This document shows positions 1-64,000 of a stretch of DNA of 64,000 nt, one piece after another. The first letter of the stretch is position 1. Each line of letters opens with the position of its first letter. The DNA is taken from positions 310,001-374,000 of the forward strand of contig CAIIXF020000005.1 in NCBI GenBank assembly GCA_903813345.2. The letters run 5' to 3'. The position numbers and the translations under genes were made by a program. The stretch is from Owenia fusiformis. Lineage: Eukaryota; Annelida; Polychaeta; Sabellida; Oweniidae. Below the pieces are notes generated by a model. The model worked only from the letters and a program-made list of their open reading frames with translations, did not search any database and was not told where the DNA came from.

Positions 1-102
1 GAAGAAGCCTCAACAGAAATCAGTACAATTAATTTACTTCATATTCCAAAGGATGTGGAGTGTCTGGAAAGTGAGAAAGAAACAGGAGAAATAGTAAAGT
101 AA
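1..102 (+). CDS. C-terminal coding tail of an unidentified gene (partial)
   Basis: The window opens in an uninterrupted frame of 33 codons that ends in TAA at 100-102. The predicted peptide is acidic and polar near its end (residues such as KDVECLESEKETGEIVK) and looks like the hydrophilic tail of a protein. No domain can be recognised in so short a piece. It would be the last exon of a plus-strand gene that converges on the minus-strand GOLGA7 gene. A possible polyadenylation signal AATAAA lies at 1362-1367. The frame could also be open by chance, so confidence is low. Confidence 0.4.
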   Translation, partial: EEASTEISTINLLHIPKDVECLESEKETGEIVK

Positions 103-1653
103 GATCCAAAGCCTGCATTTTCACAACTTGTTAAAAAAACAAACTCTCAATTCTCATGTTGCAGTTTGCAAGTATTAACTACATACAGAATGATAGAGAA
201 TGACACTTCCTTCATATGGGCCAAAAGTATTCCTTGTAGACAAATGTGTTCCTCACAGAGAATGATTAAGTTAATGATACTTGATTCTTTTGAAAAATTC
301 CATGTATAGGGGTGTTTCTAACTGAAAGGTGTTTTACTGTCTGGTATATTTAGTGCACCAGGCATGACAGGCACTAAACAACTTACAGGTTTATCTACGA
401 TGATCCAATTCATGTGATTCACTATATGTGATGATCAAATATATAAAATATTCACACATAGCTAGGCATGGTGTGTCCAATTCCAGCCAATCAGAACAGA
501 TATTCATGTAATGAACAGTGTGTGAAATATCAATAACACATGCAAGGTCACTCGTTAAACAGTTGTCATGGTGATGAATGGACTTTTCACATTGGATTTG
601 ATGACTTGCCAACTTGACCCTTGCAAAACATTTTATTGAAAATGTGTTCTTTCAGTGATTCCGTTCCTCTTGGATGATTTTGTAGTAAAAATTGCAATGT
701 GTGAAAAGAATTTAACCCCAAGACTCAAAACATTGTTACATTGTGGCTGCATCATTCCACTTATATGTGGTTTCCTAACTTTGCATTCCCTCTGCGGGGT
801 CATGCAAAGATTTGGAAACATGATATGATTCAGCAAACAATGCACTGAGTCCAGGGCTTAAATCCTTAAACCATACAATATGATCCACTATATTTGTGAT
901 GATCCAAAATATAATTTATGTTAGATAACATTCATTCAAGTTTCATATGTACAACTAAGCACATCTCAATTATTTCATGCAGCATTGTAAAACTTCCATT
1001 GTACATCTTCCTACTTTAGTAAAAATAGTAGTCCACTATTGTAGAAAAAGTAGTCCACTATTGTAGAATAAGTATTCCAATGCAGTCTCTCTATGGAATT
1101 CTGACACACAGTTTGCTATTGTCATTTCACCTTGTAATTGAGGGCGATGTTTCTGTCAGTATACATATTTCAAGCTGGAAGACTGTTAAGGAAACAAACA
1201 ATATTAACAAACAAACAATATTAACAAACAAACAATATTTACAAACAAACAATATTATTGGCCCCTTAGTATCTCAAAATTATTTATAAAAATAGTTCCA
1301 GTACTGGAGTCTCTTTGCATTTACTTTAAATATGGAAATTCTATTTGCATGCTATCAATTAAATAAATGACCTTTCATGCAGTTTCTTTTTTGAGATAAA
1401 AATATGGCACTATTTATTAATTGTTCCATCTACAACTGCATTTCATAGCAACATTGTTCTATCACTGTAAAGCCTCAGATGGATAAGATTTCCATCTTAA
1501 TAAGCAGCCAAGATATGGATATTCTTTCTGATTTAAATGAATGTCAATGCAAAATAAATCCCATGTGGACATATTATCAAGAAACAAATTGGTATTTCAT
1601 CTGTATTCGAGTTTTTTTTATCATTTTTGCTTTACAAATCTCTACTTTCTTAC
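103..1653. other. Noncoding stretch between convergent genes
   Basis: No conserved coding segment is visible. It should contain the 3' UTRs of the upstream plus-strand gene and of minus-strand GOLGA7. TTTATT at 632-637 and 1413-1418 reads AATAAA on the minus strand and could end the GOLGA7 transcript. Small local duplications occur: a 23-bp unit twice at about 1029-1075, and the motif TGTGATGATC near 428 and again near 896. Confidence 0.5.
1192..1256. repeat. Short AT-rich tandem repeat
   Basis: About four imperfect copies of a 16- to 17-bp unit with the core AACAAACAATATT lie in tandem. It is noncoding. Confidence 0.8.
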
Positions 1654-2092
1654 AGTATTGGGTATAAACATAGTAGAAACATACATTTTCAATACAACCA
1701 TTTATAAATAGGGGCTCTTCAGCAATAAAATAAATCAAATTTATCTTAAAAACTCTAAGCACCTTATAACCCTCCCTCCATCAATGATGTCTGTTAGTTT
1801 AGTATTGGGTTTTAGTTGAGTTTAGTATTGGGTATAAACATAGTAGAAATATAAATAGGGGCTCTTGAGCAATAACATAAATCAAATTGATCTTAAAAAA
1901 GGACCTTATAACCCTCCCTCCATCAATGATGTCTGTTAGTTTAGTATTGGGTTTTAGTTGAGTTTAGTATTGGGTATAAACATAGTAGAAATATAAATAG
2001 GGGCTCTTGAGCAATAACATAAATCAAATTGATCTTAAAAACTCTAAGGACCTTATAACCCTCCCTCCATCAATGATGTCTGTTAGTTTAGT
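1654..2092. repeat. Three-copy tandem repeat overlapping the GOLGA7 stop codon
   Basis: Three copies start at 1654, 1824 and 1966 with AGTATTGGGTATAAACATAG. Period is 170 bp then 142 bp; copies 2 and 3 share a deletion relative to copy 1. The third copy runs through TCTGTTAGTTTAGTA, which on the minus strand encodes the last GOLGA7 codons (LLN and stop). The end of that gene is therefore part of the repeated unit, and copies 1 and 2 carry the same 15-bp piece. Confidence 0.85.
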
Positions 2093-2205
2093 AATAAGGA
2101 TACACATCTGAGGCCTCTCTCTATGGGATCAATCAGCATCAAACCCCTTGGAAGGTACACATTGTCATTTTGATCTTGCAAAAACCGGCCAATCTTTTTT
2201 AAAAC
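2083..2205 (-). CDS. GOLGA7: GOLGA7 coding exon 3
   Basis: The exon begins after acceptor TTGATTTCAG and encodes VLKKIGRFLQDQ through DPIERGLRC, ending VSLLLN and TAA. The block up to GLR matches the family closely. What follows does not, and TGT|GTATCC would be a possible but weak donor to a further exon. The stop codon lies inside the last copy of the 1654-2092 tandem repeat. Confidence 0.85.
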   Translation of the reverse strand, partial: VLKKIGRFLQDQNDNVYLPRGLMLIDPIERGLRCVSLLLN

Positions 2206-5200
2206 CTGAAATCAAAAGTTGAGAATAATTTAATTTTTTTTTAAATCTAACAGCATATGGCTATCATCCAAAAAGATAAAGAAAAACACAACCATCATCC
2301 AAAGTTATTCATGTTACAATTACATTGTTACGTACTACGAATAGACTAGTGACAGACAAACTTAATGAAGATAAAAACATGAAAACAGAACAAACGGAAT
2401 TCAAATATTTCAGACATACATTTAACTGTATCACAAAAAATACACACTTACTTTTTCATAATGAGTGTCCATACACATGTAAACAAGATATGCAGAGAGA
2501 CAAGCAAAGCAACTTTCACAATATGACTTTGAGCTTAAACTCTCTGCTTCCGTATATAGTTCATTAAGCCTGTTCATTGTTGCATCAAAGTCCTTTTTAT
2601 CAATCTAAAATATAAAAATTTGGATATATTACATCGAGCATTGTAGGATTCACAGTCTGTAGATCTCTTGGAGTAGCCACCCTAAAGCATAAGTATTATA
2701 CAGGCTCTGATAAATCATATTTGCATTGAACATTGTAGGATTCACAGTCTGTACATCTCTTGGAGTAGCCACCATAAATCATAAGTATTATACAGGCTCT
2801 GATAAATCATATTTGCATTGAACATTGTAGGATTCACAGTCTGTACATCTCTTGAAGTAGCCACCATAAATCATAAGTATTATACAGGCTCTGATGAATC
2901 ATATTTGCATTGAACATTGTAGGATTCACAGCCTGTACATCTCTTGAAGTAGCCACCATAAATCATAAGTATTATACAGGCTCTGATAAATCATATTTGC
3001 ATTGAACATTGTAGGATTCACAGTCTGTACATCTCTTGAAGTAGCCACCATAAATCATAAGTATTATACAGGCTCTGATGAATCATATTTGCATTGAACA
3101 TTGTAGGATTCACAGCCTGTACATCTCTTGGAGTAGCCACTCTAAAGCATAAGTATTATACAGGCTCTGATGAATCATATTTGCATTGAACATTGTAGGA
3201 TTCACAGTCTGTACATCTCTTGGAGTAGCCACCATAAATCATAAGTATTATACAGGCTCTGATAAATCATATTTGCATGGAACATTGTAGGATTCACAGT
3301 CTGTACATCTCTTGGAGTAGCCACCCTAAAGCATAAGTATTATACAGGCTCTGAAAAATCATATTTGCATGGAACATTGTAGGATTCACAGTCTGTACAT
3401 CTCTTGGAGTAGCCACCCTAAAGCATAAGTATTATACAGGCTCTGATGAATCATATTTGCATTGAACATTGTAGGATTCACAGCCTGCACATCTCTTGGA
3501 GTAGCCACCATAAATCATAAGTATTATACAGGCTCTGATGAATCATATTTGCATTGAACATTGTAGGATTCACAGCCTGCACATCTCTTGGAGTAGCCAC
3601 TCTAAAGCATAAGTATTATACAGGCTCTGATGAATCATATTTGCATTGAACATTGTAGGATTCACAGTCTGTACATCTCTTGGAGTAGCCACCATAAATC
3701 ATAAGTATTATACAGGCTCTGATGAATCATATTTGCATTGAACATTGTAGGATTCACAGTCTGTACATCTCTTGGAGTAGCCACCATAAATCATAAGTAT
3801 TATACAGACTCTGATGAATCATATTTGCATTGAACATTGTAGGATTCACAGTCTGTACATCTCTTGAAGTAGCCACCATAAATCATAAGTATTATACAGG
3901 CTCTGATGAATCATATTTGCATTGAACATTGTAGGATTCACAGTCTGTACATCTCTTGGAGTAGCCACCATAAATCATAAGTATTATACAGACTCTGATG
4001 AATCATATTTGCATTGAACATTGTAGGATTCACAGTCTGTACATCTCTTGGAGTAGCCACCATAAATCATAAGTATTATACAGGCTCTGATGAATCATAT
4101 TTGCATTGAACATTGTAGGATTCACAGTCTGTACATCTCTTGGAGTAGCCACCATAAATCATAAGTATTATACAGACTCTGATGAATCATATTTGCATTG
4201 AACATTGTAGGATTCACAGTCTGTACATCTCTTGGAGTAGCCACCATAAAGCATAAGTATTATACAGGCTCTGATAAATCATATTTGCATTGAACATTGT
4301 AGGATTCACAGTCTGTACATCTCTTGAAGTAGCCACCATAAATCATAAGTATTATACAGGCTCTGATAAATCATATTTGCATTGAACATTGTAGGATTCA
4401 CAGTCTGTACATCTCTTGGAGTAGCCACCCTAAAGCATAAGTATTATACAGGCTCTGATGAATCATATTTGCATTGAACATTGTAGGATTCACAGTCTGT
4501 ACATCTCTTGGAGTAGCCACCATAAATCATAAGTATTATACAGGCTCTGATAAATCATATTTGCATTGAACATTGTAGGATTCACAGCCTGCACATCTCT
4601 TGGAGTAGCCACCATAAATCATAAGTATTATACAGGCTCTGATAAATCATATTTGCATTGAACATTGTAGGATTCACAGTCTGTACATCTCTTGGAGTAG
4701 CCACTCTAAAGCATAAGTATTATACAGGCTCTGATAAATCATATTTGCATTGAACATTGTAGGATTCACAGCCTGTACATCTCTTGGAGTAGCCACCCTA
4801 AAGCATAAGTATTATACAGGCTCTGATGAATCATATTTGCATTGAACATTGTAGGATTCACAGTCTGTACATCTCTTGGAGTAGCAACCCTAAAGCATAA
4901 GTATTATACAGGCTCTGATGAATCATATTTGCATTGAACATTGTAGGATTCACAGCCTGTACATCTCTTGGAGTAGCCACTCTAAAGCATAAGTATTATA
5001 CAGGCTCTGATGAATCATATTTGCATTGAACATTGTAGGATTCACAGTCTGTACATCTCTTGGAGTAGCCACCATAAAGCATAAGTATTATACAGGCTCT
5101 GATGAATCATATTTGCATTGAACATTGTAGGATTCACAGCCTGTACATCTCTTGGAGTAGCCACCCTAACGCATAAGTATTATACAGGCTCTGATAAATC

Positions 5201-8200
5201 ATATTTGCATTGAACATTGTAGGATTCACAGCCTGTACATCTCTTGAAGTAGCCACCATAAATCATAAGTATTATACAGGCTCTGATAAATCATATTTGC
5301 ATTGAACATTGTAGGATTCACAGTCTGTACATCTCTTGGAGTAGCCACCATAAATCATAAGTATTATACAGGCTCTGATGAATCATATTTGCATTGAACA
5401 TTGTAGGATTCACAGTCTGTACATCTCTTGGAGTAGCCACCATAAATCATAAGTATTATACAGGCTCTGATAAATCATATTTGCATTGAACATTGTAGGA
5501 TTCACAGTCTGTACATCTCTTGAAGTAGCCACCATAAATCATAAGTATTATACAGGCTCTGATGAATCATATTTGCATTGAACATTGTAGGATTCACAGC
5601 CTGTACATCTCTTGGAGTAGCCACCATAAATCATAAGTATTATACAGGCTCTGATAAATCATATTTGCATTGAACATTGTAGGATTCACAGCCTGTACAT
5701 CTCTTGGAGTAGCAACCCTAAAGCATAAGTATTATACAGACTCTGATGAATCATATTTGCATTGAACATTGTAGGATTCACAGTCTGTACATCTCTCGGA
5801 GTAGCCACTCTAAAGCATAAGTATTATACAGGCTCTGATGAATCATATTTGCATTGAACATTGTAGGATTCACAGTCTGTACATCTCTTGGAGTAGCCAC
5901 CCTAAAGCATAAGTATTATACAGGCTCTGATAAATCATATTTGCATTGAACATTGTAGGATTCACAGTCTGCACATCTCTTGGAGTAGCCACCCTAAAGC
6001 ATAAGTATTATACAGGCTCTGATAAATCATATTTGCATTGAACATTGTAGGATTCACAGCCTGTACATCTCTTGGAGTAGCCACTCTAAAGCATAAGTAT
6101 TATACAGGCTCTGATAAATCATATTTGCATTGAAAATTGTAGGATTCACAGTCTGTACATCTCTTGGAGTAGCCACCCTAAAGCATAAGTATTATACAGG
6201 CTCTGATAAATCATATTTGCATTGGACATTGTAGGATTCACAGTCTGTACATCTCTTGGAGTAGCCACCATAAATCATAAGTATTATACAGGCTCTGATG
6301 AATCATATTTGCATTGAACATTGTAGGATTCACAGCCTGCACATCTCTTGGAGTAGCCACCCTAAAGCATAAGTATTATACAGGCTCTGATAAATCATAT
6401 TTGCATTGAACATTGTAGGATTCACAGTCTGTACATCTCTTGGAGTAGCCACTCTAAAGCATAAGTATTATACAGGCTCTGATAAATCATATTTGCATTG
6501 AACATTGTAGGATTCACAGTCTGTAGATCTCTTGGAGTAGCCACTCTAAAGCATAAGTATTATACAGGCTCTGATAAATCATATTTGCATTGAACATTGT
6601 AGGATTCACAGCCTGTACATCTCTTGGAGTAGCCACTCTAAAGCATAAGTATTATACAGGCTCTGATAAATCATATTTGCATTGAACATTGTAGGATTCA
6701 CAGCCTGTACATCTCTTGGAGTAGCCACCCTAAAGCATAAGTATTATACAGGCTCTGATAAATCATATTTGCATTGAACATTGTAGGATTCACAGCCTGT
6801 ACATCTCTTGGAGTAGCCACTCTAAAGCATAAGTATTATACAGGCTCTGATGAATCATATTTGCATTGAACATTGTAGGATTCACAGTCTGTACATCTCT
6901 TGGAGTAGCCACCCTAACGCATAAGTATTATACAGGCTCTGATAAATCATATTTGCATTGAACATTGTAGGATTCACAGCCTGTACATCTCTTGGAGTAG
7001 CCACCATAAATCATAAGTATTATACAGGCTCTGATAAATCATATTTGCATCGAACATTGTAGGATTCACAGTCTGTACATCTCTTGGAGTAGCCACCCTA
7101 AAGCATAAGTATTATACAGGCTCTGATAAATCATATTTGCATGGAACATTGTAGGATTCACAGTCTGTACATCTCTTGGAGTAGCCACCCTAAAGCATAA
7201 GTATTATACAGGCTCTGATAAATCATATTTGCATTGAACATTGTAGGATTCACAGCCTGTACATCTCTTGGAGTAGCCACCCTAAAGCATAAGTATTATA
7301 CAGGCTCTGATAAATCATATTTGCATTGAACATTGTAGGATTCACAGTCTGTACATCTCTTGGAGTAGCCACCATAAATCATAAGTATTATACAGGCTCT
7401 GATAAATCATATTTGCATCGAACATTGTAGGATTCACAGTCTGCACATCTCTTGGAGTAGCCACCATAAATCATAAGTATTATACAGGCTCTGATAAATC
7501 ATATTTGCATTGAACATTGTAGGATTCACAGTCTGTACATCTCTTGGAGTAGCCACCCTAAAGCATAAGTATTATACAGGCTCTGATAAATCATATTTGC
7601 ATTGAACATTGTAGGATTCACAGTCTGTACATCTCTTGGAGTAGCCACCCTAAAGCATAAGTATTATACAGGCTCTGATAAATCATATTTGCATTGAACA
7701 TTGTAGGATTCACAGCCTGTACATCTCTTGAAGTAGCCAGCATAAAGCATAAGTATTATACAGGCTCTGATAAATCATATTTGCATTGAACATTGTAGGA
7801 TTCACAGTCTGTACATCTCTTGGAGTAGCCACCATAAATCATAAGTATTATACAGGCTCTGATAAATCATATTTGCATGGAACATTGTAGGATTCACAGT
7901 CTGTACATCTCTTGGAGTAGCCACCCTAAAGCATAAGTATTATACAGGCTCTGATAAATCATATTTGCATTGAACATTGTAGGATTCACAGTCTGTACAT
8001 CTCTTGGAGTAGCCACCCTAAAGCATAAGTATTATACAGGCTCTGATAAATCATATTTGCATTGAACATTGTAGGATTCACAGCCTGTACATCTCTTGAA
8101 GTAGCCAGCATAAAGCATAAGTATTATACAGGCTCTGATAAATCATATTTGCATTGAACATTGTAGGATTCACAGTCTGTACATCTCTTGGAGTAGCCAC

Positions 8201-11200
8201 CATAAATCATAAGTATTATACAGGCTCTGATAAATCATATTTGCATGGAACATTGTAGGATTCACAGTCTGTACATCTCTTGGAGTAGCCACCCTAAAGC
8301 ATAAGTATTATACAGGCTCTGATAAATCATATTTGCATTGAACATTGTAGGATTCACAGTCTGTACATCTCTTGGAGTAGCCACCCTAAAGCATAAGTAT
8401 TATACAGGCTCTGATAAATCATATTTGCATTGAACATTGTAGGATTCACAGCCTGTACATCTCTTGAAGTAGCCAGCATAAAGCATAAGTATTATACAGG
8501 CTCTGATAAATCATATTTGCATTGAACATTGTAGGATTCACAGTCTGTACATCTCTTGGAGTAGCCACCATAAATCATAAGTATTATACAGGCTCTGATA
8601 AATCATATTTGCATGGAACATTGTAGGATTCACAGTCTGTACATCTCTTGGAGTAGCCACCCTAAAGCATAAGTATTATACAGGCTCTGATAAATCATAT
8701 TTGCATTGAACATTGTAGGATTCACAGCCTGTACATCTCTTGGAGTAGCCACCATAAATCATAAGTATTATACAGGCTCTGATGAATCATATTTGCATTG
8801 AACATTGTAGGATTCACAGCCTGTACATCTCTTGGAGTAGCCACCATAAATCATAAGTATTATACAGGCTCTGATGAATCATATTTGCATTGAACATTGT
8901 AGGATTCACAGTCTGTACATCTCTTGGAGTAGCCACCATAAATCATAAGTATTATACAGGCTCTGATAAATCATATTTGCATTGAACATTGTAGGATTCA
9001 CAGTCTGTACATCTCTTGAAGTAGCCACCATAAATCATAAGTATTATACAGGCTCTGATAAATCATATTTGCATTGAACATTGTAGGATTCACAGCCTGC
9101 ACATCTCTTGGAGTAGCCACCATAAAGCATAAGTATTATACAGGCTCTGATAAATCATATTTGCATTGAACATTGTAGGATTCACAGCCTGTACATCTCT
9201 TGGAGTAGCCACCCTAACGCATAAGTATTATACAGGCTCTGATAAATCATATTTGCATTGAACATTGTAGGATTCACAGTCTGTACATCTCTTGGAGTAG
9301 CCAATCTAAAGCATAAGTATTATACAGGCTCTGATAAATCATATTTGCATTGAACATTGTAGGATTCACAGTCTGCACATCTCTTGGAGTAGCCACCCTA
9401 ACGCATAAGTATTATACAGGCTCTGATAAATCATATTTGCATTGAACATTGTAGGATTCACAGCCTGTACATCTCTTGGAGTAGCCACCCTAACGCATAA
9501 GTATTATACAGGCTCTGATAAATCATATTTGCATTGAACATTGTAGGATTCACAGTCTGTACATCTCTTGGAGTAGCCACTCTAAAGCATAAGTATTATA
9601 CAGGCTCTGATAAATCATATTTGCATTGAACATTGTAGGATTCACAGTCTGCACATCTCTTGGAGTAGCCACCCTAAAGCATAAGTATTATACAGGCTCT
9701 GATAAATCATATTTGCATTGAACATTGTAGGATTCACAGTCTGTACATCTCTTGGAGTAGCCACTCTAAAGCATAAGTATTATACAGGCTCTGATAAATC
9801 ATATTTGCATTGAACATTGTAGGATTCACAGCCTGCACATCTCTTGGAGTAGCCACCATAAATCATAAGTATTATACAGGCTCTGATGAATCATATTTGC
9901 ATTGAACATTGTAGGATTCACAGCCTGCACATCTCTTGGAGTAGCCACCATAAATCATAAGTATTATACAGGCTCTGATGAATCATATTTGCATTGAACA
10001 TTGTAGGATTCACAGCCTGCACATCTCTTGGAGTAGCCACTCTAAAGCATAAGTATTATACAGGCTCTGATAAATCATATTTGCATTGAACATTGTAGGA
10101 TTCACAGTCTGTACATCTCTTGGAGTAGCCACCATAAATCATAAGTATTATACAGGCTCTGATAAATCATATTTGCATTGAACATTGTAGGATTCACAGT
10201 CTGTACATCTCTTGAAGTAGCCACCCTAACGCATAAGTATTATACAGGCTCTGATAAATCATATTTGCATTGAACATTGTAGGATTCACAGCCTGTACAT
10301 CTCTTGGAGTAGCCACTCTAAAGCATAAGTATTATACAGGCTCTGATAAATCATATTTGCATTGAACATTGTAGGATTCACAGTCTGTACATCTCTTGGA
10401 GTAGCCACCATAAATCATAAGTATTATACAGGCTCTGATGAATCATATTTGCATTGAACATTGTAGGATTCACAGTCTGTACATCTCTTGGAGTAGCCAC
10501 CATAAATCATAAGTATTATACAGGCTCTGATAAATCATATTTGCATTGAACATTGTAGGATTCACAGTCTGTACATCTCTTGGAGTAGCCACCCTAAAGC
10601 ATAAGTATTATACAGGCTCTGATAAATCATATTTGCATTGAACATTGTAGGATTCACAGCCTGCACATCTCTTGGAGTAGCCACCATAAATCATAAGTAT
10701 TATACAGGCTCTGATAAATCATATTTGCATTGAACATTGTAGGATTCACAGCCTGTACATCTCTTGGAGTAGCCACCATAAATCATAAGTATTATACAGG
10801 CTCTGATAAATCATATTTGCATTGAACATTGTAGGATTCACAGCCTGTACATCTCTTGGAGTAGCCACCCTAAAGCATAAGTATTATACAGGCTCTGATA
10901 AATCATATTTGCATTGAACATTGTAGGATTCACAGTCTGTACATCTCTTGGAGTAGCCACCCTAAAGCATAAGTATTATACAGGCTCTGATGAATCATAT
11001 TTGCATTGAACATTGTAGGATTCACAGCCTGCACATCTCTTGGAGTAGCCACTCTAAAGCATAAGTATTATACAGGCTCTGATAAATCATATTTGCATCG
11101 AACATTGTAGGATTCACAGTCTGTACATCTCTTGAAGTAGCCACCCTAAAGCATAAGTATTATACAGGCTCTGATAAATCATATTTGCATTGAACATTGT

Positions 11201-14200
11201 AGGATTCACAGTCTGTACATCTCTTGGAGTAGCCACCCTAAAGCATAAGTATTATACAGGCTCTGATAAATCATATTTGCATTGAACATTGTAGGATTCA
11301 CAGCCTGTACATCTCTTGGAGTAGCCACCATAAATCATAAGTATTATACAGGCTCTGATAAATCATATTTGCATTGAACATTGTAGGATTCACAGCCTGT
11401 ACATCTCTTGGAGTAGCCACCATAAATCATAAGTATTATACAGACTCTGATGAATCATATTTGCATTGAACATTGTAGGATTCACAGCCTGTACATCTCT
11501 TGGAGTAGCCACCATAAATCATAAGTATTATACAGGCTCTGATAAATCATATTTGCATTGAACATTGTAGGATTCACAGTCTGTACATCTCTTGGAGTAG
11601 CCACTCTAAAGCATAAGTATTATACAGGCTCTGATAAATCATATTTGCATTGAACATTGTAGGATTCACAGCCTGTACATCTCTTGGAGTAGCCACCATA
11701 AATCATAAGTATTATACAGGCTCTGATGAATCATATTTGCATTGAACATTGTAGGATTCACAGCCTGCACATCTCTTGGAGTAGCCACTCTAAAGCATAA
11801 GTATTATACAGGCTCTGATGAATCATATTTGCATTGAACATTGTAGGATTCACAGTCTGTACATCTCTTGGAGTAGCCACCATAAATCATAAGTATTATA
11901 CAGGCTCTGATGAATCATATTTGCATTGAACATTGTAGGATTCACAGCCTGCACATCTCTTGGAGTAGCCACTCTAAAGCATAAGTATTATACAGGCTCT
12001 GATAAATCATATTTGCATTGAACATTGTAGGATTCACAGTCTGTACATCTCTTGGAGTAGCCACCATAAATCATAAGTATTATACAGGCTCTGATAAATC
12101 ATATTTGCATTGAACATTGTAGGATTCACAGTCTGTACATCTCTTGAAGTAGCCACCCTAACGCATAAGTATTATACAGGCTCTGATAAATCATATTTGC
12201 ATTGAACATTGTAGGATTCACAGCCTGTACATCTCTTGGAGTAGCCACTCTAAAGCATAAGTATTATACAGGCTCTGATAAATCATATTTGCATTGAACA
12301 TTGTAGGATTCACAGTCTGTACATCTCTTGGAGTAGCCACCATAAATCATAAGTATTATACAGGCTCTGATGAATCATATTTGCATTGAACATTGTAGGA
12401 TTCACAGTCTGTACATCTCTTGGAGTAGCCACCATAAATCATAAGTATTATACAGGCTCTGATAAATCATATTTGCATTGAACATTGTAGGATTCACAGT
12501 CTGTACATCTCTTGGAGTAGCCACCCTAAAGCATAAGTATTATACAGGCTCTGATAAATCATATTTGCATTGAACATTGTAGGATTCACAGCCTGCACAT
12601 CTCTTGGAGTAGCCACCATAAATCATAAGTATTATACAGGCTCTGATAAATCATATTTGCATTGAACATTGTAGGATTCACAGCCTGTACATCTCTTGGA
12701 GTAGCCACCATAAATCATAAGTATTATACAGGCTCTGATAAATCATATTTGCATTGAACATTGTAGGATTCACAGCCTGTACATCTCTTGGAGTAGCCAC
12801 CCTAAAGCATAAGTATTATACAGGCTCTGATAAATCATATTTGCATTGAACATTGTAGGATTCACAGTCTGTACATCTCTTGGAGTAGCCACCCTAAAGC
12901 ATAAGTATTATACAGGCTCTGATGAATCATATTTGCATTGAACATTGTAGGATTCACAGCCTGCACATCTCTTGGAGTAGCCACTCTAAAGCATAAGTAT
13001 TATACAGGCTCTGATAAATCATATTTGCATCGAACATTGTAGGATTCACAGTCTGTACATCTCTTGAAGTAGCCACCCTAAAGCATAAGTATTATACAGG
13101 CTCTGATAAATCATATTTGCATTGAACATTGTAGGATTCACAGTCTGTACATCTCTTGGAGTAGCCACCCTAAAGCATAAGTATTATACAGGCTCTGATA
13201 AATCATATTTGCATTGAACATTGTAGGATTCACAGCCTGTACATCTCTTGGAGTAGCCACTCTAAAGCATAAGTATTATACAGGCTCTGATAAATCATAT
13301 TTGCATTGAACATTGTAGGATTCACAGCCTGTACATCTCTTGGAGTAGCCACCCTAAAGCATAAGTATTATACAGGCTCTGATGAATCATATTTGCATTG
13401 AACATTGTAGGATTCACAGTCTGTACATCTCTTGGAGTAGCCACCCTAAAGCATAAGTATTATACAGGCTCTGATAAATCATATTTGCATTGAACATTGT
13501 AGGATTCACAGCCTGTACATCTCTTGGAGTAGCCACTCTAAAGCATAAGTATTATACAGGCTCTGATAAATCATATTTGCATTGAACATTGTAGGATTCA
13601 CAGCCTGTACATCTCTTGGAGTAGCCACCCTAAAGCATAAGTATTATACAGGCTCTGATGAATCATATTTGCATTGAACATTGTAGGATTCACAGTCTGT
13701 ACATCTCTTGGAGTAGCCACCATAAAGCATAAGTATTATACAGGCTCTGATGAATCATATTTGCATTGAACATTGTAGGATTCACAGTCTGTACATCTCT
13801 TGGAGTAGCCACCATAAATCATAAGTATTATACAGGCTCTGATAAATCATATTTGCATTGAACATTGTAGGATTCACAGTCTGTACATCTCTTGGAGTAG
13901 CCACCCTAAAGCATAAGTATTATACAGGCTCTGATAAATCATATTTGCATTGAACATTGTAGGATTCACAGTCTGTACATCTCTTGGAGTAGCCACTCTA
14001 AAGCATAAGTATTATACAGGCTCTGATGAATCATATTTGCATTGAACATTGTAGGATTCACAGTCTGTACATCTCTTGGAGTAGCCACTCTAAAGCATAA
14101 GTATTATACAGGCTCTGATAAATCATATTTGCATTGAACATTGTAGGATTCACAGCCTGTACATCTCTTGGAGTAGCCACCCTAAAGCATAAGTATTATA

Positions 14201-16676
14201 CAGGCTCTGATGAATCATATTTGCATTGAACATTGTAGGATTCACAGTCTGTACATCTCTTGGAGTAGCCACCATAAAGCATAAGTATTATACAGGCTCT
14301 GATGAATCATATTTGCATTGAACATTGTAGGATTCACAGTCTGTACATCTCTTGGAGTAGCCACCATAAATCATAAGTATTATACAGGCTCTGATGAATC
14401 ATATTTGCATTGAACATTGTAGGATTCACAGCCTGTACATCTCTTGGAGTAGCCACCATAAATCATAAGTATTATACAGGCTCTGATAAATCATATTTGC
14501 ATTGAACATTGTAGGATTCACAGTCTGTACATCTCTTGGAGTAGCCACTCTAAAGCATAAGTATTATACAGGCTCTGATGAATCATATTTGCATTGAACA
14601 TTGTAGGATTCACAGTCTGTACATCTCTTGGAGTAGCCACCATAAATCATAAGTATTATACAGGCTCTGATGAATCATATTTGCATTGAACATTGTAGGA
14701 TTCACAGCCTGTACATCTCTTGGAGTAGCCACCATAAATCATAAGTATTATACAGGCTCTGATGAATCATATTTGCATTGAACATTGTAGGATTCACAGC
14801 CTGTACATCTCTTGGAGTAGCCACCCTAAAGCATAAGTATTATACAGGCTCTGATAAATCATATTTGCATTGAACATTGTAGGATTCACAGTCTGTACAT
14901 CTCTTGGAGTAGCCACCATAAATCATAAGTATTATACAGGCTCTGATAAATCATATTTGCATTGAACATTGTAGGATTCACAGCCTGTACATCTCTTGGA
15001 GTAGCCACTCTAAAGCATAAGTATTATACAGGCTCTGATGAATCATATTTGCATTGAACATTGTAGGATTCACAGTCTGTACATCTCTTGGAGTAGCCAC
15101 TCTAAAGCATAAGTATTATACAGGCTCTGATAAATCATATTTGCATTGAACATTGTAGGATTCACAGCCTGCACATCTCTTGGAGTAGCCACCCTAACGC
15201 ATAAGTATTATACAGGCTCTGATAAATCATATTTGCATTGAACATTGTAGGATTCACAGCCTGTACATCTCTTGGAGTAGCCACCCTAACGCATAAGTAT
15301 TATACAGGCTCTGATAAATCATATTTGCATTGAAAATTGTAGGATTCACAGTCTGTACATCTCTTGGAGTAGCCACCATAAATCATAAGTATTATACAGG
15401 CTCTGATAAATCATATTTGCATTGAACATTGTAGGATTCACAGTCTGTACATCTCTTGGAGTAGCCACCATAAATCATAAGTATTATACAGGCTCTGATA
15501 AATCATATTTGCATTGAACATTGTAGGATTCACAGTCTGTACATCTCTTGGAGTAGCCACCCTAAAGCATAAGTATTATACAGGCTCTGATGAATCATAT
15601 TTGCATTGAACATTGTAGGATTCACAGCCTGCACATCTCTTGGAGTAGCAACCCTAAAGCATAAGTATTATACAGGCTCTGATAAATCATATTTGCATCG
15701 AACATTGTAGGATTCAGAATTTAGATTCATGTTTTCATTATTCTTTACTTGACTAAGACCTGTAACACATAACGACCAAAATCAACTGATTAATGTTTTC
15801 ATTATTCCTTGCTTGACACAAGACCTTTAACATATAACAACAACCAAAATCAACTGATTAATGTTTCCATTATTCCTCGCTTGACAAAAGACCTTTATAC
15901 ATTAACAACCAATATCAACTGAATCACGTTTTCATTATTCCCTCTTGACACAAGACCTTTAACATATAACAACCAAAATCAATATATACATCTGCATCAG
16001 TATATTAAAGCAAATGAAGGATAAGACAACTATGAATGGTAGAAAGTCCCAGGTTGGAATAAATAATACAAATAAAGGACTTTTACAGATTGAACATCTT
16101 CTTTCTTCATTGTTCTGGAGAAGTTGTGACAGCACTATCTAAAATTGTCATAACTTTTATATCATGCCCATTAAATTCCCATCTGTTTGTATGTTACACA
16201 GGGTTCACCTTTGTTTTCCTTCTTCAGGCAATTTAAAAAATCACTTTTTGCTTTAAATACATGTATGACATGTTCAAAGAATATTTGCTGCAATTTTCAG
16301 AAATCGGCCGAACGGGTTTCCCATATTTCTCTCCTCATAATCTTCATAGTTTGACTTTTTTCCAACTTTTCTCCGAATCTTTATTAACCATTTAAGTATT
16401 TGTAATGATAATATTGCATAAACACATCAAATAAAAGAAAAATTGTCAGGAAGAGTTTTCAATTTTGTACAATTCCCTGTGAAAACCTATCAAGTTCCAC
16501 TTGACTTTAAATCCACAAATATTTATATGTACATATATATATATAAACATGTACATTACATTTACCTTTCCTTCCAATTCTGTTGGAAATTTTGTGAGAA
16601 ATTTCACTGTAGTTCCTTCAGAAAAGTCTCTTGAGATGAATATTTTGGTACAGTTTGGAGGAGGTATCCTCCCCAT
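2083..16676 (-). CDS. GOLGA7: GOLGA7/GCP16 (Erf4-family palmitoyltransferase partner), whole gene span
   Basis: Three coding exons (16566-16676, 2452-2604, 2083-2205) join in phase 0 to give 128 residues; vertebrate GOLGA7 has 137. The family binds DHHC9-type palmitoyltransferases at the Golgi and is itself palmitoylated. Recognised landmarks in order are MGRIPPPNCTKIFISRDF, which places KIFI at the same distance from Met as KVFI in the vertebrate protein, KFPTELEGK, NRLNELYTEAE, SCFACLSAY, MDTHYEKVLKK and DPIERGLR. The cysteine pair of the SCFACLSAY segment matches the palmitoylated pair of the mammalian protein. Introns start with GTAAAT and GTAAGT. Intron 1 is about 14 kb, nearly all minisatellite. 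The last residues (CVSLLLN) do not resemble the conserved C-terminus, so an extra 3' exon cannot be excluded. Confidence 0.9.
2452..2604 (-). CDS. GOLGA7: GOLGA7 coding exon 2
   Basis: The exon is 153 bp (51 codons), phase 0 at both ends, with acceptor TATTTTAG before IDKKDFDATM and donor GTAAGT after THYEK. It holds the NRLNELYTEAE helix and the cysteine-rich SCFACLSAY segment, which contains the two candidate palmitoylation cysteines. Confidence 0.92.
2633..15716. repeat. 13-kb minisatellite, 92-bp unit, 142 periods, in GOLGA7 intron 1
   Basis: The landmark TTGTAGGATTCA occurs first at 2641 and last at 15705, a distance of 13,064 bp, exactly 142 x 92, so there is no net insertion or deletion. 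Units differ only by substitutions at a few fixed places: CATAAATC, CCTAAAGC, TCTAAAGC or CCTAACGC; GTCTGT, GCCTGT or GCCTGC; GATAAATC or GATGAATC; GGAG or GAAG. Every unit examined retains ATTTGCAT. Higher-order structure is present: the marker AGCCAGCATAAAG recurs at 7735, 8103 and 8471 (4 units), and a block at about 9930-11325 recurs at about 11862-13257 (offset 1,932 bp = 21 units). Confidence 0.97.
16566..16676 (-). CDS. GOLGA7: GOLGA7 coding exon 1
   Basis: It encodes residues 1-37, MGRIPPPNC...FPTELEGK, and ends at a GTAAATG donor. The start ATG is 16674-16676, chosen because it gives exactly the family N-terminal length. The frame is also open upstream to an in-frame ATG at 16709, but TTTATTTCAG just before 16694 looks like a splice acceptor. 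Bases 16677-16694 are therefore read as 5' UTR, with a noncoding exon further upstream. Confidence 0.88.
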
Positions 16677-16694
16677 GTCATCTATGTTGTTCCC

Positions 16695-17574
16695 CTGAAA
16701 TAAAGTCATACATGCTGATGATTATATCAATTCATGACAAAACATTAAAATATTAAGGTGAAGCTTAAGTTCCAAGATGGCTGAAACCAGGATAAATGTA
16801 CAGTAAAACCTGTCTAATCCAAACGCCATTGGGACTGGCTAAAAGCGTTCAGATTAGGAGGTGTTCACATTGCAACACGAGGGGAAAGTCTACCCGCTTA
16901 TATACAACCTACCGCTGAGTAGGACATGCTAATATCGCCAATCTAATGTTTGGTAAACTACATCTCATAGGAAAATGGACAATAAAGGTAATATTGGGCC
17001 ACTATCAATTCCCTTAGATGGTTAGAATCGTTACTAAGATGTTCTAGCGGAATTGGCCTAGAATTATAGTTGAAATATATTTTTATGTCCAAATTAAGAG
17101 ATAAGTAAAACGTTTAATGGTTTTCGGTTTCTTTTCTCATTCATATTCGCTTTAATTGATAACCAGCCATACATAAGACATACCTGGGTCAGTAAATGTA
17201 TGTCATGTGCATAATATATTAAGTGTCAAACTTTTAGGTCAAAATAGCACTTCTGAACAGCTAAATCTTCACATAAACTTTGTGTTAAAAGAGCTGATGT
17301 TATTGATGTGATCGATGAGTAATATTTTAAAGATCCGAAATCACTTGAGTAAAATTTGTTGAGATCCGATGATATCGTCGAATTCATGACGTGCTGCTGA
17401 TGAAATAGTGTTAGGGTTACTTTTGGGAGTTTTCGAACCTTGATTTAATTGCCTTTATTAGAAGGGTTACTCGTTATTAATACTATTTTAACATTTTGAC
17501 CCAGACCACCCTATGCAGACAGAGCCTGTGGGAAATATTGGGTGCGGCGCAAATGAGCGGAGGGTGCGGAGCTA
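16695..17574. other. Upstream flank of GOLGA7
   Basis: No coding exon is recognised. The stretch should contain or approach the GOLGA7 promoter and a 5' noncoding exon. Apart from the transposon end at 16799-16880, nothing else is identifiable. Confidence 0.4.
16799..16880. mobile_element. End of a mariner/pogo-like MITE (fragment)
   Basis: TA followed by CAGTAAAACCTGTCTAATCC matches, in inverted orientation, the right end of the complete element at 29583-30053 and continues to match for about 80 bp through GATTAGGAGGTGTTCACAT. The second terminus was not found, so it is a partial or diverged copy. Confidence 0.75.
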
Positions 17575-20500
17575 ACGGTCATTTTTGAATTTAAAATTGG
17601 GATATTTCTGAAACTAAGCCGTTTTGGGACTTCAAATATACCAAGATATGTGTATTTGACACCAAATATCAATAAAATTGTGAAAATAGTAGTGCAATTC
17701 ATTTTATAGCGACGCAGTATGCCTTAAACATTTCCCAGACCTATATATTTTGAGACTATCCTTTTAATACTGCGTCCCCAGCATTCATAAAAAATGGTGT
17801 TCAAGATACACTACCCATGCAAACTATTTTTGCATCTTGGAAGCCAGGCAGTATCTGTGTGATTTTATAAAAATTCGGAAATGTTCTTCAGATATGAGCC
17901 CCTCTAAATATTGGGTGTGGAGCTACGTTTATGGAGCTGCTCCGCACCCAATATTTAGAGGGGGCTCATATCTGAAAAAATTTCCGAATTTTTATAAAAT
18001 CACACAGATACTGCCTGGCTTCCAAGATGCAAAAATAATTTGTATAGATAGTGCACCTTGAACACCATTTTTTATGAATGCTGGGGACTCAGTATTAAGG
18101 TGGGACCTGGTCCGTCAGCCAAAAAAAATCCTCGATAGATTTTCCTGAAAATCGCACAGTGTATGTAAACAAGTGGTGTACATATGCTGTAGAAATTTTA
18201 AACAGAAAAAAATAAGTTTAGATACAGTAAGCAAGGTTCAAAGATCGTATTTTTGAGGAGCCTATACTGATTAAATTGTCAAATTTAACATGTAATCCTA
18301 TGGGAAAACCATACACTTACTTTACCCTCGGGAGATCTCAATCTACAGAAAAACGGCTCGATAGATTTTTTTTAAATTTCAACATTTCTTTATTTAGAAT
18401 ATGATTATGCTTATGTCAGTTTTTTGTAAAAAGATTACAAAAATTGTAGTCAGGGTATTCAGTCAAAGTACCTTGTATTTTGAGAAAATATCAGCATCCA
18501 ATTCCATCCGTTGGCGGAGAGAACAATTGAATTACGTCATAAATTTCTCACATGAATGATCCGACAAAGATAAAGACGATTCCCAGGACAATGGGGTTTA
18601 GCCTTGCTAAATCAAATGTAGTTAGTTGATTTTGAATATAAGTCAAACGGTATGAATTACTACCACTAAAGTTAAGCGTCCCACAGTCTTTGAGAATCAA
18701 GGACGTCGTATAGGCCGAGTACAAAGACCGTAAATAACATGCTAAATCAACGGCGGCCGATCGCAAATTAACTAACTATTGATTAAATCACGGTCCGTGA
18801 TTAAATTATCGCCTCATCTACCTGCTATTTTAAGTATTGATGTAAGTAAAAGGAAACTTTTGTTTTTTTTCATGTGCCGAGATTTAATTACGTATATTAT
18901 ACGTTGTGTCAAATCATATCATTGAATCATATCGTATTTTTTATCTTCAGGTAAGTATTGCCCATTATTATGGACCTTCTTTATTTTGATTTTTCATGAT
19001 GTGCAAACAGAAGCTCCGCCGATCGCCGATCGCGCACTTTGGCAATTCACTAAGTAAAGGTGATCATCAAACGTTTGTAATCACCGGTTAATATTTAAAT
19101 CAGAAAGCCTTATTTGTCGAATAAACTGTGCACGTCTGACTTGATTTAGTTAAAATACATTACGATAAGACTCGAGCACTATTGATGTATGTACAAATTA
19201 ATAAACGTCGGTACGTTGTTCTCGCTTGTTGATGTGTAATATCGTTTTGTCAACTCACGTTTCATCAGCAAGAAGTCGGCACTCGCGTACAACAAAAAGT
19301 CAAGCATATCATTTGTGGTATGATCGTCATTATTGAATGACAAAATAAATAGCGCGATCGGGATGTCTGCGGCAACAAGTACGATGGTTGAGTTCACTGA
19401 ATGAGTACACAAGGTACAATGAAGTGTGTACAAAACATAAAATATCCCATGGAAAACCATATATTACTTTACTCTTCAGCCCGCTTCTCTAAAGAGAGCT
19501 TCGTCTAGTTTATAACTAGACTCTGAGTACAGGGAAACAGAAAACGGCTTGATAGTTATTTTAACTTCAACATTTATACGCCATGATGATGCCAGCTTAT
19601 CTCAGAGTTTTGTAAAAATGAAAATAAAAATCGTAGTCTCAATATCTTGTTTTAAAGTACCTTATACATGTATTGTAAGCTATATTGCATTTCTTTTATT
19701 TCCTTCAATATTGGTGATAAGAAATATTTTGCAAAACAAAATTACCATATGGGCGTTAACATCAATTTACATTGATGAATTCTTCTTTTTCAACAACTCT
19801 TCTAATTTGATAGAACATCTTTTCATAAACTTTTCCTAAATATTTTGATTCTAGAAAAGTACAGTGGATACGAATACGATGAGGTGGATTGCCGTGCGCG
19901 AATGTTTCATGTTTGGTACCTTTACTATAGCCAGACATGATTCTCCACTCTCGTCATTACCAGTTTTTCAGTCGGAATAATGCAGTCGAGCGGACCGAGA
20001 CATTCTGTTTATATAGCGTTATACGCGCGGCCTTGACAGAACTAACCTACTAACCTAGATATGCGACCTACTAACCCAGAGTGAACTAGCTAATTTGCAT
20101 AAAGTTTTTGCAGTCTGAATCCACTATTCTCAGTCTAAACTGCCTGTTTAAGAAATTGCATTTATCTGTTTATGGCCCCGCTGTTTATTGACTGATTTCT
20201 AAATAAATAATACCATGGTTTAGATAGGAACGATGTCTTCCATGTGGTGCCATTTTTGTGGTGATGAACTGCGAGGAAAACGGAGGAAATCGAGGATAAA
20301 GCCGATTGCTTGAATTCCAAGTTTCACTTAAGAAATGCTGCTTTCTGATTGGTCGGATTTCTTGCAGTCCGAATCCACTTTTAGGTTTTCAAACTCGACG
20401 CCAGTTTTAGAAATGGCACATACTCGATCTTTTTCTTCTCTATTTCTCTGTCGATTTCTAAAGAATAATGTCATCGTGAAGCTGACCAAACACGTTTCTC

Positions 20501-21890
20501 GATGGTAGCACTTTTAAAGCGATCCACTAGTGATAGATAGGTGAAATTCGAGCGTGGAGACGTTTCTCGAGAATCAAAGAGTATGCGCTTATAGGACATA
20601 CTGATAAATCAGGCATTCTGATTGTTCGGCTTTTTTGCAGTCTCAAACGGCACTCTATTGTGAAGGACTCACAGACGCAACTTGCCAGTATGTTTTTCAT
20701 TTTAATAATAATTCTAAGTACATACCTTCATAACGCCTTCATTAGCGACGATCAGTCGCCGTAAACCTATACAGCATGTCTCAACCCCGGGGACTCAACT
20801 GGCGACATATAACACGCCTGGGGACACGCCCCTTCGCACTCATTATTGCACTCTTCCCGACATTGGGCATTGATTGTGTTGCCAATGGGCCAGTTGCACT
20901 CGGTTTTAAAAATTCTCGGATGTTAAGATATCTCTTATCAAACATTTTAGCATGACGAATTAACAATTCATATATAAAAAATGTAAAAAAGGCAAAGAAA
21001 ATATAACTAGACGAAGCTCATACGAAAGCGAAAGTGATAACAACTAGGACGAAAGTCGTGCCAATAAAAAGGATAATCTAAAACGTTTTACAGATAAGAG
21101 AATATAGAATTTTACGAAGTAATAAAACGAACAAAAGTCATTTTTGAATTTATTAAACATAAATACAGAGTAATACGTATTTACAAATATAAATAGTGCG
21201 ACGAGAAACATTTAATTATATTTTGAGCAACATTAGATGTGACGTGTCGGTAACCATGTACACAGTGATCAGGACTCAACTAGTAATCACATCATATTTT
21301 TCATATGCTGTTAATATAGAACAAACAAACTATGTGCTTTAGATTAATTAGTTTTACTATGTTTTGAAAGAATTATAACAATATGACTTAGAAAAATTCA
21401 ATCATTCATCGCCATATACTTCAGGATGCTGCACGTAAATTTGAGCGCCATTGTTTTCCCATGTCATAGAAACCATGACGGTACCAGCGCTCAAATATTT
21501 CAAATGCAATACGCTAAATTTCCCAACTGTAAATGCCCGAAGATGCAAATATTTCTTCGTACATGAATATTCAAATACATTTGTATTATTATTACATCAT
21601 AATTATTCGTATGTATGGGTGTCTTTGAGCTTGAAAAACTACATTAATAATTAAGCAATAGTATCGTGCTGGGTATGCTGACGGACCGGGTCCCACCTTA
21701 AAAGGATAATTTCAAAATATATAGGTCTGGGAAAGGTTTAAGGCACACTGCGTCGCTATAGAATGAATTGCGCTACTATTTTCACAATTGTATTGATATT
21801 TGGTGTCAAGTACACATATCTTGGTATATTTGAAGTCCCAAAACGGCTTAGTTTCAGAAATATCCCAAATTTAAATTCAAAAATAACCGC
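17575..21890. mobile_element. 4.3-kb noncoding element with about 210-bp terminal inverted repeats
   Basis: The left arm (17575-17763 plus 18099-18121) and the right arm (21671-21890, reverse complement) match over their full length. Shared segments include AACTAAGCCGTTTTGGGACT, CCCAGACCTATATATTTTGA and the innermost AAGGTGGGACC[T/C]GGTCCGTC. The 3.5-kb interior has no convincing ORF but contains diverged internal duplications, for example AAAACGGCT[C/T]GATAG at about 18351 and 19542, and TGCAGTC[T/C]GAATCCACT at about 20109 and 20364. No target-site duplication was found. It is probably a non-autonomous DNA transposon; the class is undetermined. Confidence 0.75.
17768..18094. mobile_element. 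Fold-back MITE with TTAA target duplication (piggyBac-like)
   Basis: A 327-bp near-perfect palindrome begins TACTG[C]GTCCCCAGC and ends GCTGGGGAC[T]CAGTA, flanked on both sides by TTAA (17764-17767 and 18095-18098). The right arm of the surrounding element reads CCTTTTAAGGTGGG (reverse complement, about 21696-21709) without the insert, which is the empty site. The arms fold over about 150 bp. TTAA duplications are typical of piggyBac-type elements. Confidence 0.9.
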
Positions 21891-22150
21891 GGAATTGCAT
21901 TTAAATCAATTATAATCCATATTTATGGATAAAAATGAATATGTTTCACGTTCCTAATCTCTACTGGTCAATCTTTTTTCATTTTAGTAGCCATTCTACT
22001 GATATCTGATCTTATTCAAATTTGATATATTTGCAGCTATTCATGTAAATCAAGATCAGATCGCAAATTTTAGGTTGGCTTTGTTATATGGATGTTTCTT
22101 TAATAGATACAGAGAAACCAACATAATTGTGGTGATTTGAATAGAAGCAC
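21891..22150. other. Noncoding spacer
   Basis: AT-rich sequence with no recognisable feature. Confidence 0.4.
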
Positions 22151-22507
22151 GTATTTCATACTTGAGTGGGTTTGGGGTAGATATCACCCAGGAATATATA
22201 TCATATCTGAGGAGCGGGCAGGATATATTGTATATGTCCCGCTCTAGGCCAAATGCGGGCAGATATCCATCCCGCTCCCGGGAATTTTTTCAAAAGTTTA
22301 AAAAAGTTAAAAAATTTTAGAAATTTAAATTTCAGAAGTTTAAAATGTTTCAAAAAGTTTAAATGTTACAATTCTATTGTATTGAACTGAAGGAATATTA
22401 AGAAAATGTTAAATATAAATTGTGCTTTTACAGTATAGGCCTATCTTGTCATTTGAAAAAGGTGGTAAAGGTTATATCTACCCCAAACCCACTCAAGTAT
22501 GAGATAC
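22151..22507. mobile_element. MITE with about 40-bp terminal inverted repeats
   Basis: The left end starts GTATTTCATACTTGAGTGGG and continues TTTGGGGTAGATAT. The reverse complement of 22469-22507 matches with few changes. The interior has short repeated words such as GCGGGCAG[G/A]TAT and TCCCGCTC but no ORF. Confidence 0.8.
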
Positions 22508-24996
22508 ACCAGTTATGTACGGTCGGTTTTGGATACAGTGTTTATCCAAAACCTCCCAGTACATAACCCTTATATATCATATGACACTTTCACAGTCATA
22601 ATGCAATGATCATTATGATGTAACACTCGCAGGTGAGATTTATGCAATCAATTTATAATCAATAAGCAGAATGTCCATTGTAATTCATAATTTGAAACAC
22701 CAGGTTAATTAGAAGACCCAGTGTTTACTACATATATAATCTAAGTAATATTTCTTTTATAGTACGTATACTTAGGTAAATATCAATGATATATTAAATC
22801 CCAGGGAAGTATTTCATTCCAAAATTGTGGAGAAAATGCCGTTCAATCTTGTGAATTTCCTGTCAATGTTACGAACCAATGAAGTCACCACCGAACTTGC
22901 ATTCTTGGAAAGTCTAAATCGATCGATGGAACGCTTTTTATTGCATGTCACTTGACGGACATGACGGCAATTGCCGTTATTATCTATTGACATGTGCACT
23001 TATGCTTCATAATTTCACGTCAAGTGTCGTGCAACATGGCCATTACCCTACTTCACGTTAAACGGGGTTATCGTCTCCACTGATGGTCATTGTGACCATT
23101 TCCATTGTGTTCCCGGTCATGTAAATGATATGTGGAACTAGTCAAACTGACTGGAGGTCCAAACAGAACTCTGTTATCTTGGTTCAAAAAATTTCCAAAA
23201 TCCAGCATGGTTTTGTCATTTTTTTCCATGGCACCTTAAGTCTCTAGTTCGAAAGACAATCGTATCAGCTTGAACAAAAGTTGAGTTTTGACGAAAAATT
23301 TTAACATGCGCAGAAGTCGCATTTTTGTCGTAACATATTGACTGTACTTTTGCAATATAGTCATTTGATTGCTTATTTTTCAAATTCTTTTATTTAAACC
23401 TGGAAACAGGTCGATGGTAGCTCCCGTGTTGTCTGGAAACTTTGAAAGAAAATTTGGAAAAATAGAAAGGGTCAAATATCAGAATTTCCTGAAGTTCCCA
23501 TTGAACTCTTACCAGATATACTAAAAGAAGACAATGTAATGATACTTTCCTGAAAAAAGCAAGGAAATACACACATGCCTTCATACTTAATTTTGTACCA
23601 GAAAATAATATGTGCAGGTACATAGATCCCGGCCAGATTCTTTTGTAGTAGGATCAGTAGCTCAATAAATATTCCTCAAGATGAGACACCTCAGAAAATT
23701 TCAAATTTCAAAATAACGATTATGGAGCCATTTCTGAAAAATACGAGACAAATCATACCTCGTTCAAAGCATCTTGTTATTCTTTAACTTTTTTATCACC
23801 AATGACCGTTATTCAAGCAATGCTGTGTTGATAAGAGGCCAAAACAGTGATATTTTATCGCCGGACTCTTGTCTGTCCAAATCTGAATGGTGCTCCCGTG
23901 GTTCCAGAAATGTGACGTCATCAGTACAATGATAGGACACACAAGAGTCCGGATCTCGTGAAAATTATTCGCCGTATTAAAAGACAAATAACTGCATCCA
24001 TAGATTATTTACTCGAACCAAACAAGTAGAAATAGAAAGATGAAGATCTCAGCTATAAAATAAGTGCAAAATCTGTCATGGGGAAGCAGGTACCATTTTG
24101 TATAGATCTAAGGAACATTTTTAAAGGTGGTCATATTTTTTTGAAATTTTCCAATTTAGTGTCGTATCTTGTGAATTATTCTTTGAGACTATGAGATCCT
24201 ACTACAAAACGATCTGGCCAATATCTGTGTGCAGGTATAGCAAATTTTTTACCAAAATGTTACTTTCCAGCTGAACCTAGGCTAAATGTCGAACTCGAAG
24301 ATCTAAAAAATATCTGAAAATCAAATCTCACCATGCCTTACAGTCTCTACTGGAATAACTTATATAATACCGTCTAATCATTGGAAATGCAGCAGATTTA
24401 AAATTTAATATTCGTATTGTACTTCAAACAGCAAAGTATGGAGAGAAATCATCTAAAAAAATCCAAAAATATTTATTTACCTGATTCGCCATTTTAGATT
24501 CACTATCCGGGTACTTTAAAAAGTCCCCAAAGTCATTTTGAAAACTGTAAATTATTTTACCGCTTTGATTATTCACCCGATAACTTCATAAGACTTCATT
24601 CAATATCGATTTTTTGAATTAATTTGATTTAATTTCATGGCTTTGTTTTACATATCACGGTCAGTGATTGTTCTACTAAATTTGAAACGTTGCCCTGTAA
24701 ATCAAAATGATGCATAGTCACGTGGTACAATTTCAATATGGTGGACGATTTGATTTAATTTTTACAAGAAAATCCATTGATTTGTCGTAATTATGTCTAC
24801 TAGGCGTTTCAAAAGACCTTCGTCTGCCAGAAGAAATATTCGACAAGAATCCTTTACACCATTTGTCAGGTAATAAAGAGTGAAAACTCATTACGTTTGC
24901 AAATATTCGATGCTCATCAGCTTGGAGGAAGAATGTCACTCCACTTCGCAAATAATCTAATTTGCAAATTATAAACCCGGAAGATTTTTTGAGACC
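22508..24996. other. Intergenic stretch, no gene recognised
   Basis: The open frames here are short and show no family resemblance. A small inverted repeat (CGGACTCTTGT near 23862 and ACAAGAGTCCG near 23941) spans about 90 bp. Otherwise I see nothing that can be supported. Confidence 0.45.
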
Positions 24997-25112
24997 CTAT
25001 CTGTTGCAAGACTTACGCCTGCCACAACCGTCACCATGTTATTCAGTGTTTTTTAAGTATCGCAAGGATCCTGCCATGAACGTGGTAGTGTTATCGTGAA
25101 AGCCTGGTATAA

Positions 25113-26031
25113 GGGTTTACGTAAAACACCGACCGCCGACCACCGACCAGTCACTCTCCACAGTTGGGTACATGTGGTAGGCTCACGGTCTTTTACATAA
25201 AGATGAAAAAATGCAAAATTAGAAGTAAAACTAAAACTGGGAATCCAATGACTATAGTACCTTTACTAGGTCGTGATTTAAAAACGTATAATTATCATTT
25301 CAAATGAAAACGTTACATCGTCGTAGTGTGTAATGTCATATTTTTAAGTGATGTTTCAGTTGTTAGAAGACCAATTTCATCCTGGTTAGTCACTTTGGAA
25401 AAAAACGCACGTAACATTGCATTAAGTTCATTCTTCATTCATATGAAACGCAATAACAAAAACACACAAACTTAACATCGTCGATGTTGACGTCGTAACG
25501 TTATGTTTGATTTCTCAGTTGTAAACGTCAACTGGTAAAAACTGCATTTGATATGACAAAAAAAGCTTTCTAATGGTGTACTGAAATGGTAAGTCACTTT
25601 TAATCCCGATAAGAGAACGCATGTAACATTATATCGTGTTCAGTATTCAGTTGCTATGACGATAACAAATCATTTTTGTTTCGAAATTGTTAAATTTCAG
25701 TAAAAAATTAGGATAGATTCCCGTAGAAACGATAGGTTGGTTAATGATAGGTTAGGACCTAAGGCAGGACAATTAATCGAGAGGAGACGGTCATGACCAA
25801 TTTGTTTGCTTGCCATTCGTTGCAAGGTACAAAATCGGTAAAAAACGTTGCCTAGTCCAACGATTGACATTCAAAACCAAATTATTAATATTCTAAGGCT
25901 ACAAATATGTTCGGTCTTTTACATGATATGGTCGGTCTTTTACACATTTTCTTCAAACCCTGTTTTGAGGCTACCAGTGGAAAACACCGACCGGTCGGTG
26001 GTCGGTGGGGTCGGTCTTTTCCGTAAACCCC
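25113..26031. mobile_element. 919-bp MITE with 8-bp target duplication, inserted in a fold-back arm
   Basis: The ends are inverted repeats: left GGGTTTACGTAAAACACCGA, right (reverse complement) GGGGTTTACGGAAAAGACCG, each followed by GACCACCGACC-type repeats. TGGTATAA lies directly on both sides (25105-25112 and 26032-26039). An 8-bp duplication fits hAT-type transposition, but the termini alone do not prove the family. The opposite arm of the host element lacks this insert. Confidence 0.85.
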
Positions 26032-26445
26032 TGGTATAACCGTGACAATGCTGTATTATATTGCATTGGCAGCTATGACCGTGGTAGTGTTATCGTGTAG
26101 GCCTGGCGCGACGGTCGCCTTTATATGGCATTTATGACTTATGTTTCGCCCGTTGCTATTATTAGTATTTTTATGGATTAACCTTAGTAATTGATCATCA
26201 TAGAAAGTATGTGTTTTCGAATCGAACCTTCTTGAATGATAGTAGAAATACAGTTTCTTTCCAAATTATTTATGAATTAAAAATGAGGTTTTCGTTGTTA
26301 AATTAATATCCATTTTTATGTATCAATAAACATGAGTAGGCTACCATACGCATGTATAGTAGTCTTGATTTACATATTTAAGGTAGTTCAACACTAGGAA
26401 AATTATCATTATGGTGTTCTTATGCTACTTTAAATGTTATTTAAT

Positions 26446-26700
26446 ACAAGCACGGTCATGAGAGGCCTTGCAACTATTGTCACGGTCATATCAGGCTTTA
26501 ACCTTACCACGGTCATGACAGGCTTTAACATTCTCACGGTCATGACAGGCTTTAACATTATCACGGTCATGACAGTCTTTGCAAGCATTTTCACGGTCAT
26601 ATCAGGCTTTAACATTACCACGGTCATGACAGGCCTTGCGATCACTGTCATATGTGGTCATATGGGGCTTTAACATTACCACGGTCATGACAGGCGTTGC
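26446..26700. repeat. Minisatellite of CACGGTCAT units
   Basis: About nine imperfect tandem units of roughly 27-30 bp, with the core CACGGTCATGACAGGCTTTA, make up the centre of the 24997-26828 element. Open frames on both strands here arise from the repetition. Confidence 0.9.
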
Positions 26701-26828
26701 AATATAATACAGCATTGTCACGGCTTACGCGATAACACTACCACGGTCATGGTAGGATCCTTGCGGAACTTAAAAACACTGAATAACATGGTGACGGTTG
26801 TGGCAGGCATAAGTCTTGCAATAGATAG

Positions 26829-28439
26829 CATGTGGATTTTTTTCATTTTTTCCAAGAAGCTTCCTCACTTTGTTTTTATTTAGGATGTATTTCCTAAGAA
26901 AAATTCTGCCATCTGTGTGCCCCCCCCCCCCCCACCTCCCTCCATCCAATATAATTTATTTCGATTATTTTTTGTATATCGCATGGCATGGGAACTAACT
27001 TTAAAAAGTGAGCAATGTCATTAGTGTTGTGATAATAACGTCCCCTATACCTATTTATTACATGTCGTGTATACCATTTATAGCAAAAACTTTGAGTTTT
27101 GCACGTCGGTGATGATGTGCCTTTTTTAATAGATCTCATATCTTAGAAGCTTATCAGTTTAAAAAAATACTAGAAGACCTAACATATTTTGCCATGCACT
27201 GCGCCTATTCATTTGGCAATTCAATTGTAAAGGAAGAAGTGCATTTATTGGCAAATACCCTTATGGTCAAAATGAATAATTGTTAGGTGTAAGATGAAGA
27301 ATAGAATGTCATATAACTCTTTAGAAAATATTAAAGTGCTTGGGCACACATAGGCTGAGATAGTGGCCATTTAGCTCAGTAAGGTTGAATTGACTTACAT
27401 GGGGCTGTGTATCATTGACTTAACATGAGGATATCAGCAGATCCCAATAGAGGCCAATTGGTTTCCATTGATTATCACAAAAATACACATTGACCTGAAT
27501 CGATTGCAAACTTAATAATTTCACAATATGACACAAATGGTTTATCTCGTCAAATGTGCAAATATGAAGTTTGCAATCGATTCAGGTCATACTTAAAATT
27601 TAAAGATTGTACATTTTTTCATCAATTTTTTCCCTACAAAATGGCCATAGAAAAATGCTCCAATCTATGCCTCTACACTTCATGATTGAATTATGACCCT
27701 AATAAGTGGCCTATACATCAATACAGTGTTGAATATAGGTCAACAAGATACTAGTGTGCATATAAATGTAATAATTAAAGCAGAATACTCATTTTGAAAA
27801 ATCAGATGAATTATTTTTTTCTCATGGGGAGATCCCAATGGAATATGCATATGGTCCTTTTCTCTTGAAAAAATAAATCTTCCAAATTTGTTGAGTTTTC
27901 TTGCAGAAATCACCTACTCCCCCCCCCCCCCCCTCTCCATCCATTTTGTACGATCACCGGGCGTGAATGTGATGTTTTGTTTGTTATATTGATGTTGAAA
28001 TGACGTGTCCAACATTTCGTCAATTTTCGTCAGTTCTTTCGTTCTTAGTTGCTTCAGATACGTCATTGATGAAGCCCAGGCGGTTCACTCCAAATAATTT
28101 GGGTAGGTATGTGCAGCACGGGCAATTTTGGCTTTGAGCATAAAACATGGAAATAAGCCAATCTAAGAGGAAAAAAACATGGAAAATTGTTAAAGTATCC
28201 TTTTTAAGTCAAAATTCAGTTTTTCTCCAAAAAATTATATTAAATTTGTCAAATCAGTTGCTGAGGTCTGGAACAAATGACTAGAAAAGTTGATTTTTAG
28301 TCAATTATAAGTCTCAGAGGAATTAAACATGGAAACTTTCAATCTTGAGAGGAAATTGACATGGAAAAAATGCTCAAAAAGGGGGTCTTTTGGGCGGCAC
28401 ATAGGTATTGGGAAGTATATTGGAATGAAACCCCCGGGT
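26829..28439. other. Intergenic stretch with homopolymer C runs
   Basis: No gene is recognised. It contains C14 at 26920-26933 and C15 at 27919-27933, and a diverged region with repeated AACATGGAAA words near 28140-28370. These runs are prone to length error in sequencing. Confidence 0.5.
27491..27589. repeat. Short inverted repeat, possible mini-MITE
   Basis: TGACCTGAATCGATTGCAAA at the left end is the exact reverse complement of the right end; arms are 23 bp around a 53-bp loop. Confidence 0.8.
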
Positions 28440-28580
28440 GATGAAGGCAGCAAACAGGGTCGGCCCAAGGCGAGTTCCCTGAGGTATACCAGAGGTTATA
28501 GGGGCCAACTCTGATACTTTACCATTTACAAAGATTCTTTGTGCCTTGTTTGTGAGAAAAGACCTAGTCCTGGCTAGTAA
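28440..28580 (-). pseudogene. Non-LTR retrotransposon reverse transcriptase fragment
   Basis: The minus-strand frame contains RSFLTNKAQRIFVNGK followed by SGIPQGTRLGPTLF. The second piece corresponds to the conserved SGVPQGSxLGPxLF block of LINE-type reverse transcriptases. Only about 45 residues remain; the catalytic YADD motif and everything downstream are missing. It is a relic of a jockey/CR1/RTE-like element. Confidence 0.85.
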
Positions 28581-29385
28581 TTTTCCTGTTTTTCCATAGT
28601 TAGTGTAAATGGGTTCTATGTAAATAGAACTCAAAACTATGTCTAAAATATATTTTTAAGTAAAAATTTTCTGAACTGCATGCGCATGAGTCTCAACTAA
28701 CTAACTGAACAAAAGACAAAGTGGACAATACCCAAACTCAGAAACATGTGGATGTGCGCCATATTGAATTCAAAAACAGTACAAAACACACTAGTATGGA
28801 AACATATAAAACCGGTTTAAACAAAAAAAGTTACCCATAAAGTAGTAGGTTAATCTAGTAGTCGACAGGCGTAAGTTGCATTCGTGAATACAAGCTGTCA
28901 ATCTTTTTGGCACAAAGCCACGCTGCTCATCTTTGAAAATATTTTGATGGGGTGTTCCAGGATTTCGTCCCCTTTGTACATTTATGGCTTGATATGACTT
29001 AGCTTTATTAATTCCATGCCAGGACCATGGTCCTCAGAGTTCACCAGTCCTTTGCCTGTATGATTACAACTTTGGAGAATAATCCATGCCTCTTACACAT
29101 ATTTTAGCAATCTTTTTATGTTAGATGAATCCCCAATCATATGGCTTCATCAGCAAAACGAGGACATTTTCCTTTTTATTGAGAAAATAAATTACAGTAC
29201 TGGATGAAAATTTCCCGGGAATTTCTGAAAAATTGGCGAAGACACAAAATGGCGAATTTTTGTGATTCGCCTTTGCCAGATTAAATTGTTCGCCAAATTA
29301 AGTTGACTCACAGTTTTAGTATTTAAAACTATAAAATGTTTACTAGCCAACAAGACTTCATCCAAACAGTCCTGAAGTATTAATT
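28581..29385. other. Upstream flank of DNAAF9
   Basis: This AT-rich noncoding sequence should contain or border the DNAAF9 promoter and possibly a short first exon. I could not identify that exon with confidence. Confidence 0.4.
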
Positions 29386-29408
29386 ATGTGTGCATTTATA
29401 TTTTTCAG

Positions 29409-29494
29409 TTGTACTAGATTGAGGAATGTCCAGTCTTTGCTGGTAAACAATCCAGAAGGGAAAGATGAAGTTGACTCTATACTCTGCATCTTAG
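29409..29494 (+). CDS. DNAAF9: DNAAF9 exon 1 (first exon seen)
   Basis: It encodes CTRLRNVQSLLVNNPEGKDE through SILCIL and ends in phase 1 at GTACAT. It follows TATTTTTCAG, so a short upstream exon with the start codon probably exists. Alternatively translation starts at the in-frame ATG 29386-29388. Confidence 0.75.
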
Positions 29495-32400
29495 GTACAT
29501 TTACCATTTAATGGAGTTACAAATTACTTATGTTTTCATGTCTGCATATTAAGATTTTGTGATTATATAATGTAGGTACATGTACAGTAGAACCGGTATA
29601 TCTGAACACCTGGCTAATCTGAACACCTTCCAATCTGAACACTTTTTTTCGGTCCCATTTTTTCCTCCCATTAACTCCCATATTAAAAAAACTTGAAATT
29701 TGAACACCTCTCAATTTGAACAGTGAACAGTCATATTTGAAAAATTAACCTGTCTGATCTGAACACTTTTCATAAAATTTCACATGTTTCATACAAAATT
29801 GCTCGAATATTGTTATATCAAAACTTTGGGAAAAAACTTAAATGGTCTTGATTAACCTATAATAGGACTCTCAAGCATGACTGGATTCATTTGAATTGAA
29901 TTTTCAAATTTCTGAAATGCCGTAAAGCTATGTGGTAAAATGAACTATAAATATGTACCGAGAATTTGCAAAAACCTCAAAATGTGAACACCTCCTAATC
30001 TGAACACTTTAAGCTGGTCCCAATGGTGTTCGGATTAGACAGGTTTTACTGTATATAGTATTGAGATATTTTGACCAAAATAAGTAAAATTAAGATTTTG
30101 CACAGCTGTAGAGAAAACCTGGATATTTTATATCGCTTATTTGATTAATATTATTAGAAAGATAAATTGATTCCTCATTTGCAGGCATTGATAGCAGATA
30201 CAACGATGGAACCAGAGAACTGGTGGATTATCTCTTGTTTGACTTCTTCAATACACGCAAAGCTGAGATTGAAAAGTTAGTCAAGTTTGTAGAATGCTCT
30301 GACTGAATAAGATTTTAGACTAATTAGTCTGATATTAATCACTGAGTCTCATGGAAGTAGATTGAGGGCTAAATCTTACAAATGATATACTTTTTCAGAC
30401 TAAAACTCAAATGAAGTCCAGAGTAATAAATATCCTAAATCTTTTGTTTTTGAGATCCTAGAATTAGATTGAAGATTGCCTCCATTTGTAAATGAGTATA
30501 ATCAACATGAATATTATAAATTGCACAAGTCTACCGTATTAAAATGAAATGGCATTTGGCATCCATCAGAGAGAAAAACTTGAATACAACATGTACTTGA
30601 TAGTGTAATTTAAACTTGTACTGATATTTGCTGTTGTAAATAAATTCTCACTCAATATGATATTTTTCAGATCTGGATACCCTGAGGAAGTCATAGATGG
30701 TAAGTAGACTTCTGTTCTATGACTTTATTATATTTTCCTGGTTGATAGGAGGTAAGATCTTATTATAGGTCTCTGATTTTCCAGTTTGTGTTCTTTGCCT
30801 GGTGATTGTGCTGTAATATTTTTATAAAATACCCGTTTTGTAGTGTATACATGTATTTTATTTTGTTTACCACCAATGGATTTGAGTAAAAATGTTAGTA
30901 ATAAATCACTATCACTAATAACTTAAATGCGAGTAGGTATTTACTAGTTTCACTCATTTGGATCAGATAGCATGGCGGGTATAGTAAAGTTCCCTTTAAC
31001 TGAAATATTCATCAGTTTTAGTTGTTCAATTTTCATATCACTCTTATGTATCCAATACTTATGCAAAGTAAAATATGTCCAGTAAAGGAAAATATTATAT
31101 GTCCAATACAAGAAAAGATATTTCCCTCTTTGTGATTTTATAACATGGGGTATATGGGGTATCTACCCCACCTAGAAGTCACATTTTCAAAAAATAAAAT
31201 TTTTCAAAGATACAAAGAAACCGTATTTCTAGATGCTCTTTTACATGTAGATTTCAAATATGACATCACTTTGACTTTGAATATTTAATGACGTAAATCA
31301 AGATGATTTCTACAGTACTTGCATCAAGTCTATTATTTTTGTAATCATAAAAGACAGACCCCAGATCTTCTTAAAGAAGTGGACATGTCCATTTATGTGT
31401 CCTTTTACAAACCACAGCCTTTAATAGAGTAAGATTCCCCTAAGCCAACTGAGCAGTAATGATAGATGATGTTGTCTTCTATATGATTGTGCAATAAACA
31501 AATGTAATTGTGCTTAATCTTATGATTGTGCATCATCAGCTTTGTGATTGTGCTATTTCAGATATGATTGTGCTGGTGAAGAAGCAATGTGTCCATGTTT
31601 ACTGCAATCCAATTAACTACATGTATCTGCTGCCTTACATTGCTCACTGGAGGAATCTTAGAATACATTGCCTTACTGATGAAAAGGTAGTATTTTTGTT
31701 GTCAGCTGAGCATACATAATATGGGTTATATCAGTTGGCTTTATTATTTTCTGATTTATAGGGGTTAACTTGAATTTTAGAATGTTACAACTTGTAAATA
31801 TTTGACTACATTAAGCCATCTATTAATTGTGTATGTAAGGATATTTTTTGTAGTCTTGCTTCTACCCTTTGATCTCATCAACGTTAACATAATCTTTTGG
31901 GAAGGTGTGTAGTTGGGGGGGGGGGGGGCTCACTAGCTCTTGTAGCTAAACTAGATGTAGTATGGAATATACTCATACTCAAATAAAGTAATTACATCTA
32001 ATGTAATGGAATATGAAACTTCGAAATTCTGTTATTTATTAACATTCTTAACGATAAATCATTATATATAATATGTTAACCATTGGGTATTATATTAGAG
32101 TTGAAGAAATGTTTTGATAGCATTTTTACTACATACTTCATTGCTCCAAGAACATAATAAATAAATCATAAATTTAAAACACAAACTCAATTGGATGATT
32201 TCAGTTCCAAGATGAAGAATATGCGGAGGAATTTAAAATTCACAGTTTTGTAACCATGACAACAGGCTGTTCTATGATTGGAATACCTTATAACAGTACA
32301 GGTAAGAATGCAAACTTTAATATCATAGGAATACCTTATAACAGTACAGGTAAGAATGCAAACTTTAATATCGTAGGAATACCTTATAACAGTACAGGTA

Positions 32401-35400
32401 AGAATGCAAACTTTAATATCATAGGAATACCTTATAACAGTTCATGTAAGAATGCAAACTTTAATATCATAGGAATACCTTATAACAGTACAGGTAAGAA
32501 TGCAAACTTTAATATCATAGGAATACCTTATAACAGTACAGGTAAGAATGCAAACTTTAATATCATAGGAATACCTTATAACAGTTCATGTAAGAATGCA
32601 AACTTTAATATCATAGGAATACCTTTAGTCATATAAATCCGACCGTTGTATGCTGTTCTTCGATATTCCTTGTTCCTATTTGGCTATTTATTTTTTATCA
32701 TTTTCTTAGCATATACGGTCGTAGATATTATAGCTGACAAATTGCGGTAAACGCTTTTCTGGCCTGTCTTGGTAACCATAGTTACCATACTAACCAAAGT
32801 CACACAAATTATCGAGTAATTATTTAGCTCCAATATCAAAGTGTTAAATCTTACCTTAGACATGTAAAACGCTTGATAATTGACGAAATATAATCAATTG
32901 AATTATATTTTCATTATCGCCCGCCATGTTGCTGAATGTTGTTTCCGGTAGTCTAAATGTGAAACATGAAACGAAACGGAATCGTAATTATTTATTACAC
33001 AGAGATCGATTCCAAAGCCGTTCTCTCATACTTATTACTTTTCTCATTTTGAAACAATAACTTTTCCAAATAGCTTCCCTTCTTAACGACACTGCTTCCC
33101 TTTCAACTGAATCTTCGTGTAACAAGTACTTATGATTTCGTTTAATATAGTTTTACATCTAGACTCAGTTTAACCCGGAAGTGACCTTGGCATGGCAAAA
33201 TGAAAAAATTTTAAAATTCAAGCGGCATGCTTATATTTCTTCAATTACCAAGCGTTTTACGTGTCTAAGGTAAGATTAAATACTTTATAGTTGAAGCAAA
33301 GAAATTTATTTATCATTTGTGTGAATTTGGTTGGGTAGACAGGCGAGGAAAGCATTTCCCGCAATTTAGATGCGCGGAGTGTGTATGACCCTAGTATGCA
33401 AGAAAATAAGAAAAAATAAATATCCAAATCAAAAAAAATAACAACAAATAACATCATACGAGGGTCAGATTTATATGACTAGAATACCTTATAACAGTAC
33501 AGGTAAGAATGCAAACTTTAATATCATAGGAATACCTTATAACAGTACAGGTAAGAATGCAAACTTTAATATCATAGGAATACCTTATAACAGTACAGGT
33601 AAGAATGCAAACTTTAATATCATAGGAATACCTTATAACAGTACAGGTAAGAATGCAAACTTTAATATCATAGGAATACCTTATAACAGTACAGGTAAGA
33701 ATGCAAACTTTAATATCATAGGAATACCTTATAACAGTACAGGTAAGAATGCAAACTTTAATATCATAGGAATACCTTATAACAGTACAGGTAAGAATGC
33801 AAACTTTAATATCATAGGAATACCTTATAACAGTACAGGTAAGAATGCAAACTTTAATATCATAGGAATACCTTATAACAGTACAGGTAAGAATGCAAAC
33901 TTTAATATCATAGGAATACCTTATAACAGTACAGGTAAGAATGCAAACTTTAATATCATAGGAATACCTTATAACAGTACAGGTAAGAATGCAAACTTTA
34001 ATATCATAGGAATACCTTATAACAGTACAGGTAAGAATGCAAACTTTAATATCATAGGAATACCTTATAACAGTACATGTAAGAATGCAAACTTTAATAT
34101 CATAGGAATACCTTATAACAGTTCATGTAAGAATGCAAACTTTAATATCATAGGAATACCTTATAACAGTACAGGTAAGAATGCAAACTTTAATATCATA
34201 GGAATACCTTATAACAGTACAGGTAAGAATGCAAACTTTAATATCATAGGAATACCTTATAACAGTACAGGTAAGAATGCAAACTTTAATATCATAGGAA
34301 TACCTTATAACAGTACAGGTAAGAATGCAAACTTTAATATCATAGGAATACCTTATAACAGTACAGGTAAGAATGCAAACTTTAATATCATAGGAATACC
34401 TTATAACAGTACAGGTAAGAATGCAAACTTTAATATCATAGGAATACCTTATAACAGTTCATGTAAGAATGCAACACCATGCCAGATGTGTGACATGTGC
34501 TGTCCTAGTCAAACATGTTTGAATCTATGGCTCTGTGCGGTCACTTATTAGGCATTACTTTACGTAGGTGAACTGAAAGCTAATTGTCACGAGGCCTTCG
34601 TGTTTTCCGTATTATACAAGATTTACAATGATTATCATTTGAATGATGAGAATAGGACACAAACAGCAGTTATTATTAAAACAGCCATTTGTAGAATTAA
34701 ACAACCTTGTAATGGGATTTTGATTATTTATTCAAAAGAAAACTAATTTTAAACTTGGCAAATATTACCCTGTCCCGCTATAGCATTATTGAGGTTACCA
34801 TAGCAACCATAACTTCAGAAATATTTGTAACCAACCAAAATTTTCATAATCTATAACCCAGCTACTGAAAATATTGTGCAAAATGAATGATTAACTTTTA
34901 AGTTAGAGCATTTTTATCAGGACCTCTGGATCGGCCCTTGTATATCTAACATAATTTTCATGTGACTTAACAATGAATTTTTGTATTTGTAAAATTTATT
35001 AAAGTGTCCTGGGCATATATTAATACAACATGTAGCTAAAATACACATGGTAATAAAATCTTAACGTATTAATATCATTCAATATTCTGATACATTTAAT
35101 ATTGGGTTCAAGGATATTGGGAGTTAAATGTCTTGTTAGGTGAATAAAACATATTTTAACAGATTTTAGTATTGTATCAAACAGTATTACCATGGGCTTT
35201 CAACTAGTCTAATTGAAAGCCCATAGTATTACTATACAGCCGATAAAATGGTTCAAAAAATCTCAGTTGCACATAAAAAGAATAAAATCGGAAAATTGAC
35301 ATTTGATATATATTAAGAGATTTCTAAATTGTCCTTATTGTGTATTGCAAACTTATATATTACATGTCATCTTCTTTTCATTACAGGGCAGAAGTTAGTA

Positions 35401-38400
35401 TTTGACAAGATGGTGATTGAAAGGTGGCCCATAGTACAAGCATTTGCTTTAGAAGGGTTTGGCAGGTTTGTTTTGCTTCTCAGCTAGAAAATATACCAAT
35501 TAATGATATCATAAGTTACTAAAATCAATTTATTCAATGTAAATACTTGCAGCTGGTTTTTAAGATTCTTACATTATTGTTGCTCAACAAAATGTTCTAA
35601 TACCCCATTTGGCTCAAAAATATATATATCCAGCTTTGCAGGATTACAATTATGTTCTTTTTTGTCTTTTAGAGGAGGTTTCTTCACTATGCATCATGAA
35701 GTGGTAGATGTAAGTCATTCTGTCAGCAAGTTGTATGATCTGATGGACCCTGTCTTTCTGGAGACTATCATCACAGAAGTAAGCTTTTCTGTTTATTTGT
35801 CATAGTTATTGTCTAATGATTCATACACCTGGCTATAGTACAAGTATTAGGGTTGTGTCCATTCTCCTGTTTAACATAAGATATCAATGTCGGTAGCTAC
35901 CAGATTTTGTTTCAGAGGACATTGCAGCCTCACATACACCTCCAAACGATATAACTAACATTGTTCATTCATATATTTCTAGCGTGTTAGGTTATTTGAG
36001 GGTCAGTGGGGCACCATGCTGAGTACAGTAGACATAGAAAGAACCAAAGATATGGCTCAATTGACAGAGAGTTATGTCTGTGAACCTTTAAGAACTTACT
36101 ACAACCATGGTAGAGTTGGTACTGCTAGATCAAATAAAGTGTAAGTTCAGATTAAATACGCATTTAAAAGTTTTGATGATTAGAGTGACACACTCTCATT
36201 AATTATGGAACCTTTATGAATTTTCATGTATACTGTATTCAAGATAATATGTACTTATATAGATGCACCAACAACTTGGAGTTTGGAGAAATATGTTTTT
36301 CACAGCATGCTCTCACCCCAAACCACTCAAAAATGCAATTGTAGAAATATCTTTGTCACAGCATCATCATTTTCAAAGTTTTCAGTAAAAAGGATGTATA
36401 AGATATATTGAAATTAGTGAAAGCATCAAGTTTTTTAAAAATCTAAAGACAATGTGATTGCACAGCAAACATTTCTCAATGTTGATTCAATGAAAAATCA
36501 ACATTGATTTTCCCAAGCATTGATAAAGCCATAATTGCCTTTGGGTTAATTTAGTGTTAAATCAAGCTTGATTCAGGCTTGAATCAATGATGTCAATTCA
36601 ACCCAGGGTCAAGTTAAGCTTGATTTCAAGCTTTATTCAGTGTTGATTTTTCAGGTTTGATTCAAGATTGAGGACATCAATGTTAAATCAAGCTTGATTT
36701 TAAGGTTGATTCAGGTTTGAGGTTTTATGTTAAATCATGCTTGATATCAAGATTAAATTAACAATGATTTGCCATCAACCTTGATTCAACCTTGAGAAAT
36801 GTTTGCTACATGTACAGTTTGGATGTTTGGGAATATTCTGAAATATTCCTGAGGTGAACATTTATTGACTATGTATTGTTTTAATTCAGGCTTGAGTCCC
36901 AGAGGCAGCCATATGTGTTGTTTGGCAGCCACTCTTCTAAAGCAACTCTTGATGTGGTCAAGTCTCAACCTACTTCCATCAATGGCACAATCACAGATGT
37001 TGGTCTTGGAGGCCAACATGCCAAACACATGGTGCGTGTTTCTCAGTGTTCCACTTTCTACAGACACAATTTGCATTTCAGTTTGCATAAAATAAGGAGG
37101 AGTAATTTAAATGACTTCTTTGTATACATACAGAATCATTCTCAGCAAAAACTCAAAACACACATTCCATATTTCTTGCACACCATGTAGTGATTGCAAT
37201 ATTTATGAAGGTAAACTTGCCAAACAAATGTGGTGACATATTGTTTTGTTTTTTTTATTATTTTTTTGTGATGGCAGTCGGCGTCTGGCATTCAGCACCT
37301 GTAACAAATGGTTTAGCATGTTAATAATGGCTTGTTGCTCTTTGTTTTGGAGAGCATGGACATAGTGAATTCATCTGTTTCACTTCAAGTATATACTGGC
37401 TGTTTCACATTACAGGTGTGCCAAGCTGTGTCTCCTAAAGGCCCTCTATGTTGTGCCAGGTCCTACTTCTTCACAAATAGCCACACCCCTCTGGGGAAGA
37501 ACAATAGCTTGGCAGATAAGACAGATTCTTCAGATATTAGGTAATGTCCTATTTCTATTTGTATATATACAAGTATAAGGGTTATGTACTAGTGTGGTCC
37601 CTTGAGAGATATTTCACCTAAATATACACATATTTCTCTTAGAATGAATCCAGTTTTTCAAACCAAATGGATATTTCTTATGTCCCTGACTGGAAATATT
37701 CTTCATGCTCTCTTAGATACGATAATATATATTTTTTCATTTACACCATTATGCCAGACGTTCAATACAAGGCAAATATTAAGAATATTTTTGGACATAA
37801 TTTTTGAATATATTTTGTTGCCAATGAGAATTTACAAAGAAACAGATTCAATGAAATATTTGGAAAACTAAGTGCTAGAAATCTTTGTTATCCTGACCTC
37901 CATGTACATTGGCTGGTTTGTTTTTGTAGATTATTAAATAGCCTGTATCTCTGCATGGTTGAAGCAGTGGCCTCATCCATAGAAACATATGCTCAAACAC
38001 TAAGTCTCTCAAAGGTAGGTTAACATTTGTTTGTTTTATATTTCTCAAAAAAGAGTTGTATTGTTATGTCTAGGGGCATAACCACGTCAGACAAATAGGC
38101 AAGCCAAATTAGACTACATGCAAGGCATAACCAGGGTAGGCAAATAGGCAAGCCAAATTAGACTACATGCAAGGCATAACCAGGGTAGGCAAATAGGCAA
38201 GCCAAATTAGACTACATGCAAGGCATAACCAGGGTAGGCAAATAGGCAAGCCAAATTAGGCTACATGCAAGGCATGGCATAACCACAGTAGGCAAATAGG
38301 CAAGCCAAATTAGACTACATGCAAGGCATAACCAGGGTAGGCAAATAGGCAAGCCAAATAAGACTACATGCAAGTAGTTGAAAATAAAAATATGTTGGTG

Positions 38401-41400
38401 TTGAAATATTAAATGTTGAATGCACATTGCCTCTTATTTTTTTCAGAATGTGCCAAACTACATTATATAATGTATGTCTCAGAAACCTGCACATAGAAAT
38501 ATGGTTCATGACTTTAATTATGTCTGTTTTTAGGCTGAGGATGATGTTAAAATGTGTCTGGAGGCAAGTTGTAAGAAGAGAGATGTTTCCTTGCCAGCAT
38601 CCTTTTGGTCTAATGCACATGTAGACTTCAGAATAGACGCTGTAGATAATCATGGAAGGTTGGTACTATTTGAATAGGGGCCCTTTACCGATCTACATAA
38701 CATCTAACCTCGCATATAACTGCTGTTAGAAATAAAATATCTGCAACTGTTTTATATTATAATTAGACATATGTGATATTAATGTAATGAGAATTTCATG
38801 AGATTATATCAACAATGATGAGTAACTAATGAAGCTTTGACATTCAAGGGACATGCTAGTAAAACGAAATGATACTATCTTGTGCCAAATTGGAATAAAA
38901 ATCAGTACAAAACCTCTTGTGCTAAATTGATTCTTAGATTCTATCAATGCTGTAATTTTATGATGCATAGACCTATGAAGAGGAAATACATTGGTTTGAT
39001 TTCAGGAGTGTTTCCATTACTGACAATGAGTCTTTAAAGATGGTGAAATATGCCTGCCTGACACTGTATGATGTTCCTAGTGTTGAACATAAGGGAGACA
39101 CACTGGGCTCCCTTGTCTTTGGGGAATCATTCTTAGAATCCAGCATACAAGTTATATGTGCAGGTAAGTATTGTGGATGTGTACAGGGTGGGTCGAAATG
39201 TTGAGTTTGAGCTCTTTATAACATTTAGTATTCATTTTAAAATTGATTGACACTTTTTGGCCTACCTTATACATGTATTATTTTAAAAATACTGTTAACT
39301 GTAGTGTTAAACATGATTTTTACTTATCTATAAAATGATGATATTTGGTATACCTCTGCTCATATTATAGAATAATGATAATGCTTCTTGTCCTTGCAAA
39401 TGATGCAAAGCAACCTCTGCTTTCCAGATGGCAGCAAAAGATTGGACAGTGAGCTTACAGTATTAACCAGAAATGTGCCAAGGTTCATAACATGGACAGT
39501 AAGGATATATTTCTCAAAAGAAATGAATTAAATATAAATAATCAAAAATCTTGTGTAGCTAAGTTGGAGGATCTTGCAATTGACATAAATAGATTTGGGA
39601 TCTTATTTGAATAAGCTGGAAGATCCAATGTAGATCAATTTGTGGAACTTCAATTTTGCAACTCAATGTCTTCTATGCATTCTATAGAAATGAGAATGAA
39701 ATGATTCCAATACAATTGTAGACACCAAATGAAGAACAAGGGCTTGTAGAGAGAATGAAACAACTCACTCAACAGAGTACTGAGAAGCAACAATTTGGCA
39801 GAGTTCTCATAGACCAACAATCAGCAAAGATGCTCAGTGACACTAACCTCTGTAACCCCGATGAAGGTATGAACTGCAATTGTCTGCATGTTATTTATAG
39901 TTACTCACATAGATAGCAAACCCCTACAAACCATGTCAACAGCACTCAAGTCATAGATTTATCAATTCATCAGAAGCATTTAATGAATCATTGAAAAGGA
40001 GTTAGTTTGATAAGTGATATTGATAAGTGTTTCATTGTTTTTCCAGGGGAGTTGACACTGTATGAGCGAAGCATTGTTTTCATCAACAGTCGCCATGGCC
40101 CTACATTGCTTCCCCTTGATCAGTTTGAATCTCTTTCATTCTATGATGGCGTGAGTATCATTAATTATCTTACCAAACATAGTTCATAAGGGATACTGAA
40201 AAGCTGTCAATATGTCTGTTAACACTATGATATCAGAAAGGAACAATAGTAGGAGGTTGTATTAGGTATCATTGGAAATGTTATTCAATCCCCAGTATTT
40301 GAGTTTACTTATAATTACAGGGTGGGCTAAAAAAATTGGAGTATTTTGAGCTTACTTATAATTACAGGGTGGGCCAAAATATTGGAACATTTGTTCCATC
40401 CATTGTAATTTTTTGTTTACCTGGCTATTACATGAAATGTTCAAAATGATGAGTGATTTGATAAATATATTTTGTTTAGCAGGATTTGCTACTCCTTTGA
40501 GTTGCAGTTTTTCTAGTATTTTTTTTATTTATTTTATTGTGTGATAAAAATAATTAACATTTTGTGTATAGAGTGATAACTTTTTTCGGAAATCATAGCA
40601 ATACTTCGCAGTCAAATTATAAGTTACAGCGGATTCAAAAACTGAATGTTCTCAATATTATTTTGCATTTTAGGATTCACCAAGTGTTGTAGCATTTGTA
40701 ATTATAAGATACAACAAAGAGCTATGTAGTAGCCTCCCTTCCCATCTCAATGTTGTTTTGCATTTCAGGATTCACCCAGTGTTGTAGCATTTGTAATTAT
40801 AAGATACAACAAAGAGCTATGTAGTAGCCTCCCTTCCCATCTCCAGAGTCCATCCAGCACAATCATTCTAGCCCTCACTCCTAAATCAAAGGCATACAAA
40901 GCTTTCTTCAGAGAGGTAAGTTAGGATCTACTAAACTACAGTTTAGAGGCATCATAATTGTGGGTGAGGCCAAGCAACTGTCTCACCAAAATTTACAAAA
41001 ACATATATTCTCTGATGCTAAATCTGTAGAAATTAAGTCCAGCAATTTGCCTGACCTATTGATTTTTGCCTCACCTGGCTATGCCTATTAAGCCATTAAC
41101 TCTAACTGCAAAATTAAGTTTAGTCATGTTTGTGTGTGTCAGTCATCAGTAATCAGCAACCCTTTGTTTAAAAGATCCAGATTTCCGCCCCAATATAAAT
41201 GCTTTTATAATAAATTAGGGATGGTTCAATAGATCTTAGAGATAGTATATACATTAAAGTTATTTATTAAGAGATTACATATGTTTAAAGTATTTGCATA
41301 TGTCAAAGAGTTGGCATATGCGACAGAGATAGCATGTATTTAAGATTTTTCATATGTTATTAGGTGCTGCCTTTATGGAGGAAAGAGTCTCACACACCAT

Positions 41401-44400
41401 CAATGGAACTTCTTACTGAACTACATGACAACATTAAACAATTGTAAGTTACACATTTTATTTGAAAACACAGAATAAAATTGGCAGCTAATATAGTCTG
41501 ATATGATTCAGGTTTCCTGTATCCATCATTAGTGAACAAAAACATCGTCTCTTGTTATGTTCTCTGTTACCATGCCATTGACAACATCAATGAACGGTCA
41601 TTGATTGCTTATTATCCCATTGAACGAAGTTCAGAGGGATATAGGGAACGCCATCTGTCTGTCTGTCTGTCTGTCTGTCTGTCCGGGCAATAACTCAAAT
41701 GCCATTGGCCCAATTTTGTTCATATTTTGTACACATATACATGATTGAAGTAGAAGTTCTGCTCGAAAGCCGATTTTCAAAATGGCTGCTCATTTAAAAA
41801 TGGCGGCCTTTGTAGTGCCGATTTTACAATAATTTAGGTACAATATGTAAAAGTGTAATAGCAATATGTTTTAAATGTCAAAAATTATATAGGACATTTA
41901 ATAAAGCTAAAAATGTAGATATCAAAGAAGCACATGGCAGCCATCTTGAAAAATGGTGGCCTTTACACGCTGTTTTACGATTTTTGCTGTTACTCGAAAA
42001 GTAGTGGAGAAATTTTGTTCATATTTAGTATGTGAATACTATAAGCATGGAACACTGTCTAATGACACTTTTTGTAGAAATAACGTTTTTTACTATAACT
42101 CGAAAAGTAGTGGATCAATTTTGTTCATATTTGGTATGCGAATACTATTACAATGGCATACTGTTTAATGACACTTTTGGAAGAAGGCGCCCATTTTGAA
42201 AAATGGCCGTCATTTTTACGTGTTTTACTATAACTCAAAAAGAAGTGGAGCGATTTTGTTCATATTTGATATGTGAATACTTATAAACACGGCACACTGT
42301 CTTACGACATTTTGGCAAGTAGGTGGCCATTGACATGTTTGTGTGTGCGACTTTGTTGAAATATTACATATACATTTTCTGTTATTTCATATTGCACTTT
42401 CTTATGACAATTTGTGGTGTGTTAATTTACGATTTTTGCTTTATACTTCGTTTGTAAAAATGCCAGCCATGTCTGTACGATGGGATTTGCTTTGGTGTTG
42501 CTGTTGTCTAGTTTACATGATGATTTATCTATTTTTATGATATATCAATTGCATATATATACATTGGATTGGTTAAAAACTATTCAGAATGTAACATTTC
42601 TTCTGCAGGCATTCACATCTACAGCTCCAATACACCAACACAACATCAGCTAAAGCCACCCCACTGAAAAAAGCTGTTGCAAATCTGCCAAATCTTCACA
42701 CATTTCTTGATCATTTCGAAGGCTCAAGTGTATCTAGTTTGGACGTGTCCTATAAGGATGTGAACATATTAACCAAGAGACCATACGACAGTGGCAACTT
42801 TGATGATTCAAATCAGGTTTGTAGAATTTAAAGGAGCGAAAGTGATAGAGACAAGTATAAAAAGATTTTACAATATTTTTCCAAGTTGTTCCTATTTTCT
42901 AAGAAATCAAACTTAAAGGAACATTCCTGGCCAAACCTTTTCTATCCTGATGTAATAGCTATAATCATATATATACTTTCCATATTTAGCAAAACACCAG
43001 GAAATGTTTTAATATAGTCAATATTGATAATTTAAAAATGTAGGAGAGAAATGGTCTGGCCAGGCCTTTAATATAGGGATACCATCATTCATTTATTAGC
43101 GTTATCTGGCTATTGTTTTGAAAAAGGGAAAAAGAAGACAATGTTACTGTCTGGTTATTTCTATTTTATGGTTTGATAATATTACTTTTGTTTGGTGGAA
43201 TTTGCTACAGGGCTAGTTCCTGTTTTTCAAGTTTTGAGTATGTTCACCATCATGACAAGGTTACTTTATTGTTGCTTACAGTTAGTGGTAACCATCCTGA
43301 CAGGGGTACCAGGAAGTCATAAAGAGAATCTCTGTACAACTCTTGCTAACCTCTCCAAGGAAGAGGGAAGGTGGGTTCAATTCATACATGTTATAGTACT
43401 AGAATTAATAATTTAATAACTTATCATAAAAATATATAACATATTACACTTTGGATCATATGCTTCAGTATTGTATGTTAGGCCATATGCTTCAATATTG
43501 CATGTCAGGCCATATTTTTCAATATTGCATGTTAGGCCATATGCTTCAATATTGCATGTTAGGCCATATGCTTCAATATTGCATGTTAGGCCATGTGCTT
43601 CAATATTGCACTTTGGTTCATATGCTTCAATATTGCACTTTGGATCATATCCTTCAATATTGCGTGTTAGACCATATGCTTCAATATCGCATGTCAGGCC
43701 ATATTTTTCAATATTGCATGTTAGGCCATATGCTTCAATATTGCATGTTAAGCCATATGCTTCAATATTGCATGTTAGGCCATATTTTTCAATATTACAT
43801 GTTAGGCCATATGCTTCAATATTCCATGTTAGGCCATGTGCTTCAATATTGCACTTTGGTTCATATGTTTCAATATTGCATGTTAGACCATATTTTTCAA
43901 TATTTCGTGTTATGCTTCAATATTGCATGTAAGACCATATGCTTCAATATTGCAGTAAGACCATATGCTTCAATGTTGTGTGTTAGGCCTTATACTTCAA
44001 TATCGCACTTTGGGTCATATGCTTAAATATTGCAGTTTGGGTCATATGCTTCAATATTGCACTGTGGGTTGTGTTTTTCCAAAGTCCTAATTTACAAGAA
44101 TGGCTGACCTTTATTACCTTACACTGTATGAACTTGTATTTTAGGTGGGTTGTGTTGAGGCAGCCACTAGACAACACTGAAGCATTTAATGCTGAGAGTC
44201 TCCATGGCTCCCTCTACCAAACATACCACGCACAGAAGAAACGCAAACCAGGGTCAGCTGCAACTAAACGCAAGATGAGAGCTTTAATTGTCACTCCTGG
44301 GTCAGTAGAATTTGACTTTTGGGTGTTAGTGGCTTACAGTGAGCTTATGGGATTGATTAGGTGTCCTTGCTTTGGTCCATTCATCACTCAGTTGCCCATT

Positions 44401-47400
44401 TGTCCATCCATGAACATTGGTGGTAGAAATATTAATCTTATCTTAATTATTTTATGGTTATCTATGGTACAATATACAATTGTAGACATCTCTTGAGGTC
44501 AACTGGCAAAATTGTATACCCATACTGTAAACCTTGAAAGTACTGTTGACTGACCGCAGCACTTTCAGGGTTTACAGTATCGGTATACACTTTTGCCAGT
44601 TGACCGAATAGAGAGGTTAACAATTGTTTTGTTGATCTAGGAATATTATTATAAATGGAAAGATATATTATCGAATATAACGTGAGACATATTTTAGCAA
44701 AAAATCCCCAAACCATTGAATATCACTTCTAAAAACGTAGTTTGATTTTCAATTTTTTATTAATACTGCAAAATGAAAAACGATTTTTAAAAAAAATTCA
44801 AATTTTCTTTAATATATTTTTTTTTATATTAAAAAAGAATAAAAAAAAATGTATTTTTTTTATATTTTCAAATTTAAAATTTAAAAAAGTAGCGATCAAC
44901 AGTACCTAGTAGCGGTCAACAGTATACAATTCTTGACCTCTCCAGAGGTCAACCGGCAAAATTGTATACTGAGACTGTAAACCGAGAAACTATTGTTGAC
45001 AGAGACCGAAGGTCTACAATTGTTTTGTTAGTCTGAAGAAACTAATAATACACATAAAGACAACAATCATCAATCGGCATGGCATCATTTCACAACCTTT
45101 TCTCCGAACCACATTAGCAATATTTTTTTAGAAAATCTGAAGACAGTGTAAGTAGCTAAACTCTCTGTATTCGGCACATCACGGCGTACTCATTAGTAAA
45201 TTAATGTTAATTTTACGTTTCTATTTGTATTTTTGCTATAGTAAAGTCAAAATATCATTTTCATCAACGTTTACACATGTTACAAAATGTCCGTCTTTCA
45301 TGTTTTTTGTGACGTCATGAAACTTTTTTTCAAAAGTAGCGGTCAACAGTACCTTGTAGCGGTCAACAGTATACAAAAAGTGACTGCCATTGAGGGCAAT
45401 TGTGTAAATTATTTTTACAATAGTACATTGTAGAGGATATTCCCAAGGGGAAATCATTTTCACTATTGCTCGAAATTAGGCAGTCACTATTTGTTTTATT
45501 ATATACCCTATACTGACTCTTGTCCCGTTTCCTCTGCGAAGGCCAAAAAGGCTTAGAAAGCCCCCTCCCCGGGTCCATTGTTAGCATTATAAGCTGTGAC
45601 GTCATCAGATGCTCAACAGAAATTTTTGCCTCTGACACTCTCACTTGACAAATTCAATCGCGTTTAACACGCGGAATAGATTATCATAACACTTGAAATC
45701 ACACAGACGTATTTAGCTTAGGGAACTTTATACACGTTGCTTATACTGTATCGTTCACGTACGTCTGTCATGGTGAACGGAGTTGATTTGTGTTTGTGCT
45801 CATCCTCCATTTTTCTGTTTTTCGTCTGCGCAGTGATGATGACGTTTCCAAGGGTAATAGAAGTTGCAATCGTGACGTCAGCGGGCAATAGTTCAAATGT
45901 ATATTCCCGCTGACATCACATTTGAGGGAATATAACTTTCCGAGGGAAATAGTAAATCTATTTTGGAACACGTGACTCGGTATTGACCAATCAGGATTAG
46001 TGTTACATATTTAAGGAATAAAGACGGATGATATGGCGTGATATATGACTGAAAAATTTATTCTGTTCATTGTTAAAAGACCGAAATCGCGTAGCAATTG
46101 ACATGATTGAGGTCTTTGGCAATGGCCAGAATAAAATTTGAGGTCATATATTTGACATAAATCATAAAATCGAGGTTTTTGTTACGATTCTAATATGATA
46201 AACAGACAAGAAAAACAAATATTTGCATTTATGAATTTTAGTGGTCATACATACTCAATATAGACCAGTAAATCAATTGTTCTTGTTATTGTCACATATC
46301 ATATTAGAATAATGAATATATCCAAGTTAATGAAAGCCTTGTTAATTAAAGCACCTGCTTTAAAATTACAGGTTCACAGATATAGTAGAAGTGGTCCGTG
46401 CTGTGATGACCCATCCAGATAAAGAGGTGTTGATGAACCTTAGAATAGGAGCTGTAACAGCATGTGTTGACCCACTCAATACATACATGCAAGACAGGTA
46501 TGTGGACATTTGAATAGTTGCTGTAACAGCATGTGTTGACCCACTCAATACATACATGCAAGACAGGTATGTGGACATTTGAATAGGAGCTGTTACAGCG
46601 TGTGTTGACCCATTCAATACATACATGCAAGACAGGTATGTGGACATTTGAATAGTTGCTGTTACAGCATGTGTTGACCCACTCAATACATACATGCAAG
46701 ACAGGTATGTGGACATATGAATAGGAGCTGTAACAGCATGTGTTGACCCACTCAATACATACATGCAAGACAGGTATGTGGACATATGAATAGGTGCTGT
46801 AACAGCATGTGTTGACCCACTCAGCACATACATGCAAGACAGGTATGTGGACATATAAATAGGTGCTGTAACAGTGTGTGTTGACCCACTCAATACATAC
46901 ATGCAAGACAGGTATGTGGACATTTGAATAGGTGCTGTAACAGCATGTGTTGACCCACTCAATACATACATGCAAGACAGGTATGTGGACATTTGAATAG
47001 GTGCTGTAACAGCATGTGTTGACCCACTCAATACATACATGCAAGACAGGTATGTGGACATTTGAATAGGTGCTGTAACAGCATGTGTTGACCCACTCAA
47101 TACATACATGCAAGACAGGTATGTGGACATTTGAATTGGAGCTGTAACATCATGGGTTGACCCACTCAATACATACATGCAAGACAGGTATGTGGACATT
47201 TGAATAGGTGCTGTAACAGCATGTGTTGACCCACTCAATACATACATGCAAGACAGGTATGTGGACATTTGAATAGGTGCTGTAACAGCATGTGTTGACC
47301 CACTCAATACATACATGCAAGACAGGTATGTGGACATTTGAATAGGTGCTGTAACAGCATGTGTTGACCCACTCAATACATACATGCAAGACAGGTATGT

Positions 47401-50400
47401 GGACATTTGAATTGGTGCTGTAACAGCATGTGTTGACCCACTCAATACATACATGCAAGACAGGTATGTGGACATATGAATAGGTGCTGTAACAGCGTGT
47501 GTTGACCCACTCAATACATACGCGCAAGACAGGTATGTGGACATTTGAATAGGTGCTGTAACAGTGTGTGTTGACCCACTCAATACATACATGCAAGACA
47601 GGTATGTGGACATTTGAATAGGTGCTGTAACAGCATGTGTTGACCCACTCAGTAAATACAAGCAAAACAGGTATGTGGACATTTGAATAGGTGCTGTAAC
47701 AGCATGTGTTGACCCACTCAATACATACATGCAAGACAGGTATGTGGACATTTGAATAGGTGCTGTAACATCATGGGTTGACCCACTCAATACATACATG
47801 CAAGACAGGTATGTGGACATTTGAATTGGAGCTGTAACAGCATGTGTTGACTCACTCAATACATACATGCAAGACAGGTATGTGGACATTTGAATAGGTG
47901 CTGTAACAGCGTGTGTTGACCCACTCAATACATACATGCAAGACAGGTATGTGGACATTTGAATAGGTGCTGTAACAGCATGTGTTGACCCACTCAATAC
48001 ATACATGCAAGACAGGTATGTGGACATTTGAATAGGTGCTGTAACAGCGTGTGTTGACCCACTCAATACATACATGCAAGACAGGTATGTGGACATTTGA
48101 ATAGGTGCTGTAACAGCATGTGTTGACCCACTCAATACATACATGCAAGACAGGTATGTGGACATTTGAATAGGTGCTGTAACAGCGTGTGTTGACCCAC
48201 TCAATACATACATGCAAGACAGGTATGTGGACATTTGAATAGGTGCTGTAACAGCATGTGTTGACCCACTCAATACATACATGCAAGACAGGTATGTGGA
48301 CATATGAATAGGTGCTGTTACAGCATGTGTTGACCCACTCAATACATACATGCAAGACAGGTATGTGGACATATGAATAGGTGCTGTAACAGTGTGTGTT
48401 GACCCACTCAGTACATACATGCAAGACAGGTATGTGGACATATGAATAGGTGCTGTAACAGCATGTGTTGACCCACTCAATACATACATGCAAGACAGGT
48501 ATGTGGACATTTGAATAGGTGCTGTAACAGCATGCGTTGACCCACTCAATACATACATGCAAGACAGGTATGTGGACATTTGAATTGGAGCTGTAACAGC
48601 ATGTGTTGACCCATTCAATACATACATGCAAGACAGGTATGTGGACATTTGAATTGGAGCTGTAACAGCATGTGTTGACCCACTCAATACATACATGCAA
48701 GACAGGTATATGGACATTTGAATTGGTGCTGTAACAGCGTGTGTTGACCCACTCAATACATACATGCAAGACAGGTATGTGGACATTTGAATAGGTGCTG
48801 TAACAGCATGTGTTGACCCACTCAATACATACATGCAAGACAGGTATATGGACATTTGAATTGGTGCTGTAACATCATGGGTTGACCCACTCAATACATA
48901 CATGCAAGACAGGTATGTGGACATTTGAATTGGAGCTGTAACAGCATGTGTTGACCCTCTCAATACATACATGCAAGACAGGTATGTGGACATTTGAATA
49001 GGTGCTGTAACAGCATGTGTTGACCCACTCAATACATACATGCAAGACAGGTATGTGGACATTTGAATAGGAGCTGTTACAGCATGTGTTGACCCACTCA
49101 ATACATACATGCAAGACAGGTATGTGGACATTTGAATAGGAGCTGTTACAGCATGTGTTGACCCACTCAATACATACATGCAAGACAGGTATGTGGACAT
49201 TTGAATAGGTGCTGTAACAGCATGTGTTGACCCACTCAATACATACATGCAAGACAGGTATGTGGACATTTGAATAGGAGCTGTTACAGCATGTGTTGAC
49301 CCACTCAGTACATACATGCAAGACAGGTATGTGGACATTTGAATTGGTGCTGTAACATCATGGGTTGACCCACTCAATACATACATGCAAGACAGGTATG
49401 TGGACATATGAATAGGAGCTGTAACAGCATGTGTTGACCCACTCAATACATACATGCAAGACAGGTATGTGGACATTTGAATAGGTGCTGTAACAGCATG
49501 TGTTGACCCACTCAGTACATACATGCAAGACAGGTATGTGGACATATGAATTGGAGCTGTAACAGCATGTGTTGACCCACTCAATACATACATGCAAGAC
49601 AGGTATGTGAACATTTGAATAGGTGCTGTAACAGTGTGTGTTGACCCACTCAATACATACATGCAAGACAGGTATGTGGACATTTGAATAGGTGCTGTAA
49701 CAGCATGTGTTGACCCACTCAATACATACATGCAAGACAGGTATATGGACATTTGAATAGGTGCTGTAACAGCATGTGTTGACCCACTCAATACATACAT
49801 GCAAGACAGGTATATGGACATTTGAATTGGTGCTGTAACAGCGTGTGTTGACCCACTCAATACATACATGCAAGACAGGTATGTGGACATTTGAATAGGA
49901 GCTGTTACAGCATGTGTTGACCCACTAAATACATACATGCAAGACAGGTATGTGGACATTTGAATAGGTGCTGTAACAGCATGTGTTGACCCACTCAATA
50001 CATACATGCAAGACAGGTATGTGAACATTTGAATAGGTGCTGTAACAGTGTGTGTTGACCCACTCAATACATACATGCAAGACAGGTATGTGGACATTTG
50101 AATAGGTGCTGTAACAGCATGTGTTGACCCACTCAATACATACATGCAAGACAGGTATATGGACATTTGAATAGGTGCTGTAACAGCATGTGTTGACCCA
50201 CTCAATACATACATGCAAGACAGGTATATGGATATTTGAATTGGTGCTGTAACATCATGGGTTGACCCACTCAATACATACATGCAAGACAGGTATATGG
50301 ACATTTGAATAGGTGCTGTAACAGCATGTGTTGACCCACTCAATACATACATGCAAGACAGGTATGTGGACATTTGAATAGGTGCTGTAACAGCATGTGT

Positions 50401-53400
50401 TGACCCACTCAATACATACATGCAAGACAGGTATGTGGACATTTGAATAGGTGCTGTAACATCATGGGTTGACCCACTCAATACATACATGCAAGACAGG
50501 TATGTGGACATTTGAATAGTTGCTGTAACAGCATGTGTTGACCCACTCAATACATACATGCAAGACAGGTATGTGGACATTTGAATTGGAGCTGTAACAG
50601 CATGTGTTGACCCACTCAATACATACATGCAAGACAGGTATGTGGACATATGAATAGGAGCTGTAACAGCATGTGTTGACCCACTCAATACATACATGCA
50701 AGACAGGTATGTGGACATTTGAATAGGTGCTGTAACAGCCTGGGTTGACCCACTTAATACATACATGCAAGACAGGTATATGGACATTTGAATAGGTGCT
50801 GTAACAGCATGGGTTGACCCACTCAATACATACATGCAAGACAGGTATGTTGACATTTGAATAGGAGCTGTAACAGCATGTGTTGACCCACTCAATACAT
50901 ACATGCAAGACAGGTATGTGGACATTTGAATTGGTGCTGTAACATCATGGGTTGACCCACTCAATACATACATGCAAGACAGGTATATGGACATTTGAAT
51001 AGGTGCTGTAACAGCATGGGTTGACCCACTCAATACATACATGCAAGACAGGTATGTGGACATTTGAATAGGAGCTGTAACAGCATGGGTTGACCCACTC
51101 AATACATACATGCAAGACAGGTATATGGACATTTGAATAGGTGCTGTAACAGCATGGGTTGACCCACTCAATACATACATGCAAGACAGGTATATGGACA
51201 TTTGAATAGGTGCTGTAACAGCATGGGTTGACCCACTCAATACATACATGCAAGACAGGTATATGGACATTTGAATAGGTGCTGTAACAGCATGGGTTGA
51301 CCCACTCAGTACATACATGCAAGACAGGTATGTGGACATTTGAATTGGTGCTGTAACATCATGTGTTGACCCACTCAATACATACATGCAAGACAGGTAT
51401 GTGGACATTTGAATTGGTGCTGTAACAGCATGTGTTGACCCACTCAATACATACATGCAAGACAGGTATGTGGACATTTGAATTGGAGCTGTAACAGCAT
51501 GTGTTGACCCACTCAATACATACATGCAAGACAGGTATGTGGACATATGAATAGGTGCTGTAACAGCGTGTGTTGACCCACTCAATACATACATGCAAGA
51601 CAGGTATGTGGACATATGAATAGGTGCTGTAACAGCATGTGTTGACCCACTCAATACATACATGCAAGACAGGTATGTGGACATTTGAATAGGTGCTGTA
51701 ACAGCATGTGTTGACCCACTCAATGCATACATGCAAGACAGGTATGTGGACATTTGAATAGGTGCTGTAACAGCGTGTGTTGACCCACTCAATACATACA
51801 TGCAAGACAGGTATGTGGACATTTGAATAGGTGCTGTAACAGCATGTGTTGACCCACTCAATACATACATGCAAGACAGGTATGTGGACATATGAATAGG
51901 AGCTGTAACAGCATGTGTTGACCCACTCAATACATACATGCAAGACAGGTATGTGGACATTTGAATAGGTGCTGTAACATCATGGGTTGACCCACTCAAT
52001 ACATACATGCAAGACAGGTATGTGGACATTTGAATTGGAGCTGTAACAGCATGTGTTGACCCACTCAATACATACATGCAAGACAGGTATGTGGACATTT
52101 GAATAGGTGCTGTAACAGCATGTGTTGACCCACTCAATACATACATGCAAGACAGGTATGTGGACATATGAATAGGAGCTGTAACAGCATGTGTTGACCC
52201 ACTCAATACATACATGCAAGACAGGTATGTGGACATTTGAATAGGTGCTGTAACATCATGGGTTGACCCACTCAATACATACATGCAAGACAGGTATGTG
52301 GACATATGAATTGGAGCTGTAACAGCATGTGTTGACCCACTCAATACATACATGCAAGACAGGTATGTGGACATTTGAATAGGTGCTGTAACAGCATGTG
52401 TTGACCCACTCAATACATACATGCAAGACAGGTATGTGGACATATGAATAGAAGCTGTAACAGCATGTGTTGACCCACTCAATACATACATGCAAGACAG
52501 GTATGTGGACATTTGAATTGGTGCTGTAACATCATGGGTTGACCCACTCAATACATACATGCAAGACAGGTATGTGGACATTTGAATTGGAGCTGTAACA
52601 GCACGTGTTGACCCACTCAATACATACATGCAAGACAGGTATGTGGACATTTGAATTGGAGCTGTAACAGCATGTGTTGACCCACTCAATACATACATGC
52701 AAGACAGGTATGTGGACATTTGAATTGGAGCTGTAACAGTATGTGTTGACCCACTCAATACATACATGCAAGACAGGTATGTGGACATTTGAATTGGTGC
52801 TGTAACATCATGGGTTGACCCACTCAATACATACATGCAAGACAGGTATATAGACATTTGAATAGGTGCTGTAACAGCATTTGTTGACCCACTCAATACA
52901 TACATGCAAGACAGGTATGTGGACATTTGAATAGGTGCTGTAACAGCGTGTGTTGACCCACTCAATACATACATGCAAGACAGGTATGTGGACATTTGAA
53001 TAGGTGCTGTAACAGCATGTGTTGACCCACTCAATACATACATGCAAGACAGGTATGTGGACATTTGAATTGGTGCTGTAACATCATGGGTTGACCCACT
53101 CAATACATACATGCAAGACAGGTATGTGGACATTTGAATAGGTGCTGTAACAGCATGTGTTGACCCACTCAATACATACATGCAAGACAGGTATGTGGAC
53201 ATTTGAATTGGAGCTGTAACAGCATGTGTTGACCCACTCAATACATACATGCAAGACAGGTATGTGGACATTTGAATAGGAGCTGTAACAGCGTGTGTTG
53301 ACCCACTCAATACATACATGCAAGACAGGTATGTGGACATATGAATAGGAGCTGTTACAGCATGTGTTGACCCACTCAATACATACATGCAAGACAGGTA

Positions 53401-56400
53401 TGTGGACATTTGAATTGGTGCTGTAACATCATGGGTTGACCCACTCAATACATACATGCAAGACAGGTATGTGGACATTTGAATAGGTGCTGTAACAGCA
53501 TGTGTTGACCCACTCAATACATACATGCAAGACAGGTATGTGGACATATGAATAGGTGCTGTAACAGTGTGTGTTGACCCACTCAGTACATACATGCAAG
53601 ACAGGTATGTGGACATATGAATAGGTGCTGTAACAGCGTGTGTTGACCCACTCAATACATACATGCAAGACAGGTATGTGGACATTTGAATAGGTGCTGT
53701 AACAGCATGTGTTGACCCACTCAATACATACATGCAAGACAGGTATGTGGACATTTGAATAGGAGCTGTAACAGCGTGTGTTGACCCACTCAATACATAC
53801 ATGCAAGACAGGTATGTGGACATTTGAATAGGTGCTGTAACAGCATGTGTTGACCCACTCAATACATACATGCAAGACAGGTATGTGGACATTTGAATAG
53901 GTGCTGTAACAGCATGTGTTGACCCACTCAGTGCATACATGCAAGACAGGTATGTGGACATTTGAATAGGTGCTGTAACAGCATGTGTTGACCCACTCAA
54001 TACATACATGCAAGACAGGTATGTGGACATTTGAATAGGTGCTGTAACATCATGGGTTGACCCTCTTAAAGAGACATTCCTGGCCAGACCATTTCTGTCC
54101 TCATATATATATACATTCCGTCAATTTAAAAATGGTGTGGTGACTGAACAGTACTTAAAAAACAGAATGCCCAGACAACACAGGAGAATACTTGCTCAGT
54201 TCCGAACAGGAAGTCTCCACTTAAATATAGAGACAGGTAGATGGAACAATACACCGCTGCAAGAACGAAAATGTATTCTCTGTGATAATGATTGTATTGA
54301 GGATGAGATACACTTTTTGACTCAATGTGAACATTATAAGGACATAATGAAAGAGTTTTATGACAATGTTAAAGTAACAGCCCCCCATATAAACATTAAC
54401 TCAAATGATGGCCTGGGTACACTGATCAGTCTTATACATGACAAAAACATCCAAAATTTATTGGCTTCAACTCTATTTAAAATGTGGCAAAAAAGGAAAT
54501 TCAATATTGAGAGGGTCTGAAATGATCAAAACAACTGCTCAACAGATATTTATTCTAGTCAACTTAAAATGCTTACTCTAAAAACATGCTGATATTATAT
54601 TTGAACAGTGCAATAATTGTATATTATAGAATAGTATATTTATTTATTATTTAATGGACATTGTTCCAGATGGTAGAAGGACCTAAGTGTCTCATAAGCC
54701 GACACCGGCTGGTAGTGTTTTAGTTTACTTTGTATTTGACATTGTATGTATACTTTTAACACTAGTGACACTATAATAAAATATTTTAATAATAATAATA
54801 ATAATATATATTTAGCAAAACACAGGAAATGTTTTAATATAGTCAATATTGATCATTTAAAAATGTGGTGTTCATTTCCAGTAAGCTGCCATCTTTTAAG
54901 ATTTCACTCAGGAAGTGATGTCATTGACTCTCAACCTTCATAACCTTACCTATATCAGTATAGGAAAATAGCACAAAAACACTTCTAGACAAGGGGTCCT
55001 TATTTTAAGTGCAAAAATATTTTCAGAGCTTGTCAGCTTAGAATAAAAGGAGAGACTCTTAGAAGGATTAAATCATAGACAAACTTGAAAAAGAATATTC
55101 AGCTTGTTTTGTAATTCTTAATAGCTCCTTACCCAAGGCTATATGTAAAGTTGAGAGTCGATTACATCAATTTCTGAGTGAAATCTTAAAAGATGGCAGC
55201 CTTCTGGAAATGAGCACTACGTTTTTAAATGATCAATATTGCCCATATCAAAACATTTTTCTGTGTTTTTGTAAACATGGAAAATATATATATGATAATT
55301 GCTACCATCTTTTAGGAGGTCTGGCAAGGAATATACCTTTAATACATACATGTAAAATATGTATGTGGACATTGAATATTTTCAGGTTGACACTACCTCA
55401 CCTCCTTGAGCAATGTGGTCAGGGTTGGGTGAATATTTACACAAACATGTACTAGTAATTCATTTTCAGGTTGACACTACCTCATCTCCTTGAGCAATGT
55501 GGTCAGGGTTGGGTGAATAATATTGTGTTTACCAGCTCCTTGAACCCAAAGAACCAGGACTTAGCAGATGTCCAGCATCTCATTAGGGCTGTCAATTCAG
55601 ATGTAGCCCTACTACTGGCACCAAAAGGAGAGGTTACCAGGTGAGAATATTCAAAAGTTGATCATTTAATGGTCATTTATTAGTGTCACAGAAAAAAACT
55701 ACACTGTTGCACTTTCTGAGGTTCATTTAGCATAAAGTCAATTGGGATAAAACATTCAATTTCTTAAATTGTTTTAGATGTTCACCCATCCCACGATTAA
55801 TTTCACAGTAATAAATTATAGAGTAACACTTATTTTATTTCAGCTGTAATAGAACATTAAATTGTTCCACTTGTTTTAATTTTCACAGAATGCGTAATTG
55901 TTTCCCAAACTCAAATTACCAAGATTAAATGAGATGTTTTTGTTTTCTAAATTTTGCAATATTGTTATTTGTACACAATGTTTCATTGGCAGGAAACCCC
56001 CAAAGGTGTTCATAACAGCCTTAGAATGTAATTGTTTTGATTTATATTGATGTATGTTTATTCCAGGACCCCTGATTTGGATCTTATCCTGTCAGACACA
56101 GCCTATAACAGAAATGATCTTGCCAGAGCACGTCATCTCTCATACCCTGGCTGGTGAGTTCGCAGATTTCATTATTACACTTAATAAGTTACGGGCCCTC
56201 TAAGGCTCATGAAGCATGAACACCCCGTGTATTGTTTCAGTTAATACATAAGGATTCAATAAGAAAAACAGACGAAAAACAATTTTGATATGATTTAAAT
56301 ACAACTTTCTCACATAATCAAAATACAATTTTGTTACATTATCATATTATTGAATTAAAATACTGCACTTAACTCAAAAAAAGACTCTGATTTTTATTTG

Positions 56401-58801
56401 TGGTATTCATTCATAAGTAATGCAGAAGTGACAAAGGGAAAGGACCAAATATTGTTACAGAACACAGCAAGAAAAAGAAAACACCTAACTGTACACCAGT
56501 CATAAGGTGTGTTGTTTATTGTTTCAGGTCAATTTGTGTCTTCATTAGAGACAGACTAGAGCCCACCATGCAGGAGACATGCCTTAGTAATAGTAAATTG
56601 TATTCTATGTTTATTGTTTCAGGTCAATTTGTGTCTTCATTAGAGACAGACTAGAGCCCACCATGCAGGAGACATGCCTTAAGTTCTCACAACCACTAGA
56701 TAGACAGAGGTTTGCTTCTCGGTTGAGAGGTATGTTCTTATATTCTTCATTAAAGGGGCAACAAAGACTGGAGAGGGTAAAACTTTGGAAGTATTTTTCA
56801 AAAAGCATGTCAGTGTTTCCCATACACATCTTCATTGAGGTATCTGCTCAAATATAGAATTAATTGAAGATTAAGATGCAGAAATGCACAAATCCATTAG
56901 ATTTGAAAAGGGGGAGTTCTGTCAGATAACCATAAGATCAAAAGATGTCAAAATAAAGCTATTTAAGGAATTTTTATTTAGAAATAAACAATAGAACTAT
57001 GAGAGCAGAAATGTTTTAAAATGGAAAAATAAAGAGATTATTATTAGGAACAAAAGAGCATGTAAGAATAGCTCAAGCATAAAACAACTGTGAAGTGTTG
57101 ATATACTTTTCTGTAGGTTTGAAGGCATTACTGAAGAGGAACTCCTTTGAAGGAAATATATATGTAGTGAAAGGCAGATCAAGATTTACAGGTTAGTAAG
57201 GGAGTAAAATGATTTGACTTACAGCTAAGTGGGGCTCAGACACTTTCATGATTTCTCGTGATAAAAACAAACATGAATGGTTATACATGCAAAAGTGCCG
57301 AAAGGTAAAATGCAGATTATTACAAAATACACCAAGGAAAACAAACCATTATATCCAAAAGTATGATCTAATTGATAACTTCATTCTCAGAGTTAACATG
57401 GTTAAGCTATACATTAAAACTAATTCATAAATAAATGAAAATGTTGCTTTCAGACTCACAGAGTATGATGGAGTTTGAGTATGTGACGTTGAGTGGGTCA
57501 CTGAGTCTAGTCCCTGCGGAGGTACAGCCCACCCCTCCCTCTAGGAGTAATGGACCATCCACACAAACCAATGGCCACTCTAACTGTACTGTGTTCATAG
57601 GAGTTGACCTTCAGGAAGAAGTTCTCAAGAACTGGCTGAGGCAATGTGCTCCACAGGTTTGCAACATCACTTGCTGAATTCAAAATTGCTCTCTTTAGGA
57701 TCGAGGAGTAATACAAATTTTCTGACCTCTACTCAAACTACTGACTGTATTAATATTTCTATCATGTTATGTCGAAAATGACAAGTGATTTGACGAAACA
57801 TGTTTTGTGGATTTATTCTTCAGAAAGCTGCTATTTACTAGTTCAGTTTTGTTGTTTGTTTACACCCCCAAAATGCAATCTGATTTTTGACGCCGTTTCA
57901 GTGCCAAATTTCGGCACCAAATGGACTGACTAGTTCGGTAGTAAATTTTTGTGTCGGAAGGTTTCGGTGCCGAAACGGTGCCGGAACAGTGCCGAACTTT
58001 TTCGATGCCGAAACGGCGTCAAATTATATTGGCTGTGTAGAGATTGGTCATTCACCAAATATGCCATTTACTTTGTAGAAACCTGTTAAGAAGAACCACA
58101 AGAAAAAGTTTGATCTGACACCAGCAGAGAAACAGAAGATACATGTAAGTAAAAGCAGGAATTAATGAAAGATACATGTAAGTAAAAGCATGAATTAAAA
58201 GTTCACTCACAAGAACATACAACGGTTTTTCAGTAAATGTTTTTACATCTTATCCTTAAATGTTGCCTTTCCAAAATTTTTGAAACCAATACAATTTCTC
58301 TATAATATGCTAATATGCAATACTGTGTATTGTATCTTACAGAAGGACCATCACCTAGAGCCTCCCCCTGAAGGATGGTTCTACAATGGAACACATTTTG
58401 TCTGTATGACTGGAGAGAAATCTGACAAACACCCTGGTATGCTAAAAAAATTGTTTATGACAGTCTATTCTTAAAGAATTGAAGTCAAGGTTTAATTGGA
58501 TTGTGTTGCCTTAATACTCCAGTCTAATTTGTCATAATCATGACTTTTTGGAAAATCATACAGTGTGTCTCATTGAACTTTTTGTAAGTGTAACATTTTT
58601 TGAGGCACACTGTAGTTATTAATGTCTCATTATTCCTAGCAACATTTAGTGAGATGTTAATTTTACCAAAAAATAAAACTTTTTCTATTTTTTGCAGATA
58701 TGGATAAATTCATAGCTGATTACCTGACTGAAGTGAACAATAAAATTGATAAACACAATGCTGACATTGATGCTCAAGTATATCTGGATCTCTTTGACTA
58801 G
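29409..58801 (+). CDS. DNAAF9: DNAAF9 (C20orf194/Shulin homologue), gene span
   Basis: DNAAF9 is a cytoplasmic factor that packages outer-arm axonemal dynein before delivery to cilia (known from Tetrahymena Shulin and human DNAAF9). I placed 30 exons by homology to the vertebrate protein with GT-AG borders. All phases join, giving 3,439 coding bases; human has about 1177 residues. Diagnostic blocks include IDSRYNDGTRELVDYLLF, YLLPYIAHWRN, WPIVQAFALEG, GQHAKHM, VSPKGPL, TLYDVP, SFYDG, TGVPGSHKENL, GAVTACVDPLNTYM, SYPGW, NWLRQCAP and EGWFYNGTHFV. The start is uncertain: the first exon seen has a good acceptor (TATTTTTCAG), but an in-frame ATG at 29386 would give 1153 residues without a further exon. 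The introns are rich in minisatellites, several of which include splice junctions. Confidence 0.93.
29583..30053. mobile_element. MITE with mariner/pogo-like termini in intron 1
   Basis: The 471-bp element starts TACAGTAGAACCGGTATATC and ends in the reverse complement of TACAGTAAAACCTGTCTAAT. The interior repeats [A/T]ATCTGAACAC words. It shares one terminus with the fragment at 16799-16880. The TA ends fit Tc1/mariner/pogo insertion. Confidence 0.85.
30185..30275 (+). CDS. DNAAF9: DNAAF9 exon 2
   Basis: Acceptor TTTGCAG; encodes IDSRYNDGTRELVDYLLFDF and on to AEIEK, one of the best-conserved blocks. Donor is GTTAGT after GAAAA, which restores EKSGY with the next exon. Confidence 0.93.
30671..30699 (+). 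CDS. DNAAF9: DNAAF9 exon 3 (microexon, 29 bp)
   Basis: Encodes SGYPEEVID; acceptor TTTTTCAG, donor GTAAGT. The short exon is supported by phase on both sides and by the matching EEVLDD segment of the vertebrate protein. Confidence 0.9.
31562..31686 (+). CDS. DNAAF9: DNAAF9 exon 4
   Basis: Encodes MIVLVKKQCVHVYCNPINY then LLPYIAHWRNL through TDEK. The exon start ATATGATTGTGC has three look-alikes in the preceding 85 bases of intron (near 31484, 31521 and 31543). A G14 run lies downstream in the intron at 31915-31928. Confidence 0.94.
32205..32301 (+). CDS. DNAAF9: DNAAF9 exon 5 (first donor of the repeat array)
   Basis: Encodes FQDEEYAEEFKIHSFVTM then TTGCSMIGIPYNST; acceptor GATTTCAG. The last 22 bases and the donor CAG|GTAAGA are repeated downstream every 48 bp, so the 3' border given here is only the first of seven in-frame options. 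Confidence 0.9.
32280..32625 (+). repeat. Splice-donor minisatellite, block 1 (48-bp unit, 7 donors)
   Basis: The unit is 22 bp of exon 5 (GGAATACCTTATAACAGTAC, then AG) plus 26 bp of intron (GTAAGAATGC to ATCATA). Donors lie at 32302, 32350, 32398, 32446, 32494, 32542 and 32590; the fourth and seventh read CAT|GTAAGA instead of CAG|GTAAGA. The period is a multiple of three and the exon frame stays open through the block, each unit adding 16 residues (GKNANFNIIGIPYNST). Confidence 0.95.
32626..33481. mobile_element. 856-bp DNA transposon splitting the exon-5 repeat array
   Basis: Termini are inverted repeats starting TAGTCATATAAATC[C/T]GACC. The 9-bp repeat-unit sequence GAATACCTT flanks both sides (32617-32625 and 33482-33490) as target duplication, a length seen in Mutator-like elements. 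A second pair of inverted repeats lies inside (about 32844-33279, containing CATGTAAAACGCTTG), either subterminal repeats or a nested element. Inserted after the array had formed. It brings an in-frame stop (TAA at 32634-32636) for any read-through of block 1. Confidence 0.88.
33482..34473 (+). repeat. Splice-donor minisatellite, block 2 (48-bp unit, 21 donors)
   Basis: This continues block 1 beyond the transposon. Donors run from 33503 to 34463 at exact 48-bp spacing. Most read CAG|GTAAGA; those near 34079, 34127 and 34463 read CAT|GTAAGA. The array ends where the unit changes at GCAACACCATGCC. The 358-codon open frame over it is a by-product of the period. Confidence 0.95.
34474..35386. other. 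Remainder of intron 5
   Basis: No coding sequence is recognised. A 51-bp hairpin at 35183-35233 pairs AGTATTACCATGGGCTTTCA with its near-perfect complement; the rest is AT-rich intron. Confidence 0.6.
35387..35465 (+). CDS. DNAAF9: DNAAF9 exon 6
   Basis: Encodes GQKLVFDKMVIERWPIVQ then AFALEGFG, a highly conserved block. Acceptor CATTACAG, donor GTTTGT. Confidence 0.94.
35673..35778 (+). CDS. DNAAF9: DNAAF9 exon 7
   Basis: Encodes GGFFTMHHEVVDVSHSVSKL then YDLMDPVFLETIITE; acceptor GTCTTTTAG, donor GTAAGC. Confidence 0.93.
35983..36140 (+). CDS. DNAAF9: DNAAF9 exon 8
   Basis: Encodes RVRLFEGQWGTMLSTVDIER and ends at ARSNK; acceptor TATTTCTAG, donor GTAAGT. FEGQWGT corresponds to FEHQWTS of vertebrates. 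Confidence 0.92.
36465..36807. mobile_element. MITE made of TCAAGCTTGATT repeats in intron 8
   Basis: AGCAAACATTTCTCAA at the left end is inverted at the right end (TTGAGAAATGTTTGCT). The interior consists of degenerate copies of a near-palindromic word, TCAAGCTTGATT, so the whole element can fold on itself. Confidence 0.75.
36890..37031 (+). CDS. DNAAF9: DNAAF9 exon 9
   Basis: Encodes LESQRQPYVLFGSHSSKATL and ends GGQHAKHM at donor GTGCGT. PYVLFGSHS and GGxxAKHM match vertebrate DNAAF9. Confidence 0.94.
37416..37540 (+). CDS. DNAAF9: DNAAF9 exon 10
   Basis: Encodes VCQAVSPKGPLCCARSYFF through DKTDSSDI; acceptor CATTACAG, donor GTAATG. Confidence 0.94.
37930..38014 (+). CDS. DNAAF9: DNAAF9 exon 11
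   Basis: Encodes LLNSLYLCMVEAVASSIETY then AQTLSLSK; a helical segment. Acceptor TTTTTGTAG, donor GTAGGT. Confidence 0.92.
38074..38374. repeat. 49-bp minisatellite in intron 11
   Basis: About six copies of a unit with AGGCATAACCAGGGTAGGCA, then AATAGGCAAGCCAAATTAGA; spacing is exactly 49 bp between 38123, 38172 and 38221. It is wholly intronic. Confidence 0.95.
38534..38658 (+). CDS. DNAAF9: DNAAF9 exon 12
   Basis: Encodes AEDDVKMCLEASCKKRDVSL through DAVDNHG; acceptor TGTTTTTAG, donor GTTGGT. Confidence 0.92.
39006..39163 (+). CDS. DNAAF9: DNAAF9 exon 13
   Basis: Encodes SVSITDNESLKMVKYACLTL then YDVPS and GSLVFGESFLESSIQV; acceptor GATTTCAG, donor GTAAGT. The TLYDVP and GSLVFGESFL blocks match the vertebrate protein. 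Confidence 0.94.
39428..39498 (+). CDS. DNAAF9: DNAAF9 exon 14
   Basis: Encodes DGSKRLDSELTVLTRNVPRF then ITWT; acceptor TTTCCAG, donor GTAAGG. Confidence 0.92.
39722..39866 (+). CDS. DNAAF9: DNAAF9 exon 15
   Basis: Encodes TPNEEQGLVERMKQLTQQST through LCNPDE; a charged, poorly conserved stretch. Acceptor AATTGTAG, donor GTATGA. Confidence 0.88.
40047..40150 (+). CDS. DNAAF9: DNAAF9 exon 16
   Basis: Encodes GELTLYERSIVFINSRHGPT through FESLSFYDG; acceptor TTTTCCAG, donor GTGAGT. Confidence 0.93.
40651..40840 (+). repeat. 95-bp tandem duplication across the exon-17 acceptor
   Basis: Copy 1 (40651-40745) and copy 2 (40746-40840) each contain TTTTGCATTT[T/C]AG followed by the first 72 bases of exon 17 (GATTCACC...). 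Copy 1 has its own AG acceptor at 40672-40673. Splicing there would insert 95 bases, shift the frame and meet a stop within the second copy, so only the copy-2 acceptor (40768) yields the conserved protein. Confidence 0.93.
40769..40915 (+). CDS. DNAAF9: DNAAF9 exon 17
   Basis: Encodes DSPSVVAFVIIRYNKELCSS and continues to KSKAYKAFFRE; acceptor GCATTTCAG, donor GTAAGT. Its 5' half exists as an additional truncated copy 95 bp upstream. Confidence 0.92.
41364..41443 (+). CDS. DNAAF9: DNAAF9 exon 18
   Basis: Encodes VLPLWRKESHTPSMELLTEL then HDNIKQ; acceptor GTTATTAG, donor GTAAGT. Confidence 0.92.
41640..42310. repeat. Dispersed repeat with GTCT microsatellite and 100-bp units
   Basis: It begins near GAAGTTCAGAGGGATATAGG, followed by (GTCT)n at about 41659-41682, then GGGCAATAACTCAAATGCCA. 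Three diverged units of roughly 120-150 bp follow with the core AATTTTGTTCATATTTGGTA. As I recall, this arrangement is common in marine invertebrate, notably mollusc, genomes; it is one of the few taxonomic hints here. Confidence 0.7.
42609..42816 (+). CDS. DNAAF9: DNAAF9 exon 19
   Basis: Encodes HSHLQLQYTNTTSAKATPL through NLPNLHTFLDHFEG and SGNFDDSNQ; acceptor TTCTGCAG, donor GTTTGT. Confidence 0.92.
42917..43067. mobile_element. 151-bp MITE with TTAA target duplication (complete copy)
   Basis: TTAA at 42913-42916 and 43068-43071 flanks AGGAACATTCCTGGCCAAAC...GGTCTGGCCAGGCCT, whose ends are inverted repeats. It is an unbroken relative of the element at 54070-55338. Confidence 0.88.
43282..43370 (+). 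CDS. DNAAF9: DNAAF9 exon 20 (P-loop-like segment)
   Basis: Encodes LVVTILTGVPGSHKENLCTT then LANLSKEEG. The strand-loop-helix pattern ILTGVPGSHKEN resembles a nucleotide-binding P-loop but lacks the canonical GK[ST], as does the vertebrate protein, so binding is doubtful. Acceptor TTGCTTACAG, donor GTGGGT. Confidence 0.92.
43453..44069. repeat. 27-bp minisatellite in intron 20
   Basis: About 22 copies of a unit with CATATGCTTCAATATTGCAT then GTTAGGC. The period is divisible by three, which produces overlapping open frames (up to 191 codons) that are not genes. Variant units replace GCTTCA with TTTTCA or end in CACTTTGG. Confidence 0.96.
44145..44300 (+). CDS. DNAAF9: DNAAF9 exon 21
   Basis: Encodes WVVLRQPLDNTEAFNAESL then HGSLYQTYHAQKKRKPGS and KMRALIVTPG; acceptor TGTATTTTAG, donor GTCAGT (weaker than the rest). 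Phase and homology support it. Confidence 0.9.
44460..45375. mobile_element. Compound inverted-repeat region in intron 21
   Basis: A 109-bp hairpin (44497-44605) pairs GGTCAACTGGCAAAATTGTA with its complement. Related words, GGTCAACCGGCAAAATTGTA near 44951 and TAGCGGTCAACAGTATAC near 44912 and 45355, recur across 900 bp. It looks like a cluster of related fold-back elements. Confidence 0.6.
45376..46371. other. Rest of intron 21
   Basis: No exon is recognised. It includes an imperfect inverted motif around TATTCCCGCTGACATCACAT near 45900. It ends in the acceptor AAATTACAG at 46363-46371. Confidence 0.5.
46372..46497 (+). CDS. DNAAF9: DNAAF9 exon 22 (source of the 69-bp array)
   Basis: Encodes FTDIVEVVRAVMTHPDKEV then LRIGAVTACVDPLNTYMQD, matching the vertebrate GAITACVEPMSCYM block. 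Its last 55 bases and the donor CAG|GTATGT are the seed of the array that follows. Only this first donor keeps the frame: the repeat reads YVDI and a TGA just after it. Confidence 0.94.
46443..54065 (+). repeat. Splice-donor minisatellite, 69-bp unit, 110 donors
   Basis: The unit is the last 55 bp of exon 22 (GAATAGGAGCTGTAACAGCA to CAAGACAG) plus 14 bp of intron (GTATGTGGACATTT). Donors run from 46498 to 54019, 7,521 bp, exactly 109 x 69 with no net indel. Variants are substitutions at a few places (TTGAATAGG or TTGAATTGG; GGTGC, GGAGC or GTTGC; ACAGCATGTG or ACATCATGGG). The ACATCATGGG marker recurs every 276 bp from about 51979 to 53083, a four-unit higher-order repeat. A last degenerate unit is split by the TTAA element and resumes at 55343 (AATACATACATG..GTATGTGGACAT). 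Confidence 0.97.
54120..54806 (+). mobile_element. 5'-truncated LINE tail nested in the fold-back element
   Basis: Comparison with the intact element at 42917-43067 shows extra sequence between ATTCC and ATATTTAGC. The insert contains the end of a retrotransposon ORF, a 3' UTR and a terminal AAT microsatellite (about 54786-54805), the usual form of a 5'-truncated non-LTR retrotransposon. Confidence 0.82.
54137..54520 (+). pseudogene. C-terminal part of a non-LTR retrotransposon ORF2
   Basis: The open frame of 127 codons (the frame is also open upstream to the insertion edge) includes RTGSLHLNIETGRW, CILCDNDCIEDEIHFLTQCE, then HYKDI. This is the pattern RxGxxxLxxExGR..CxxC..xEDExHFLxxCxxY, the zinc-binding tail found after the reverse transcriptase domain in many animal LINEs. 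The polymerase part is absent, so the copy is dead. The undisturbed frame suggests a young insertion. Confidence 0.82.
55383..55469 (+). repeat. 84-bp duplication across the exon-23 acceptor (upstream copy)
   Basis: CAG|GTTGACACTACCTCACCTCC at 55386 repeats at 55470 with one substitution over the first 56 exon bases. Reading on from the upstream acceptor meets TAG (ATG TAC TAG) before the real exon. The upstream copy can therefore only be a decoy or pseudo-exon. Confidence 0.93.
55470..55640 (+). CDS. DNAAF9: DNAAF9 exon 23
   Basis: Encodes LTLPHLLEQCGQGWVNNIVF through HLIRAVNSDVALLLAP and EVT; acceptor CATTTTCAG, donor GTGAGA. It matches the vertebrate DQCSQG and SLIRAAN blocks. Confidence 0.94.
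56067..56153 (+). CDS. DNAAF9: DNAAF9 exon 24
   Basis: Encodes TPDLDLILSDTAYNRNDLAR then ARHLSYPG; acceptor TTATTCCAG, donor GTGAGT. Confidence 0.93.
56513..56681 (+). repeat. 95-bp tandem duplication across the exon-25 acceptor
   Basis: TTTATTGTTTCAG followed by the first 59 bases of exon 25 (GTCAATTTGTGTCTTCATTA...) occurs at 56528 and again at 56623. Use of the first acceptor would add 95 bases and shift the frame to an early stop. The first copy ends CTTA|GTAATA, which by chance looks like a donor, so a 59-bp pseudo-exon is conceivable but also frame-shifting. Confidence 0.93.
56623..56729 (+). CDS. DNAAF9: DNAAF9 exon 25
   Basis: Encodes SICVFIRDRLEPTMQETCL, then FSQPLDRQRFASRLR; acceptor ATTGTTTCAG, donor GTATGT. 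The region is shorter than in vertebrates after SYPGW. Confidence 0.9.
57117..57191 (+). CDS. DNAAF9: DNAAF9 exon 26
   Basis: Encodes LKALLKRNSFEGNIYVVKGR then SRFT; acceptor TTTCTGTAG, donor GTTAGT. FxGNIYxxxG matches vertebrates. Confidence 0.93.
57454..57656 (+). CDS. DNAAF9: DNAAF9 exon 27
   Basis: Encodes SQSMMEFEYVTLSGSLSLVP, a Pro/Ser/Asn-rich linker, then CTVFIGVDLQEEVLKNWLRQ and CAPQ; acceptor GCTTTCAG, donor GTTTGC. Confidence 0.94.
57887..58023. mobile_element. Small MITE with TGACGCCGTTTC termini in intron 27
   Basis: TGACGCCGTTTC at the left end is the complement of GAAACGGCGTCA at the right end. The interior is built of GTGCC/GGCAC words and is locally GC-rich. Size is about 137 bp. 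Confidence 0.75.
58079..58144 (+). CDS. DNAAF9: DNAAF9 exon 28
   Basis: Encodes KPVKKNHKKKFDLTPAEKQK then IH, a basic segment; acceptor CTTTGTAG, donor GTAAGT. Confidence 0.92.
58137..58198 (+). repeat. 33-bp tandem duplication across the exon-28 donor
   Basis: AGATACAT|GTAAGTAAAAGCA occurs at 58137 and 58170, each copy with the exon end and the donor. Use of the second donor would add 33 bases that include an in-frame TAA, so only the first is productive. Confidence 0.93.
58343..58436 (+). CDS. DNAAF9: DNAAF9 exon 29
   Basis: Encodes KDHHLEPPPEGWFYNGTHFV then CMTGEKSDKHP, matching the conserved vertebrate GYFYNGTQFV block; acceptor TCTTACAG, donor GTATGC. Confidence 0.95.
58698..58801 (+). 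CDS. DNAAF9: DNAAF9 exon 30 (terminal)
   Basis: Encodes MDKFIADYLTEVNNKIDKH and ends YLDLFD with stop TAG at 58799-58801; acceptor TTTTTTGCAG. The acidic YxDLF ending matches the HDLFE end of vertebrate DNAAF9. Confidence 0.95.
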
Positions 58802-60244
58802 TGTACAATGTATAATTTAGCCAATAATGATCAACTGCAGGCATTCACTTTTGGTACAATTCTGTATGAAGAAATGTAGGATTCAAAAGTAATGTCTTAA
58901 CATTTGTAAAGAATATGTAAGGCTCATTTAAACATAAAGAATGATTAAATGAGTTCCTGTTTTTCGTATATTTTTTGTATTGACATTGTATGTAGAAGAA
59001 GATGTTCATTTAAAAAACATTGAAATGATCTCATTCATATTCAGTAAGTTGACAATGAAAATTGTTATGTAGATTCTCTTATAACTATTTTAAATTATGC
59101 TCATTGTTGACAGTAGTGTTATTTGGGGGACTAACAAGGTTGTAGTGTTTCTATTTAATTCAGAGCCTAAGACCTCATATGTTGAGATGCCTTAATGTGT
59201 AATATAATATCTTTATTATATATCACTGGCATTGACACAGAACACATGATTTTATAATAGTTTAAAAAATGGGTGCCATATTGACACGATCATACCATAC
59301 ACCTGCTGATGGGACGATAACTAATAGAAGGGTTACTAATGTAAGTTAGCAAATGAGTTGACTCATATAATTCATGACTTCAGTTGTAGAGGGACTCTTG
59401 CAGAGGCTTAGGAAAGCAGTCGTCCAATGGGGACTAGTACAGTTTCAAAAAGACCTAAGCCTCTGGATACTTAGTTTACCTGTTTAGACTCTGGTGGACA
59501 CAGGAACCATCAAGATCCGATCATACCATTAGCATCCACGTCGTACCACAGCTAATGAGAGGGGCTACATGTTTGAGCAAAAGAACAAACTCATGAAAAA
59601 CTAACGACCCATATATCTTATTATTCAAAAAAGTTTTCTTGATGGACCCCCTTTTACTCTTTAAGATAGAGATAAATGTTTACGGAATTTCACCTACATA
59701 GAAATTCATTTTCCTGGCTGAACATGCTGTATTGATGTAATTATAAGATTTGAGTTATAATGTCACCACCAGAAATGGTGACATATTGTTATAGTCTGGA
59801 CAATATTTGGCATTCGGCATCTGTAATATATGGCAGGTACAGGTAGTGATATTTGTTTTTTTAAATACAAGCACGTTAGAAAGTATGAAGTACTTAAGCA
59901 TTCCTAGTCAAATAAATGTATCTAAAAACATTTTTTCAAAACCAATGTCATTTAATTTATTATAAGTTTGTTTTATATTACACCATGATACTTGTACTCG
60001 TCTTTCTTAAACAAGTAATGCTAATGCATATTCTTATTTTTACTTGGCATCAAAACTTGTATGGAAGTCAATCTGTATTTTTCTGGTATATAATGTGTTC
60101 CATTGATGTATTTAAATTTTTTATCAACATGATAGTTGTGCTGTCAATCCATTTATTAGTCCGTCCATTCAGAATTTCATTGTAAATTATGCATTGTTAT
60201 TTTGCTGTGATATTACTTTGATTATTGTGTATATAGATAATAAA
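58802..60244 (+). other. Probable DNAAF9 3' UTR with polyadenylation signals
   Basis: AT-rich, no coding frame. AATAAA occurs at 59911-59916 and 60239-60244. GGTGACATATTGTT near 59778 is also found in intron 9 near 37231, marking a dispersed repeat. Confidence 0.5.
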
Positions 60245-60940
60245 TAATATTTATAATTGATAAATGTATATATTGTTTAATTTGACCTACAATATTTGCA
60301 CAAGGTACATTCTACTGTATAGTTGTAAGAAATAAGTAATAAGATTATAGCCTAGTTGTAGAAATAATACTAGCTAGTTATCTTTTATGGATTTTATATT
60401 TAACATGTGTACAACACATTTCTTCAGGTACACCTTACTATGTGTACACCTCCTGTCCAATTTTGGTGTTCCATTGCCAATTGATATATTGTCACCACTT
60501 TTTGTGAATACCTGGTAATATGCTAGTATGTAGTAAGAGCTGTGTCCAGTATAAAAGCAAAAGATAGGGTCATGTGATGGCATTCTTCCATGCACTTTAT
60601 TGTATCCAATCCACTCATGTAATACACGCAAATGTATAGCCTATACAAAAGTCACTAAAATTTACTGCTGTGAGTTACAAATGTAAATATCAGATTCTAG
60701 ATTGATTTTTTTGTTTGTTTACTGTAAATGCTTGTTATTGTATAAAGTTGAATGAAATATAAATTGAATTGCAAAGAAAAACATTAAAATTGTTATACAT
60801 TTTGTTATTCAAAAGAATGAAAATCTTCAGAATCAATTGGTTACTTCATTTCTTAGTTCATATTGTATGATACTTAACTACCAATTATGTAGGGTTGTAA
60901 TCCACTTGCATGTTTTATTGCACCATTGGGTACTGTATAG
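60245..60940. other. Intergenic AT-rich stretch
   Basis: No gene or repeat is recognised before the minisatellite. Confidence 0.45.
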
Positions 60941-62690
60941 TCATCAGTCATGTGAGAGGGCAGGTTGGGTACTATTTTGTCATCAGTCATGTGAGAGGGC
61001 AGGTTTGGTACTATATTGTCATCAGTCATGTGAGAGGGCAGGTTGGGTACTATTGTCATCAGTCGTGTGAGAGGGCAGGTTTGGTACTATATTGTCATCA
61101 GTCGTGTGAGAGGGCAGGTTGGGTACTATTGTCATCAGTCGTGTGAGAGGGCAGGTTGGGTACTATATAGTCATCAGTCATGTGAGAGGGCAGGTTTGGT
61201 ACTATATAGTCATCAGTCATGTGAGAGGGCAGGTTAGGTACTATATTGTCATCAGTCATGTGAGAGGGTAGGTTTGGTACTATATTGTCATCAGTCATGT
61301 GAGAGGGCAGGTTGGGTACTATTTTGCCATCAGTCATGTGAGAGTGCAGGTTTGGTACTATATTGTCATCAGTCATGTGAGAGGGCAGGTTGGGTACTAT
61401 TTTGTCATCAGTCATGTGAGAGGGCAGGTTGGGTACTATATAGTCATCAGTCATGTGAGAGGGCAGGTTTGGTACTATATTGTCATCAGTCTTGTGAGAG
61501 GGCAGGTTAGGTACTATATTGTCATCAGTCATGTGAGAGGGCAGGTTGGGTACTATTTTGCCATCAGTCATGTGAGAGTGCAGGTTTGGTACTATATTGT
61601 CATCAGTCATGTGAGAGGGCAGGTTGGGTACTATATAGTCATCAGTCATGTGAGAGGGCAGGTTTGGTACTATATTGTCATCAGTCTTGTGAGAGGGCAG
61701 GTTAGGTACTATATTGTCATCAGTCATGTGAGAGGGCAGGTTGGGTACTATTTTGCCATCAGTCATGTGAGAGTGCAGGTTTGGTACTATATTGTCATCA
61801 GTCATGTGAGAGGGCAGGTTGGGTACTATTTTGTCATCAGTCATTTGAGAGGGCAGGTTGGGTACTACATTGTCATCAGTCATGTGAGAGCGCAGGTTGG
61901 GTACTATAGTGTCATCAGTCATGTGAGAGGGCAGGTTGTCTCCAGTCATGTGAGAGGGTAGGTTGGGTACTATTTTGTCATCAGTCATGTGAGAGGGCAG
62001 GTTGGGTACGATATTGTCATCAGTCATGTGAGAAGGCAGGTTGTGTACTATATTGTCATCAGTCATGTGAGAGGGCAGGTTTGGTACTATATTGTCATCA
62101 GTTATGTGAGAGGGCAGGTTGGGTACTATATTGTCATCAGTCATGTGAGAGGGCAGGTTGGGTACTATATTGTCATCAGTTATGTGAGAGGGCAGGTTGG
62201 GTACTATATTGTCATCAGTCATGTGAGAGGGCAGGTTGGGTACTATATTGTCATCAGTCAGGTGAGAGGGCAGGTTGGGTACTATATTGTCATCAGTCAT
62301 GTGAGAGGGCGGGTTGTGTACTATATTGTCATCAGTCATTTGAGAGGGCAGGTTTGGTACTATATTGTCATCAGCCATGTGAGAGGGCGGGTTGGGTACT
62401 ATATAGTCATCAGTCATGTGAGAGGGTAGGTTTGGTACTATATTGTCATCAGTCATGTGAGAGGGCAGGTTGGGTACTATATAGTCATCAGTCATGTGAG
62501 AGGGCAGGTTTGGTACTATATTGTCATCAGTCATGCTAGAGTGCAGGTTGGGTACTATATTGTCATCAGTCATGTGAGAGGCCAGGTTGGGTACTATATC
62601 GTCATCAGTCATGTGAGAGGGCAGGTTTGGTACTATATTGTCATCAGTCATGAGAGAGGGCAGGTTGGGTACTATATTGTCATCAGTCAT
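60941..62690. repeat. 39-bp minisatellite downstream of DNAAF9
   Basis: About 45 copies of a unit with TCATCAGTCATGTGAGAGGG then CAGGTTGGGTACTATATTG. Most units are 39 bp, a few 36 bp, and one is shortened near 61937. The period is divisible by three, so open frames appear in both directions (longest 530 codons, minus strand, repeating MTDDNIVPNLPSH). Neighbours show no promoter or gene context, so these are repeat artefacts. Confidence 0.96.
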
Positions 62691-63742
62691 ATTTAGTGGA
62701 AAGATGTATATTGGCGAAAAGTTTTATACTATTTTTTTTAATATGGCCACCGCTTAAAAATGGTGGGAATTTTTGGCAAGAATCTAAGTATTTCAGTTTC
62801 AACCAAATAAATAACACTGTAACACTGAAATTTTAACAGTACATCACAACATATATCTTTTTTCAAATATATTCTGTGTTCTTCAGCCTAACCTCCAGGG
62901 GTCATGTATGGAGGGTCAGAATAGGAATTTTGTCTTTCTGAAGTATAATTTTATACTCAAATGGAAGGAAAGGATGGGCATCGATATGGTGAACTTTTTG
63001 AACACACATTTCTCTTAAACCAGTCATCAAAAAATTCTGAAAATTTTACACAGTGTCAATTTAATGGTCATCTTTTGAATGGTAACACTATAATTTGAAA
63101 TAGATATATATACTTTTCTCTATATTGTTTTAGAAAACACATCTTTTTTGTTTATTTCCTTTTTGTTAAATCAACCAAAATTTCCTTTGTACAACTATAA
63201 TATTGGGAAGTCTAAGAAAATTTGGTATATGCTATTTCATTCAAACAAGCTTCAGAAAGATATTTTATTTCATTCTCAAGAAATGGTAAAAAGGAACAAA
63301 AAACAATTGCATTAAAAAACAAAAAATGTTAACGAAAACAGTTATATAAAATATATATACATGTAAATTATTTTCGCATTAAATTGTTGTCAATCAGTCA
63401 ACATTACATAATGTTTTCAATAATTGGTTTAAGAGAAAAAACATTGTTGAATTCAGTTGTCCATACCGATACCAATCCTTTAAATTAGATTGCAAATAGT
63501 GTTTCATTTTTCTGATCAGCGTCTTGGAAAATTCAAAATGGCCATCTACAGGCTGATGTGAGGTTCGCAATAATTTCATGATCTCTTCAAAGAATTATCC
63601 CAGGCATTGTGTGAAATGATTAGAGCAAAACTATAGCAAAATTGTGCCAATTTCCTTTCAACTTGTTAATGGAAATCGTTTTTGCAGAGATTAATTCAAA
63701 GTAGTAAGTAAAAGGTTAGTATATAGAGATTATTCTATATGA
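62691..63742. other. Intergenic stretch
   Basis: AT-rich, with no coding or structured feature that I can support. Confidence 0.45.
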
Positions 63743-63856
63743 GGTTCAGGATATTGGGATTATCCCGAGGCCAATATAATATATCTGCCCGAGGGCCGTA
63801 GGTCCCGAGGGTAGATATATTATATTGGCCAAGGGATAATCCCAATATCCTGAACC
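63743..63856. repeat. Near-perfect hairpin, fold-back element
   Basis: GGTTCAGGATATTGGGATTA at the left is the exact complement of the right end. Arms of about 50 bp enclose a short GC-rich centre (CCCGAGGGCCGTAGGTCCCG). It is probably a fold-back MITE; TTAA was not found at the edges. Confidence 0.88.
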
Positions 63857-64000
63857 GACTATAGGATGATCTGTTTATCCCATATCAATCACATTGTTCA
63901 ATTGGCCAAAGTTCAGAAACTTTGCAACCAACCGTGGAATTATTTTAAGATATCCATGTCCAGTTTTGTATTCTTGTCCGTAGCCGGATTTTCCTGTTCA

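Follow-up and report, generated by a model that had tools for sequence, protein, structure and literature searches.

Six of the 58 internal splice junctions of DNAAF9 in the annelid Owenia fusiformis lie in tandem duplications with exon sequence on one side and intron sequence on the other, and arrays of the same kind are present in unrelated genes, at dynein and myosin loci. The best reading, and in our judgement a probable one, is that local tandem duplication is frequent in this genome, is tolerated at junctions, and is followed in some cases by growth into minisatellites. About one in 20 of the exons sampled outside DNAAF9 (15 of 330) carries such an array, and copy numbers across these arrays grade from two to more than 100. 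In an array anchored in an exon, unlike an ordinary minisatellite, the original copy can be told from the others and both limits of the first duplication can be located, and the graded series makes testable both the birth of minisatellites and the choice of the spliceosome among many identical sites.

DNAAF9 and its duplicated junctions

The window, that is, the whole stretch of 64,000 nucleotides analysed, corresponds to C5:310001-374000, and the genome searched amounts to 498 Mb. The gene carrying all six junction duplications was mapped by the fit of reading frame and splice sites, giving 30 exons and 29 introns. Its joined exons match four DAAF9 Pfam models, namely, DAAF9_N (E = 1.8e-86), DAAF9 (2.3e-111), DAAF9_2 (9.6e-90) and CobW_C_DAAF9 (4e-23), as well as the general CobW_C model, which bears out the identification as DNAAF9 made in a preliminary description of this DNA. 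The match begins at DAAF9_N profile position 21, and therefore only the first exon or exons, upstream, are missing from the map. The gene and the features discussed below are as follows (origin of each call in brackets).

29409..58801, plus strand, DNAAF9 gene, 30 mapped exons (exon model and Pfam profile matches)
32273..32625, plus strand, exon-5 donor array, first seven copies of the 48-bp unit (TRF, reading)
32626..33481, no strand assigned, palindromic mobile element splitting the exon-5 array (genome search, reading)
33482..34474, plus strand, exon-5 donor array, other 21 copies (TRF, reading)
40650..40843, plus strand, exon-17 acceptor duplication, 2 x 95 bp (TRF, own finder, reading)
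46443..54063, plus strand, exon-22 donor array, 110 x 69 bp (TRF, genome search, copy alignment)
54070..55338, no strand assigned, insert inside the exon-22 array with imperfect inverted ends and TTAA flanks (reading)
55378..55519, plus strand, exon-23 acceptor duplication, 58 bp at spacing 84 (own finder, reading)
56513..56681, plus strand, exon-25 acceptor duplication, 74 bp at spacing 95 (own finder, reading)
58136..58198, plus strand, exon-28 donor duplication, 2 x 33 bp (TRF, own finder, reading)

The duplicated donors are those of exons 5 (48 bp, 28 copies), 22 (69 bp, 110 copies) and 28 (33 bp, two copies), and the duplicated acceptors those of exons 17 (95 bp, two copies), 23 and 25. 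All six, as first described, are recovered by our own finder, and TRF lists those of exons 5, 17, 22 and 28. The lengths initially given for the units (48, 69, 33, 95, 84 and 95 bp) are correct as spacings, but exons 23 and 25 do not consist of simple head-to-tail units, as a spacer separates their copies of 58 bp (98% identity) and 74 bp (100%), respectively. Moreover, five of the 29 introns are affected rather than six, since the exon-22 donor and the exon-23 acceptor bound one and the same intron (22). The exon-17 copies are 96% identical, and the frame is kept by use of the second acceptor, with an exon start at 40769; the functional starts of exons 23 and 25 are 55470 and 56623, and the exon-28 copies, 97% identical, have their true donor after 58144. 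Tandem duplication of whole exons was considered and rejected, each of the six units containing a single mapped junction.

If minisatellites are defined as head-to-tail repeats of about 10-100 bp in many copies, those of exons 5 and 22 belong to this class, the other four cases being two-copy only. Both are arrays across an exon-intron border with donor-bearing units (28 copies, five of them weaker, and 110 copies), which makes them candidate splice-donor minisatellites. The exon-5 unit comprises 21 bp of exon and 27 bp of intron, with the true donor after 32301, and reads CAG/GTAAG in 23 of the 28 copies and the weaker CAT/GTAAG in the other five. A mobile element of about 855 bp, palindromic and presumably MITE-like, divides the copies 7 + 21; a 501-bp piece of it has at least 40 long matches in the genome at 95-100% identity, a count that includes its own copy and covers the 40 candidates scored out of 321.

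The exon-22 unit is composed of 55 bp of exon and 14 bp of intron, the true donor lying after 46497. All 110 copies are in register and read CAG/GTAT (97 GTATGT and 13 GTATAT); they represent 56 distinct units, with 0-5 mismatches per copy. Their mean identity is 0.954-0.959 across all 23 lags tested, and this flat profile indicates that the array holds no copied blocks; identical neighbours are slightly in surplus, 7-9% at lags 1, 2 and 4, and mostly 2-7% beyond. In a genome search with the unit, 51 of the 51 matches found fall inside the array. The 1.27-kb insert is followed by a decayed array copy (about 55339-55378), directly abutting the exon-23 copy, and intron 22 is nearly all array: besides array, insert and exon-23 copy, it comprises only about 34 bp before exon 23. 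One antisense frame is open for 2,540 codons across 46443-54063, which easily arises by chance because the 69-bp unit is stop-free in that frame.

Other arrays are present in the window. A GOLGA7/ERF4-like gene occupies 2086-16721 on the minus strand (the piece at 2434-2604 passes the Pfam Erf4 cut-off, and two others fall below it), and its long intron contains a 92-bp array of 142 copies (2624-15716, TRF), which stops about 20 bp short of the acceptor; exon sequence was looked for in it and none seen. Downstream of DNAAF9, a 39-bp array of 46 copies (60926-62690, TRF) is tied to no mapped exon.

Arrays at dynein and myosin loci

The sample taken outside DNAAF9 consisted of 10 kb at all 18 dynein loci and at 10 listed myosin loci, that is, 280 kb. 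The former group the 80 matches, among those listed, of a profile search for the dynein heavy chain (PF08393), and the latter stem from a search with the myosin head profile (PF00063), which gave at least 92 matches with 65 of 210 candidates scored. The 28 loci were picked regardless of repeats, the myosin ones by the presence of several matches within 10 kb. Among the myosin-head matches, twelve neighbouring ones at C9:37986009-37994334 cover about the same profile positions (18-84) and resemble what may be an alternative-exon cluster in a muscle myosin gene.

Exons of the sampled loci were modelled by paralogue similarity and splice-site scores; the gene finder called false exons within mobile repeats and arrays. 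We discarded 16 of the 236 dynein exons and 2 of the 112 myosin exons and adjusted two modelled exon ends manually. A single array-finding method was applied to all samples, a diagonal search of our own, which was adopted because blastn self-comparison missed short spacings such as that of exon 28. When 9 of the 18 dynein stretches were Markov-shuffled as a control, this search returned no array in the resulting 90 kb. Arrays touching modelled exons were then judged by eye. Fifteen junction-spanning arrays were accepted, 12 among 220 dynein exons and three among 110 myosin exons.

L004, donor, 140 bp, two copies
L008, acceptor, about 72-87 bp, eight copies
L009, donor, 41 bp, 12 copies
L010, donor, 39 bp, 2.4 copies; acceptor, 43 bp, two copies
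L011, acceptor, about 153 bp, two copies (unit of 154 bp in the frame analysis)
L015, donors, 59 bp, seven copies, and 30 bp, seven copies
L017, donor, 121 bp, two copies; acceptor, 125 bp, two copies
L018, acceptors, 71 bp, five copies (borderline), and 46 bp, two copies
L021, donor, 34 bp, four copies (4 exon bases)
L023, donor, 40 bp, three copies
L028, acceptor, 259 bp, four copies

Two further old dynein cases, the acceptors L009 1950 and L014 2495, were found by blastn only and stand outside the 15. The feature, first presented as one of DNAAF9, is hence not peculiar to it, and the graded copy series proposed for that gene (2, 28 and 110) is confirmed there and accompanied by arrays of 2 to 12 copies elsewhere. 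What seems to be the same donor (SLLSN/R) is duplicated in two dynein paralogues (L010 2009-2103 and L017 3622-3868) with units of 39 and 121 bp, and, given such unlike units, the two events are apparently independent. An effect of the chromosome end was considered as well, the window lying 310 kb into a 42.5-Mb contig, yet it was rejected, as the sampled loci with the feature sit at least 0.8 Mb from contig ends; no telomere repeat was seen in the 600 bases read at the contig start.

Chance or junction bias

With regard to frequency, it had been assumed at the outset that minisatellites rarely include splice sites. Under a null model in which each array is reduced to a single unit and that unit is placed randomly in tolerated sites (wholly intronic or spanning one junction), about one in six arrays is expected to do so by chance in exon-rich genes (10.1 of 63), and this premise falls. 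The number observed at the 28 loci is 15 of 63 (P = 0.057), with 12 of 39 arrays spanning a junction at the dynein loci against 6.9 expected (P = 0.02), and 3 of 24 at the myosin loci against 3.2 (P = 0.66). DNAAF9 alone, a gene picked for looking striking, displays 6 of 11 against 1.8 (P = 0.0035) and is above its share (6 of 58 junctions versus 15 of 604; Fisher P = 0.007), while all data together, including DNAAF9 as the source of the question, give 21 of 74 against 11.9 (P = 0.003).

Over the filters tried outside DNAAF9, P ranges from 0.02 to 0.11, and from 0.05 to 0.11 when borderline cases are omitted. In the two families, units of at least 25 bp yield 15 of 45 against 9.2 (P = 0.024), and arrays at least 93% identical yield 8 of 28 against 4.8 (P = 0.08), or 14 of 37 against 6.4 with DNAAF9. 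The excess is larger if arrays are not collapsed (15 against 8.9, P = 0.02; 6 against 1.1 in DNAAF9). The arrays L018 1322 and L021 3701 were counted as junction cases with only about 3-4 exon bases; omission of the former alone leaves 14 against 10.1 (P = 0.11), and omission of both, with at least 7 bases required on each side, 13 against 8.9 (P = 0.08). Conversely, L008 6171 and L011 6023, with 1-3 exonic bases, were kept as intronic, and counting L008 6171 as a junction case gives 16 against 10.5 (P = 0.04). The L010 4816 array (89 bp, about 14 copies), which starts about 16 bp past a donor, was also counted as intronic.

Nine arrays were excluded from these counts, one of them being the latter part of the exon-5 array, which would otherwise have been counted twice. 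The other eight were excluded by eye as mobile-element repeats or mis-called exons (L003 3631, L006 5843 and 9331, L011 6138 and 6505, L014 4835, L027 4502 and window 41977-42185). This mobile-element screen left out wholly intronic arrays, and extending it to them would increase the proportion of junction cases. Repeats that contain internal tandem copies and have ATGGCGGCC-like ends were noticed at 41977-42185, L011 6444-6758, L014 4798-5387 and L027 4502-5236; by eye, they look like one or more dispersed elements, and a simple gene finder takes them for exons.

A junction-biased mechanism had been put forward from the DNAAF9 cases. Active bias of duplication to splice junctions, for instance where DNA-RNA hybrids form during transcription or where breaks occur close to exon ends, would account for the surplus in DNAAF9, the excess at the dynein loci and among the longer units, the figures for the most similar arrays and the pooled count, but the myosin loci are at expectation, the two outside families taken unfiltered give P = 0.057, or 0.11 and 0.08 with borderline arrays omitted, and DNAAF9 was picked post hoc. 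Furthermore, junction duplications may be recognisable for longer than intronic ones because selection would hold the exon half of the functional copy, and this longer detectability could alone yield a mild excess. We therefore regard active bias as unlikely, and junction targeting was not retained as the main reading, the evidence outside DNAAF9 being suggestive at best. The data do not establish a strong junction bias; a mild excess is reasonably likely, without being firmly shown outside DNAAF9, where the dynein and myosin halves disagree.

Codon changes and use of the copies

Unit lengths are divisible by three in 8 of 23 cases (the 21 counted arrays and the two old ones), as by chance. 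The codon analysis covered 15 of these 23, copies less than 80% alike being skipped, and the offsets used were 27 of 28 for exon 5, 109 of 110 for exon 22 and 4 of 6 for L015 5037. In the multi-copy arrays and one old two-copy case, 39 distinct codon changes alter the amino acid and 23 are silent, a changing share of 63% for a random expectation of 67-76%. Because frame preference is absent and change is near-unconstrained, the array copies look untranslated, and we infer that they evolve neutrally.

The young two-copy cases show another pattern. The 13 exon differences observed among exons 17 and 23, L004, L011 and the L017 acceptor are all silent, and the copies of exon 25, exon 28 and the L017 donor have zero exon differences; compared with the multi-copy arrays, this gives a Fisher P of 2e-5 for a grouping made after seeing the data. 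All-silent differences are not predicted by simple neutrality, and standing allelic variation or constraint is needed. Translation of both copies is unlikely because the units of the dynein two-copy cases (140, 154 and 125 bp) would shift the frame, and also because older copies (L009, L014) decayed freely. The pattern rather suggests that the young copies may carry old allelic exon differences, acquired as alleles of a highly variable species exchanged sequence. In an extended proposal, which we consider rather unlikely, a 1.5- to 2-fold junction bias would combine with copies exchanging with exon alleles, and the two-copy state would be a stage reached by many exons and the starting point of splice-site minisatellites.

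As to splice-site choice, splicing at the distal site would introduce a stop in every DNAAF9 case but exon 5 (five of six), where the frame remains open. Exon-proximal acceptors score 13.6, 11.1 and 11.7 versus 11.7, 9.8 and 11.7 for the distal ones, on a score trained on DNAAF9 exons. Were the tandem sites nevertheless in use as alternative donors or acceptors, either repeats would be added to the protein or expression would be tuned through the decay of mis-spliced RNA. Tandem splice sites are reportedly used in such a way in the human 6-16 minisatellite. The full donor sequence is indeed kept in 23 of the 28 exon-5 and 97 of the 110 exon-22 copies, the exon-5 frame is open through the first seven copies with 16 residues gained per copy, and the silent differences of the young cases would fit too. 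This explanation is nonetheless very unlikely in view of the absent frame preference, the near-unconstrained change in multi-copy arrays, the frame-breaking units of the three dynein two-copy cases richest in silent changes, and the frameshifts or stops in the older copies of L009 and L014.

Proposed origin and growth of the duplications

Intron gain or replacement by tandem genomic duplication could be considered for intron 22, which is almost entirely made of copies of the exon-22 end, with so little other sequence and with a decayed array copy adjoining the exon-23 copy. It appears highly improbable, as the repeat is not continued in exon 23, which a duplicated AGGT exon piece would need, and as the other four introns contain much unique sequence. 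An assembly artefact is the least credible explanation: long near-identical arrays are prone to mis-assembly, and the assembly sequence is what was examined here, but copies differ in most two-copy cases, the exon-22 array has its 56 distinct units and flat identity and all its matches at one locus, and the feature is seen again at many loci.

Frequent and tolerated duplication is thus the reading that we favour. The genome would make and keep many local tandem duplications, with units mostly of about 30-150 bp. When the copied piece includes one junction, the extra copy would become intronic, following the donor or preceding the acceptor. As the added copies fall on the intron side, the exon-proximal site can still serve, and we infer that it is the one chosen; with that original site usable, an unaltered mRNA could still be made, and the duplication would be tolerated like an intronic one. 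Some duplications would then expand by slippage or unequal exchange into minisatellites with dozens of splice-site copies. The presence of the feature in a repeat-blind sample, its near-random frequency outside DNAAF9, the copy series, the absent frame preference, the near-unconstrained codon changes, the stops expected from distal splicing and the scores of the exon-proximal acceptors count for this proposal, whereas the DNAAF9 surplus, the excesses at dynein loci, among units of at least 25 bp and in the pooled data, and the all-silent differences count against it.

Comparison with known systems

The human gene most relevant to exons 5 and 22 is, we assume, 6-16/IFI6, whose minisatellite reportedly has a much shorter unit than those of DNAAF9. 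As cited in PMC2572611, a minisatellite multiplies a splice donor in an interferon-induced human transcript (Nucleic Acids Res 1995;23:1854). As far as that account goes, the human array and those of DNAAF9 exons 5 and 22 are alike in that a tandem array multiplies a donor, but the former concerns one gene, whereas the Owenia arrays have longer units, involve donors and acceptors in several genes, and reach 110 donors.

In the potato RdRp gene, a tandem genomic duplication over an intron-exon border gave rise to a new spliced intron, according to the part of PMC4974935 consulted. Its unit, like those of exons 17, 23 and 25, runs from the end of an intron into the start of the following exon; the potato gene gained a spliced intron, whereas the DNAAF9 duplications show no new one. 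Intron gain from exonic proto-splice sites likewise leaves exon-derived tandem copies within an intron, as in DNAAF9, but creates new introns from exonic sites, whereas the site copied in DNAAF9 already existed. A limited literature search found no genome-wide study of junction-spanning duplications, although one may still be in print. Donor minisatellites and junction-crossing duplications are already in print; possible novelties are their abundance in the Owenia fusiformis genome and the length of the exon-22 array.

Follow-up and report, generated by a model that had tools for sequence, protein, structure and literature searches.

We found that the end of coding exon 23 of the DNAAF9 gene of Owenia fusiformis is repeated in tandem, together with its splice donor, at an even spacing of 69 bp, and that this array does not stand alone: six junction-spanning duplications, this one included, occur in the gene. 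The array is probably a neutral intronic satellite that was founded by a tandem duplication crossing the exon/intron junction and is spliced out from its first donor. All positions refer to the window, that is, the whole 64-kb stretch of DNA that was analysed, in which the gene and the array are placed as follows.

24793..58801, + strand: DNAAF9 coding span, 31 coding exons, 1171 aa (mapping of the protein P0001, joined model and Pfam)
46372..46497, + strand: coding exon 23, 126 bp, whose last 55 bp are the source of the 69-bp unit
46443..54063, + strand: 69-bp array of 110 full units plus a partial unit, with its first donor at 46498
46498..55469, + strand: intron 23, containing the 69-bp array, 8972 bp to the conserved acceptor and 8888 bp to the upstream acceptor copy

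An earlier note, made from the sequence alone, had assigned the gene to DNAAF9 and the repeated piece to its exon 22. The assignment of the gene was borne out by the Pfam DAAF9 families and by the mapping of P0001, a 1176-aa protein deposited for Owenia fusiformis that was the best protein match to a rough translation of the exons among the matches listed (120 of 360). In this translation, DAAF9_2 (301.3 bits), DAAF9 (147.5 bits) and DAAF9_N (68.5 bits) scored above the curated cut-off, and CobW_C_DAAF9 scored slightly below its cut-off of 27 with the rough translated query (26.3 bits). Mapped back, P0001 is encoded in the window over its entire length. For the joined DNAAF9 model the conserved acceptor was chosen at both exon 18 and exon 24. 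The model has GT-AG ends at 30 of 30 introns and shares 99.7% identity with P0001 across 1169 aligned residues; homologues align over its full length. The number of the exon had to be corrected, as the mapping of P0001 gives coding exon 23 of 31 as the source, and position 46498, given before as the first donor, is the first base of the intron, the last base of the exon being 46497. Close counterparts of the peptide encoded by the unit's exonic bases occur in the aligned homologues, which identifies the gene exon as the source and the satellite as the copy.

TRF, run on the 64-kb window, reported the array with a period of 69, 110.4 copies, 95% matches and 0% indels, and cutting in 69-bp steps from position 46443 yielded 110 full units and one partial unit, all arranged head to tail as copies of one unit within the intron. 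Each unit consists of 55 exonic bases from the end of the exon (ending in CAG) and 14 intronic bases (starting with GTATGT). The units align without gaps, each deviating from the consensus at 5 or fewer of its 69 positions, so that there is no net indel in the array. We counted 56 distinct sequences among the 110 units, with a mean pairwise identity of 0.957. The donor GT is intact in 110 of 110 units (0 lost), and the donor 9-mer is CAGGTATGT (CAG|GTATGT) in 97 units and CAGGTATAT (CAG|GTATAT) in the remaining 13. All 97 occurrences of CAGGTATGT on the + strand of the window lie inside the array, and this 9-mer ranks second best among the 30 donors of the gene under a matrix built from those same donors. 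Read-through past the donor meets a stop within 5 codons in 110 of 110 units. The earlier note had thus rightly described the even 69-bp spacing of the donors, the composition of the unit, the lack of net indels and the in-frame stop after the donor, whereas its claim of a good CAG|GTATGT donor in every unit holds for 97 of 110, the other 13 being weaker.

At its 3′ end the array breaks off in the middle of a unit against unrelated sequence, and the original start of the intron is therefore no longer visible. Adjoining this cut end, at 54064..54806 (+ strand), lies what we take to be a retroelement-like 3′ fragment; it has an AAT-repeat tail, and a Pfam search with its reading frame returned no match. 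An open frame on the minus strand (46366..54120, 2584 aa) spans the whole array; it stays open across the array because 69 is a multiple of 3, and it is probably meaningless.

The 22 variable exonic columns of the unit are divided 7/7/8 over the three codon positions, which gives no sign of coding constraint in the copies. Variable columns make up 1 of 9 in the donor compared to 27 of 69 overall (p = 0.064). The donors of the array are not decayed, and the copies, judged by their sequences, look neutral. Neighbouring units were not significantly more alike than shuffled ones (identity 0.9584 vs. 0.9567, p = 0.11), and the order of the units contains no repeated blocks beyond chance (longest, 3 units; shuffles reach 4). 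Local slippage would usually leave another pattern, although short-read polishing of a repeat could scramble the variants.

We folded the native exon and three consensus units and observed that the donor GTATGT pairs with the preceding ACATGC in a small hairpin, which at the native donor comprises 6 bp (46485..46503); folding z-scores were −1.70 and −0.57. ACATGC is kept in 108 of the 110 units, and the hairpin was rejected as a marker of the first donor because, being common to the units, it cannot single out the first. A recursive splice site was likewise rejected: AG|GT is present in 110 of 110 units, but a pyrimidine tract is absent and the 20 preceding bases are mostly purines.

The satellite would have been founded by a short tandem duplication across the exon 23/intron 23 junction. 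A duplication on the donor side would leave the first exon end intact and push the extra copies into the intron, and amplification to about 110 copies, all of them on the intron side, would have followed, probably by unequal exchange. The first donor directly follows the intact exon of 126 bp and precedes all the others in transcription, and exon definition would pick it; the array would then be removed within one intron of about 9 kb, with the other 109 donors acting as tolerated decoys. P0001 joins exon 23 from the first donor of the array, in line with the expectation of the earlier note. P0001 is a protein model; given that the later donors truncate the product, such a model could hardly show any donor other than the first, is no proof of preference, and cannot reveal unproductive isoforms, and the choice of the first donor in real RNA is inferred. 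According to earlier work cited in passages of PMC5585400, when two donors compete, SRSF1 promotes use of the intron-proximal donor, hnRNP A1 that of the distal donor. The preference of SRSF1 would predict a later donor, against the choice of the first, and the 69-bp array sets exon definition and first-come commitment against the intron-proximal-donor rule.

The 69-bp array is not the sole donor array of the gene; another, with a 48-bp unit, lies at 32273..34474.

32273..32625, + strand: 48-bp donor array, first block, at exon 6; 7 donors (5 CAGGTAAGA, 2 CATGTAAGA), all in frame, the first at 32302
32626..33481, no strand assigned: element inserted in the 48-bp array, 856 bp, with inverted ends and a 9-bp target duplication
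33482..34474, + strand: 48-bp donor array, second block; 21 donors (18 CAGGTAAGA, 3 CATGTAAGA)

No stop lies ahead of any of the seven in-frame donors of the first block, so that each 48-bp step would add 16 residues to the protein. P0001 still takes the first donor although seven are permitted, which makes the 48-bp array a better test of donor choice than the 69-bp array.

Local duplications were identified at six junctions of DNAAF9, comprising the two donor arrays, one donor pair and three acceptor pairs, and at each of the six the duplication spans an exon/intron junction. The four pairs are the following.

40650..40843, + strand: acceptor duplication at exon 18, 99 bp matched, offset 95, 96% identity
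55378..55519, + strand: acceptor duplication at exon 24, 58 bp, 98% identity, 26-bp spacer
56513..56681, + strand: acceptor duplication at exon 26, 74 bp, 100% identity, 21-bp spacer
58136..58198, + strand: donor duplication at exon 29, period 33, 1.9 copies

In the exon 26 pair, P0001 uses the downstream copy. At exon 18, P0001 has an extra DSPS, as would result if 12 nt of the upstream copy were spliced to the downstream copy, with an implied intron at 40686..40768 (83 nt, GT...AG). At exon 24, P0001 reads IYTNMYY and the model NNIVFTS, which fits use of the upstream acceptor and a small intron at 55455..55535 (81 nt, GT...AG). In the protein comparison, none of the other 11 aligned homologues shares the change at either exon, and residues confined to P0001 are what would be expected if small new introns arose there. 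As described in passages of the genome paper, the annotation drew on RNA-seq junctions, ab initio prediction and hints from proteins, and 31,678 of 31,903 transcripts have RNA-seq support (PMC9977687). With such a mixture of sources, each implied intron, at exon 18 and at exon 24, is either newly gained or an error of the P0001 model. Extra copies on the donor side would disappear into the intron, and acceptor-side copies may make small new introns.

We considered whether the choice among the 110 donors might instead be leaky, with a sizeable share of transcripts spliced from later donors, running into a stop and being degraded, which would lower or tune the output of DNAAF9. The GT kept in 110 of 110 donors, 97 of them identical to the native 9-mer, and the stop after every later donor would suit such a scheme; if it were costly, however, one would expect donors to have been lost, and none of the 110 lacks the GT. 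The deposited product is moreover the productive one, although a degraded share remains compatible with it, and we regard leaky choice as unlikely. That the array is useful, e.g., as a platform of U1 binding sites that shields the long intron from early polyadenylation, appears very unlikely to us: the low variation of the donor columns (1 of 9) points in this direction, but its p value of 0.064 is not significant, and the +5G is altered in 13 units.

Two further explanations concern the DNA itself, and we hold each of them to be highly improbable. The copy number or the order of the units might be an artefact of assembling and polishing a repeat, as the lack of indels, the seemingly shuffled unit order and the use of Illumina polishing reported in passages of PMC9977687 could suggest. 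The same passages give a PacBio read N50 of 25.75–30.75 kb, which is longer than the array, by a factor of at least 3, and 56 distinct units are present, both of which argue against an artefact. Alternatively, the gene might be damaged in the sequenced individual, with no productive donor at all; six affected junctions would be in keeping with such damage, but the reading frame stays open over 1171 aa, each of the 30 introns is GT-AG and the homologues align at full length.

Comparison with known systems shows a known kind of event, a junction-crossing tandem duplication, taken to an extreme. In the potato RdRp gene, as described in passages of PMC4974935, an intron was gained by a short tandem duplication across a splice junction. 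The new intron starts at a cryptic donor that lies in what had been exon in the upstream copy, and it ends at the acceptor of the downstream copy. The duplications in DNAAF9 likewise cross junctions, and the P0001 model at exon 18 has the potato layout; compared with what these passages describe, two of the six DNAAF9 duplications are on the donor side and have grown to 110 and 28 donors, and the DNAAF9 introns are implied by a protein model. Tandem duplication is also a source of novel introns in Drosophila, where, in passages of PMC2891723, coding sequence with a proto-splice site was duplicated; the duplicated piece is exonic there, whereas existing junctions are spanned here. Small tandem duplications can arise by fill-in at DNA breaks (passages of PMC8355091), a possible origin of the founding duplications; a point of difference is that two of the DNAAF9 pairs have spacers of 21 and 26 bp. 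Like an intronic minisatellite or satellite (VNTR), the 69-bp array consists of head-to-tail units (~96% mean pairwise identity), but its unit holds the end of the host exon and a good donor, and the array starts inside the exon. Several donors compete for one acceptor here as in the minigenes used with SRSF1 and hnRNP A1 (passages of PMC5585400), whereas the DNAAF9 case is natural and has 110 donors at an even 69-nt spacing in near-identical context. No description of a long donor array was found among the titles and abstract openings of the open-licence papers listed.

If the first donor is nearly always used, the array, with donors of near-equal strength, equal spacing and near-identical context before one acceptor, would be a natural experiment beyond any minigene, in which position alone must decide. 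The 48-bp array with its seven in-frame donors poses the same question in a setting where decay would not mask the outcome, and the acceptor pairs would be candidate new introns seen at an early stage.

We also asked whether junctions are preferred sites of duplication. Within the gene, 6 of 15 duplicated loci lie at junctions compared to 1.64 expected (p = 0.0028), and 6 of 11 when the duplicated unit is at least 30 bp (p = 0.0013); both counts are post hoc, the list of loci having been drawn up after the pattern was noticed. The list leaves out TRF rows with a period below 20 (29600, 41654, 57965) and overlapping TRF rows, as well as the far-apart self-matches 25073/26072, 44469/44919 and 44885/45332. 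In a tiled control, 54 junction windows, 344 intron windows and 38 exon windows were compared, of which 3, 37 and 3, respectively, had a copy nearby (Fisher p = 0.33); this comparison leaves out both donor-array regions and counts intronic arrays several times. With the locus count for and the window control against it, we make no claim of enrichment at junctions. The wider proposition, that splice junctions of Owenia are recurrent seeds of tandem duplication, with copies on the donor side able to grow into satellites of more than 100 reliably ignored good donors and those on the acceptor side becoming new introns, is a tentative one that we consider doubtful; if it is true, DNAAF9 alone shows the full series from two copies to 110.

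The window contains further tandem arrays. A 13-kb array at 2624..15716 has a 92-bp unit in 142 copies with 0% indels, and a run of 14 of its units recurs identically 21 units on; no link of this array to an exon was found. A 27-bp array (~23 copies) lies in intron 21 at 43457..44061, and a 39-bp array (~46 copies) lies downstream of the gene at 60926..62690.
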